From Membranipora membranacea (taxonomy: Eukaryota; Bryozoa; Gymnolaemata; Cheilostomatida; Membraniporidae), in assembly GCA_914767715.1 (NCBI GenBank), contig OU612065.1, positions 33,106,001 through 33,170,000 of the forward strand: a stretch of DNA of 64,000 nt, given 5' to 3'. The position numbers were made by a program, and so were the translations under genes. Positions 1-64,000 of this stretch are shown here, in pieces. The notes under the pieces were generated by a model. The model ran no database searches. It was not told where the DNA came from and saw only the letters and a list, made by a program, of their open reading frames with translations. Positions within the stretch are counted from its first letter, which is position 1; every line of letters begins with the position of its first letter.

Positions 1-41
1 AAAAACCACTTATCAAATATTTATTCTCATCTGGATTCCAA

Positions 42-88
42 CTTTGACTCAGACTAAAGCTGAAGCTTTTTCAATACATGATACTTAG
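42..88 (+). pseudogene. Relic extra exon 3 inside intron 2 of L1
   Basis: Reading from position 42 in the same phase as the true exon 3 gives LTQTKAEAF then TIHDT and a stop. This lines up with the start of the real exon (VSQTEAGV). The base pattern before it (ATTCCAACT) resembles the real acceptor (TTTCCAGCT) but lacks the AG. I infer a tandem exon duplication whose upstream copy lost its splice site. Confidence 0.6.
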
Positions 89-175
89 CCTGTTCCCTCC
101 CCCCCCCTAATGTATGTCATGAAAGAAAGTGAGAGTGAGCTCATATTAGATATATGTTCTCATCTATCTTTACAG

Positions 176-264
176 CTGTCTCACAGACAGAAGGTGGAGT
201 TGCAGAAGCAATTTATAAAGCGGGGGTGAAAAGTGGAGCTGCACTCGATAAGTTTTTTGGCTAA
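176..264 (+). CDS. L1: secreted short-form peptide, partial (exon 3 only in window)
   Basis: Only the second coding exon is visible; exons 1 and 2 lie left of the window. The acceptor TTTACAG ends at 175. The 89-base coding part opens in phase 1 and reads VSQTEGGVAEAIYK, then AGVKSGAALDKFFG and TAA at 262-264. The exon continues as UTR to 282, where the donor CAG|GTAATA starts. Exon 4 (3' UTR) starts at 524 after TTTTTCAG and ends near 675; a TATAAA at 653-658 stands where L6 and L7 have AATAAA. The peptide matches the L3 copy on the opposite palindrome arm. Function is unknown; a small secreted amphipathic peptide is inferred from the family. Confidence 0.8.
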
Positions 265-675
265 CTTGGTGAAACGAAACAGGTAATAACTGGAAAAGTA
301 ACAAAAATACTTTGATATGATCATTTTGTGAAATTTTAGTCTGAACGACCATACACCTGATTTTAATGAACAGGACCGGTTAAACTGGTTTGAAGTCATC
401 AATCTACAAATCAGAATGATTCCATCGAATGACCTGTGGCATGTATCTTTCGGATACTTACTACAATGTTATCACCAAACCAATGATTATAGTAATTTCT
501 ATTCAGTTTTCTACATTTTTCAGGGTTCAATGCAACATGTAAACCACGATGAGAAGTATACCATGAGTTTAGTATCACCGCATTGTTTTTTGTCTGAAAC
601 ATTAAAATCCATTGTATTGTACAAAACCTTGATATATTTTTTGTTCCAAATATATAAAATATTGACTTACAACGA

Positions 676-2563
676 TGAAATTTCCCATTTATCAGTTGCA
701 AAGAATAAAGAGCAAATAAAGCAAATAAAGAGCAAAGAATAATATTTGTTGTTTTATAGTTAATTTGTGTAGTCTGAGTGTCTATATTTTGCATACACCT
801 CTTGTATATATTGAAAGGAATATTTTCGTATATACAAAATTGTCAGGGAGGTACAAAATATTGAGTTGTCTACCCCGTCACCTGGAATTGTTGCGCAGGA
901 CACCATGTTTTAACTAACAAATACGGTGTAAATACAAATATTTTTCTGTGCTCCATTGGCTGCAAAACAGCTGATGAAAGCCATTCACGCTAACATATCC
1001 CGAGGAGCGTAGATTAAGACTATACCAATAATCAGTAATAATACTACATGCTATGACACCAAGTATGTGTTTTTTTAGCATCAGCAAACATATTTTCAGT
1101 AATATTTTTGTCAATCATTTGTTCTGACGAGAATATGGCCTCATTCTCATATCACTTCTCTCCACTTAGGCATGTAGGATGTTTTATACAAAGTAGATCC
1201 TCGCTCAACCAGTTTGCGATTTTGTACTTTTTAATTGGTAGCAAAGTTTTGTAATCATTCCGCTAGAATAGATTGGCTGATGTATTCTAAATATGCAATT
1301 GCTGCCAACATTGACAGATTGCACAAAACAAAATGTAGGGTACGGTACGACTTAATAGATTTGAACATCAGCATTTCGTCGGCTTATCATTACATTACCT
1401 GGAGTGTTCTGTGCTTTGAAATATTGTCAGTGGAAAACTTTTTACACATAATCTCTTTAACAATATCTTCTCGTGGAGGGATGAGTAGGCCTATTTGCTT
1501 GGCTTCTAGAAGTGTGGTATGAAGGGAGTATCACAAGCTTTCATGCAACAATTTGGAACTAATCACTCTCAACTCAAATGGACTGCCTTCGAGTTACATA
1601 GTGATGAAACGAAAAGAAAAGATTTGCCCCGATCGGGGAAGCTCTGAATTATATGGTATATGGGTATAAAGAAGCAAGAGTAAATCAAACAGGCCTATCA
1701 TTCAATGACACAATAGGACTCGTCTGGTGGTCACTGTAAATTCTAAATTTATCAATGCAGCCGATAATAATAATCTGAGAGCTTTGAAAGATTATCTGCT
1801 TATAGGCTGTAATTTTCAGTGAGATTAGCTCATTGAATTTGAACAAGATTTTCACAGTGTCTATTTGACATTTGTTTGCCTTTCACTTGACATCAACTTC
1901 TCAGCCGAGGAAAATTGGATGTATTGTTGGTCTCCAAGTTATTTACCCATGAAGCCATAATCAAAATAAGCCAGTCAGAATGTTAATTTTGTTTACACTG
2001 GCATTCATAGGCAACCTTCACAGAACTTATAAGGTACCAGTTGATTTAAAAAATGGACAACCTGTGGATAAACACACAGATTATCATATAATGCTGGCTC
2101 AACTCTTGAAGTTGACCAAGAAGCACGGAAAATTATTGAAACATTGTTGCAAATACTGGAAAATAAGTGCACGAGAGAATTTGAGGTTTTTTTGCGAGGC
2201 AATCTCATTCTGGGCTTAATAACTCTGTACAATGATGTGCTTTGAAGCAGAGTTGGTGAAACAATTGGATGAAAATATACAAATGGAATTTGGACAATTA
2301 TCTAGTAGTTTGCATAAAAGGTTACAACTTCCCGCCCTCTCACTCTTCTGTCAAAGAATGATCATGATTGCACTTCCACTCAAACAACCATCATTATAAA
2401 AATGAATATTCGCGAATTTAAAAACTCACCGCATTCATTATCATAAGCACAAGTGTGTCATGATGACTTGTTACAAGTACAATGGAATGTGTGTGAAGGA
2501 TTGACAAACGGTATTAATTATACTTAGTTTGACAATTAAAAACTTTAATACTTTCTGCCAAAA
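676..2563. other. Gene-free downstream flank of L1 inside the palindrome arm
   Basis: About 1.9 kb with no supported gene. Open frames are short, appear on both strands, and are shared with the other arm simply because the DNA is duplicated. The sequence contains AGGCCTA-type words and a stretch whose reverse reading gives LLEAKQIGLL then IPPREDIVKEIM. That stretch could be a decayed mobile-element protein but I cannot identify it. Copies occur at 4108-6034, 29720-31800, 39837-41756 and 49150-51030. Confidence 0.6.
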
Positions 2564-3045
2564 TGTGGTGATTATAAAAATATATGACAATAGTAATACT
2601 TCGTTGTTCTGTTGATGACCGTTGAGTCTTTTAATTCAGATTTGAAGATGACTATATTTTGCCTTCACAACAGGAGTTGACATCCTGTACCAAAACTGAT
2701 CACACCATAACATTATCAGCAATTAATGGTTTCCGTCATAACTTCCAAAAAACAAAACATAAGACATGACAATATATTGCATCCTACGAATGTATATTTT
2801 TAGCATGAGGCAATGTAAGCTTGATATCCGGCTCAAAAGCATTTTTTTGGTTCACATTAATTACAGTAGAAATAATTGCAGCATTTTTGGTCTGCAATAC
2901 ACATATCAATCATCACAATCAGTAACAATAACAGACGGCGTGGTAATTTTTACCAAAAAAAAGGAAACCATTATTCAATTTGATACAATATTACCAAATC
3001 AAGAATACTTCCAGTTGGTTAGAAGCTTAAAGGAAAAATGTTTCA

Positions 3046-3054
3046 TATATAAAG
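3046..3054 (+). promoter_or_regulatory. TATA box of broken locus P8a
   Basis: TATATAAAG in the same context as the intact genes, downstream of a block beginning CTTCCAGTTGGTT. Exon 1 ends at 3122 with a normal GTAAGT donor, so the promoter half of the locus looks intact although the coding half is not. Confidence 0.7.
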
Positions 3055-3322
3055 AAGCTTCAACTAACAGCAATCACTCAGTTTTCCACAAACATATCAA
3101 TCTTCAGAATTCAAAACTAGCTGTAAGTAAACTTGTTAACCTGTGAACATGTAATACCTCATGTCTGAAAGTTGTCATTTGAAGTCACTTGAGTATTTTG
3201 ATTATGAACCACAAGGATGGTCATGAATCATTGTCTCAATACAAAGGAATACATTATTACGGGTAGAGCCATTTTAGGCAGCAGTTTGATTTGTTTCATC
3301 TACCCTATTTCAGATTTACAAC

Positions 3323-3335
3323 ATGAAGGTCTTTG
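3323..3335 (+). pseudogene. P8a: peptide locus lacking the signal-peptide core and exon 3
   Basis: Exon 2 starts at 3314 after TATTTCAG and reads ATGAAGGTCTTTG before a donor GTAAGT at 3336. Intact genes have 43 coding bases here; this has 13. Exactly 30 bases (ten codons, the hydrophobic signal core) are missing and the intron phase is kept. No recognisable exon 3 follows: after a normal-looking intron the sequence passes CTTTCCAAATAG near 3545 into arm-derived DNA. The three copies (P8a, P8b at 29658, P8c at 48381) share the lesion, so it predates the block duplications. Most likely a pseudogene. Confidence 0.75.
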
Positions 3336-4107
3336 GTAAGTTTACAAATGTTAAAATATAAATAAACAAAGAAGTGAAGTCTTCAACATCTTATTACTGA
3401 TCATCAGACTTTTGCTCTGTTTGGGATGTATTTCTTCACCAAGGGAAATACCACAACCTGTGTACCCCATTGTGTGTCATGATACCATATATCATACAAA
3501 AGTAAGCACATATCAGATATCTTTTCTCATCTGTCTTTCCAAATAGAATACATCAGCTAAACTATGCTGGCAGAATTATCAGAAAACTTTGCTACAAATA
3601 AAGATGTACAACATCGCTCACCAGTTGAGCGAGGAATTACTTTGTATCAATTGTCCTACATGCCTGTGGAGTGGAGTGGAGTGGAGAGAAGTGATATGTG
3701 AATGGGGCCATATTTTCCACAGAACCACTGACTACTGAAAATATGCTGACAGATGCTGAAAAAAATCAAACTTTGTGTAGCAGCATGTAGTATGAGTACT
3801 GATTATTGGCATAGTCTAAACTACGCTCCTTGTGATTATTGAGAGTGAATGGCTCTCAACTATTTCTATTTGTTAGACAAAGATGCTCTGAGCATGGAGT
3901 TAGCTCTGAATGATATTGTATGTGGGCTGAGGGAGGCAAAGGTAAATCAACTATTTGTAAGCCTGGTATATATTCATTACATGTCTACAAAGGAGCTCTT
4001 GATGTTATACTATATCATTCTCAGCTATCTCAGTTATATGGTGTACAGGAAGCAATTTTGGTATTTTTCTCTCTCACTCTTGGATGGTAGTTCCATAGTA
4101 GGTGTTG

Positions 4108-6718
4108 GCAGAAAGTATTAAAGTTTTTAATTGTCAAACTAAGTATAATTAATACCGTTTGTTAATCCTTCACACACATTCCATTGTACTTGTAACAAGT
4201 CATCATGACACACTTGTGGAATCAGAGAGACAGAAGTCATTGTAAGCGGAGCTAACTTCCTGTCTTTTGCTTATGATAATGAATGCGGTGAGTTTTTTAA
4301 ATTCGCGAATATTCATTTTTATAATGATGGTTGTTTGGGTGGAAGTGCAATCATGATCATTCTTTGACAGAAGAGTGAGAGGGCGGGAAGTTGTAACCTT
4401 TTATGCAAACTACTAGATAATTGTCCAAATTCCATTTGTATATTTTCATCCAATTGTTTCACCAACTCTGCTTCAAAGCACATCATTGTACAGAGTTATT
4501 AAGCCCAGAATGAGATTGCCTCGCAAAAAAACCTCAAATTCTCTCGTGCACTTATTTTCCAGTATTTGCAACAATGTTTCAATAATTTTCCGTGCTTCTT
4601 GGTCAACTTCAAGAGTTGAGCCAGCATTATATGATAATCTGTGTGTTTATCCACAGGTTGTCCATTTTTTAAATCAACTGGTACCTTATAAGTTCTGTGA
4701 AGGTTGCCTATGAATGCCAGTGTAAACAAAATTAACATTCTGACTGGCTTATTTTGATTATGGCTTCATGGGTAAATAACTTGGAGACCAACAATACATC
4801 CAATTTTCCTCGGCTGAGAAGTTGATGTCAAGTGAAAGGCAAACAAATGTTAAATAGACACAGTGAAAATCTTGTTCAAATTCAATGAGCTAATCTTACT
4901 GAAAATTACAGCCTATAAGCAGATAATCTTTCAAAGCTCTCAGATTATTATTATCGGCTGCATTGATAAATTTAGAATTTACAGTGACCACCAGACGAGT
5001 CCTATTGTGTCATTGAATGATAGGCCTGTTTGATTTACTCTTGCTTCTTTATACCCATATACCATATAATTCAGAGCTTCCCCGATCGGGGCAAATCTTT
5101 TCTTTTCGTTTCATCACTATGTAACTCGAAGGCAGTCCATTTGAGTTGAGAGTGATTAGTTCCAAATTGCTGCATGAAAGCTTGTGATACTCCCTTCATA
5201 CCACACTTCTAGAAGCCAAGCAAATAGGCCTACTCATCCCTCCACGAGAAGATATTGTTAAAGAGATTATGTGTAAAAAGTTTTCCACTGACAATATTTC
5301 AAAGCACAGAACACTCCAGGTAATGTAATGATAAGCCGACGAAATGCTGATGTTCAAATCTATTAAGTCGTACCGTACCCTACATTTTGTTTTGTGCAAT
5401 CTGTCAATGTTGGCAGCAATTGCATATTTAGAATACATCAGCCAATCTATTCTAGCGGAATGATTACAAAACTTTGCTACCAATTAAAAAGTACAAAATC
5501 GCAAACTGGTTGAGCGAGGATCTACTTTGTATAAAACATCCTACATGCCTAAGTGGAGAGAAGTGATATGAGAATGAGGCCATATTCTCGTCAGAACATA
5601 TGATTGACAAAAATATTACTGAAAATATGTTTGCTGATGCTAAAAAAACACATACTTGGTGTCATAGCATGTAGTATTATTACTGATTATTGGTATAGTC
5701 TTAATCTACGCTCCTCGGGATATGTTAGCGTGAATGGCTTTCATCAGCTGTTTTGCAGCCAATGGAGCACAGAAAAATATTTGTATTTACACCGTATTTG
5801 TTAGTTAAAACATGGTGTCCTGCGCAACAATTCCAGGTGACGGGGTAGACAACTCAATATTTTGTACCTCCCTGACAATTTTGTATATACGAAAATATTC
5901 CTTTCAATATATACAAGAGGTGTATGCAAAATATAGACACTCAGACTACACAAATTAACAACAAATATTATTCTTTGCTCTTTATTTGCTTTATTTGCTC
6001 TTTATTCTTTGCAACTGATAAATGGGAAATTTCATCGTTGTAAGTCAATATTTTATATATTTGGAACAAAAAATATATCAAGGTTTTGTACAATACAATG
6101 GATTTTAATGTTTCAGACAAAAAACAATGCGGTGATACTAAACTCATGGTATACTTCTCATCGTGGTTTACATGTTGCATTGAACCCTGAAAAATGTAGA
6201 AAACTGAATAGAAATTACTATAATCATTGGTTTGGTGATAACATTGTAGTAAGTATCCGAAAGATACATGCCACAGGTCATTCGATGGAATCATTCTGAT
6301 TTGTAGATTGATGACTTCAAACCAGTTTAACCGGTCCTGTTCATTAAAATCAGGTGTATGGTCGTTCAGACTAAAATTTCACAAAATGATCATATCAAAG
6401 TATTTTTGTTACTTTTCCAGTTATTACCTGTTTCGTTTCACCAAGTTAGCCAAAAAACTTATCGAGTGCAGCTCCACTTTTCACCCCCGCTTTATAAATT
6501 GCTTCTGCAACTCCACCTTCTGTCTGTGAGACAGCTGTAAAGATAGATGAGAACATATATCTAATATGAGCTCACTCTCGCTTTCTTTCAAGACATACAT
6601 TAGGGGGGGGGAGGGAACAGGCTAAGTATCATGTATTGTAAAAGCTTCAGCTTTAGTCTGAGTCAAAGTTGGAATCCAGATGAGAATAAATATTTGATAA
6701 GTGGTTTTTTTCTATGTA
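4108..6718. repeat. Right arm of the palindrome, start of repeat unit U1
   Basis: Inverted copy of 1-2563. It contains the gene-free flank (4108-6034) and the 3' part of L3 on the minus strand. The same sequence is directly repeated at about 29890-32500 and 49165-51700. Homology to the left arm stops only because the window begins. Confidence 0.93.
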
Positions 6719-6846
6719 AAAAAAATCTTAAATCGGACAAAAGACCATGGGAGATCTTATATCTTATACATGCTTTATTGATATTTGAACTTTTTAAACT
6801 TACCAATTGAAGCGATAAGCATTGAGATCAGTACAAATACCTTCAT
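6446..6846 (-). CDS. L3: secreted short-form peptide precursor (43 aa)
   Basis: Minus-strand gene with four exons. Exon 1 (UTR) is about 7105-7064, exon 2 6856-6804 (coding 6846-6804, 43 bases), exon 3 6534-6428 (coding to TAA at 6448-6446), exon 4 (3' UTR) 6186 to about 6040. Exon 2 encodes MKVFVLISMLIASI, a hydrophobic signal-peptide core; Ser-13 and Ala-15 fit a signal-peptidase -3/-1 site. The remainder is VSQTEGGVAEAIYK, AGVKSGAALDKFFG: small-residue-rich with spaced lysines, suggesting an amphipathic helix. The terminal Gly could serve as an amide donor. The stop lies 18 nt before the last coding-exon donor, so no nonsense-mediated decay is expected. Family not recognised; a defence, toxin-like or signalling peptide are all possible. 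Confidence 0.85.
6622..6668 (-). pseudogene. Relic extra exon 3 inside intron 2 of L3
   Basis: The same decayed cassette as in L1 and L4: LTQTKAEAF, TIHDT, stop, with no AG acceptor. An adjacent poly-G run (6603-6611) is poly-C in gene orientation and varies in length among copies. Confidence 0.6.
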
Positions 6847-7131
6847 TATGTTTTATCTGGAGAGAGAATGAAACAATTCAAAATGATGTCTGTAACAGCC
6901 TAACCCTAAAACAAAATATGTACCACATTTCTATACAATACATGAGGTGTAGACAATAATTTATGACCCACTCTGTAATTTCAAATCACAAGAATCAAGT
7001 TGATTTAAATGCCAGCTTCCAGATATGAGATATGCAGGTTCACAGTTTGAAAGTTATACTTACAGCTAGCTCGGAATTCTGTGAATTGATATGAGTGTGG
7101 AGAACTGAGTGATTGCTGTTAGTTGAAGCTT

Positions 7132-7140
7132 CTTTATATA
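7132..7140 (-). promoter_or_regulatory. TATA box and core promoter of L3
   Basis: TATATAAAG on the minus strand, 25-30 nt before the inferred start of exon 1. Exon 1 ends at 7064 with GCT|GTAAGT. The block upstream, to about 7620, is shared by all loci. It includes CTTCCAGTTGGTTTGGCA (plus-strand 7167-7184, reversed, slightly varied) and, near 7502, GGGGAAACCATTAATTG. The GGGGAAACC word loosely resembles a Rel/NF-kB site. Confidence 0.75.
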
Positions 7141-7689
7141 TGGAATATTTTCATTAGAACTGCCAAACCAACTGGAAGTATTCTATATTCGGAAATATGT
7201 GATCAAATAAAGTAGTTGTTTCCCATTTTTTTGGAAAAATTATCATTCCATATTATCTTATTGCTATTGACTGTAATGGTTGATATGATTATTGCAGACT
7301 AAAATGCTGCAATGATTTTTACTTTAATAAAAGTGAAAAACAAACGGTTGATGAGACCAATAACAAATTTCAATTGCCTAGTGCTAAAAACAAAAGCCCT
7401 TACATTCCAATGATAAATTGTGAGGAAAGCAATAATGGGTTAAGACTAAAAGGATATCCAAAATTATGCCACGTAGTATAATTTGTTTCATGGAAGTGAT
7501 TGGGGAAACCATTAATTGTTGGTAAAGTTATGGTGAAATGGAACAAGACATAAGTGCTGTTGCTACTTTATCGAAGAATACCAGCTCATATGCAAGTTTA
7601 CTTGAAAATTATGGTAAAAAAAAAACAAATTGTAAGCTTGAATGACGCAGATTTGGCTACATAAAAATCATAAAGCTGAGCTTGATGCA

Positions 7690-8688
7690 ATATTATGTCT
7701 GTTATCAATCCAGAAGTGATCTAGTCTCTCTAGTCAATTCTTCACAGACATAATCTGCAAAACCTCAAGCCCCTGAAGTCTTTGCATACCTGAATCAGCT
7801 CAACTTTATAGCACAGATTATGAAAATAACATGTGTCCCAACAAACTTAGTCAATCCAATTGAAATGGTATCAAAGGCCATGACCTTCTACAATTTCGCA
7901 CTGGTGACTCTGTAGCTTAACTCAATCACCTCCTGCCACTGCTCCCCTCAGTTTTCAGTTTGCAAAGTTGGTTTGTAGAAAAAAATGATTTTGCAATACC
8001 AGCACTTTTCTCCTGATTCCTTGTATTGCCTATAATGCAAGGAACAATGGGCGACTTACTGAGCCCAAAAATAAAAGTTTTATAATTTGAAGCTGCGTTT
8101 TCAATGCCCATGTATAAGGGACACTTTACCATTGGAAGCATACTAAAATATTCATATTTCTTTGCCAACTCAGTAGCAGCGCATTTTTCTGGAGGTGGCA
8201 TTCACCAATCAGGTGCATAATCCAGCGAGGAACACATTGGGATTGGGAAGGAGAAAAAAATTCTAGCACCTCAAACCTACAAACTAGCAATGTAATTCTT
8301 GCAGTGTCATAACATACAAGGTTATGATTCTGGGATACGTGGTAACACTTTTGGTATAGTATAGAAATTATTGATACAATGAACAATAAGAGCATGATAT
8401 GATAAAATTGCAGAGGATATATCATAACACGCTCTAATTCTTCATTGTATCAATAATTTCTACATTCTTACTCTGTGATATAATGGTGGTCTGAATGATT
8501 CACCGCAAGAAATATACTGCAAGCACTGGATCTGGTTTATCAAGCCTGGTATGTGTACCACAGAACACCAAAGTGTGAGTTATTAGCAACATGTGTATTT
8601 CATGCCGGCCCATATTTATGTCAATTTACTTGGTCATCAGACACCAAGCAACATCACAATAATATGCAGATCTTGTAAGCAGCGAATT
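7690..8688. other. Unidentified 1-kb segment, absent from U2
   Basis: No gene supported. Two short overlapping open frames on the minus strand (8201-7926 and 8425-8126) look like decayed or chance frames, and the U3 copy differs by frameshifts. U2 lacks the segment: sequence equivalent to 7575 joins directly to that equivalent to 8680, near 33361. It is therefore an insertion/deletion between otherwise close copies. Confidence 0.6.
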
Positions 8689-8733
8689 GATATCATCACA
8701 AAGTAAGGATAAATATCCTTACTCTGTGATATC
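8689..8733. repeat. Near-perfect hairpin
   Basis: Left arm GATATCATCACAAAGTAAGG plus AT, loop AAAT, right arm ATCCTTACTCTGTGATATC. The arms pair with one mismatch and a 3-nt bulge. A related half-site, CTTACTCTGTGATATAATGG, stands at about 8468-8487. The hairpin is kept at 33371-33415 and 53678-53722. It may be a transposon end or a fused pair of ends; this is inference. Confidence 0.7.
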
Positions 8734-8740
8734 ATTGAAT

Positions 8741-10046
8741 GAAGTCGAAACGTGGGACACAGAAGCACTGAAAGATTACTGAAGGCATCATGGTTTTAAA
8801 TGCTCTGTAACAAGAAAACAACTGACCTAGCCTGACAAAAGGTACCAGAAAATATCAGAACAAGGGACTATATGACATAATTCAAGATTGAAGGTTCAGT
8901 TCCAGATCCTAATTGATAGCCAAAGATGATGCCATGACAAAATGGCCACCCATCTCATACTTTGAGATACATAAATTTATCGCCAAACTGGGACATTCTC
9001 TCTCTGACAGTGCCTTAACAAGAGCTTTTTTAACCACACTATCAGCAAAGAAAGCAGATCTTGATATCTAAAAGCAAAATGTACTCCAAGTAATCGCCTG
9101 AGAGATGAGCCACATTCAATGCAAACATAAAATTAGTGCATATCAAACAAATTTGAAGAGATTGAATACAAAATCATGATCAATTTGTCGCTTTCATTGA
9201 TGTCAATAAATTAATCTAATGTTTGAATTTCAAGTAAGAGGATAACCGCCTCAACAAAAGACAATCGTCAAATGACAATGCTATCCCTGATTCCCAGCTG
9301 TGGATACAGTGACAACACTTTTTCTGGTACAGCTGAGAGCAAGCGAGCCGATTTTCCCACCAGGTAATAAATATCAGGTTGTGACAAATTTTCATTTTCC
9401 GGTCAGGATGTAGCAAGGATTTTTTTTTGTCTGAAGCGGTTAGCAATAATTTTCATGAATGACCAGACAGATACACAGTGTGAACTCAATTTTTTATTGA
9501 GTTTATCAAGGTTTACATAACAGAGCTGTAACATGATGTAACAAGTCATAAGGGATAACAACAAATTGAATGCCCGTACCATAATCCTAACAACAATTTA
9601 TAATCTTTGCCCTGATTGACAATTGACAATGTGGTAACAGGTCAATTTCAGGACTGCCACCAAACTCCACAAGAATGATGTTATGAAACACTGTCAAAGA
9701 ATCCAATCTATAGCACAACTCATGCAGAAAGTGAACCTAACCGCTGTAGAAATATATGATGTTCAGTGTAACACTATGGACCAGAGTAATAGTTGCTTTT
9801 AGAAAGCTGCACGGATAGGCAGAATTACTGCATCAAACTTCACACTAAGGTAAACACCATGAGGAAAAAAACCGGACACTGACTTCATCAATTCCCTCAC
9901 ATGGGCATCTGGACCAAATTAAGCATGGGATAGAGTCTGAAGAGAAGGCTAGGGAGGGTTTATGCCATTGGCCCCTGGAACCTGTAGTCCTGCAAGCCCA
10001 CATTTTGCCGATGTCAAGTATCTAACAGCCAAAACCTATGCTGGAG
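8741..10046 (+). pseudogene. Decayed SAP / YqaJ-nuclease-type gene, U1 copy
   Basis: Three fragments in order on the plus strand match the plan of invertebrate proteins with a SAP-like start and a YqaJ-type (viral recombinase/exonuclease) end. At 8741, EVETWDTEALKDY, a stop, then RHHGFKCSVTRKQLT is SAP-like. At 8919-9068, AKDDAMTKWPPISYFEIHKF is a region I associate with this protein group. At about 9670-9960, a segment with RIGRITASNF and KHGIESEEKAREGL matches the start of YqaJ domains (RITAS; G.E.E..A). Many stops and frameshifts are present, including TGC TTT TAG where U2 has TGG. Such genes are often multicopy and mobile-element-linked. The fragment is cut at 10047. Confidence 0.55.
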
Positions 10047-10860
10047 AAATTGAAATATAACAAAATATAATCACAGGGCCATGCGAAATCTAGGCACGTG
10101 AAACAACCCGTGAAGAATCACACAACGGGAAAACAACAGAAGTCACAAAAAAATCTTCAAAATAACCGCAGAGTCACGGGATCTTTGGGCACGTGAATCA
10201 ACCCTGGAAAGATTGCGGAATTAGAAAACCAATATATTGCACCATAGAAAACAAGTGCAGTTGACACCATAAGCTATTTGAAAATCACGAGCAATAGAAG
10301 TCATAAAAGATCTTCAAAACAACCCTGGAAAGATTGCAAAACCGGAAAGCGAACAGATTACACCATGGATAAACCGGTGCACTTGACACCATAAATTATC
10401 TAAAAATGACCAAAGCGAAAATAAGGGAAGGTCAAGCAAAGGACAGACTAACCATGTTTTGACAGCTAGATAATTAAGACTGACAAAACACGCGAATCAA
10501 AAGAGGGTAATGACGAAATTGAGGCTAAAACCAATAACAAGGTTAACACCTTTACGCCTGTAAATGCAAACGTTGCACAATAACAGGACAGCAAATCAGC
10601 ACTATAAAAGCCTAATTGACACTTGTAAAATTCAGTCAGCGCCAGGGAGCGGGTTCATGACATATAACAGTAAACATATAATCAGAGAATTATCTGATTC
10701 AGTCAGCCAAAGGAAGCACTTCCAAAGAGAGAAAAATTGTCTAAAATCATTTAGACACATTCAGCTATAACAGAGCTTTGACGTACACAGAGAGTTACAA
10801 ATACCGCATTTCAGCGAGGAGCCAAGTCTAAGACAGTTAGACACACATAATAAGAACTAG
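10047..10860. repeat. Internally repetitive AT-rich segment with a 207-bp conserved core
   Basis: From about 10165 to 10400 two diverged repeats of roughly 115 bp follow each other; both contain AACCCTGGAAAGATTGC and TGACACCATAA. The next part, 10564-10770, gives an identical 68-codon open frame in all three units (36238 and 56441) while neighbours have diverged slightly. It contains ACTATAAAAGCC. I see no domain and do not claim a gene; part of a mobile element is possible. Confidence 0.4.
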
Positions 10861-10898
10861 AATGTGACAATACTTTTCTCATCGCTGATACATAAACT

Positions 10899-11730
10899 TT
10901 CCAACAGGACATGCTATCCTGTTCCATTACCAACTACACTGTAACATCATATTAATGGTTTCCCTCATAACTTCCATTAAACAAAACATATGAAATGGCA
11001 TTAATTTCTATATCCTTTTTACCTTTAAGGCATATGCTTCTGTTTAGTTAGCATCAGGCAAATTGATCAGTTTCTCCGGCTCATCAGCATTTTTTGGTTA
11101 AACTTTATTACAGCAAAGGAATTGCGGCGTTTTTGGTCTGCAATATTGATAACCAACATAATAATGCATCAAGCTCAGCTTTATGATTTTTATATACCCA
11201 AATGTGCGTCATTCAAGCTTACCATTTTTTTCTTTTTTCACCATAATTTTCAAGTAAACTTGCAAATGAGCTGGTATTCTTCGATAAAGTAGCAACAGGA
11301 CTTATGTCTTGTTCCATTTCACCATAACTTTACCAACAATTAATGGTTTCCCCAATCACTTCCATGAAACTAAATATGCTAAGTGGCATAATTTTGCATA
11401 TCCTTTTAGTCTTAACCCATTATTGCTTCCCTCACATTTTATCAATGGAATGTAAGGGCTTTTGTTTTTAGCACTAGGGAATTGAAATTTGTTATTGGTC
11501 TCATCAACAGTATGTTTTTCACTTTTATTAAAGTAAAAATCATTGCAGCATTTTAGTCTGCAATAATCATATCAACCATTACAGTCAATAGCAATAAGAT
11601 AATATGGCATGATAAATTTTCCAAAAAAATGGGAAACAACTATTTTATTTGATCACATATTTCGGAATATAGAATACTTCAAGTTGGTTTGGCATCTAGT
11701 TCTAATGAAAATATTCCATATATAAAGAAG
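10899..11730 (+). promoter_or_regulatory. L4 upstream region: two tandem copies of the family promoter block
   Basis: A distal copy (10899-11155) and a proximal copy (11288-11730) share the same order of blocks: CCAACAGGA...CCTGTTCC, TTAATGGTTTCC, ACTTCCAT, a GCAT/AGCA tract, then TCTGCAATA. The distal copy has the hairpin-like AACAGGA-CATGCTA-TCCTGTT at 10903-10923. The proximal copy leads to the TATA box. Only the proximal copy carries GGTTTCCCCAATCACTTCC (11345-11363). Confidence 0.65.
11719..11727 (+). promoter_or_regulatory. TATA box of L4
   Basis: TATATAAAG, followed by exon 1 (about 11750-11795) ending GCTAGCT|GTAAGT. The block CTTCAAGTTGGTTTGGCA lies 25-45 bp upstream. Confidence 0.8.
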
Positions 11731-12012
11731 CTTCAACTAACAGCAATCACTCAGTTCTCCAGACTCATATCAATTCAAAGAGTTCCGAGCTAGCTGTAAG
11801 TATTTCTTTCAAACTGTGAACCTGCATATCTCATATCTGGAAGCTGGCATATAAATCAACTTGAGTCTTGTGATTTGAAATTACAGAGTGGGTCATAAAT
11901 TATTGTCTACACCTCATGTATTGTATAGAAATGTGGTACATATTTTTTTTTAGGGTTAGGCTGTTACAGACATCATTTTGAATCGTTTCATTCTCTCTCC
12001 AGATAAAACATA

Positions 12013-12426
12013 ATGAAGGTATTTGTACTGATCTCAATGCTTATCGCTTCAATTGGTAAGTTTAGAAATTTCAAATATCAATAAACCATGTATAAGATAT
12101 AAGAACCCCCGTGCTGATCACTGGTCTTTTGTCCGATTTAAGATTTTTTTCTACATAGAAAAAACCACTTATCAAATATTTATTCTCATCTGCATTCCAA
12201 CTTTGACTCAGACTAAAGCTGAAGCTTTTACAATACATGATACTTAGCCTGTTTCCTCCCCCCCCCCCCTTCTGTATGTCATGAAAGAAGGTGAGAGTGA
12301 GCTCATATTAGATATATGTTTTCATCTATCTTTACAGCTGTCTCACAGACAGAAGCTGGAGTTGCAGAAGCAATTTATAAAGCGGGGGTGAAAAGTGGAG
12401 CTGCACTCGATAACTTTTTTGGCTAA
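12013..12426 (+). CDS. L4: secreted short-form peptide precursor (43 aa)
   Basis: Exon 1 (UTR) is about 11750-11795. Exon 2 is 12003-12055 with ATG at 12013; the 43 coding bases give MKVFVLISMLIASI. The intron is phase 1. Exon 3 is 12338-12444 with TAA at 12424-12426. Exon 4 (3' UTR) runs from 12709 after TTTTTCAG to about 12860. After the predicted signal cut at Ala-15 the peptide is VSQTEAGVAEAIYK, AGVKSGAALDNFFG. It differs from L3 by Gly to Ala and Lys to Asn. L4b and L4c, 26 and 46 kb away, encode the identical protein, although introns and flanks differ. The start is the only ATG giving a signal peptide and lies 10 nt inside exon 2. Function unknown. Confidence 0.87.
12201..12247 (+). 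pseudogene. Relic extra exon 3 inside intron 2 of L4
   Basis: LTQTKAEAF, TIHDT, stop, in the phase of the true exon, preceded by ATTCCAACT in place of a TTTCCAGCT-type acceptor. Equivalent cassettes are at 37875-37921 (L4b) and 58077-58123 (L4c). In L3b the terminal stop is changed to a sense codon. Confidence 0.6.
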
Positions 12427-12429
12427 CTT

Positions 12430-15400
12430 GGTGAAACGAAACAGGTAATAACTAGAAAAGTAACATTAATATTTTGACATGATAATTTTGTGGAATTTTA
12501 GTCTGAACGACCATACACCTGATTTTAATGAACAGAACAGGTTAAACTGGTTTATCAATCAGTTAATCAATCATTATCAGTCATCAATCTACAAATCAGA
12601 ATGATTCCATCAAATGACCTGTGGCATGTATCTTTAGGATACTTACTACAATGTGATCACCAAACCAATGATTATAATCATTTCTATTCAGTTTTCTTCA
12701 TTTTTCAGGGTTCAATGCAATATGTAAACCACGATGAGAAGTATACCATGAGTTTAGTATCACCGCATTGTTTTTTGTCTGAAACATTAAAATACATTGT
12801 ATTGAACAAAACCTTGATATATTTTTTCTTCCAAATATACAAAATATTGACTTACAACGATGAAATTTCCCATTTATCAGTTGAGAGCAAAGAATAATAT
12901 TTGTTGTTTTATAGTTAATTTGTGTAGTCTGAGTGTCTATATTTTGCATACACCTCTTGTATATATTGAAAGGAATATTTTCGTATTTACAAAATTGTCA
13001 GAGAGGTACAAAATATTGAGTTGTCTACCCCGTCACCTGGAATTGTTGCTGGTCACATTGACATTAACATAATTCTGATCTACGACATAAGAAACACAAT
13101 ATTCTACGGTGAATTTTAATGTACACGGAATAGTAGAAGGTGTCGTACCATTATGAATATGAAACGAGATGTTTTCCAGGACACGAATTAGTCTTATCAT
13201 TTCAGGTTCCCAGATAAATTATGCAACCTCTCTTAGAATGCCTGATACCAATATAATCAATATTGAGAGTTACTTTTACAAAATGCAATCAGTAAATTTG
13301 CTTGACGACTTAACAATAGGAGGTTTATATTTATTATGTGGTTTTATAATTTTCACCAGTACGAATAATTGCTTTTGTTAACAATTTAGGTCTATTATGA
13401 CTCGAATGGAAATATTATTATCATTCTGATGAATTAAGGCTGCGAGGTTTTACTGACCAAACACAGATTAAATCAACGTCTTGTAGCTAGTCCTGCAGCA
13501 GTAATGCAAGCTTTTACATCGAACAAATTAATTGTGTTTTTGGCTAAAATTTATCTATAGTTTGTGTAGCCTGCCTTCTCCTCATATTTGATGTACATTT
13601 TGGTAAGGTAATCCAAAAGAACGCCCAAAAACACCTCAAAAGTCCCAAAAAATAGCTGTTTATGGCACTCTTTTGCTTTGAATTAAAAAAAAATGAAGAC
13701 GCAAAGAAAACTTCAGTTGGCATTTCTTGTGTGCACCATGGTTAATGAAAGGGGCTTCGTATGAGAGGACTTTAAAAAAATACTCTGCCTGTCCACAATA
13801 ATGGTCATTTGGACAGCATGTTTGACGTTATGCAAAGGTGGCGAAAATATTAGCTGTATTCGAGAATCTACTGTCATTGCAATATGCAAGCTAATTTGTT
13901 GAAAGTCAATGTGTATGGCATTTGAACAGTACTTTAAGAGAAAATCATAATTAATTTTGTTTCGAGCCTATGATGTGTTCTGAATTAATCATTGAAGCTT
14001 CACATATACATATAGGGCAATATATATAGCTTTCAACCATATGGTTTCTATACTGAACAGCTTTGTGAGCTGAAGGCTTGAGTTCATTATTCTTAAAAAT
14101 TTGAGTGCTTAGGCCTATACCGGTCTGTTGGATCTTCTTAGAATTTGCTGTCGGATATTCGACCTGCCTAAAGTAACAATACAATTCTTATTGTTTTGCA
14201 GCCAATGGAGCGCAGAAAAATATTTGTATTTACACCTTATTTGTTAGTTAAAACACGTTGTCCTGCTCAAATATGCATTCAAAATTGAAGTTGTGCATCT
14301 TCAACAAGAGATGAGACAACTAGAAGAATTGCTTGTGAGCAGATATTGTCAGCTGTTGTGCGCTCCTACTTCTTGGTTATTTGTTTAAGGTGCACTGATA
14401 CTCACTCAGTATATGCATGTGCTCTATTTTTATAAGCTTGAACTTAAGCTTGTTTTTTTCTGACTGCTCACCTACACTTTTGCATGTTCCCCTCAAAGAC
14501 TACACCAAGACACATAAAGTCTAAAGCAGTTTATTGACAGGTAGCCAGTTCCACGATTAATAATGCAATATTTTTACACCAAAATTATTCATGGCACCTT
14601 AAAGCAAATTATATATATCATGTATTGTATGATCCTTCTTAGATATCAACATGAGGTACAAATTGCACAACTATAGTCAGTTTCCATTTCCATAGATCTT
14701 TTAGTTGTCAGGAAACATTGTGCAAAAGTCGATGACTAAATCATCAAGTTATGATGAGAGATTCGGCCATTGCCGTTCCCAAAATTGAAAAAGATGAAGT
14801 TTACTGAGATTATACAGTACATTACCAAAATGTACATATAATATGAGGAGAAGGCAGGCTGCACAAACTATAGATAAGTTTTAGCCAAAAACACAATTAA
14901 TTTGTTCAATGTAAAAGCTTGCATTACTGCTGCAAGACTAGCTACAAGACGTTGATTTGATCTGTGTTTGGTCAGTAAAACCTTGCAGCCTTAATTTATC
15001 AGAATGATAATAATATTTCCATTCGAGTCATAATTGACCTAAATTGTTAACAAAAGCAATTATCCATACTGGTGAAAATTATAAAACCACATATATAAAC
15101 CTCCTATTGGTAAGTCATCAAGCAAATTTACTGATTGCATTTTGTAAAAGTAACTCTTAATATTGATTAAGTTGGTATCAGGCATTCTAAGAGAGGTTGC
15201 ATAATTTATCTTGGAACCTGAAATGATAAGACTAATTCGTGTCCTGAAAAACATCTGGTTTGAATTGCAAAATGGTACGACACCTTCTACCTTTCCGTGT
15301 ACATTAAAATTCACCGTAGAAGATTGTGTTTCTAATGTCGTAAATCAGAATTATGTTTATGTCAAAAGTGCCCAGCAACAATTCCAGGTGACGGGGTAGA

Positions 15401-15960
15401 CAACTCAATATTTTGTACCTCTCTGACAATTTTGTATATACGAAAATATTCCTTTCAATATATACAAGAGGTGTATGCAAAATATAGACACTCAGACTAC
15501 ACAAATTAACTATAAAACAACAAATATTATTCTTTGCTCTCAACTAATAAATGGGAAATTTCATCGTTGTAAGTCAATATTTTATATATTTGAAACAAAA
15601 AATATATCAAGGTTTTGTACAATACAATGTATTTTAATGTTTCAGACAAAAAAACAATGCGGTGATACTAAACTCATGGTTAACTTCTCATCGTGGTTTA
15701 TATATTGCATTCAATCCTGAAAAATGAAGGAAACTGAATAGAAATTACAATAATAATTGGTTTGGTGATCACATTGTAGTAAGTATCCTAAATATACATG
15801 CTACAGGTCATTTGAAGGAATCATTCTGATTTGTAGATTGATGACTCCAAACCAGTTTAGCCTGTTATGTTCATTAAAATCAGGTGTATGTTTGTTCAGA
15901 CTTAAATTTCACAAAATTATCATGTCAAAATATTATTGTTACTTTTCTAGTTATGAGATA
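12430..15960. repeat. Convergent palindrome between L4 and L5 (U1)
   Basis: Tail-to-tail inverted repeat with axis near 14211: 13169 pairs with 15254, and the exon 4 acceptor of L4 (12709) pairs with that of L5r (15716). The recognisable arms are about 12430-13600 and 14830-15960, with a 1.2-kb asymmetric centre. The centre (14195-14270) keeps a fragment of the palindrome-arm sequence seen at 5755-5815. No supported gene. A minus-strand 77-codon frame (14184-13951) ends in a C-x2-C ... H-x2-G pattern reminiscent of a U1-type zinc finger, too weak to call. Confidence 0.75.
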
Positions 15961-16068
15961 TGCAGGTTCACAGTCTGAAAGAAATACTTACAGCTAGCTC
16001 GGAATTCTGTGAATTGATACGAGTGTGGAGAACTGAGTGATTGCTGTTAGTTGAAGCTGCTTTATATA
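15570..16068 (-). pseudogene. L5r: peptide locus with both coding exons deleted
   Basis: Promoter (TATATAAAG, minus strand, 16060-16068), exon 1 with donor at 15992 and the 3' UTR exon (acceptor side at 15716) are present. Intron 3 passes directly into intron 1 at about 15954. The intact U3 counterpart L5c has about 637 bp here (61832-62468) containing exons 2 and 3. Both breakpoints show a shared TAT, suggesting a microhomology deletion. Any transcript would be non-coding. Confidence 0.85.
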
Positions 16069-17485
16069 TGGAATATTTTCATTAGAACTGTCAAACCAAC
16101 TGGAAGTTTTCTATATTCGGAAATATGTGATCAAATAAAATAGTTGTTTCCCATTTCCCATTTCAGTAAATAGCATGCCATCTTTTATCTCCACAAATTG
16201 TGATAGTTGATAGGAATATTGCAGACCAAAAACGCTGTTATTCTTTTGCTGTAAGAAAATCTAACCAAAAAATGCTAGTGAGCCGGATAAACTGATTGAT
16301 TTGCCCAATGCTAACTAAACAGAAGCGTATGCCTTAAAAATGAAAAGGATGTAGAAATTAATGCCATGTCATATGTATTCTTTGATGGAAGTTATGAGGG
16401 AAACCATTAATATGATGTTACAGTGTAGTTGGTAACGGAACAGGATAGCATGTCATGCTGGATAGTTTATGTATCAGGGATAAGCAAAGTATTGTCACAT
16501 TCTAAATATTATTATTAGGTCATAAACAGAAAAAAAACCTCAAATCAAATCATTATAAACCCCTAAAATACCAAAAATCAGAGAGCTAATAACTTATAAG
16601 ACCGGCAGGCGAACACGAGTTTCCTTGCCAACAAATATGCCTGTTTGTCGAAGAGCGAAATTGATGAGATCATTTTTCTATAAGTATGGTAAATTTTAGA
16701 GTTTTATTTTAATTACTGAATGAATAACCTTGTAAATTTTTATTCTTGCATTTTATTAGAACAATTATTTCTAGTGGAATTCTCTCCAGTGCATCATTTC
16801 ATAATGATTTTAGGAGGAAATAATAGAACATACGTACAAAAACACAGAAACAGGAGCCTTGAAGATGAAGAGGATATGCAAAATTATACCATGTCATATG
16901 ATCGTTTTGTGGAAGTGATTTTGGAAACCATTAATTGCTGGTGATGTAATGGTTCAATTGGTAACTGAACAGGATACCAAGTCCTGTTGGATAGTTGAAG
17001 TATCAGAGAAGGGCAAAAGATTGTTATCATTTTGTCAGAAAAAAATTGAAAAAAGTAATGCATAAGAAAACAGAAAAGAAACTGCTCAAATCTTATTTAA
17101 AACACTTACTTGCCTTGTTTGTTTTGAAATTCCACAACATCCACAACATGATCAGTGAGAGAAAAAATAGAGAATAAATTTAATTATAATGCCGAGAATC
17201 TTCAAAATGAATTGCGTGTATCTGGATAGTGTTGCATAGATTTTAACACGCTTATACACGCCATTGTTTGCCTCCTTATAAAGTTGGACATTTATATTTA
17301 CAAGAGTGGTATCACATAACAACCATAGAAAACAGATGCTGGTAATGATAACAGCAAAGACATACCGACTCAGTAACCAGAATACCAAACACGTTACGCA
17401 ATAGTTTTAAGATCATATAGTTCAATTGATGAAATACCTCTCAAAAACTTAATATGGACAGTGGTTCAATAAACCTTAACTAACA
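16069..17485. other. L5 upstream region, no gene
   Basis: To about 16510 this is the promoter block of L5 reading leftward. A second, detached promoter-like fragment (16790-16995, same orientation) contains CATTAATTGCTGG and the exact hairpin AACAGGA-TACCAAG-TCCTGTT at 16968-16988. A 74-codon frame at 16720 and a minus-strand 78-codon frame at 17388-17152 are near-identical in U3. They overlap this non-coding repeat or lack any recognisable feature, so I do not call them genes. Confidence 0.55.
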
Positions 17486-18459
17486 AATTAATTATTTAAC
17501 TCGGCCAGGTTCGAATTTCTGCTCGCATTATGGGCATATCGATATGTACATGCACATATCAATAAGTGAAGGAGGTTACAATGCTCTTTCTCTATCATAA
17601 TGATCCCGCTAACTTGTATATAGGCTGGTATTCTCCCGAATAGTAGTATGATCAAACCACACACCTACAGAAAAGGTCGAGTTCAATTTGCTTTCTCTCC
17701 AGTATGAAGGACAGCTAAAGGTTTTTTACATGCATGTTTTGTTTGTACTCTTATCATAATCATCTTTGTATCACAATGATATGATATCTGCAGTATCACC
17801 AGTTATTTACTTATACTTTACTTTATTTATTTGAAATTCACAATTCAAATAATGATGGGCTGCTTGAGTATAAAAAGCCTTCAGCAGCCATTGTTTAGCT
17901 TTTAGCTTTTTTAACTTTCTAACTTTGAAACTTCAGTAAGAATCTGATTGAGATTTTAAATGACTTTTTTTTTAAATATTGGTCGTTTTTTTATTGAATA
18001 ACTACACATACACATAGTAAAAATATGAGCAGCAATAGCAGATTGATGCAGATTATTACGCCATGCAAAACTGTGATGCAAATCTTTGCAGTACTACACT
18101 GATACATGCCACAATCATATATAGACTTAATAATGAACCTAGACAGGACACTATATTGAGCCTTTTGTGAAGAAGAAATGAAATCAAGTCATTGGAAAAA
18201 TCTGCTGATTGTAAAGCCAATTTAAAACTAAAATTACAATCAAAATTGGTTGAGCTTTGAACAAAAAACCTGGATTTTGGACAGTAAATCAATGATAACA
18301 CCTATGCTTCTACACCTTCCATTGTTGCTCGTAGTGCCTCAAATCAGCCGTTTATGGTTTCCTGTCTAGGTTTATTATAAAGTCTATGTTCACAATTCAT
18401 TGTAGAGATACTCAGCATAAGAAATAAACCTATTTTATATAAATCTGGTAAAATAGACC
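17486..18459. other. Single-copy region without recognised genes
   Basis: No supported gene. The first stretch not repeated elsewhere in the window. It includes GGTTCGAAT at about 17509, a tRNA box-B-like word without a convincing box A. A minus-strand 81-codon frame (18301-18056) has no recognisable feature. Confidence 0.4.
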
Positions 18460-18810
18460 ACCCTATAGGAGTTTAATTTAGCTAGAGTTTAATTTCGTTA
18501 TCTGGACTTGGTAATAAATTTCACTAGTACTAAATTTCGCTAGTAGGCTTACCAATGAAAATTAAATAAAAATGTCTAAGCTTGGATTCGAACCCAGGGC
18601 ATAAATCTACATCTGATTGCAAGGCAGACACTTAGACCACTACACCACGCTATGTCACGTGCTTGGGTCAGGTGTATTCCTGTATAATTGTACATTGTTT
18701 ATGAAACTATGGTGAGTGAGTTTAATTTAAGATACACTTAATTTCACAACCTAGGCAACAACGCGAAAAAGCGAATCCTAAATGACGTGAAAACTAAACT
18801 CCTATAGGGT
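18460..18810. mobile_element. 351-bp element with 16-bp terminal inverted repeats and a tRNA-like insert
   Basis: Ends ACCCTATAGGAGTTTA (18460-18475) and TAAACTCCTATAGGGT (18795-18810) are perfect inverted repeats. The interior has no coding potential, so it looks like a MITE. A clear target-site duplication is not visible. Inside, on the minus strand at about 18575-18655, is a tRNA-derived stretch with box A TGGTGTAGTGG (18637-18647) and box B GGTTCGAATCC (18584-18594). Its anticodon-like loop is CTTGCAA (TGC, Ala-like). Acceptor and T arms pair poorly, so it is not a working tRNA gene. Confidence 0.7.
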
Positions 18811-19371
18811 ACTTGAAAAAGTTGTGTATAATAATAACATTGAGATTTGAGCAGTAGGTTTTTCTGTTTTCCTATTCATGACCCTTAAGCCTTGTAATTT
18901 AGTTTCGATGAGAAGGCGATGACCAATTTTTTCCCCTAATTGATACTTCAACCGTCCAACAGGACCTGTATCTTGCTACATTACATCATAGCTTTACCAA
19001 CAATTTATGGTTTTCCCAATGACTTCCATGAAACAGAGTATACAACATGACATAATTTTGCATATCCTTTTTGCCTTAACCCATCATTTTTTTTCCTTAA
19101 TTTATCATTAAAATGTAAGGGCTTTTGTTTTTAGCACTGGGCGATTGAATTTTGTCGTTAATCACATCAACAGTTTGTTTAACAGTTCTATTAAAAACGA
19201 AGTCACTGCGGAATTTTCAGTCTGCAATAATCATCAACCATTACGATCAGGTGCAATAAAACGGAGCATAATATTTTTCCAAAAAATGAAAAACAACTAT
19301 TCAATTTGATCATATTATTCCGAATATAGAATACTTCCAGTTGGTTTGGCAGTTCTAAGGAAAGTAATCCA
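18811..19371 (+). promoter_or_regulatory. L6 upstream promoter block
   Basis: From about 18955: CCAACAGGACCTGTATCTTG (degenerate hairpin), then CAACAATTTATGG, ACTTCCATGAAAC, GCATATCC, a TCTGCAATAATCATC tract, and CTTCCAGTTGGTTTGGCA, in the same order as the other loci. The bases before 18955 hold nothing recognisable. Confidence 0.6.
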
Positions 19372-19640
19372 TATATAACGAAGCTTCAACTAATAGCAAG
19401 CACTCACATTTCCACACTAATATCAATACACAGAAGTCTGAGCTAGCTGTAAGTAGAATTTTTAACTGTGAACCTGCATATCTCATGTCTGGAAGTTGTC
19501 ATTTGAAGCAACTTGAGTTTTGTGATTACAAACCACCCGGATGGTCATGAATCATTGTCTCATTACAAAGTTACCCTTTTTTTACGCTTTTTCAGGCAGC
19601 AGTTTGAATTGTTTCATTTTCCCTATTTCAGATCAACAAA

Positions 19641-20061
19641 ATGAAGGTATTTGTACTGATCTCATTCCTCGTTACTTCAATTGGTAAGTTTACAAAAGTT
19701 GAAATATCAATAAGCAAGATTTGAAGTCTTTAACATCGTATTGCTGGTCATCATACTTTTGCCCCATTTTAAATTTATTTTTGTACAAAATGCCACTAGA
19801 TGTGTACCAAATTATATTTCATGACTCCCTATATAACATGTGAAAGCAAAATTCTCACAAAATTAAGCACATTTATTACTAGATGTATGATTAGAGAGTT
19901 AGTCCCCATATATTAGATGTCTTGTCTCATATTTCTTTCCAGCTGTAACACAAACTGAAGCCGGAGTTGTTTCTGCAGTTGTTAAAGGTGCGGTTAAAAC
20001 TGGAGCAGCAGGATTTGTTGCTGATCAAGCTGTGAAGGGACTCGATAAGCTTTTTGGATAA
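19641..20061 (+). CDS. L6: secreted long-form peptide precursor (53 aa)
   Basis: A diverged TATA (TATATAACG, 19372-19380) precedes exon 1 (about 19410-19448). Exon 2 is 19632-19683 with ATG at 19641, giving MKVFVLISFLVTSI. Exon 3 is 19943-20079 with TAA at 20059-20061. After Ala-15 the sequence reads VTQTEAGVVSAVVKGAVKTG, AAGFVADQAVKGLDKLFG. Relative to the short form it has ten extra residues (GFVADQAVKG). Intron 3 (20080-22090) is about 2 kb instead of about 0.25 kb because it holds the SINE tandem array. Exon 4 (3' UTR) starts at 22091 after TTTTTCAG and has a canonical AATAAA at 22213-22218. The coding sequence is intact. Expression through the array-bearing intron is untested. Confidence 0.85.
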
Positions 20062-20096
20062 CTCAGTTAAACCAAACAGGTAACAACTACAGCGAT

Positions 20097-21868
20097 AGGA
20101 GAGGTATACACCCGAGGGTGCTGGGGGCTGGAACAATCAACATTGAAAGCTCCCCCAGTGGGGCTCGAACCCACAACTCCTGCGGCACTAATCGCCTGGC
20201 AGTGAATAGCAAGCGCGCTAACCGATTGCGCCATCTCACCATCCCCAAAAAAGAATGGGTCGATGGCGCTAATTAGATAGCCTGCTATTCACTACTCGGA
20301 GTTGTGTTCTCTCATCCCACAGCACATTCCAATCCACCATTGCCACCCTATGAAACACAGCGTACGTGTTAGGGTTATTGGCCTTACATGGCCCATTGCT
20401 GGGACCCCTTGTAGTAGGTTTAGCTGTCTTTCCAGCTTGTCAGCATGTCTTTCCATGCTGTCACATGTCTTTCCATGAGTCAGTCAGTAGACAAGTACAC
20501 AGGAGAGGTATACACCCGAGGGTGCTGGGGGCTGGAACAATCAACATTGAAAGCTCCCCCAGTGGGGCTCGAACCCACAACTCCTGCGGCACTAATCGCC
20601 TGGCAGTGAATAGCAAGCGCGCTAACCGATTGCGCCATCTCACCATCCCCAAAAAAGAATGGGTCGATGGCGCTAATTAGATAGCCTGCTATTCACTACT
20701 CGGAGTTGTGTTCTCTCATCCCACAGCACATTCCAATCCACCATTGCCACCCTATGAAACACAGCGTACGTGTTAGGGTTATTGGCCTTACATGGCCCAT
20801 TGCTGGGACCCCTTGTAGTAGGTTTAGCTGTCTTTCCAGCTTGTCAGCATGTCTTTCCATGCTGTCACATGTCTTTCCATGAGTCAGTCAGTAGACAAGT
20901 ACACAGGAGAGGTATACACCCGAGGGTGCTGGGGGCTGGAACAATCAACATTGAAAGCTCCCCCAGTGGGGCTCGAACCCACAACTCCTGCGGCACTAAT
21001 CGCCTGGCAGTGAATAGCAAGCGCGCTAACCGATTGCGCCATCTCACCATCCCCAAAAAAGAATGGGTCGATGGCGCTAATTAGATAGCCTGCTATTCAC
21101 TACTCGGAGTTGTGTTCTCTCATCCCACAGCACATTCCAATCCACCATTGCCACCCTATGAAACACAGCGTACGTGTTAGGGTTATTGGCCTTACATGGC
21201 CCATTGCTGGGACCCCTTGTAGTAGGTTTAGCTGTCTTTCCAGCTTGTCAGCATGTCTTTCCATGCTGTCACATGTCTTTCCATGAGTCAGTCAGTAGAC
21301 AAGTACACAGGAGAGGTATACACCCGAGGGTGCTGGGGGCTGGAACAATCAACATTGAAAGCTCCCCCAGTGGGGCTCGAACCCACAACTCCTGCGGCAC
21401 TAATCGCCTGGCAGTGAATAGCAAGCGCGCTAACCGATTGCGCCATCTCACCATCCCCAAAAAAGAATGGGTCGATGGCGCTAATTAGATAGCCTGCTAT
21501 TCACTACTCGGAGTTGTGTTCTCTCATCCCACAGCACATTCCAATCCACCATTGCCACCCTATGAAACACAGCGTACGTGTTAGGGTTATTGGCCTTACA
21601 TGGCCCATTGCTGGGACCCCTTGTAGTAGGTTTAGCTGTCTTTCCAGCTTGTCAGCATGTCTTTCCATGCTGTCACATGTCTTTCCATGAGTCAGTCAGT
21701 AGACAAGTACACAGGAGAGGTATACACCCGAGGGTGCTGGGGGCTGGAACAATCAACATTGAAAGCTCCCCCAGTGGGGCTCGAACCCACAACTCCTGCG
21801 GCACTAATCGCCTGGCAGTGAATAGCAAGCGCGCTAACCGATTGCGCCATCTCACCATCCCCAAAAAA
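20097..21868 (-). repeat. 404-bp tandem array of a tRNA-derived SINE (4.4 copies) in L6 intron 3
   Basis: Period 404: unit starts at 20097, 20501, 20905, 21309 and 21713, the last cut at about 21868 and followed by an (AATAAC)-like tract. By eye the copies are identical. Each carries, on the minus strand, a Pol III-type promoter: box A TGGCGCAATCGG and box B GGTTCGAGCCC. Box A is at 20222-20233 and box B at 20161-20171 in the first copy, then every 404 bp. The spacing between boxes is too long for a plain tRNA, and the tRNA-like head leads into an unrelated tail of about 250 bp, as in a SINE. Open frames of 104 codons through the units are by-products of the repeat. Confidence 0.9.
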
Positions 21869-22090
21869 CAATAATAACAATAATAACAATAATTAATTGA
21901 TATATCAATTTTGTGAGCACCTGAACACCTGATTATAATGAGAGGACATCATACACAGATGAAGAACAGGGTAAACAGATTTGAAGTCATTAATCTACAA
22001 ATCAAATGACCTGTAGCGCATATCTTATTACAACAGGAATATCAAGCAAATGAATTTCATAATCTCTATACAGTTTTTATTCTTTTTCAG

Positions 22091-22235
22091 GACTTTAAGG
22101 ATTTAAGCACCAAGTATAGGATTTACCATGTATTAATTACCACCACATCGTCAGTTTGTCTGCAACTTCAAAACATTTTGTTGTGCAAGACCTCAAATGA
22201 TTTTCGGTTACAAATAAAATATTGACTTGACTTGA
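22091..22235 (+). other. L6 exon 4 (3' UTR) with poly(A) signal
   Basis: Acceptor CTTTTTCAG ends at 22090. AATAAA lies at 22213-22218, followed by ATTGACTTGACTTG. The first bases (GGACTTTAAG) diverge from the GGTTCAATG of the short-form genes, but the end is alignable. L7 has the same AATAAA, whereas L1 has TATAAA there. Confidence 0.7.
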
Positions 22236-22592
22236 AGTTTAGCATTTATCTCCCGAGAGAAAGGTATAATTTACGTTGGTTTTTTCTAAGCAAATTATGA
22301 GTTGTTTGTCCTATATTTCGGATTCACCTTGTTGGTATGTCGAATTGTCATCGGTCACTTTTGACACTGATGCGATTCAGAGTTTTGAGATCGTGACAAT
22401 AGAAAACACAATCGATAGGGTATTGGTCGTTTGCTCGAGATGTCCCGTGAAGGATTCCGGTTGGATCATATCCGTCTCAGGAAGGGCATTCAACCTCAAT
22501 TGCTTCTGTGCCACTTCAGTATACAGTATGCAGACCCATACTGTTACCAGAAAAACATAAAATAAAGCAAAATCATAGGGTATGGAGACTAT
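22236..22592. other. Downstream flank of L6, no gene supported
   Basis: Diverged copy of the sequence that follows the other loci (compare 22343 TCGGTCACTTTTGACA with 58926). A 94-codon frame (22276-22560) is open on the plus strand, but it overlaps this shared non-coding flank and shows no domain. Confidence 0.4.
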
Positions 22593-22739
22593 AATTTGAG
22601 TTTTCTTTCATAGGCTGATATTACAATATCATATAACAAAGTACACCATTTCATACAATGACATAATTAAAAACTAACAAAATTGATAAAAAATATTTTG
22701 ATCAGCCATAAGACATTAAATTAGTACACTTTCTTTTTG

Positions 22740-23145
22740 TTCTATCTGGAAAGAGAATGGAACATTTCAAACTGCTGCGCAAAACAGGCTTAACCATAAA
22801 AGGTATTGAGATAACAAATCATGACCTTGTCATTTGTTCATGGAACTGCCAAACCAACTGGAAGTTTTCTATATTCAGTTTTAATTTTTATAATCATAAA
22901 CTTGTTTCCCATTATTATTATTGCAGACCATGAATGCCTCCATGATTTCTTCGGAATTAAAGCTGAACCAACAAATGCAGATTTGTTCAATAACAAGTTT
23001 ACATTGCCTAGTGCTCACAACAGGAAAAGCTGTTACATTCCAAATATTGTGCCATGTCATTGTTTTATGGATGTGATTAGAAAACCATTAATTGCTGGTA
23101 ATATTATGGTGTGATTGGTAATGGAACAGGATACCAAGTTCTGTT
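22740..23145 (-). pseudogene. X: promoter and splice-acceptor relic of a peptide locus
   Basis: On the minus strand, CTCTTTCCAG|ATAGAA (acceptor at 22746-22749) matches the exon 2 acceptor context of L3, but no start-codon exon follows. To the right, TGCCAAACCAACTGGAAG at 22847-22864 is the reversed core promoter block. It is followed by the standard upstream blocks, ending with AACAGGA-TACCAAG-TTCTGTT (23125-23145, one mismatch). TATA box and exon 1 are missing. Confidence 0.65.
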
Positions 23146-23820
23146 GGATCTTCTAAGCATTAGAGAGCGACAAAACAATTACACCATAATATACCAGCAA
23201 GACCAAGTCCTGTTGGATAGTTTTTTATTATTTGTTTGGAAAATCAATAACTAAGTCATCTCTTTGTGTGTTGAAACATGGGATTAACTTTGAGTCATGC
23301 TTTTGCTGTTCTTTGATTTAAGCCTCTGAGACGGGGCTATGGGACTATGGGACATTACCAGGCAGTTTCAGCTTTATTATGTACTATATTTAAAACTTCA
23401 GGCCTTCTTGACAGTTGACTTTATAGAATTACTGAAAACCATAGTAGGCATGGTTATACTATCTCAATAAATGAGGAAACCATTGATATGCTTACTCTAC
23501 CAATTACTTCCGGCATCATGTTTGTTGGAATTTATGTCTTGTGACACAGACTGTTGTATGCATTGGCTAAGTAAAAACAGTTTTCTTAACTCGAGTGCTG
23601 CAATATCACAGAATTAAACATAAACAGTTTGCTGGAAACCGAATCTAAATGATTCCGCCGATAACCAGTTGATTGGAGATGCAGGTCTAAATTTCGACCT
23701 AATTTAAGGAAGGCGTTAATTTTCGATGTGACTGGCTAGGCTACGTTAATAGGGGATAGTCTTGTCTTATGTGGGGGGAGGTTAGTGGTATGAGACCGTA
23801 CTCTCCAGAGAACAGGTGAT
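23146..23820. other. Intergenic region between X and L7, no gene
   Basis: Head-to-head spacer. It repeats GACCAAGTCCTGTTGGATAG (about 23200). A short AT-rich stretch contains GTCTAAATTTCGACCTAAT. No coding potential is recognised. Confidence 0.4.
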
Positions 23821-23991
23821 TGACACCCATAGCGGCATTTTTGGTCCGCAATACACATATCAATCAGTAACAAATGGCAGGCTGTTTTTTCCACAAAAAC
23901 AGGAAACTTGTATTCATTTTATCATTTATTACCAAATATAGAATGTTTCCAGTTGGTTTGGCAATTAAAAGGAGAAATGTAAAATGTTTCA

Positions 23992-24000
23992 TACATAAAG
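23992..24000 (+). promoter_or_regulatory. Diverged TATA box of L7
   Basis: TACATAAAG replaces TATATAAAG; the same change is present in L7b at 43174-43182. Upstream is TTTCCAGTTGGTTTGGCA (about 23945). Exon 1 ends at 24067 with GCTAGCT|GTAAGT. Confidence 0.65.
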
Positions 24001-24087
24001 AAGCTTCAACCAGCAGCACAACTCAGTTTTCCACACTCATATCAATCTTCAGAATTCAAAGCTAGCTGTAAGTACGCTTCTTAACCC

Positions 24088-24894
24088 GTGTTATGGCTCA
24101 TATACTGCAATGATCTTTCTGCTGAAGGGTTCAATCATATTAAATACGCTGATGACACCACCTTCTATACGTCAGTCACCAACTATAACAATACATCAGC
24201 AGTGTCACCAGCAGTTATATCCACTCAAAGATGGGCAGCAGATAATAGCATGCAGCTGAACCCAGAAAAGACCGAGGTGATGAACTCTAGTTTGAGCCAT
24301 AAGCATCATTATAAACAAGATGTTGTGGTTGATGATTTATCTTTTTCTCCAAATTCATTCACAAAATGTTTAGGGGTTTTTATTGATAATAAGTTGTCTT
24401 TTAACAAACATGTAGACTCTTTAGTATCAGCTTGTAGCTCAAGATTATTTTTAATGAGGAAACTAAAGACAATTGGACTAAACAGTGATGGCTTAAAAGC
24501 TTTTTATTTGAGCAACATACGCTCAAAGCTTAGCTATGCTGCTCCGGCCTGGTATTCCTTGCTAGGCGAACATAACCGCGACACACTTGAGAAAATACAA
24601 AGAGCAGCTCTGAAGATAATTTTTCCAGATTTAGAATACGATCATAGATTATCAGTCTTAGGCATCCCAAAACTCTGTGATTTTCTTTTTGATATCTCTT
24701 ATTCACATTTTCTGCGTATAGTGAATAATGAATCACATCCTCTTTTTAGTGAACTACTTTTCAACAAGAATTCCGGAACATCCTCTCGAGCTATACAAAT
24801 TTTTCGGCCAAAACTCTGCAGGACTGAAAGGCGGAGAAAAGGCTTTTTTAATTTTTTCATGACCTATCATGACAACGCTCTAGTATATAAATAA
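24088..24894 (+). mobile_element. 5'-truncated non-LTR retrotransposon (C-terminal reverse transcriptase) in L7 intron 1
   Basis: An open frame of 268 codons without a proper ATG (it opens at GTG). It contains the RT catalytic box HIKYADDTTFY, then FLGVFIDNKLSFNKHVDSL, KLSYAAPAWYSLL and LEKIQRAALKI, the palm/thumb end of a Jockey/CR1-like LINE. It starts inside the motif LWLIYCNDL, so the endonuclease and most of the RT are missing. A (CAAAT)n tail ends near 25010, typical of such 3' ends. The frame is still open, so the insertion is fairly young. It lies in the sense direction between exon 1 and exon 2 of L7. No target-site duplication is obvious. Confidence 0.85.
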
Positions 24895-25192
24895 TTTTTA
24901 GTGTGTTGTTTTTACTATGCCATACCATCGCTCGCATTCTGTACCATCTGTCATGATGATTGAATGAATACAAATCAAATCAAATCAAATCAAAATCAAA
25001 TCAAATCGAACAATGCATTGTATTATCTCATATTTGAAAGTTGTCATTTTAAGCTACTTGAGTCTTGAAATTACAATTCACCCGGATGGTGATGAATCAT
25101 TGTCTCAATACAAAGATACACATTTCTTACAGGTCGAGCTTTTTCAGGCAGCAGTTTGAATTGTAATATTTTCCCTATTTCAGATTAATAAA

Positions 25193-25574
25193 ATGAAGGT
25201 ATTTATACTGATCTCATCCCTCATCGCCTCAATCGGTAAGTTTACAAAAGTTAAAAAATCAACAAACAAAGATGTGAAGTCTTTAACATCTGATTGCTGA
25301 TCATTATGCTTTTGCCCAATTTTAGATTTATTTTTGCAGAAAATTCAACTACATGTGTACTCAATTGTATTACATGATGTGCTATATCACATGTGAAAGA
25401 AAGATGAAATCAAAATTAGCACATATTAGATATATGTTCTCATCTATCTTTACAGCTGTCTCACAGACTGAAGTTGGGGTTGCTTCCTCAGTCATTAAAG
25501 GGGCAGTGAAAAGTGGAGCTGCAGGATTTGTTGCTGATCAAGCTGTGAAGGGACTGGATAAGCTTTTTGGTTAA
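25193..25574 (+). CDS. L7: secreted long-form peptide precursor (53 aa)
   Basis: Exon 1 is about 24025-24067. Exon 2 is 25184-25235 with ATG at 25193 (MKVFILISSLIASI). Exon 3 is 25456-25592 with TAA at 25572-25574. Exon 4 runs from 26291 to about 26432 with AATAAA at 26407-26412. After Ala-15: VSQTEVGVASSVIKGAVKSG, AAGFVADQAVKGLDKLFG. Intron 1 is about 1.1 kb because of the LINE, and intron 3 about 0.7 kb because of a MITE, yet all splice signals and the coding sequence are intact. The last 18 residues are identical to L6 and L5c. Secretion is inferred from the signal-like N terminus; function unknown. Confidence 0.85.
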
Positions 25575-25761
25575 CTCAGTTAAACAAAACAGGTAACAAC
25601 TACAATGGTGACAATAATAAGTTGACATCAGTTTGGTGTGCTTTTAGTCTGAACAGGTTGAAGCCTTCGGTAGGCAGGTCTGGCAGCTAGTTCTTTTCAA
25701 ATATTTTCAGATTCAGAAATATCAGAGCGCTTTTGGGTAAAAATTATGTGAAGTGTTAGAA

Positions 25762-26044
25762 ATTGTCCCCCTTCTCATCTATGAGCTTTGAGGTATTCAT
25801 GGGGCCTAGAGCTGTGCCAACCTATCAAGCTTCCAATTCAAAATACTTTTTATTACCATTCTTTTCAACTTAAGTTAAAAAAAATATAGTTCCATTGTCA
25901 GGAGACATTATTGTTTACATTAGTAGATAAATTCATGAATTTATTCAGTTCTTTAAAGTAGATAGAAGTGATAAGTTTATTGGGCTGGTACAGCACTAGG
26001 CCCCATGAATACCTCATACCTTATATATGAGATGGGAGGACAAT
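25762..26044. mobile_element. MITE with long imperfect terminal inverted repeats in L7 intron 3
   Basis: The ends ATTGTCC...GGACAAT enclose about 283 bp. The inverted arms reach about 50 bp: GAGGTATTCATGGGGCCTAG (about 25790) and its complement CTAGGCCCCATGAATACCTC (about 25997). No coding potential. The same insertion is at 44915-45197 in L7b. Confidence 0.8.
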
Positions 26045-26432
26045 GTCGACCACAACACATTTTTTTCCCAGAAGTGCTCTGAATTTTTTTAATGTGAAAA
26101 AACTGCTTAAGTACTGCAGAACTAGCTTCCAGACTATGTATTGCTGTGGTCCTTCTAGAGTCTTAAAACATTTTCGAAGTCATCAAGCTACAATTCAGAT
26201 TGAATCTATCAAATTTCCTGTAGCATGTAACTTGTTACAACAGGAACATCAAATGAATGATTTTCATGAACAGTTTTCTTTCTTTTTCAGGACTCAATGC
26301 AATATGTAAGCCACAAGAATAGGATTTACCATGTATTATTTTTCATTTTTTGTCTGCAACATTAAAATATCTGCTTGTACAAGACCGCAAATGATTATTT
26401 GTTACGAATAAAAGATTGACTTGACTCGAAGC

Positions 26433-27742
26433 TTTGCATTTATCACTTTAGAGAAAGGTATGATTACTGCTAATTTATTTTTAACTAATTCCGAGTTAAT
26501 TGACTGAATATATTTGGAATGCACCTTTTCAGCACGCAGAATTGTCATCGTTTCAAGCACAAGACATTTGAGAATGCAACCTCTCATGATGAATTTCAAT
26601 TTACACGGACAAGTAGAAATTGTCATACCATAAAGAACATGAATAAAGATGTTTTTGGGTCCCAAGAAGTGGTCTTATTTCTTATCGCTTAATATTCCCA
26701 GACAATTTTGCAAAGCCTTTTGTGTTGCCTGATGCCCAAATGATCAATGGTATTAGTTACTTCTCCAAATTGCAACCAGTAAAATTGCTTTAGTCATTGC
26801 CAATAAGGCTAGATATTTTTTGCACATATGGGGAAAAAAATAGATAAATAATATCACCTATCACAGGTTTCTGATCTCCATAGTATGTCTGCAAAAATGA
26901 TGGTTGTTGCACAACTCTAGGGTGAGAAAAGGTTAACCTTGCACAATTATTATTAACACACTGATCATGGATTCAAAATCCTCTGAATACAGCGGAAACA
27001 TCTAAGCAAGCTGTGAGAGCCCCTTATATAGACTTCACAAAGACACTCAAAGTCCGACTAAGTAATTGTCAGGCAGCCATTTCCACAATTAGTTTTTATC
27101 GACAAAAGAATTCATACCACTTCACAGCAAACACACCACTTTTTGTATCGCATGTCTACACAGAGAATTCACCATGACAGTTTGGGTTGCATCCCCATGA
27201 GAGCAATTCGGATGTTGTTTTAAATGATGGCGATTGGATAATGGGAGTGATACTAAAATCTCTAAAATTAATGGTTGATAGCAATTATACTTAGAAGTTA
27301 TAGAGGGTCTCAAAATAAAATAGAAACTGTTATATTCATTAAGTTTTTATGCAGCAATTAACTTTTAACAGCTGAAAGGCAAACCCACTTCTTTTAGAAA
27401 CACTGCATCACCATAACAAACCCTGTTTCAAGTTTTACAAATAGATTCATTTATAAAAACATAGCAACATGCTTCAATGATTTAGCTGTCAGGAATGTTT
27501 TGTTGTGTTCATAAAATTTGTCACCACTTTAGAAATTCTGCATACACATTGGTTTACATCCTCTTCTAATCCTAGTAACGTATTGCATTTGCCTTGCAAT
27601 CATGGAATGTGTCACTTGCTAATGTAACAGCTTAAACTGCTGTTAAGCTTTACCTGTGTATGATGCCATGTTAACGATCAATCATTAAACATGGATTGAA
27701 GCTTATTTAACCGAAAAGCTTATCCCAACCCTTCAACTTCAA
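26433..27742. other. Tail-to-tail spacer between L7 and P7, no gene
   Basis: Diverged version of the flank found downstream of the other loci. CAAAGACACTCAAAGTCCG and GTCAGGCAGCCA near 27040-27080 recall 14497-14550. No supported reading frame; a minus-strand 87-codon frame at 26665-26402 overlaps the L7 poly(A) region. Confidence 0.5.
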
Positions 27743-27810
27743 CTATTTTCTACATTTCCGTGTCCTTTCAAAAGCTAAAGAAAAAACTTCAGCTTCAGTC
27801 TGTGTTACAG
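27743..27810 (-). pseudogene. P7: relic exon 3 of a long-lost peptide gene
   Basis: Minus strand. Acceptor TCTTCCCAG ends at 27811. The frame reads VTQTEAEVFSLAFERT, then RKCRK and TAG (stop 27745-27743). The first eight residues match the family (VTQTEAGV) and the rest is unrelated, so the exon is truncated and out of register. No exon 2 is found upstream. The distal promoter hairpin AACAGGA-TACCAAG-TCCTGTT survives at 28032-28052. Confidence 0.7.
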
Positions 27811-28960
27811 CTGGGAAGATAGAATAGAAAAGACATCTAATATATGGTGAATCTTTTATACATGATTAGGGCATCATGAGATCTCAAAAGTGTGAAAACT
27901 AGAATGCAGAGAGAATATATCCGATGTGTGCATATTTTATAATGGACTGGCCGTGGTGTAGTGGGAACGCCATCTTTAGTTCCATTGGGAACAATTAATT
28001 GCTGGTCATGTTATGATTTAATTGGAATTGGAACAGGATACCAAGTCCTGTTGGATCTTCGAAGTAATAAAGAGGGCAAAACAATTGCACCATAATATTA
28101 CCAGCAATACCAAGTCCTGTTGGATAGTTGAATTTTAGAGAGCGGAAAAATAATATCATCTTTGATATAAAACTTTATTGTAGGGTTGACAGTTATGAAA
28201 AGTTAAAGAGAAAAACTACACAAATCTTGTTAAATTTCATATTAACCACAGCTGTTTTTTTTTTTCAAGATGTCCATTTCTCCAATTGTTCTGTTGATAT
28301 CTAGAACACTAACTTGCCTTATTTGTTTCGACATACAAATCAAAAACAAAGTCATCTCTTTGTGCTTTGAAACCTGGGTCTAACTTTGCGTTATGCTTTC
28401 GATTTTCTACTACTTGAGAGTCAGAGATGGCATCATTAATTAAAGGACTAGCTAAATCAACCACCTATCGTTAGCTCTCTGGAAATTATTAATTGGCAAA
28501 ACATGTTGCAGCCTTGTATGAATTAGCACATGGTTTAAGTTACAGCAGTTTCTGCTACTGGGAGACTATGTTGATAACAATGGCTAGAGGAAATAAGACA
28601 TACTAGTAATGAGATATACTACAAATATCAAGACCGGATAAAAATTTAAGTATATGAAACCTCAGACGCATCAAAAAACTGAAGAGTTTATCAGATGGAA
28701 GGCTCCACACAACGACTTCAGCGAGGGCATAATGGCAATTGTGTACACTTCCTGCTGTGGCCTGATAAAACATTCATGTATAAAATATGTTGTGCCTTGG
28801 CTAGGTTCAATATGAATGTGACAATGTCGGCTCCAAGGGTTCCCATCAGTAACAGAAAACAATGTGGAAAACGAACTACTTAAAAAGAAAGTTAAAAATG
28901 TGGTGATTATAAAAATATATGACAATAGTAATACTTCGTTGTTCTGTTGATGACCGTTGA
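27811..28960. other. P7 upstream region, no gene
   Basis: Contains promoter-like blocks in minus orientation (CAATTAATTGCTGGTCATG near 28004, and the hairpin) and then unrelated AT-rich DNA. Small frames at 28671-28925 and 28695-28883 overlap on opposite strands and are disrupted differently in B2, so they are not called. Confidence 0.45.
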
Positions 28961-29380
28961 GTCTTTTAATTCAGATTTGAAGATGACTATATTTTGCCTT
29001 CACAACAGGAGTTGACATCCTGTGCCTAAACTGATCACTCCATAACATTATCAGCAATTAATGGCTTCCGTCATAACTTCCAAAAAACAAAACATAAGAC
29101 ATGACAATATATTGCATCCTACGAATGTATATTTTTAGCATAAGGCAATGTAAGCTTGATATCCGGCTCATAAGCATTTTTTTGGTTCACATTAATTACA
29201 GTAGAAATAATTGCAGCATTTTTGGTCTGCAATACACATATCAATCATCACAATCAGTAACAATAACAGACGGCGTGGTATTTTTTACCAAAAAAAAGGA
29301 AACCATTATTCATTTTGATACAATATTACCAAATCAAGAATACTTCCAGTTGGTTAGAAGCTTAAAGGAAAAATGTTTCA

Positions 29381-29389
29381 TATATAAAG
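29381..29389 (+). promoter_or_regulatory. TATA box of broken locus P8b
   Basis: TATATAAAG with exon 1 ending at 29457 before GTAAGT. Essentially identical to the P8a promoter. Confidence 0.7.
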
Positions 29390-29657
29390 AAGCTTCAACT
29401 AACAGCAATCACTCAGTTTTCCACAAACATATCAATCTTCAGAATTCAAAACTAGCTGTAAGTAAACTTGTTAACCTGTGAACATGTAATACCTCGTGTC
29501 TGAAAGTTGTCATTTGAAGTCACTTGAGTATTTTGATTATGAACCACAAGGATGGTCATGAATCATTGTCTCAATACAAAGGGATACATTATTACGGGTA
29601 GAGCCATTTTAGGCAGCAGTTTGATTTGTTTCATCTACCCTATTTCAGATTTACAAC

Positions 29658-29670
29658 ATGAAGGTCTTTG
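29658..29670 (+). pseudogene. P8b: peptide locus lacking signal core and exon 3
   Basis: Exon 2 is 29649-29670; its coding part ATGAAGGTCTTTG carries the same 30-base loss as P8a. After about 45 bases of intron the sequence jumps (near 29718) into spacer/arm DNA, so even the intron is cut short here. Confidence 0.75.
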
Positions 29671-29719
29671 GTAAGTTTACAAATGTTAAAATATAAATAA
29701 ACAAAGAAGTCAAGTCTTT

Positions 29720-31800
29720 TTGGTATTTTTCTCTCTCACTCTTGGATGGTAGTTCCATAGTAGGTGTTGGCAGATAGTATTAAAGTGTTAGAATAAGGCT
29801 AGTGGCAACACTATTTAAAGTAATAAATTTTAATCTGTCAGCTTGAGTGCCACAAGCAGGGAGGTTAGCTACTAACAGGCATAATTTCATAATTACCTTG
29901 ATATTCTTGTTGTCAACATTTTTAATTGTCCAAATAAGTATAATTAACACTGTTTGTTAATCCTTCACACACATTCCATTGCACTTGTAACAAGTCATCA
30001 TGAGAGACCTGTGAAATCAGAGAGACAGAAGTCATTGTAAGCGGAGCTAACTTCCTGTCTTTTGCTGCTGATAATGAATGTGGTGAGTTTTTAAATTCGC
30101 GAATATTCATTTTTATAATGATGGTTGTTTGGGTGGAAGTGCAATCATGATCATTCTTTGACAGAAGAGTGAGGGGGCGGGAAGTTGTAACCTTTTATGC
30201 AAACTACTAGATAATTGTCCAAATTCCATTTGTATATTTTCATCCAATTGTTTCACCAACTCTGCTTCAAAGCACATCATTGTACAGAGTTATTAAGCCA
30301 AGAATGAGATTGCCTCGCAAAAAAACCTCAAATTCTCTTGTGCACTTATTTTCCAGTATTTGCAACAATGTTTCAATAATTTTCCGTGCTTCTTGGTCAA
30401 CTTCAAGAATTGAGCCAGCATTATATGATTATCTGTGTGTTTATCCACAGGTTGTCCATTTTTTAAATCAACTGGTACCATATAAGTTCTGTGAAGGTTG
30501 CCTATGAATGCCAGTGTAAACAAAATTAACATTCTGACTGGCTTATTTTGATTATGACTTCATGGGTAAATAACTTGGAGACCAACAATACATCCAATTT
30601 TCCTCGGCTAAGAAGTTGATGTCAAGTGAAAGGCAGACAAATGTCAAATAGACACAGTGAGAATCTTGTTCAAATTCAATGAGCTAATCTCACTGAAAAT
30701 TACAGCCTTTAAGCAGATAATCTTTCAAAGCTCTCAGATTATTATTATCGGCTGCATTGATAAATTTAGAATTTACAGTGACCACCAGACGAGTCCTATT
30801 GTGTCATTGAATGATAGGCCTGTTTGATTTACTCTTGCTTCTTTATACCCATATACCATATAATTCAGAGCTTCCCCGATTGGGGCAAATCTTTTCTTTT
30901 CGTTTCATCATGATGTAACTCGAAGGCAGTCCATTTGAGTTGAGAGTGATTAGCTCCAAATTGTTGCATGAAAGCTTGTGATACTCCCTTCATACCACAC
31001 TTCTAGAAGCCAAGCAAATAGGCCTACTCATCCCTCCATGAGAAGATATTGTTAAAGAGATTATGTGTAAAAAGTTTTCCACTGACAATATTTCAAAGCA
31101 CAGAACACTCCAGGTAATGTAATGATAAGCCGACGAAATGCTGATGTTCAAATCTATTAAGTCGTACCGTACCCTACATTTTGTTTTGTGCAATCTGTCA
31201 ATGTTGGCAGCAATTGCATATTTAGAATACATCAGCCAATCTATTCTAGCGGAATGATTACAAAACTTTGCTACCAATTAAAAAGTACAAAATCGCAAAC
31301 TGGTTGAGCGAGGATCTACTTTGTATAAAGCATCCTACATGCCTAAGTGGAGAGAAGTGATATGAGAATGAGGCCATATTCTCGTCAGAACAAATGATTG
31401 ACAAAAATATTACTGAAACTATGTTTGCTGATGCTAAAAAACACATACTTGGTGTCATAGCATGTAGTATTATTACTGATTATTGGTATAGTCTTAATCT
31501 ACGCTCCTCGGGATATTTTAGCGTAAATGGCTTTCATCAGCTGTTTTGCAGCCAATGGAGCACAGAAAAATATTTGTATTTACACCTTATTTGTTAGTTA
31601 AAACACGGTGTCCTGCGCAACAATTCCAGGTGATGGGGTAGACAACTCAATATTTTGTACCTCCCTGACAATTTTGTATATACGAAAATATTCCTTTCAA
31701 TATATACAAGAGGTGTATGCAAAATATAGACACTCAGACTACACAAATTAACTATAAAACAACAAATATTATTCTTTGCTCTCAACTGATGAATGGGAAA
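29720..31800. other. Arm-type flank downstream of L3b, no gene
   Basis: Direct copy of 4108-6034 with small indels; see the note at 676-2563. No supported gene. At 29790-29930 it retains a stretch (GTCAGCTTGAGTGCCACAAG) missing from U1 but present reversed at about 41575-41600. Confidence 0.6.
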
Positions 31801-32215
31801 TTTCATCGTTGTAAGTCAATTTTTTATATATTTGGAAGAAAAAATATATCAAGGTTTTGTACAATACAATGGATTTTAATGTTTCAGACAAAAAACAATG
31901 TGGTGATACTAAACTCATGGTATACTTCTCATCGTGGTTTACATGTTGCATTGAACCCTGAAAAATGTAGAAAACTGAATGAAATTACTATAATCATTGG
32001 TTTGGTGATAACATTGTAGTAAGTATCCGAAAGATACATGCCACAGGTCATTCGATGGAATCATTCTGATTTGTAGATTGATGACTTCAAACCAGTTTAA
32101 CCGGTCCTGTTCATTAAAATCAGGTGTATGGTCGTTCAGACTAAAATTTCACAAAATGATCATATCAAAATATTTTTGTTACTTTTCCAGTTATTACCTG
32201 TTTCGTTTCACCAAG

Positions 32216-32619
32216 TTAGCCAAAAAAGTTATCGAGTGCAGCTCCACTTTTCACCCCCGCTTTATAAATTGCTTCTGCAACTCCACCTTCTGTCTGTGAG
32301 ACAGCTGTAAAGATAGATGAAAACTTATATCTAATATGAGCTCACTCTCGCTTTCTTTCATGACATACATTAGGGGGGGGGGGGAGGGAACAGGCTGAGT
32401 GTCATGTATTGTAACAGCTTCAGCTTTAGTCTGAGTCAAAGTTGGAATCCAGATGAGAATAAATATTTGATAAGTGGTTTTTTTCTATGTAAAAAAAATC
32501 TTAAATCGGACAAAAGACCATGGGAGATCTTATATCTTACACATGCTTTATTGATATTTGAACTTTTTAAACTTACCAATTGAAGCGATAAGCATTGAGA
32601 TCAGTACGAATACCTTCAT
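32216..32619 (-). CDS. L3b: secreted short-form peptide precursor (43 aa)
   Basis: TATA box (minus) 32905-32913, exon 1 to 32837, exon 2 32629-32577 (coding from 32619), exon 3 32304-32198 (stop 32218-32216), exon 4 from 31957 to about 31810. Signal part MKVFVLISMLIASI. The mature part VSQTEGGVAEAIYK, AGVKSGAALDNFFG combines the Gly of L3 with the Asn of L4. That mix is what one expects from gene conversion or recombination between L3- and L4-type copies, though independent mutation is not excluded. All splice signals are intact. Confidence 0.85.
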
Positions 32620-32904
32620 TATGTTTTATCTGGAGAGAGAATGAAACAATTCAAAATGATGTCTGTAACAGCCTAACCCTAAAACAAAATATGTACCACA
32701 TTTCTATACAATACATGAGGTGTAGACAATAATTTATGACCCACTCTGTAATTTCAAATCACGAGAATCAAGTTGATTTAAAGGCCAGCTTCCATATATG
32801 AGATATGCAGGTTCACAGTTTGCAAGAAATACTTACAGCTAGCTCGGAATTCTGTGAATTGATATGAGTGTGGAGAACTGAGTGATTGCTGTTAGTTGAA
32901 GCTT

Positions 32905-32913
32905 CTTTATATA
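32905..32913 (-). promoter_or_regulatory. TATA box of L3b
   Basis: TATATAAAG in the same context as L3. The upstream promoter block runs to about 33360. Confidence 0.75.
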
Positions 32914-33370
32914 TGGTATATTTTCATTAGAACTGCCAAACCAACTGGAAGTATTCTATATTCGGAAATATGTGATCAAATAAAGTAGTTGTTTCCCATT
33001 TTTTTGAAAAATTATCATGCCATATTATCTTATTGCTATTGACTGTAATGGTTGGTATGATTATTGCAGACTAAAATGCTGCAATGGTTTTTACTTTAAT
33101 AAAAGTGAAAAACAAACTGTTGATGAGACCAATAACAAATTTCAATTGCCTAGTGCTAAAAACAAAAGCCGTTACATTCCAATGATAAATTGTGAGGAAA
33201 GCAATAATGGGCTAAGACTAAAAGGATATCCAAAATTATGCCACGTAGTATAATTTGTTTCATGGAAGTGATTGGGGAAACCATTAATTGTTGGAAAAGT
33301 TATGGTGAAATGGAACAAGACATAAGTCCTGTTGCTACTTTATCGAAGAATACCAGCTCATTAGCAAATT

Positions 33371-33415
33371 GATATCATCACAAAGTAAGGATAAATATCC
33401 TTACTCTGTGATATC
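33371..33415. repeat. Hairpin, U2 copy
   Basis: Same inverted repeat as at 8689-8733, here next to the deletion that removed the roughly 1.1-kb U1 segment. The hairpin may mark or have promoted that breakpoint. Confidence 0.65.
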
Positions 33416-33422
33416 ATTGATT

Positions 33423-34850
33423 GAAGTCGAAACGTGGGACACAGAAGCACTGAAAGATTACTGAAGGCATCATGGTTTTAAATGCTCTGTAACAAGAAAA
33501 CAACTGACCTAGCCTGACAAAAGGTACCAGAAAATATCAGAACAAGGGACTATATGACATAATTCAAGATTGAAGGTTCAGTTCCAGATGCTAATTGATA
33601 GTCAAAGATGATGCCATGACAAAATGGCCACCCATCTCATACTTTGAGATACATAAATTTATTGCCAAACTGGGACATTCTCTCTCTGACAGTGCCTTAA
33701 CAAGAGGTTTTTCAACCACACTATCAGCAAAGAAAGCAGATCTTGATATCTAAAAGCAAAATTTACTCAAAGTAATCGCCTGAGAGATGAGCCACATTCA
33801 ATGCAAACATAAAATTAGTGCATATCAAACAAATTTGAAGAGATTGAATACAATATCATGATCAATTTGTCGCTTTCATTGATGTCAATAAATTAATCTA
33901 ATGTTTGAATTTCAAGTAAGAGGATAACCGCCTCAACAAAAAACAATCGTCAAATGACAATGCTATCCCTGATTCCCAGCTGTGGATACAGCGACAACAC
34001 TTTTTCTGGTACAGCTGAGAGCAAGCGAGCCGATTTTCCCACCAGGTAATAAATATCAGTTTGTGACAAATTTTCATTTTCCAGTCAAGATGTAGCAAGG
34101 ATTTTTTTTTGTCTGAAGCGGTTAGCAATAATTTTCATGAATGACCAGAGAGATACACAGTGTGAACTCAATTTTTTATCGAGTTTATCAAGGTTTACGT
34201 AACAGAGCTGTAACATGATGTAACAAGTCATAAGGGATAACAACAAATTGAATGCCAGTACCATAATCCTAACAATAATTTATAATCTTTGCCCTGATTG
34301 ACAATTGACAATGTGGTAACAGGTCAATTTCAGGACTGCCACCAAACTCCACAAGAACCTGATATTATAATTATTGATCAGGAATCTACAGCATTGCTGT
34401 TGCTCAATAAGTGGCCGAACTTGGTAAGAAAGTTGATGTTATGAAACACTGTCAAAGAATCCAATCTATAGCACAACTCATGCAGAAAGTGAACCTAACC
34501 GCTGGAGAAATATATGATGTTCAGTGTAACACTATGGACCAGAGTAATAGTTGCTTTTGGAAAACTGCACGGATAGGCAGAATTACTGCATCAAACTTCA
34601 CACTAAGGTAAACACCATGAGGAAAAAAACCGGACACTGACTTCATCAATTCCCTCACATGGGCATCTGGACAGAATTAAGCATGGGATAGAGTCTGAGG
34701 AGAAGGCTAGGGAGGGTTTATGCCATTGGCCCCTGGAACCTGTAGTCTTGCAAGCCCACATTTTGCCGATGTCAAGTATCTAACACCCAAAACCTATGCT
34801 GGAGAATTCGCTCAACCATTTGTCAGATGCAGCAAACGATTAACCGTACA
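33423..34850 (+). pseudogene. Decayed SAP / YqaJ-type gene, U2 copy (best preserved)
   Basis: The same three fragments as the U1 copy. The YqaJ-like segment has an open frame at 34411-34611 reading TMDQSNSCFWKTARIGRITA before SNFTLR, with Trp where U1 and U3 have a stop. Further on is KHGIESEEKAREGL in another frame. Upstream is a remnant NSTRT...DQEST. Stops and frameshifts rule out a working protein. Confidence 0.55.
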
Positions 34851-36230
34851 AGAAAATTAGAGGGATACACCCACACAGTCAAAATCTTCGACAACGGGGA
34901 TAACAAATTTTATTTCCGAAAAGTGTGGCAGTACAAAACTAAAGGTCAATCACAATATATCATATGAAGACACAGTGCAGTGAATAACTTGTTAATATTC
35001 AACCAACACATTTCTGTACCAGACCCTGGGCCGAAACCATAAAAATTGATAACCAATCATAAGCTGGATTAGAAACCCCATAAAAATATGACACTTGTCA
35101 AAACTAATTACCTTTGCCCCTAATATTGGTGATTGGTTTCAAAAAGCGGAGAAAAACAATGAGATTGCAAAAGTCAAAAGCTGACTAAGGGTGAGGCCTA
35201 GGTCACCAGACATCATAACACATTATTAATTACTGATTATCTTTTTATGGTCATAAGTTCAATTTGTCATCCACATGTTGTCAATTTGAATAGCTGTGGT
35301 GATCTGTTTTGGCATGATTATTATAGGCTTGATCTGCTTGTCGTGAGAGCTTTGCTGCTTGTTAGCTGACTTCGAATTGATGATAGGAGAACCAAGGACT
35401 TTAGAGTTATAGATATGAAATCGAATCAGGGCGATAGTGTAGTAGAGTATGCATTGAGATTTAACCCAGCATATTGTACAGACAGGAAATCACCATTAAC
35501 CCCACATAATCTGTAAAACAAAACAAAGCAAAGTTAGTTTAAATTCAATTATTACTAAGCGCTTAAACTAAGACTCAACAGAAACATACTTAAACATTTC
35601 AGTGTAGGGTTAAAGCTCAAACATCATAGATTATCATTATTGAAATTTATCTAGACACAGGCTATATGGTGATGGAAAATAGTAATATTGTAATAAATAG
35701 AGGGAATAGTACACTGAGACAAATTGAGATATAACAAAATATAATCACAGGGCCATGCGAAATCTAGGCACTTGAAACAACCCGTGAAGAATTACTCAAC
35801 GGGAAAACATCAGAAGTCACAAAAACATCTTCAAAATAACCGCAGAGTCACGGGATCTTTGGGCACGTGAATCAACCCTGGAAAGATTGCGGAATTAGAA
35901 AACCAATATATTGCACCATAGAAAGCAAGTGCAGTTGACACCATAAGCTATTTGAAAATCACGAGCAATAGAAGTCACAAATGATCTTCAAAACAACCCT
36001 GGAAAGATTGCAAAACCGAAAAACGAACAGATTACACCATGGATAAACAGGTGCACTTGACACCATAAATTATCTAAAAATGAACAAAACGAAAATAAGG
36101 GAAGGTCAAGCAAAGGACAGACTAACCATGTTTTGACAGCTAGATAATTAAGACTGACAAAACACGCGAATCAAAAGAGGGTAATGACGAAATTGAGGCT
36201 AGAACCAATAACAAGGTTAACACCTTTACG
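34851..36230. other. Unidentified segment following the YqaJ relic
   Basis: No supported gene. Includes the roughly 0.9 kb lost from U1 and then the diverged 115-bp repeats equivalent to 10165-10400. U3 has it at about 55050-56430 with small indels. Confidence 0.4.
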
Positions 36231-37392
36231 CCTGTAAATGCAAACGTTGCACAATAACAGGACAGCAAATCAGCACTATAAAAGCCTAATTGACACTTGT
36301 AAAATTCAGTCAGCGCCAGGGAGCGGGTTCATGACATATAACAGTAAACATATAATCAGAGAATTATCTGATTCAGTCAGCCAAAGGAAGCACTTCCAAA
36401 GAGAGAAAAATTGTCTAAAATCATTTAGACACATTCAGCTATAACAGAGCTTTGACGTACACAGAGAGTTACAAATACCGCATTTCAGCGAGGAGCCAAG
36501 TCTAAGACAGTTAGACACACATAATAAGAACTAGAATGTGACAATACTTTTCTCATCGCTGATACATAAACTTTCCAACAGGTCATGCTATCCTGTTCCA
36601 TTACCAACTACACTGTAACATCATATTAATGGTTTCCCTCATAACTTCCATTAAACAAAACATATGAAATGGCATTAATTTCTATATCCTTTTTACCTTT
36701 AAGGCATATGCTTCTGTTTAGTTAGCATCAGGCAAATTGATCAGTTTCTCCGGCTCATCAGCATTTTTTGGTTAAACTTTATTACAGCAAAGGAATTGCT
36801 GCGTTTTTGGTCTGCAATATTGATAACCGACATAATAATGCATCAAGCTCAGCTTTATGATTTTTATATACCCAAATGTGCGTCATTCAAGCTTACCATT
36901 TTTTTCTTTTTTCACCATAATTTTCAAGTAAACTTGCAAATGAGCTGGTATTCTTCGATAAAGTAGCAACAGGACTTATGTCTTGTTCCATTTCACCATA
37001 ACTTTACCAACAATTAATGGTTTCCCCAATCACTTCCATGAAACTAATTATGCTAAGTGGCATAATTTTGCATATCCTTTCAGTTTTAACCCATTATTGC
37101 TTCCCTCACATTTTATCAATGGAATGTAAGGGCTTTTGTTTTTAGCACTAGGCAATTGAAATTTGTTATTGGTCTCATCAACAGTATGTTTTTCACTTTT
37201 ATTAAAGTAAAAATCATTGCAGCATTTTAGTCTGCAATAATCATATCAACCATTACAGTCAATAGCAATAAGATAATATGGCGTGATAAATTTTCCAAAA
37301 AAATGGGAAACAACTATTTTATTTGATCACATATTTCGGAATATAGAATACTTCCAGTTGGTTTGGCATCTATTTCTAATGAAAATATTCCA
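36231..37392 (+). promoter_or_regulatory. Conserved 207-bp core and double promoter block of L4b
   Basis: 36238-36444 is the identical 68-codon segment described at 10564. The distal (about 36573-36830) and proximal (about 36963-37400) promoter blocks follow as in L4. The distal hairpin has one mismatch (AACAGGT). TATA box TATATAAAG at 37393-37401. Confidence 0.55.
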
Positions 37393-37686
37393 TATATAAA
37401 GAAGCTTCAACTAACAGCAATCACTCAGTTCTCCAGACTCATATCAATTCAAAAAGTTCCGAGCTAGCTGTAAGTATTTCTTTCAAACTGTGACCCTGCA
37501 TATCTCATATCTGGAAGCTGGCATATAAATCAACTTGAGTCTTGTGATTTGAAATTACAGAGTGGGTCATAAATTATTGTCTACACCTCATGTATTGTAT
37601 AGAAATGTGGTACATATTTTTTTTTAGGGTTAGGCTGTTACAGACATCATTTTGAATTGTTTCATTCTCTCTCCAGATAAAACATA

Positions 37687-38099
37687 ATGAAGGTATTTGT
37701 ACTGATCTCAATGCTTATCGCTTCAATTGGTAAGTTTAAAATTTTCAAATATCAATAAACCATGTATAAGATATAAGATCCCCAATGCTGATCACTGGTC
37801 TTTTGTCCGATTTAAGATTTTTTTCTACATAGAAAAAACCACTTATCAAATATTTATTCTCATCTGGATTCCAACTTTGACTCAGACTAAAGCTGAAGCT
37901 TTTACAATACATGATACTTAGCCTGTTTCCTCCCCCCCCCCCTTCTGTATGTCATGAAAGAAGGTGAGAGTGAGCTCATATTAGATATATGTTTTCATCT
38001 ATCTTTACAGCTGTCTCACAGACAGAAGCTGGAGTTGCAGAAGCAATTTATAAAGCGGGGGTGAAAAGTGGAGCTGCACTCGATAACTTTTTTGGCTAA
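37687..38099 (+). CDS. L4b: secreted short-form peptide precursor (43 aa)
   Basis: Exon 1 ends at 37469. Exon 2 is 37677-37729 (ATG 37687), exon 3 38011-38117 (TAA 38097-38099), exon 4 from 38382 to about 38535. The protein is identical to L4: MKVFVLISMLIASI, then after Ala-15 VSQTEAGVAEAIYK, AGVKSGAALDNFFG. The exon 4 acceptor is ATTTCTCAG instead of ATTTTTCAG. A decayed exon-3 cassette is at 37875-37921. Confidence 0.87.
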
Positions 38100-38535
38100 C
38101 TTGGTGAAACGAAACAGGTAATAACTAGAAAAGTAACAATAATATTTTGACATGATAATTTTGTGGAATTTCAGTCTGAACGACCATACACCTGATTTTA
38201 ATGAACAGAACAGGTTAAACTGGTTTATCAATCAGTTAATCAATCATTATCAGTCATCAATCTACAAATCAGAATGATTCCATCAAATGACCTGTGGCAT
38301 GTATCTTTAGGATACTTACTACAATGTGATCACCAAACCAATGATTATAATAATTTCTATTCAGTTTTCTTCATTTCTCAGGGTTCAATGCAATATGTAA
38401 ACCACGATGAGAAGTATACCATGAGTTTAGTATCACCGCATTGTTTTTTGTCTGTAACATTAAAATACATTGTATTGTACAAAACCTTGATATATTTTTT
38501 CTTCCAAATATACAAAATATTGACTTACAACAATG

Positions 38536-41500
38536 AAATTTCCCATTTATCAGTTGAGAGCAAAGAATAATATTTGTTGTTTTATAGTTCATTTGTGTAG
38601 TCTGAGTGTCTATGTTTTGCATACATCTTTTGTATATATTGAAAGGAATATTTTCGTATACACAAAATTGTCAGAGAGGTACAAAATATTGAGTTGTCTA
38701 CCCCGTCACCTGGAATTGTTGCTGGTCACTTTCGACATTAAAATAATTCTGATTTACGACATTAGAAACACAATCTTCTACAGTGAATTTTAATGTTCAC
38801 GGAAAAGTAGAAGGTGTCGTACCATTATGGAATTGAAACGAGATGTTTTCCAGGACACGAATTAGTCTTATCGTTTCAGGTTCCAAGATAAATTATGCAC
38901 ACTCTCTTAGAGTGCCTGATACCAACATAATCAAATATTAAGAGTTACTTTTACAAAATGCAATCAGTAAATTTGCTTGACGACCTACCAATAGGAGGGT
39001 TATATATGTGGTTTTATAATTTTCACCAATATGAATAATTGTTTTTCTTAACAATTTAGGTCAATTATGACTCGAATGGAAATATTAATATTATTCTGAT
39101 GAATTAAGGCTGCGAGGTTTTACTGACCAAACACAGATCAAATCAACGACTTGTAGCAAGTCATGCAGCAGTAATGCAAGCTTTAACATTGAACAAATAA
39201 ATTTTATTTTTGGCTAAATGTAGTTATAGTTTGTGTAGCCTGTCTTCTCCTCATATTTGATGTACATTCTGGTAAGGTATTGTATAATCTCAGTAAACTT
39301 CATCTCTTTCACTTTTGGGAACGGCAATGGCCGAACCTCTCAGCATAACTTGTTGATTTAGTCATCGACTTTTGCACAATGTTTCCTGACAACTAAAAGA
39401 TCTATGGAAACGGAAACTGACTATAGCTGTGCGATTTGTACCTCATGTTGATATCTAAGAAGGACCATACAAAACATGATATATATTACTTGCTTTTAGG
39501 TGCCATGAATAATTTTGGCAAAATATTGCATTATTAATTGTGGAACTGGCTGCCCGTTAAAAAATTGCTTTAGACTTTATGTGTCTTGGTGTAGTCTTTG
39601 AGGGGAACATGCAAAAGTGTAAGGTGAAAAAAACAAGCTTATGTTCCAGCTTATAAATGGAGCACATGCATATACTGAGTGAGTATCAGCGCACCTTAAA
39701 CAAATAACCAAGAAGTAGGAGCGCACAACAGCTGACAAAATCTGCTCACAAGCAATTCTTCTAGTTGTCTCATCTCTTGTTGGAGATGCACAACTTCAAT
39801 TTTGAATGCATAGTTGAGCAGGACACCATGTTTTAACTAACAAATAAGGTGTAAATACAAATATTTTTCTGTGCTCCATTGGCTGCAAAACAGCTGATGA
39901 AAGCCATTTACGCTAAAATATCCCGAGGAGCGTAGATTAAGACTATACCAATAATCAGTAATAATACTACATGCTATGACACCAAGTAGGTGTTATTTTA
40001 GCATCAGCAAACATATTTCCAGTAATATTTTTGTCAATCATTTGTTCTGTGGAGAATATGGCCTCATTCTCATGTCACTTCTCTCCACTTAGGCATGTAG
40101 GATGTTTTATACAAAGTAGATCCTCGCTCAACCAGTTTGCTATTTTGTACTTTTTAGCAGTAGCAAAGTTTTGTAATCATTCTGCTAGAATATTTTGGCT
40201 GATGTATTCTAAATATGCAATTGCTGCTAACATCGACTGATTGCACCACAAAAAATGTAGGGTACAGTACGACTTAATAGATTTGAACATCAGGATTTCG
40301 TTACAATACCTGGAGTGTTCTGTGCTTTGAAATATTGTCAGTGGAAAAATTTTTACACATAATCTCTTTAACAATATCTTCTCGTGGAGGGATGAGTAGG
40401 CGTATTTGCTTGGCTTCTAGAAGTGTGGGATGAAGGGAGTATCACAAGCTTTCATGCAGCAATTTGGAACTAATCACTCTCAACTCAAATGGACTGCCTT
40501 CGAGTTACATCATGATGAAACAAAAAGACAAGATTTGCCCCAATCGGGAAAGCTCTGAATTATATGGTATATGGGTATAAAGAAGCAAGAGTAAATCAAA
40601 CAGGCCTATCATTCAATGACACAATAGAACTCGTTTGTACAGAATGTCTGGTGGTCACTGTAAATTCTAAATTTATCAATGCAGCCGATAATAATAATCT
40701 GAGAGCTTTGAAGATTATCTGCTTAAAGGCTATAATTTTCGGTGAGATTAGCTCATTGAATTTGAACAAGATTCTCACTGTGTCTATTTGACATTTGTTT
40801 ACCTTTCACTTGACATCAACCTCTTAGCCGAGGAAAAATTGGATGTATTGTTGGTATCCAAGTTATTTACCCATGAAGTCATAATCAAAATAAGCCAGTC
40901 AGAATGTTAATTATGTTTACACTGGCATTCATAGGCAACCTTCACAGAACTTATAAGGTACCAGTTGATTTAAAAAATGGACAACCTGTGGATAAACACA
41001 CAGATTATCATATAGTGCTGGCTCTACTCTGAAAGTTGACCAAGAAGCACGGAAATCAATGAAACATTGTTGCAAATACTGGAAAAAAAGTGCACAAGAG
41101 AATTTGAGGTTTTTTTGCGAGGCAATCTCATTTTTGGCATAATAACTCTGTACAATGATGAGCTTTGAAGCAGAGTTGGTGAAACAATTGGATAAAAATA
41201 TACAAATGGAATTCGGACAATTATCTAGTAGTTTGCATAAAAGATTACAACTTCCCGCCCCTCACTCTTCTGTCAAAGAATGATCATGATTGCACTTCCA
41301 CCCAAACAACCATCATTATAAAAATGAATATTCGCGAAATTAAAAACTCACCGCATTCATTATCAGAAGCGAAAGACAGGAAGTTAGCTCCGCTTACAAT
41401 GACTTCTGTCTCTCCGATTCCACAAGTGTGTCATGATGACTTGTTACAATTGCAATGGAATGTGTGTGAAGGATTAATAAACAGTGTTAATCATACTTAA

Positions 41501-41756
41501 TTGGACAATTAAACATTTTGACAACAAGAATATCAAGGTAATTATGTAATTATGCCTGTTAGTGGCTAACCTCCCTGCTTGTGGCACTCGAGCTGACAGA
41601 TTAAAATTTATTACTTTAATACTATCTGTACTAGTGCCAACACCTACTATGGAACTAGCATCTAAGAATGAGAGAGAAAAATACCAAAATTGCTTCCTGT
41701 ACACCATAATATAACTGAGATGGCTGAGAATGATATAGTATAACATCAAGAGATTA
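38536..41756. other. Rearranged gene-free region: hybrid of L4 flank, L5 flank and left palindrome arm
   Basis: 38790-39240 follows the L4 downstream flank. 39270-39836 is the reversed form of about 14270-14840. 39837-41505 matches the left arm (about 900-2520) in direct orientation, and 41630-41756 is the reverse of about 3990-4107. L1's promoter and coding part are absent. The frame at 40564-40791 (VYGYKEARVNQTGLSF) is the longest open version of the arm's unidentified coding-like stretch. A related LREAKVNQLF occurs at about 3930. Confidence 0.65.
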
Positions 41757-41911
41757 TAATTGGAGTTTTCTTTCATAGGCTGATATTACAATATCATATA
41801 ACAAAGTACACTATTTCATACAGTGACATAATTAAAAACTATCAAAATTGATAAAAAATATTTTGATCAGCCATAAGACATTAAATTAGTACACATAAGT
41901 CTTTCTTTTTG

Positions 41912-42318
41912 TTCTATCTGGAAAGAGAATGGAACATTACAAACTGCTGCGCGAAATAGGCTTAACCATAAAAGGTATTGAGATAACAAATCATGACCTT
42001 GTCATTTGTTCATGGAACTGCCAAACCAACTGGAAGTTTTCTATATTCAGTTTTATTTTTTATAATCAAAAACTTGTTTCCCATTATTATTATTGCAGAC
42101 CATGAATGCCTCCATGATTTCTACTGAATTAAAGCTGAACCAACAAATGCAGATTTGTTCAATAACAAGTTTACATTGCCTAGTGCTCACAACAGGAAAA
42201 GCTGTTACATTCCAAATATTGTGCCATGTCATTGTTTTATGGATGTGATTAGAAAACCATTAATTGCTGGTAATATTATGGTGTGATTGGTAATGGAACA
42301 GGATACCAAGTTCTGTTG
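41912..42318 (-). pseudogene. X': promoter and acceptor relic, B2 copy
   Basis: Same structure as X: exon 2 acceptor context at 41918-41921 and reversed core promoter words (TGCCAAACCAACTGGAAG near 42019), hairpin relic near 42298. No coding exon. Confidence 0.65.
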
Positions 42319-43000
42319 GATCTTCTAAGCATTAGAGAGCGACAAAACAATTACACCATAATACTACCAGCAAGACCAAGTCCTGTTGGATAGTTTTTTA
42401 TTATTTGTTTGGAAAATCAATAACTAAGTCATCTCTTTGTGTGTTGAAACATGGGATTAACTTTGAGTCATGCTTTTGCTGTTCTTTGATTTAAGCGTCT
42501 GAGATGGGGCTATGGGACTATGGGACATTACCAGGCAGTTTCAGCTTTATTATGTACTATAATTATAACTTCAGGCCTTCTTGACAGTTGACTTTATAGA
42601 ATTACTGAAAACCATAGTAGGCATGGTTATACTATCTCAATAAATGAGGAAACCATTGATATGCTTACTCATCCAATTACTTCCGGCATCATGTTTGTTG
42701 GAATTTATGTCTTGTGACACAGACTGTTGTATGCATTGGCTAAGTAAAAACAGTTTTCTTAACTCGACTGTTGCAATATCACAGAATTAAACATAAACAG
42801 TTTGCTGGAAACCGAATCTAAATGATTCCGCCGATAACCAGTTGATTGGAGATGCAGGTCTAAATTTCGACCTAATTTAAGGAAGGCGTTAATTTTCGAT
42901 GTGACTGGCTAGGCTACGTTAATAGGGGATAGTCTTGTCTTATATGGGGGGAGGTTAGTGGTATGAGACCGTACTCTCCAGAGAAAAGGTGATTGACACC
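42319..43000. other. Intergenic region between X' and L7b, no gene
   Basis: Copy of 23146-23820 with scattered substitutions. Nothing coding recognised. Confidence 0.4.
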
Positions 43001-43270
43001 CATAGCGGCAGTTTTGCTCCGCAATACACATATCAATCATAACAATCAGTAACAAATGGCAGGCTGATTTTTCCACAAAAACAGGAAACTTGTATTCATT
43101 TTATCATTTATTACCAATTATAGAATGCTTCCAGTTGGTTTGGCAATTAAAAGGAGAAATGTAAAATGTTTCATACATAAAGAAGCTTCAATCAGCAGCA
43201 CAACTCAGTTTTCCACACTCATATCAATCTTCAGAATTCAAAGCTAGCTGTAAGTACGCTTCTTAACTCC

Positions 43271-44056
43271 AATGATCTTTCTGCTGCAGGGTTCAATCAT
43301 ATTAAATACGCTGATGACACCACCTTCTATACGTCAGTCACCAACTATAACTATACATCAGCAGTGTCACCAGCAGTTATATCCACTCAAAGATGGGCAG
43401 CAGATAATAGCATGCAGCTGAACCCAGAAAAGACCGAGGTGATGAACTCTAGTTTGAGCCATAAGCATCATTATAAACAAGATGTTGTGGTTGATGATTT
43501 ATCTTTTTCTCCAAATTCATTCACAAAATTTTTAGGGGTTTTTATTGATAATAAGTTGTCTTTTAACAAACATGTCGACTCTTTAGTATCAGCTTGTAGC
43601 TCAAGATTATTTTTAATGAGGAAACTAAAGACAATTGGACTAAACAGTGATGGCTTAAAAGCTTTTTATTTGAGCAACATACGCTCAAAGCTTAGCTATG
43701 CTGCTCCGGCCTGGTATTCCTTGCTAGGCGAACATAACCGCGACACACTTGAGAAAATACAAAGAGCAGCTCTGAAGATAATTTTTCCAGATTTAGAATA
43801 CGATCATAGATTATCAGTCTTAGGCATCCCAAAACTCTGTGATTTTCTTTTTGATATCTCTTATTCACATTTTCTGCGTATAGTGAATAATGAATCACAT
43901 CCTCTTTTTAGTGAACTACTTTTCAACAAGAATTCCCGAACATCCTCTCGAGCTATACAAATTTTTCGGCCAAAACTCTGCAGGACTGAAAGGCGGAGAA
44001 AAGGCTTTTTTAATTTTTTCATGACCTATCATGACAACGCTCTAGTATATAAATAA
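43271..44056 (+). mobile_element. 5'-truncated LINE reverse transcriptase fragment in L7b intron 1
   Basis: Copy of the B1 insertion, still open for 262 codons from NDLSAAGFNHIKYADD. It lacks about 25 bp at the 5' end compared with B1. It has a few replacements (TKFLG for TKCLG) and a shorter (CAAAT)n tail ending about 44162. Confidence 0.85.
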
Positions 44057-44344
44057 TTTTTAGTGTGTTGTTTTTACTATGCCATACCATCGCTCGCATT
44101 CTGTACCATCTGTCATGATGATTGAATGAATACAAATCAAATCAAATCAAAATCAAATCGAACAATGCATTGTATTATCTCATATTTGAAAGTTGTCATT
44201 TTAAGCTACTTGAGTCTTGAATGGTGATGATGGATGGATGGTGATGAATCATTGTCTCAATACAAAGATACACATTTCTTACAGGTCGAGCTTTTTCAGG
44301 CAGCAGTTTGAATTGTAATATTTTCCCTATTTCAGATTAATAAA

Positions 44345-44706
44345 ATGAAGGTATTTATACTGATCTCATCCCTCATAGCCTCAATCGGTAAGTTTACAAA
44401 AGTTTAAAAAATCAACAAACAAAGATGTGAAGTCTTTAACATCTGATTGCTGATCATTATGCTTTTGCCCAATTTTAGATTTATTTTTGCAGAAAATTCA
44501 ACTACATGTGTACTCGATTGTATTACATGATGACCTATATCACATGTGAAAGAAAGATGAAATCAAAATTAGCACATATTAGATATATGTTCTCATCTAT
44601 CTTTACAGCTGTCTCACAGACTGAAGTTGGGGTTGCTTCCTCAGTCATTGAAGGGGCAGTGAAAAGTGGAGCTGCAGGATTTGTTGCTGATCAAGCTGTG
44701 AAGTGA
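44345..44706 (+). pseudogene. L7b: long-form peptide gene with premature stop
   Basis: TATA-like TACATAAAG at 43174-43182, exon 1 to 43249, exon 2 44336-44387 (ATG 44345), exon 3 44609-44745, exon 4 from 45438 with AATAAA at 45563-45568. A G-to-T change turns AAG GGA into AAG TGA (stop 44704-44706), removing the conserved C-terminal GLDKLFG. The downstream in-frame remnant also has Gly to Cys before the old stop. A Lys-to-Glu change precedes (SVIEGAV). The stop is only 39 nt from the exon junction, so decay of the mRNA is not assured. A secreted 46-residue variant without the C-terminal helix end remains possible. Confidence 0.75.
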
Positions 44707-44914
44707 CTGGATAAGCTTTTTTGTTAACTCAGTTAAACAAAACAGGTAACAACTTCAATGGTGAGAATAATAAGTTGACATCAGTTTGGTGTGCTTTTAG
44801 TCTGAACAGGTTGAAGCCTTCGGTAGGCAGGTCTGGCAGCTAGTTCTCTTCAAATACTTTCAGATTCAGAAATATCAGAGCGCATTTGGGTAAAAATTAT
44901 GTGAAGTGTTAGAA

Positions 44915-45197
44915 ATTGTCCCCCTTCTCATCTATGAGCTTTGAGGTATTCATGGGGCCTAGTGCTGTGCCAACCTATCAAGCTTCCAATTCAAAATACT
45001 TTTTATTACCATTCTTTTCAACTTAAGTTAAAAAAAATATAGTTCCATTGTCAGGAGACATTATTGTTTACATTAGTAGATAAATTCATGAATTTATTCA
45101 GTTCTTTAAAGTAGATAGAAGTGATAAGTTTATTGGGCTGGTACAGCACTAGGCCCCATGAATACCTCATACCTTATATATGAGAAGGGAGGACAAT
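44915..45197. mobile_element. MITE in L7b intron 3
   Basis: Copy of the 25762-26044 element, ends ATTGTCC and GGACAAT. Confidence 0.78.
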
Positions 45198-45589
45198 GTC
45201 GACCACAACACATTTTTTTCGCAGAAGTGCTCTGAATTTTTTAAATGTGAAAAAACTGCTACGTAGAACTAGCTTCCAGACTATGTATTGCTGTGGTCCT
45301 TCTAGAGTCTTAAAACATTTTCGAAGTCATCAAGCTACAATTCAGATTGAATCTATCAAATTTCCTGTAGCATGTAACTTGTTACAACAGGAACATCAAA
45401 TGAATGATTTACATGAACAGTTTTCTTTCTTTTTCAGGACTCAATGCAATATGTAAGCCACAAGAATAGGATTTACCATGTATTATTTTTCAGCACATCG
45501 TGTTTTTGTCTGCAACATTAAAATATCTGCTTGTACAAGACCGCAAATGATTATTTGTTACGAATAAAAGATTGACTTGACTCGAAGCT

Positions 45590-46898
45590 TTGCATTTATC
45601 ACTTTAGAGAAAGGTATGATTACTGCTAATTTATTTTTAACTAATTCCGAGTTAATTGACTGAATATATTTGGGATGCACCTTTTCGGCACGCGGAATTG
45701 TCATCGTTTCAAGCACAAGACATTAGAGAATGCAACCTCTCATGATGAATTTCTATGTACACGGACAAGTAGAAATTGTCATACCATAAAGAACATGAAT
45801 AAAGATGTTATGGGTGCCAAGAAGTGGTCTTATTTCTTATCGCTTAATATTCCCAGACAATTTTGCAAAGCCTTTTGTGTTGCCTGATGCCCAAATGATC
45901 AATGGTATTAGTTACTTCTCCAAATTGCAACCAGTAAAATTGCTTTAGTCATTGCCAATAAGGCTAGATATTTTTTGCACATATGGGGAAAAAAATAGAT
46001 AAATAATATCACCTATCACAGGTCTCTGATCTCCATAGTATGTCTGCAAAAATGATGGTTGTTGTACAACTTTAGGGTGAGAAAAGGTTAACCTTGCACA
46101 ATTATTATTAACACACTGATCATGGATTCAAAATCCTCTGAATACAGCGGAATCATCTACGCAAGCTGTGAGAGCCCCTTATATAGACTTCACAAAGACA
46201 CTCAAAGTCCGACTAAGTAATTGTCAGGCAGCAATTTCCACAATTAGTTTTCATCAACAAAGGAATTCATACCACTTCACAGCAAACACACCACTTTTTG
46301 TATCGCATGTCTACACAGAGAATTCTCCATGACAGTTTGGGTTGCATCCCCATGAGAGCAATTCGGATGTTGTTTTAAATGATGGCGATTGGATAATGGG
46401 AGTGTTACTAAAATCTCTAAAATTAATGGTTGATAGCAATTATACTTAGAAGTTATAGAGGGTCTCAAAATAAAATAGAAACTGTTATATTCATTAAGTT
46501 TTTATGCAGCAATTGACTTTTAATAGCTGAAAGGCAAACCCACTTCTTTTAGAAGCACTGCATCACCATAACAAACCCTGTTTCAAGTTTTACAAAGAGA
46601 TTCATTTATAAAAACATAGCAACATGTTTCAATGATTTAGCTGACAGGAATGTTTTGTTGTGTTCATAAAATTTGTCACCACTTTAGACATTCTGCATAA
46701 CACATTGGTTTACATCCTCTTCTAATCCTAGTAACGTATTGCATTTGCCTTGCAATCATGGAATGTGTCACTTGCTAATGTAACAGCTTAAACTGCTGTT
46801 AAGTTTTACCTGTGTATGATGCCATGTTAACGATCAATCATTAAACATGGATGGAAGCTTATTTAACCGAAAAGCTTATCCCAACCCTTCAACTTCAA
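45590..46898. other. Tail-to-tail spacer between L7b and P7b, no gene
   Basis: Copy of 26433-27742. The two copies differ in which small frames are open (for example 45675-45887 here), which argues against coding. Confidence 0.5.
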
Positions 46899-46966
46899 CT
46901 ATTTTCTACATTTCCGTGTCCTTTCAAAAGCTAAAGAAAAAACTTCAGCTTCAGTCTGTGTTACAG
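46899..46966 (-). pseudogene. P7b: relic exon 3
   Basis: Same frame and TAG stop as P7 (VTQTEAEVFSLAFERT...), with the acceptor TCTTCCCAG. Confidence 0.68.
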
Positions 46967-48371
46967 CTGGGAAGATAGAAAAGAATAGAAAAGACATCTA
47001 ATCTATGGTGAATCTTTTATACATGATTAGGGCATCATGAGATCTCAAAAGTGTGAAAACTAGAATGCAGAGAGAATATATCCGATGTGTGCATATTTTA
47101 TAATGGACTGGCCGTGGTGTAGTGGAAATGCCATCTTTAGTTCCATTGGGAACAATTAATTGCCGGTTATGTTATGATTTAATTGGAATTGAAACAGGAT
47201 ACCAAGTCCTGTTGGATCTTCGAAGTAATAAAGAGGGCAAAACAATTGCACCATAATATTACCAGCAATACCAAGTCCTGTTGGATAGTTGAATTTTAGA
47301 GAGCGGAAAAATAATATCATCTTTGATATAAAATTTTATTGTAGGGTTGACAGTTATGAAAAGTTAAAGAGAAAAACTACACAAATCTTGTTAAATTTCA
47401 TATTAACCACAGCTGTTTTGTTTTTTTTCAAGATGTCCATTTCTCCAATTGTTCTGTTGATATCTAGAACACTAACTTGCCTTATTTGTTTGGACATACA
47501 AATCAAAAACAAAGTCATCTCATTGTGTTTTGAAACCTGGGTCTAACTTTGCGTTATGCTTTCGATTTTCTATTACTTGAGAGTCAGAGATGGGATCATT
47601 AATTAAAGGACTAGCTAAATCAACCACCTATCGTTAGCTCTCTGGAAATTATTAATTGGCAAAACATGTTGCAGCCTTGTATGAATTAGCACATGGTTTA
47701 AGTTACAGCAGTTTCTGCTACTGGGAGACTATGTTGATAACAATGGCTAGAGGAAATAAGACATACTAGTAATGAGATATACTACAAATATCAAGACCGG
47801 ATAAAAATTTAAGTATATGAAACCTCAAACGCATCAAAAACTGAAGAGTTTATCAGGCGGAAGGCTCCACACAACGACTTCAGCGAGGGTATAATGGCGA
47901 TTGTGTACACTTCCTGCTTTGGCCTGATAAAACATTCATGTATAAAATATGTTGTGCCTTGGCTAGGTTCAATATGAATGTGTCCAATGTCGGCTCCAAG
48001 GAGGCAACAAGTGAAGTGTTCCCATCAGTAACAGAAAACAATGTGGAAAACGAACTACTTAAAAAGAAAGTTAAAAATGTGGTGATTATAAAAATATATG
48101 ACAATAGTAATACTTCGTTGTTCTGTTGATGACCGTTGAGTCTTTTAATTCAGATTTGAAGATGACTATATTTTGCCTTCACAACAGGAGTTGACATCCT
48201 GTACCAAAACTGATCACACCATAACATTATCAGCAATTAATGGTTTCCGAGTATTTTGATTATGAACCACAAGGATTGTCATGAATCATTGTCTCAATAC
48301 AAAGGAATACATTATTACGGGTAGAGCCATTTTAGGCAGCAGTTTGATTTGTTTCATCTACCCTATTTCAG
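46967..48371. other. P7b upstream region and deleted P8c promoter
   Basis: Copy of 27811-28960 with an exact family hairpin at about 47188-47208. Near 48247 a junction removes roughly 0.5 kb present in the other two P8 copies, including TATA box and exon 1. No gene. Confidence 0.5.
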
Positions 48372-48380
48372 ATTTACAAC

Positions 48381-48393
48381 ATGAAGGTCTTTG
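48381..48393 (+). pseudogene. P8c: promoterless peptide-locus relic
   Basis: Exon 2 is 48372-48393 with coding part ATGAAGGTCTTTG and donor GTAAGT, as in P8a and P8b. Promoter and exon 1 are deleted upstream. Downstream (48394-49150) it follows the P8a spacer. Confidence 0.75.
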
Positions 48394-49149
48394 GTAAGTT
48401 TACAAATGTTAAAATATAAATAAACAAAGAAGTGAAGTCTTCAACATCTTATTACTGATCATCACACTTTTGCTCTGTTTGGGATGTATTTCTTCACCAA
48501 GGGAAATACCACAACCTGTGTACCCCATTGTGTGTCATGATACCATATATCATACAAAAGTAAGCACATATCAGATATCTTTTCTCATCTGTCTTTCCAA
48601 ATAGAATACATCAGCTAAACTATGCTGGCAGAATCATCAGAAAACTTTGCTACAAATAAAGATGTACAACATCGCTCACCAGTTGAGCGAGGAATTACTT
48701 TGTATCAATTGTCCTATATGCCTAAGTGGAGAGAAGTGATATGTGAATGGGGCCATATTTTCCACAGAACCACTGACTACTGAAAATATGCTGACTGATG
48801 CTGAAAAAAATCAAACTTTGTGTAACAGCATGTAGTATGAGTACTGATTATTGGCATAGTCTAAACTACGCTCCTTGTGATTATTGAGAGTGAATGGCTC
48901 TCAACTATTTCTATTTGTTAGACAAAGATGCTCTGAGCATGGAGTTAGCTCTGAATGTTATTGTATGTGGGCTGAGGGAGGCAAAGGTAAATCAACTATT
49001 TGTAAGCCTGGTATATATTCATTACATGTCTACAAAGGAGCTCTTGATGTTATACTATATCATTCTCAGCTATCTCAGTTATATGGTGTACAGGAAGCAA
49101 TTTTGGTATTTTTCTCTCTCACTCTTGGATGGTAGTTCCATAGTAGGTG

Positions 49150-51030
49150 TTGGCAGAAAGTATTAAAGTTTTTAATTGTCAAACAAGTATAATTAATAAC
49201 GTTTGTTAATCCTTCACACACATTCCATTGTACTTGTAACAAGTCATCATGACACACTTGTGGAATCAGAGAGACAGAAGTCATTGTAAGCGGAGCTAAC
49301 TTCCTGTCTTTTGCTTATGATAATGAATGCGGTGAGTTTTTAAATTCGCGAATATTCATTTTTATAATGATGGTTGTTTGGGTGGAAGTGCAATCATGAT
49401 CATTCTTTGACAGAAGAGTGAGAGGGCGGGAAGTTGTAACCTTTTATGCAAACTACTAGATAATTGTCCAAATTCCATTTGTATATTTTCAACCAATTGT
49501 TTCACCAACTCTGCTTCAAAGCACATCATTGTACAGAGTTATTAAGCCAAGAATGAGATTGCCTCGCAAAAAATCTTTCAAAATGTTTCAATAATTTTCC
49601 GTGCTTCTTGGTCAACTTCAAGAGTTGAGCCAGCATTATATGATAATCTGTGTGTTTATCCACAGGTTGTTCATTTTTTAAATCAACTGGTACCTTATAA
49701 GTTCTGTGAAGGTTGCCTATGAATGCCAGTGTAAACAAAATTAACATTCTGACTGGCTTATTTTGATTATGACTTCATGGGTAAATAACTTGGAGACCAA
49801 CAATACATCCAATTTTCCTCGGCTGAGAAGTTGATGTCAAGTGAAAGGCAAACAAATGTCAAATAGACACAGTGAAAATCTTGTTCAAATTCAATGAGCT
49901 AATCTCACTGAAAATTACAGCCTTTAAGCAGATAATCTTTCAAAGCTCTCAGATTATTATTATCGGCTGCATTGATAAATTTAGAATTTACAGTGACCAC
50001 CAGACGAGTCCTATTGTGTCATTGAATGATAGGCCTGTTTGATTTACTCTTGCTTCTTTATACCCATATACCATATAATTCAGAGCTTCCCCGATCGGGG
50101 CAAATCTTTTCTTTTCGTTTCATCACTATGTAACTCGAAGGCAGTCCATTTGAGTTGAGAGTGATTAGTTCCAAATTGTTGCATGAAAGCTTGTGATACT
50201 CCCTTCATACCACACTTCTAGAAGCCAAGCAAATAGGCCTACTCATCCCTCCACGAGAAGATATTGTTAAAGAGATTATGTGTAAAAAGTTTTCCACTGA
50301 CAATATTTCAAAGCACAGAACACTCCAGGTAATGTAATGATAAGCCGACGAAATGCTGATGTTCAAATCTATTAAGTCGTACCGTACCCTACATTTTGTT
50401 TTGTGCAATCTGTCAATGTTGGCAGCAATTGCATATTTAGAATACATCAGCCAATCTATTCTAGCGGAATGATTACAAAACTTTGCTACCAATTAAAAAG
50501 TACAAAATCGCAAACTGGTTGAGCGAGGATCTGCTTTGTATAAAACATCCTACATGCCTAAGTGGAGAGAAGTGATATGAGAATGGGGCCATATTCTCGT
50601 CAGAACAAATGATTGACAAAAATATTACTGAAAATATGTTTGCTGATGCTAAAAAAACACGTACTTGGTGTCATAGCATGTAGTATTATTACTGATTATT
50701 GGTATAGTCTTAATCTACGCTCCTCGGGATATGTTAGCGTGAATGGCTTTCATCAGCTGTTTTGCAGCCAATGGAGCACAGAAAAATATTTGTATTTACA
50801 CCTTATTTGTTAGTTAAAACATGGTGTCCTGCGCAACAATTCCAGGTGACGGGGTAGACAACTCAATATTTTGTACCTCCCTGACAATTTTGTATATACG
50901 AAAATATTCCTTTCAATATTTACAAGAGGTGTATGCAAAATATGGACACTCAGACTACACAAATTAACTATAAAACAACAAATACTATTCTTTGCTCTCA
51001 ACTGATAAATGGGAAATTTCATCGTTGTAA
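49150..51030. other. Arm-type flank downstream of L3c, no gene
   Basis: Copy of 4108-6034. A small deletion near 49570 removes about 30 bp of the arm. Confidence 0.6.
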
Positions 51031-51432
51031 GTCAATTTTTTATATATTTGGAACAAAAAATATATCAAGGTTTTGTACAATACAATGGATTTTAATGTTT
51101 CAGACAAAAAACAATGCGGTGATACTAAACTCATGGTATACTTCTCATCGTGGTTTACATGTTGCATTGAACCCTGAAAAATGTAGAAAACTAAATAGAA
51201 ATTACTATAATCATTGGTTTGGTGATAACATTGTAGTAAGTATCCGAAAGATACATGCCACAGGTCATTCGATGGAATCATTCTGATTTGTAGATTGATG
51301 ACTTCAAACCAGTTTAACCGGTCCTGTTCATTAAAATCAGGTGTATGGTCGTTCAGACTAAAATTTCACAAAATGATCATATCAAAGTATTTTTGTTACT
51401 TTTCCAGTTATTACCTCTTTCGTTTCACCAAG

Positions 51433-51836
51433 TTAGCCAAAAAACTTATCGAGTGCAGCTCCACTTTTCACCCCCGCTTTATAAATTACTTCTGCAACTC
51501 CACCTTCTGTCTGTGAGACAGCTGTAAAGATAGATGAGAACATATATCTAATATGAGCTCACTCTCGCTTTCTTTCATGACATACATTAGGGGGGGGGGG
51601 GAGGGAACAGGCTAAGTATCATGTATTGTAAAAGCTTCAGCTTTAGTCTGAGTCAAAGTTGGAATCCAGATGAGAATAAATATTTGATAAGTGGTTTTTT
51701 TCTATGTAAAAAAAATCTTAAATCGGACAAAAGACCATGGGAGATCTTATATCTTATACATGCTTTATTGATATTTGAACTTTTTAAACTTACCAATTGA
51801 AGCAATAAGCATTGAGATCAGTACAAATACCTTCAT
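51433..51836 (-). CDS. L3c: secreted short-form peptide precursor (43 aa)
   Basis: TATA box (minus) 52122-52130, exon 1 to 52054, exon 2 51846-51794 (coding from 51836), exon 3 51521-51415 (stop 51435-51433), exon 4 from 51173 downward. Same signal part as L3. The mature part VSQTEGGVAEVIYK, AGVKSGAALDKFFG has one Ala-to-Val change relative to L3. The third intron's donor context is changed (GAG|GTAATA instead of CAG|GTAATA), probably tolerated. Confidence 0.85.
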
Positions 51837-52121
51837 TATGTTTTATCTGGAGAGAGAATGAAACAATTCAAAATGATGTCTGTAACAGCCTAACCCTAAA
51901 ACAAAATATGTACCACATTTCTATACAATACATGAGGTGTAGACAATAATTTATGACCCACTCTGTAATTTCAAATCACAAGAATCAAGTTGATTTAAAT
52001 GCCAGCTTCCAGATATGAGATATGCAGGTTCACAGTTTGAAAGTTATACTTACAGCTAGCTCGGAATTCTGTGAAGTGATATGAGTGTGGAGAACTGAGT
52101 GATTGCTGTTAGTTGAAGCTT

Positions 52122-52130
52122 CTTTATATA
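52122..52130 (-). promoter_or_regulatory. TATA box of L3c
   Basis: TATATAAAG. The upstream promoter block runs to about 52600 as in L3. Confidence 0.75.
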
Positions 52131-52679
52131 TGGAATGTTTTCATTAGAACTGCCAAACCAACTGGAAGTATTCTATATTCGGAAATATGTGATCAAATAA
52201 AGTAGTTGTTTCCCATTTCTTTGGAAAAATTATCATGCCATATTATCTTATTGCTATTGACTGTAATGGTTGATATGATTATTGCAGACTAAAATGCTGC
52301 AATGATTTTTACTTTAATAAAAGTGAAAAACAAACGGTTGATGAGACCAATAACAAATTTCAATTGCCTAGTGCTAAAAACAAAAGCCCTTACATTCCAA
52401 TGATAAATTGTGAGGAAAGCAATAATGGGTTAAGACTAAAAGGATATCCAAAATTATGCCACGTAGTATAATTTGTTTCATGGAAGTGATTGGGGAAATC
52501 ATTAATTGTTGGTAAAGTTATGAGGAAATGGAACAAGACATAAGTGCTGTTGCTACTTTATCGAAGAATACCAGCTCATATGCAAGTTTACTTGAAAATT
52601 ATGGTAAAAAAATAAAAAATTGTAAGCTTGAATGACGCAGATTTGGCTACATAAAAATCATAAAGCTGAGCTTGATGCA

Positions 52680-53677
52680 ATATTATGTCTGTTATCAATC
52701 CAGAAGTGATCTAGTCTCTCTAGTCAATTCTTCACAGACATAATCTGCAAAACCTCAAGCCCCTGAAGTCTTTGCATACCTGAATCAGCTCAACTTTATA
52801 GCACAGATTATGAAAATAACATGTGTCCCAACAAACTTAGTCAATCCAATTGAAATGGTATCAAAGGCCATGACCTTCTACAATTTCGCACTGGTGACTC
52901 TGTAGCTTAACTCAATCACCTCCTGCCACTGCTCCCCTCAGTTTTCAGTTTGCAAAGTTGGTTTGTAGAAAAAAAGGATTTTGCAATACCAGCACTTTTC
53001 TCCTGATTCCTTGTATTGCCCATAATGCAAGGAACAATGGGCGACTTACTGAGCCCAAAAATAAAAGTTTTATAATTTGAAGCTGCGTTTTCAATGCCCA
53101 TGTATAAGGGACACTTTACCATTGGAAGCATACTAAAATATTCATATTTCTTTGCCAACTCGGTAGCAGCGCATTTTCTGGAGGTGGCATTCACCAATCA
53201 GGTGCATAATCCAGCGAGGAACACATTGGGATTGGGAAGGAGAAAAAAATTCTAGCACCTCAAACCTACAAACTAGCAATGTAATTCTTGCAGTGTCATA
53301 ACATACAAGGTTATGATTCTGGGATACGTGGTAACACTTTTGGAATAGTATAGAAATTATTAATACAATGAACAATAAGAGCATGATATGATAAAATTGC
53401 AGAGGATATATCATAACACGCTCTAATTCTTCATTGTATCAATAATTTCTACATTCTTACTCTGTGATATAATGGTGGTCTGAATGATTCACCGCAAGAA
53501 GTATACTGCAAGCACTGGATCTGGTTTATCAAGCCTGGTATGTGTACCACAGAACACCAAAGTGTGAGTTATTAGCAACATGTGTATTTCATGCCGGCCC
53601 ATATTTATGTCAATTTACTTGGTCATCAGACACCAAGCAACATCACAATAATATGCAGATCTTGTAAGCAGCGAATT
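52680..53677. other. Unidentified 1-kb segment (U3 copy)
   Basis: Counterpart of 7690-8688. A one-base deletion at about 53176 changes the minus-strand frames, supporting the view that they are not coding. Confidence 0.55.
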
Positions 53678-53722
53678 GATATCATCACAAAGTAAGGATA
53701 AATATCCTTACTCTGTGATATC
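53678..53722. repeat. Hairpin, U3 copy
   Basis: Same inverted repeat as 8689-8733. Confidence 0.65.
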
Positions 53723-53729
53723 ATTGAAT

Positions 53730-55090
53730 GAAGTCGAAACGTGGGACACAGAAGCACTGAAAGATTACTGAAGGCATCATGGTTTTAAATGCTCTGTAAC
53801 AAGAAAACAACTGACCTAGCCTGACAAAAGGTACCAGAAAATATCAGAACAAGGGACTATATGACATAATTCAAGATTGAAGGTTCAGTTCCAGATCCTA
53901 ATTGATAGCCAAAGATGATGCCATGACAAAATGGCCACCCATCTCATACTTTGAGATACATAAATTTATCGCCAAACTGGGACATTCTCTCTCTGACAGT
54001 GCCTTAACAAGAGCTTTTTTAACCACACTATCAGCAAAGAAAGCAGATCTTGATATCTAAAAGCAAAATGTACTCCAAGTAATCGCCTGAGAGATGAGCC
54101 ACATTCAATGCAAACATATAATTAGTGCATATCAAACAAATTTGAAGAGATTGAATACAAAATCATGATCAATTTGTCGCTTTCATTGATGTCAATAAAT
54201 TAATCTAATGTTTGAATTTCAAGTAAGAGGATAACCGCCTCAACAAAAGACAATCGTCAAATGACAATGCTATCCCTGATTCCCAGCTGTGGATACAGTG
54301 ACAACACTTTTTCTGGTACAGCTGAGAGCAAGCGAGCCGATTTTCCCACCAGGTAATAAATATCAGGTTGTGACAAATTTTCATTTTCCGGTCAGGATGG
54401 AGCAAGGATTTTTTTTTGTCTGAAGCGGTTAGCAATAATTTTCATGAATGACCAGACAGATACACAGTGTGAACTCAATTTTTTATTGAGTTTATCAAGG
54501 TTTACATAACAGAGCTGTAACATGATGTAACAAGTCATAAGGGATAACAACAAATTGAATGCCCGTACCATAATCCTAACAACAATTTATAATCTTTGCC
54601 CTGATTGACAATTGACAATGTGGTAACAGGTCAATTTCAGGACTGCCACCAAACTCCACAAGAATGATGTTATGAAACACTGTCAAAGAATCCAATCTAT
54701 AGCACAACTCATGCAGAAAGTGAACCTAACCGCTGTAGAAATATATGATGTTCAGTGTAACACTATGGACCAGAGTAATAGTTGCTTTTAGAAAGCTGCA
54801 CGGATAGGCAGAATTACTGCATCAAACTTCACACTAAGGTAAACACCATGAGGAAAAAAACCGGACACTGACTTCATCAATTCCCTCACATGGGCATCTG
54901 GACCAAATTAAGCATGGGATAGAGTCTGAAGAGAAGGCTAGGGAGGGTTTATGCCATTGGCCCCTGGAACCTGTAGTCCTGCAAGCCCACATTTTGCCGA
55001 TGTCAAGTATCTAACAGCCAAAACCTATGCTGGAGAATTCGCTCAACCATTTGTCAGATGCAGCAAACGATTAACCGTACAAGAAAATTA
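53730..55090 (+). pseudogene. Decayed SAP / YqaJ-type gene, U3 copy
   Basis: Same fragments as U1: SAP-like (about 53730), AKDDAMTKWPPISYF (about 53908), YqaJ-like with RIGRITASNF (about 54800). It shares with U1 the stop replacing Trp and lacks the roughly 80 bp that U2 has before VMKHCQRIQ. Confidence 0.55.
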
Positions 55091-57595
55091 GAGGGATACA
55101 CCCACACAGTCAAAATCTTCGACAACGGAGATAACAAATTTTATTTCCGAAAAGTGTGGCAGTACAAAACTAAAGGTCAATCACAATATATCATATGAAG
55201 ACACAGTGCAGTGAATAACTTGTTAATATTCAACCAACACATTTCTGTACCAGACCCTGGGCCAAAACCATAAAAATTGATAACCAATCATAAGCTGGAT
55301 TAGAAACCCCATAAAAATATGACACTTGTCAAAACTAATTACCTTTGCCCCTAATATTGGTGATTGGTTTCAAAAAGCTGAGGAAAACAATGAGATTGCA
55401 AAAGTCAAAAGCTAAGACTAAGGGTGAGGCCTAGGTCACCAGACATCATAACACATTTTTAATTACTGATCATCTTTTTATGGTCATAAGTTCAATTGTC
55501 ATCCACATGTTGTCAATTTGAATAGCTGTTTTGGCATGATTATTATAGGCTTGATCTGCTTGTCGTGAGAGCTTTGCTGCTTGTTAGCTGACTTCGAAGG
55601 ACTTTAGAGTTATAGATATGAAATCGAATCAGGGCGATAGTGTAGTAGAGTATGCATTGAGATTTAACCCAGCATATTGTACAGACAGGAAATCACCATT
55701 AACCCCACATAATCTGTAAAACAAAACAAAGCAAAGTTAGTTTAAATTCAATTATTACTAAGCGCTTAAACTAAGACTCAACAGAAACATACTTAAACAT
55801 TTCAGTGTAGGGTTAAAGCTCAAACATCATAGATTATCATTATTGAAATTTATCTAGACACGGGCTATATGGTGATGAAAAATAGTAATATTGTAGTAAA
55901 TAGAAGGAATAATACACTGAGACAAATTGAAATATAACAAAATATAATCACAGGGCCATGCGAAATCTAGGCACGTGAAACAACCCGTGAAGAATCACAC
56001 AACGGGAAAACAACAGAAGTCACAAAAAAATCTTCAAAATAACCGCAGAGTCACGGGATCTTTGGGCACGTGAATCAACCCTGGAAAGATTGCGGAATTA
56101 GAAAACCAATATATTGCACCATAGAAAACAAGTGCAGTTGACACCATAAGCTATTTGAAAATCACGAGCAATAGAAGTCATAAAAGATCTTCAAAACAAC
56201 CCTGGAAAGATTGCAAAACCGGAAAGCGAACAGATTACACCATGGATAAACCGGTGCACTTGACACCATAAATTATCTAAAAATGACCAAAACGAAAATA
56301 AGGGAAGGTCAAGCAAAGGACAGACTAACCATGTTTTGACAGCTAGATAATTAAGACTGACAAAACACGCGAATCAAAAGAGGGTAATGACGAAATTGAG
56401 GCTAAAACCAATAACAAGGTTAACACCTTTACGCCTGTAAATGCAAACGTTGCACAATAACAGGACAGCAAATCAGCACTATAAAAGCCTAATTGACACT
56501 TGTAAAATTCAGTCAGCGCCAGGGAGCGGGTTCATGACATATAACAGTAAACATATAATCAGAGAATTATCTGATTCAGTCAGCCAAAGGAAGCACTTCC
56601 AAAGAGAGAAAAATTGTCTAAAATCATTTAGACACATTCAGCTATAACAGAGCTTTGACGTACACAGAGAGTTACAAATACCGCATTTCAGCGAGGAGCC
56701 AAGTCTAAGACAGTTAGACACACATAATAAGAACTAGAATGTGACAATACTTTTCTCATCGCTGATACATAAACTTTCCAACAGGACATGCTATCCTGTT
56801 CCATTACCAACTACACTGTAACATCATATTAATGGTTTCCCTCATAACCTCCATTAAACAAAACATATGAAATGGCATTAATTTCTATATCCTTTTTACC
56901 TTTAAGGCATATGCTTCTGTTTAGTTAGCATCAGGCAAATTGATCAGTTTCTCCGGCTCATCAGCATTTTTTGGTTAAACTTTATTACAGCAAAGGAATT
57001 GCGGCGTTTTTGGTCTGCAATATTGATAACCGACATAATAATGCATCAAGCTCAGCTTTACGATTTTTATATACCCAAATGTGCGTCATTCAAGCTTACC
57101 ATTTTTTTCTTTTTTCACCATAATTTTCAAGTAAACTTGCAAATGAGCTGGTATTCTTCGATAAAGTAGCAACAGGACTTATGTCTTGTTCCATTTCACC
57201 ATAACTTTACCAACAATTAATGGTTTCCCCAATCACTTCCATGAAACTAATTATGCTAAGTGGCATAATTTTGCATATCCTTTCAGTTTTAACCCATTAT
57301 TGCTTCCCTCACATTTTATCAATGGAATGTAAGGGCTTTTGTTTTTAGCACTAGGCAATTGAAATTTGTTATTGGTCTCATCAACAGTATGTTTTTCACT
57401 TTTATTAAAGTAAAAATCATTGCAGCATTTTAGTATGCAATAATCATATCAACCATTACAGTCAATAGCAATAAGATAATATGGCATGATAAATTTTCCA
57501 AAAAAATGGGAAACAACTATTTTATTTGATCACATATTTCGGAATATAGAATACTTCCAGTTGGTTTGGCATCTAGTTCTAATGAAAATATTCCA
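55091..57595. other. Unidentified segment, 207-bp conserved core and double promoter block of L4c
   Basis: Equivalent to 34851-37392. The conserved 68-codon core is 56441-56647. The distal hairpin AACAGGA-CATGCTA-TCCTGTT is exact near 56780. No gene is supported. Confidence 0.5.
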
Positions 57596-57604
57596 TATAT
57601 AAAG
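57596..57604 (+). promoter_or_regulatory. TATA box of L4c
   Basis: TATATAAAG. CTTCCAGTTGGTTTGGCA lies upstream, and exon 1 ends at 57672. Confidence 0.8.
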
Positions 57605-57888
57605 AAGCTTCAACTAACAGCAATCACTCAGTTCTCCAGACTCATATCAATTCAAAGAGTTCCGAGCTAGCTGTAAGTATTTCTTTCAAACTGTGAACCT
57701 GCATATCTCATATCTGGAAGCTGGCATATAAATCAACTTGAGTCTTGTGATTTGAAATTACAGAGTGGGTCATAAATTATTGTCTACACCTCATGTATTG
57801 TATAGAAATGTGGTACATTTTTTTTTTAGGGTTAGGCTGTTACAGACATCATTTTGAATCGTTTCATTCTCTCTCCAGATAAAACATA

Positions 57889-58301
57889 ATGAAGGTATTT
57901 GTACTGATCTCAATGCTTATCGCTTCAATTGGTAAGTTTAAAAATTTCAAATATCAATAAACCATGTATAAGATATAATATCCCCCATGCTGATCACTGG
58001 TCTTTTGTCCGATTTAAGATTTTTTTCTACATAGAAAAAACCACTTATCAAATATTTATTCTCATCTGCATTCCAACTTTGACTCAGACTAAAGCTGAAG
58101 CTTTTACAATACATGATACTTAGCCTGTTTCCTCCCCCCCCCCCTTCTGTATGTCATGAAAGAAGGTGAGAGTGAGCTCATATTAGATATATGTTTTCAT
58201 CTATCTTTACAGCTGTCTCACAGACAGAAGCTGGAGTTGCAGAAGCAATTTATAAAGCGGGGGTGAAAAGCGGAGCTGCACTCGATAACTTTTTTGGCTA
58301 A
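57889..58301 (+). CDS. L4c: secreted short-form peptide precursor (43 aa)
   Basis: Exon 2 is 57879-57931 (ATG 57889), exon 3 58213-58319 (TAA 58299-58301), exon 4 from 58584 to about 58735. The protein is identical to L4 and L4b; a synonymous change (AGC for AGT, Ser) is visible in exon 3. It forms the left partner of a tail-to-tail pair with L5c. Confidence 0.87.
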
Positions 58302-58319
58302 CTTGGTGAAACGAAACAG

Positions 58320-61300
58320 GTAATAACTAGAAAAGTAACAATAATATTTTGACATGATAATTTTGTGGAATTTTAGTCTGAACGACCATACACCTGATTT
58401 TAATGAACAGAACAGGTTAAACTGGTTTATCAATCAGTTAATCAATCATTATCAGTCATCAATCTACAAATCAGAATGATTCCATCAAATGACCTGTGGC
58501 ATGTATCTTTAGGATACTTACTACAATGTGATCACCAAACCAATGATTATAATAATTTCTATTCAGTTTTCTTCATTTTTCAGGGTTCAATGCAATATGT
58601 AAACCACGATGAGAAGTATACCATGAGTTTAGTATCACCGCATTGTTTTTTGTCTGAAACATTAAAATACATTGTATTGTACAAAACCTTGATATATTTT
58701 TTCTTCCAAATATACAAAATATTGACTTACAACAATGAAATTTCCCATTCATCAGTTAAGAGCAAAGAATAATATTTGTTGTTTTATAGTTTATTTGTGT
58801 AGTCTGAGTGTCTATATTTTGCATACACCTCTTGTATATATTGAAAGGAATATTTTGGTATATACAAAATTGTCAGAGAGGTACAAAATATTGAGTTGTC
58901 TACCCCGTCACCTGGAATTGTTGCTGGTCACTTTTGACATTAACATAATTCTGATCTACGACATAAGAAACACAATATTCTACGGTGAATTTTAATGTAC
59001 ACGGAATAGTAGAAGGTGTCGTACCATTATGAATATGAAACGAGATGTTTTCCAGGACACGAATTAGTCTTATCATTTCAGGTTCCCAGATAAATTATGC
59101 AACCTCTCTTAGAATGCCTGATACCAATATAATCAATATTAAGAGTTACTTTTACAAAATGCAATCAGTAAATTTGCTTGACGACTTAACAATAGGAGGT
59201 TTATATTTATTATGTGGTTTTATAATTTTCACCAGTACGAATAATTGCTTTTGTTAACAATTTAGGTCTATTATGACTCGAATGGAAATATTATTATCAT
59301 TCTGATGAATTAAGGCTGCGAGGTTTTACTGACCAAACACAGATTAAATCAACGTCTTGTAGCTAGTCCTGCAGCAGTAATGCAAGCTTTTACATCGAAC
59401 AAATTAATTGTGTTTTTGGCTATAATTTATCTATAGTTTGTGTAGCCTGCCTTCTCCTCATATTTGATGTACATTTTGGTAAGGTAATCCAAAAGAACGC
59501 CCAAAAACACCTCAAAAGTCCCAAAAAATAGCTGTTTTTTGGCACTCTTTTGCTTTGAATTAAAAAAAAATGAAGACGCAAAGAAAAATTCAGTTGGCAT
59601 TTCTTGTGTGCACCATGGTTAATGAAAGGGGCTTCGTATGAGAGGACTTTAAAAAAAAACTCTGTTTGTCCACAATAATGGTCATTTGGACAGCATGTTT
59701 GACGTTATGCAAAGGTGGCGAAAATATTAGCTGTATTCGAGAATCTACTGTCATTGCAATATGCAAGCTAATTTGTTGAAAGTCAATGTGTATGGCATTT
59801 GAACAGTACTTTAAGAGAAAATCATAATTAATTTTGTTTCGAGCCTATTATGTGTTCTGAATTAATCATTGAAGCTTCACATATACATCTAGGGCAATAT
59901 ATATAGCTTTCAACCATATGGTTTCTATACTGAACAGCTTTGTGAGCTGAAGGCTTGAGTTCATTATTCTTAAAAATTTGAGTGCTTAGGCCTATACCGG
60001 TCTGTTGGATCTTCTGAGAATTTGCTGTCGGATATTCGACCTGCCTAAAGTAACAATACAATTCTTATTGTTTTGCAGCCAATGGAGCGCAGAAAAATAT
60101 TTGTATTTACACCTTATTTGTTAGTTAAAACACGTTGTCCTGCTCAAATATGCATTCAAAATTGAAGTTGTGCATCTCCAACAAGAGATGAGACAACTAG
60201 AAGAATTGCTTGTGAGCAGATTTTGTCAGCTGTTGTGCGCTCCTACTTCTTGGTTATTTGTTTAAGGTGCACTGATACTCACTCAGTATATGCATGTGCT
60301 CTATTTTTATAAGCTTGAACTTAAGCTTGTTTTTTTCTGACTGCTCACCTACACTTTTGCATGTTCCCCTCAAAGACTACACCAAGACACATAAAGTCTA
60401 AAGCAATTTATTGACAGGTAGCCAGTTCCACGATTAATAATGCAATATTTTTACACCAAAATTATTCATGGCACCTAAAAGCAAAAATTATATATCATGT
60501 ATTGTATGATCCTTCTTAGATACCAACATGAGGTACAAATTGCACAACTATAGTCAGTTTCCATTTCCATAGATCTTTTAGTTGTCAGGAAACATTGTGC
60601 AAAAGTCGATGACTAAATCATCAAGTTATGATGAGAGATTCGGCCATTGCCGTTCCCAAAATTGAAAAAGATGAAGTTTACTGAGATTATACAGTACGTT
60701 ACCAAAATGTACATATAATATGAGGAGAAGGCAGGCTGCACAAACTATAGATAAGTTTTAGCCAAAAACACAATTAATTTGTTCAATGTAAAAGCTTGCA
60801 TTACTGCTGCAGGACTAGCTACAAGACGTTGATTTGATCTGTGTTTGGTCAGTAAAACCTTGCAGCCTTAATTTATCAGAATGATAATAATACTTCCATT
60901 CGAGTCATAATTGACCTAAATTGTTAACAAAAGCAATTATCCATACTGGTGAAAATTATAAAACCACATATATAAACCTCCTATTGGTAAGTCATCAAGC
61001 AAATTTACTGATTGCATTTTGTAAAAGTAACTCTTAATATTGATTAAGTTGGTATCAGGCATTCTAAGAGAGGTTGCATAATTTATCTTGGAACCTGAAA
61101 TGATAAGACTAATTCGTGTCCTGAAAAACATCTGGTTTGAATTGCAAAATGGTACGACACCTTCTACCTTTCCATGTACATTAAAATTCACCGTAGAAGA
61201 TTGTGTTTCTAATGTCGTAAATCAGAATTATGTTTATGTCAAAAGTGACCAGGAACAATTCCAGGTGACGGGGTAGACAACTCAATATTTTGTACCTCTC

Positions 61301-61834
61301 TGACAATTTTGTATATACGAAAATATTCCTTTCAATATATACAAGAGGTGTATGCAAAATATAGACACTCAGACTACACAAATTAACTATAAAACAACAA
61401 ATATTATTCTTTGCTCTCAACTGATGAATGGGAAATTTCATCGTTGTAAGTCAATATTTTATATATTTGAAACAAAAAACATATCAAGGTTTTGTACAAT
61501 ACAATGTATTTTAATGTTTCAGACAAAAAAACAATGCGGTGATACTAAACTCATGGTTAACTTCTCATCGTGGTTTATATATTGCATTCAATCCTGAAAA
61601 ATGAAGGAAACTGAATAGAAATTACAATAATAATTGGTTTGGTGATCACATTGTAGTAAGTATCCTAAATATACATGCTACAGGTCATTTGAAGGAATCA
61701 TTCTGATTTGTAGATTGATGACTCCAAACCAGTTTAGCCTGTTATGTTCATTAAAATCAGGTGTATGTTTGTTCAGACTTAAATTTCACAAAATTATCAT
61801 GTCAAAATATTATTGTTACTTTTCTAGTTATTAC
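58320..61834. repeat. Convergent palindrome between L4c and L5c
   Basis: Inverted repeat with axis near 60088: exon 4 acceptors 58584 and 61593 and TATA boxes 57596 and 62582 are symmetric. Here both genes are intact, so the arms span whole genes and promoters. The centre, about 59470-60700, is asymmetric. No supported gene in 58740-61440 apart from the two 3' UTR exons. Confidence 0.8.
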
Positions 61835-61852
61835 CTGTTTTGTTTCACCAAG

Positions 61853-62288
61853 TTAACCAAAAAGCTTATCGAGTCCCTTCACAGCTTGATCGGCAACAAA
61901 TCCTGCAGCTCCAGTTTTCACTGCCCCTTTAACGACTGCAGAAACAACTCCAGCTTCTGTCTGTGAAACAGCTGTAAAGATAAATGAGAACATATATCTA
62001 ATATGAGCTCACACTCGATTTCTTTCATGACACACAATAGGGGGGAGGGAACAGGCTAAGTATCATGTATTGTAAAAGCTTCAGCTTTAGTCTGAGTCAA
62101 AGCGGGAATGCAGATGAGAATAAAATATTTGATGGTTCTTTTCTATGTAGAAAAACCTCTTAAATCGGACAAAAGACCAGTGATCAGCATGTGAGATCTT
62201 ATATCTTATACATGGTTTATTGATATTTGAACTTTTTAAACTTACCAATTGAAGCGATAAGCATTGAGATCAGCACAAATACCTTCAT
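61853..62288 (-). CDS. L5c: secreted long-form peptide precursor (53 aa)
   Basis: TATA box (minus) 62574-62582, exon 1 to 62506, exon 2 62298-62246 (coding from 62288), exon 3 61971-61835 (stop 61855-61853), exon 4 from 61593 to about 61450. Signal part MKVFVLISMLIASI as in the short-form genes. Mature part VSQTEAGVVSAVVKGAVKTG, AAGFVADQAVKGLDKLFG as in L6 except for one Thr-to-Ser. It thus combines a short-form-type promoter, exon 2 and intron 2 with a long-form exon 3. It is paired with a short-form gene (L4c) in one inverted repeat. Confidence 0.87.
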
Positions 62289-62573
62289 TATGTTTTATCT
62301 GGAGAGAGAATGAAACAATTCAAAATGATGTCTGTAACAGCCTAACCCGGAAACAAAATATGTACCACATTTCTTTACAATACATGAGGTGTAGTCAATA
62401 ATTTATGACCCACTCTGTAATTTCATATCACAAGACTCAAGTTGATTTAAATGTCAGCTTCCAGATATGAGATATGCAGGTTCACAGTCTGAAAGAAATA
62501 CTTACAGCTAGCTCGGAATTCTGTGAATTGATACGAGTGTGGAGAACTGAGTGATTGCTGTTAGTTGAAGCTG

Positions 62574-62582
62574 CTTTATATA
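62574..62582 (-). promoter_or_regulatory. TATA box of L5c
   Basis: TATATAAAG. CTTCCAGTTGGTTTGACA stands upstream (plus-strand 62604-62621, reversed). Confidence 0.75.
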
Positions 62583-64000
62583 TGGAATATTTTCATTAGA
62601 ACTGTCAAACCAACTGGAAGTTTTCTATATTCGGAAATATGTGATCAAATAAAATAGTTGTTTCCCATTTCCCATTTCAGTAAATAGCATGCCATCTTTT
62701 ATCTCCACAAATTGTGATAGTTGATAGGAATATTGCAGACCAAAAACGCTGTTATTCTTTTGCTGTAAGAAAATCTAACCAAAAAATGCTAGTGAGCCGG
62801 ATAAACTGATTGATTTGCCCAATGCTAACTAAACAGAAGCATATGCCTTAAAAATGAAAAGGATGTAGAAATTAATGCCATGTCATATGTATTCTTTGAT
62901 GGAAGTTATGAGGGAAACCATTAATATGATGTTACAGTGTAGTTGGTAACGGAACAGGATAGCATGTCATGCTGGATAGTTTATGTATCAGGGATGAGCA
63001 AAGTATTGTCACATTCTAAATATTATTATTAGGTCATAAACAGAAAAAAAACCTCAAATCAAATCATTATAAACACCCTAAAATACCAAAAATCAGAGAG
63101 CTAATAACTTATAAGACCGGCAGGCGAACACGAGTTTCCTTGCCAACAAATATGCCTGTTTGTCGAAGAGCGAAATTGATGAGATCATTTTTCTATAAGT
63201 ATGGTAAATTTTAGAGTTTTATTTTAATTACTGAATGAATAACCTTGTAAATTTTTATTCTTGCATTTTATTAGAACAATTATTTCTAGTGGAATTCTCT
63301 CCAGTGCATCATTTCATAATGATTTTAGGAGGAAATAATAGAACATACGTACAAAAACACAGAAACAGGAGCCTTGAAGATGAAGAGGATATGCAAAATT
63401 ATACCATGTCATATGATCGTTTTGTGGAAGTGATTTTGGAAACCATTAATTGCTGGTGATGTAACGGTTCAATTGGTAACTGAACAGGATACCAAGTCCT
63501 GTTGGATAGTTGAAGTATCAGAGAAGGGCAAAAGATTGTTATCATTTTGTCAGAAAAAAATTGAAAAAAGTAATGCATAAGAAAACAGAAAAGAAACTGC
63601 TCAATTCTTATTTAAAACACTTACTTGCCTTGTTTGTTTTGAAATTCCACAACATCCACAACATGATCAGTGAGAGAAAAAATAGAGAATAAATTTAATT
63701 ATAATGCCGAGAATCTTCAAAATGAATTGCGTGTATCTGGATAGTGTTGCATAGATTTTAACACGCTTATACACGCCATTGTTTGCCTCCTTATAAAGTT
63801 GGACATTTATATTTACAAGAGTGGTATCACATAACAACCATAGAAAACAGATGCTGGTAATGATAACAGCAAAGACATACCGACTCAGTAACCAGAATAC
63901 CAAACACGTTACGCAATAGTTTTAAGATCATATAGTTCAATTGATGAAATACCTCTCAAAAAGTTAATATGGACAGTGGTTCAATAAACCTTAACTAACA
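62583..64000. other. L5c upstream region, no gene
   Basis: Copy of 16069-17485. It includes the exact hairpin AACAGGA-TACCAAG-TCCTGTT near 63483 and the same unassigned small frames (63235-63459, 63510-63692, 63903-63667). Confidence 0.5.

What the first reader, a model, noticed from the sequence alone, without database searches (positions are those of the whole stretch)
1..64000. A multigene family of tiny secreted peptides in a dense inverted/tandem array
Nine complete and one edge-cut coding copies, one nonsense copy and eight relics share one 4-exon plan. A signal-peptide exon 2 and a mature-peptide exon 3 are joined by a phase-1 intron, with UTR exons on both sides. Mature parts of about 28 or 38 residues are Gly/Ala/Val/Lys-rich with lysines at helix-compatible spacing and end FG, allowing C-terminal amidation. 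I recognise no described family. Multicopy secreted amphipathic peptides are often defence or venom-type effectors; here that is inference only.
Basis: partly seen in the sequence, partly recalled or inferred. Interest (0 to 1): 0.9.

Follow-up and report, generated by a model that had tools for sequence, protein, structure and literature searches.

The report
Array of small secreted peptide genes
An animal-type genome segment carries a tightly packed family of similar genes that each appear to make one very small secreted peptide; the genes look real and at least the long form is under selection, but what the peptides do, and which animal this is, remain unproven.

Summary
Nine intact copies, one edge-cut copy, one nonsense copy and eight relics share one 4-exon plan. 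The long form's frame is truly coding: exon 3 of copies J and C differs by 11 synonymous and 1 nonsynonymous change (p 1.5e-6) while their intron 2 is 55% identical; only the proposed frame is open in all four copies examined. Short (28 aa) and long (38 aa) mature regions differ by an in-frame 30-nt gap. The long exon-3 part is modelled as two helices at modest confidence. No relative was found in Pfam, NCBIfam, PDB, IMG/VR or GTDB, but the large protein database was off and the genome search did not complete, so novelty is open. Best reading: a lineage-specific, linear, possibly amidated, host-defence-type peptide family growing by inverted and tandem duplication.

The parts
1..621 (+). edge-cut copy: exon 3 (176-282) and exon 4 (from 524); exons 1-2 outside the window
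6083..7106 (-). copy A, short form, intact (ATG 6846, stop ends 6446); outer ends approximate
   Evidence: exon-1 start inferred from TATA/TCAGT motif, end from poly(A) signal
11753..12806 (+). copy B, short form, intact (ATG 12013, stop ends 12426); outer ends approximate
19406..22233 (+). copy C, long form, intact (ATG 19641, stop ends 20061); intron 3 (2011 nt) holds a tandem SINE-like array, exon 4 from 22091; outer ends approximate
24025..26427 (+). copy D, long form, intact (ATG 25193, stop ends 25574); intron 1 (1116 nt) holds a reverse-transcriptase fragment; outer ends approximate
31855..32879 (-). copy E, short form, intact (ATG 32619); outer ends approximate
37427..38479 (+). copy F, short form, intact (ATG 37687); outer ends approximate
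43207..45583 (+). copy G, long form, broken by a nonsense codon, terminal Gly replaced; outer ends approximate
51071..52096 (-). copy H, short form, intact (ATG 51836); outer ends approximate
57630..58681 (+). copy I, short form, intact (ATG 57889); outer ends approximate
61490..62548 (-). copy J, mosaic: flanks and introns like the short copies, exon 3 like the long ones; intact (ATG 62288); outer ends approximate
3043..3335 (+). relic: exon 1 and truncated exon 2
   Evidence: exon 1 74.6 bits, exon 2 6.3 bits; sequence
15614..16072 (-). relic: exon 1 and exon 4, exons 2-3 missing
22704..22758 (-). relic of exon 2
   Evidence: 15.6 bits; sequence
27704..27823 (-). relic of exon 3
   Evidence: 36.8 bits
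29378..29670 (+). relic: exon 1 and truncated exon 2, in a 98.7% duplicate of the 3043 relic
41869..41930 (-). relic of exon 2, in a 96.9% duplicate of the 22758 relic
   Evidence: 17.2 bits
46861..46980 (-). relic of exon 3, in a 96.9% duplicate of the 27823 relic
   Evidence: 36.6 bits
48363..48393 (+). relic of exon 2, chance-level score on its own; in a 97.9% duplicate of the 3305 remnant
   Evidence: 6.3 bits

Best explanation
A lineage-specific multigene family of secreted, cysteine-free, linear peptides. Each gene makes one precursor: exon 2 carries the signal peptide, exon 3 the mature peptide, which ends directly before the stop with Phe-Gly, so that the Gly could be turned into a C-terminal amide without any dibasic cleavage. 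The long form probably folds, near a membrane, into two short helices joined at a Gly-Ala stretch; the short form lacks ten residues there. The family grows by inverted and tandem segmental duplication; copies decay, and the mature exon changes or is exchanged between copies. Shown by sequence: gene plan, coding frame and purifying selection on the long form, duplication, decay. Inferred: secretion, amidation, helices on membranes, and a host-defence (antimicrobial-like) role as the most likely function.
For: Gene plan in all copies. Long-form exon 3 under purifying selection: J/C 11 syn vs 1 nonsyn (p 1.5e-6), C/D 12 vs 6 (p 1.1e-4). Only the proposed frame of six is open in all 4 copies tested, C, J, D, B. 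Exon 3 of J and C 90% identical while intron 2 is 55%. Mosaic copy J: introns 7% diverged from B but the exon-3 core 28% (p 6e-5); against C and D introns 38-39%, core 11-15% (p 8.5e-5 and 8e-4) (core limits chosen after seeing the alignment). Helix-break-helix model, mean pLDDT 72. Duplicated units about 97-99% alike with inverted cassettes.
Against: J/D exon 3 is only 6 vs 5 (p 0.065); short against J shows no significant constraint (exon 3 p 0.54-0.55 for B, A, E); short against C or D is weak (whole CDS p 0.02-0.05, uncorrected for 15 pairs); copies F, H, I, G were not in these pairs. C/D core is no less diverged than their introns (12 of 47 vs 61 of 312, p 0.34). Low charge, especially of the short forms; at a fixed 100 degrees the long cores are not amphipathic beyond shuffles. 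pTM 0.31, no PDB fold match. Cut site ambiguous. No Rel/NF-kB-like site in the 700 bp upstream of 10 of 10 copies, but only 0.04 was expected by chance per stretch and one pattern was tried. No transcript, peptide or assay evidence.
Confidence: 0.5

Rival explanations
1. Secreted signalling, reproductive-tract or mucus peptides rather than defence effectors: the same gene structure, but a near-neutral amidated peptide that acts on a receptor or in seminal fluid or mucus.
For: Near-neutral charge of the short forms; near-identity of the long peptide in J and C despite diverged introns suits a receptor ligand as well as a membrane peptide.
Against: Copy-number growth, decay and a mature exon that differs more than its surroundings are, from general knowledge, commoner in defence or venom families; no dibasic sites in the precursors (read from the translations), unlike most neuropeptide precursors.
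Confidence: 0.27
2. Venom or cytolytic peptides from a venom-producing invertebrate.
For: Multicopy; an 18-residue C-terminal stretch of the long form with moment 0.41 (no shuffle control for that stretch); amidation-ready end.
Against: No pro-region, no cysteines, low charge; the organism is not known, so no venom gland can be assumed.
Confidence: 0.08
3. Passenger exons of a repetitive element or mostly dead duplicates: the array is amplified as selfish or neutral DNA and few copies matter.
For: Eight relics and one nonsense copy; a reverse-transcriptase fragment and a SINE-like array lie in introns; duplicated units about 97-99% alike.
Against: Selection signature on the long-form frame; Pfam matched no mobile-element protein in the two precursors scanned and Rfam's only hits in the window are the SINE-like units; the mobile fragments lie inside introns of single copies or one duplicated pair, not in the shared cassette.
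Confidence: 0.07
4. Part of the apparent copy number is an assembly effect: superunits around 3191-17485 and 48249-64000 are allelic haplotypes joined end to end. This can hold together with any of the other readings.
For: They are 98-99.5% identical over several kb, within the heterozygosity of many marine invertebrates (recalled).
Against: The middle superunit differs more (about 97%) and the spacing of shared blocks differs; the divergent copies A/B/C/D/J cannot be alleles. It would lower the count, not remove the family.
Confidence: 0.2

Closest known systems
Insect cecropins
   Same: Linear helix-hinge-helix peptide, variable multigene clusters with pseudogenes, amidated C-terminus shown in a figure legend (PMC6929098, passages seen).
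   Different: No Pfam match of any kind to cecropins for the two precursors scanned; less basic; no Pro in the hinge. The cecropin gene plan was not in the passages seen; that it lacks this four-exon plan is recalled.
Myticalins / modiocalins (mussels)
   Same: Linear cysteine-free peptides, clustered diverse family with pseudogenes, 5' UTR exon, phase-1 coding intron, frequent amidation signal (PMC5577615, PMC12294457, passages seen).
   Different: Myticalins have three exons, signal and mature peptide together in exon 2, an anionic C-terminal extension behind a dibasic site, and strongly cationic Arg-rich peptides; none of these here.
Mytilins (mussels)
   Same: Four exons and three introns, signal peptide then mature peptide (PMC7168163, passages seen).
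   Different: Mytilins are cysteine-rich and have an anionic C-terminal extension; here no cysteine and no extension in intact copies.
Ceratotoxins (medfly accessory gland)
   Same: Multicopy short helical peptides (recalled; only a search listing was seen).
   Different: No sequence comparison was made.

Membership tests
Cecropins | Match to the curated Pfam profile | tested here: not met
   the long precursor (C) hits only DUF735 at E 0.058, below its cut-off; the short one (B) nothing, at E up to 10
Cecropins | Basic N-terminal amphipathic helix, Pro/Gly hinge, hydrophobic C-terminal helix | tested here: inconclusive
   two helices broken at residue 20 (pLDDT 72), but low charge and no Pro
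Cecropins | C-terminal amidation | not testable with these tools
   FG before the stop in 9 of 9 intact copies allows it
Myticalins | Three exons; signal and mature peptide both in exon 2 | tested here: not met
   against PMC5577615 passages
Myticalins | Anionic C-terminal extension after a dibasic site | tested here: not met
   translations
Mytilins | Cysteine-rich mature peptide | tested here: not met
   no Cys in 9 of 9 intact precursors
Secreted linear defence peptide (functional class) | Antimicrobial or membrane activity | not testable with these tools
   no assay; physical properties only
Secreted linear defence peptide (functional class) | N-terminal signal peptide | tested here: inconclusive
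   hydrophobic stretch and small residues at -3/-1 by a matrix recalled from memory; no trained predictor available

The most novel reading that the evidence does not exclude
A previously undescribed animal family of near-neutral, amidated, helix-hinge-helix secreted peptides in which a short form lost the hinge and the start of the second helix, and in which the mature exon is exchanged between paralogues while the long-form peptide is held nearly unchanged by selection.
Probability: 0.4. Interest if true: 0.6.

Novelty: new member of a known kind. Interest (0 to 1): 0.45.

Why it matters
Lineage-specific families of tiny secreted peptides are easily missed by gene annotation because the coding parts here are only 43 and 89 or 119 bases long. 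A dense array with intact, mosaic, broken and relic copies side by side shows how such families expand, change their mature exon and die, and it supplies candidates for peptide testing.

Tried and rejected
The long precursor of C against PDB sequences: none. Long (C, J) and short (B) precursors against Pfam and NCBIfam: nothing at or near a curated cut-off. Fold search with the long exon-3 model: no match. Long precursor of C in viral and prokaryote contigs: 36 and 308 pattern matches, none confirmed. Literature searches for stretches of the peptides as letters: 0 papers in two searches; topic searches listed papers on other subjects or known families or none. Rfam's tRNA hits are five units of a tandem repeat that ARAGORN does not call. 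Long ORFs over exon 4 (such as 411-842) were set aside: they run across introns and UTR and were not sent to a family search. Rel/NF-kB-like sites: none in 10 of 10 upstream stretches, uninformative at 0.04 expected. Cecropin membership was rejected on the profile test.

A slip of mine: I kept three intron bases at the exon-3 start, which added one spurious codon; one search repeats the count with the right junction and is the one cited for dN/dS. The exon-3 identity of 90% quoted includes those three bases and one base after the stop; the intron figures are unaffected.

After the filing check I mended the amphipathicity account (one search had been left out), the C/D control, the synonymous-site argument about J, the weight of the scan, and the superunit start (3191, not 1).
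Full report
What is there. Exon models searched over the whole window show a repeated cassette on both strands. Assembled with splice rules it makes nine intact genes, six of the short form (A, B, E, F, H, I) and three of the long form (C, D, J). One copy is cut by the left edge, one (G) carries a nonsense codon and has its final Gly replaced, and eight are relics. In 20 simulated windows the best chance scores were 8.8, 9.2, 6.1 and 16.3 bits for exon models 1 to 4. The copies A-J were used to build the models, so their high scores are partly by construction; the edge-cut copy (140.2 and 113.5 bits) and the exon 4 of C (37.9 bits) were not. Three exon-2 remnants (3305, 29640, 48363; 6.3 bits) are at chance level alone; two have a strong exon 1 upstream and the third rests on duplication.

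Gene plan. Upstream of exon 1 lies a TATA-like box (CATATATAA in 8 of 10 copies, CATACATAA in D and G), followed by TCAGT in 9 of 10 (TCACA in C); the transcription start is inferred from this. Exon 1 ends GCT before GTAAGT. Exon 2 starts about ten bases before ATG and ends one base into a codon, so the second intron is phase 1. Exon 3 holds the mature region, the stop and 18 bases of 3' UTR in the intact copies; exon 4 holds the rest, with ATTAAA or AATAAA. Exon-1 donors and exon-2/exon-4 acceptors were found by motif search, so only the exon 2-3 intron and the exon-3 ends are fully independent of the motif. Introns 1 of D and G are about 1.1 kb and hold a reverse-transcriptase fragment (Pfam match tested for D only); intron 3 of C is 2.0 kb and holds a tandem SINE-like array.

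The frame is coding. Between long copies J and C exon 3 has 11 synonymous and 1 nonsynonymous difference (p 1.5e-6), 11 of the 12 at third codon positions; C/D gives 12 and 6 (p 1.1e-4); J/D only 6 and 5 (p 0.065). Intron 2 of J and C is 55% identical. Of six frames of exon 3 only the proposed one is open in all four copies examined (C, J, D, B). Short copies differ too little among themselves to test. Short against J shows no significant constraint (exon 3 p 0.54-0.55), short against C or D a weak one (whole CDS p 0.02-0.05, 15 pairs, uncorrected). So selection is shown for the long form and only suggested for the short.

How the family evolves. Self-comparison (matches over 700 bp) shows superunits repeated in tandem at about 97-99% identity with inverted cassettes inside. 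Copy J is a mosaic: against B its introns differ at 50 of 682 sites (7%) but the exon-3 core at 13 of 47 (28%, p 6e-5); against C its introns differ at 160 of 420 (38%) and the core at 5 of 47 (11%, p 8.5e-5); against D 198 of 512 (39%) and 7 of 47 (15%, p 8e-4). The C/D pair does not show a conserved core: 61 of 312 against 12 of 47 (p 0.34). The core limits were chosen after seeing the alignment. Two readings remain: the long exon is held by selection and the short one changed fast, or a small exchange between paralogues took place. Synonymous divergence of J in exon 3 is 0.31 to B, 0.22 to D and 0.47 to C: more than the introns of J and B would predict, and closest to D, which favours an exchange with a D-like copy, but on few sites. 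The short form lacks 30 nt (ten residues) of the long form.

The peptide. The long exon-3 part is modelled as helix 4-19 and helix 21-37, mean pLDDT 72, pTM 0.31, from an alignment of 7 sequences. Tests of amphipathicity disagree. At a fixed 100 degrees the long cores are not above shuffles (P 0.13, 0.20) and the short cores are (P 0.013-0.017). With the angle free from 85 to 110 degrees the long cores have moment 0.44-0.45, P 0.001, but at 87 degrees, and the short forms P 0.04-0.07. Side-chain charge is +2 for the long core, +1 for the long 37-mer, and -1 to +1 for the short forms. The cut site is ambiguous: a matrix recalled from memory prefers SIA| in four of five precursors and TEA| in one.

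Function. A signal-like N-terminus, one peptide per precursor, an amidation-ready end, copy-number growth with decay, and a mature exon that differs more than its surroundings are, from general knowledge, the pattern of defence peptide families; low charge speaks against a strongly cationic membrane-lytic peptide. I therefore put host defence first at about one half, signalling or reproductive secretion second.

Known families. Pfam, NCBIfam, PDB sequences and PDB folds gave no relative, nor did viral and prokaryote contigs, where an animal gene is not expected. The large protein database was off and the genome search did not complete (nine tries). Two literature searches for stretches of the peptides as letters found 0 papers, in a library that lacks most subscription journals. 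Cecropins, myticalins and mytilins were compared from passages of PMC6929098, PMC5577615, PMC12294457 and PMC7168163, and each fails at least one tested defining feature. The source species is unknown; introns, retroelements and 35% G+C fit an animal, which is inference.

Noticed in passing
20097-21872: 404-bp unit repeated 4.4 times at 99% matches, with five tRNA-like stretches on the - strand (Rfam tRNA, 30.1 bits against a gathering score of 29) not called by ARAGORN: a tandemly amplified SINE-like element inside intron 3 of copy C.
   Followed up: partly
24085-24894 and 43364-44056: LINE-type reverse-transcriptase fragments in intron 1 of copies D and G. Only the first was scanned: Pfam RVT_1, E 4e-5, 23.8 bits, below the curated cut-off of 29.6.
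   Followed up: partly
1-2561 and 4105-6709: Large palindrome: the first 2.6 kb is the inverted copy of 4105-6709 at 97.3%, with stretches reported as 100% over 1672 and 753 nt; recent inverted duplication or an assembly fold-back.
   Followed up: no
3191-17485, 22585-39279, 41750-64000: Superunits sharing blocks at about 97-99% identity; the closest pair (3191-17485 and 48249-64000) could be haplotypes joined in assembly.
   Followed up: partly
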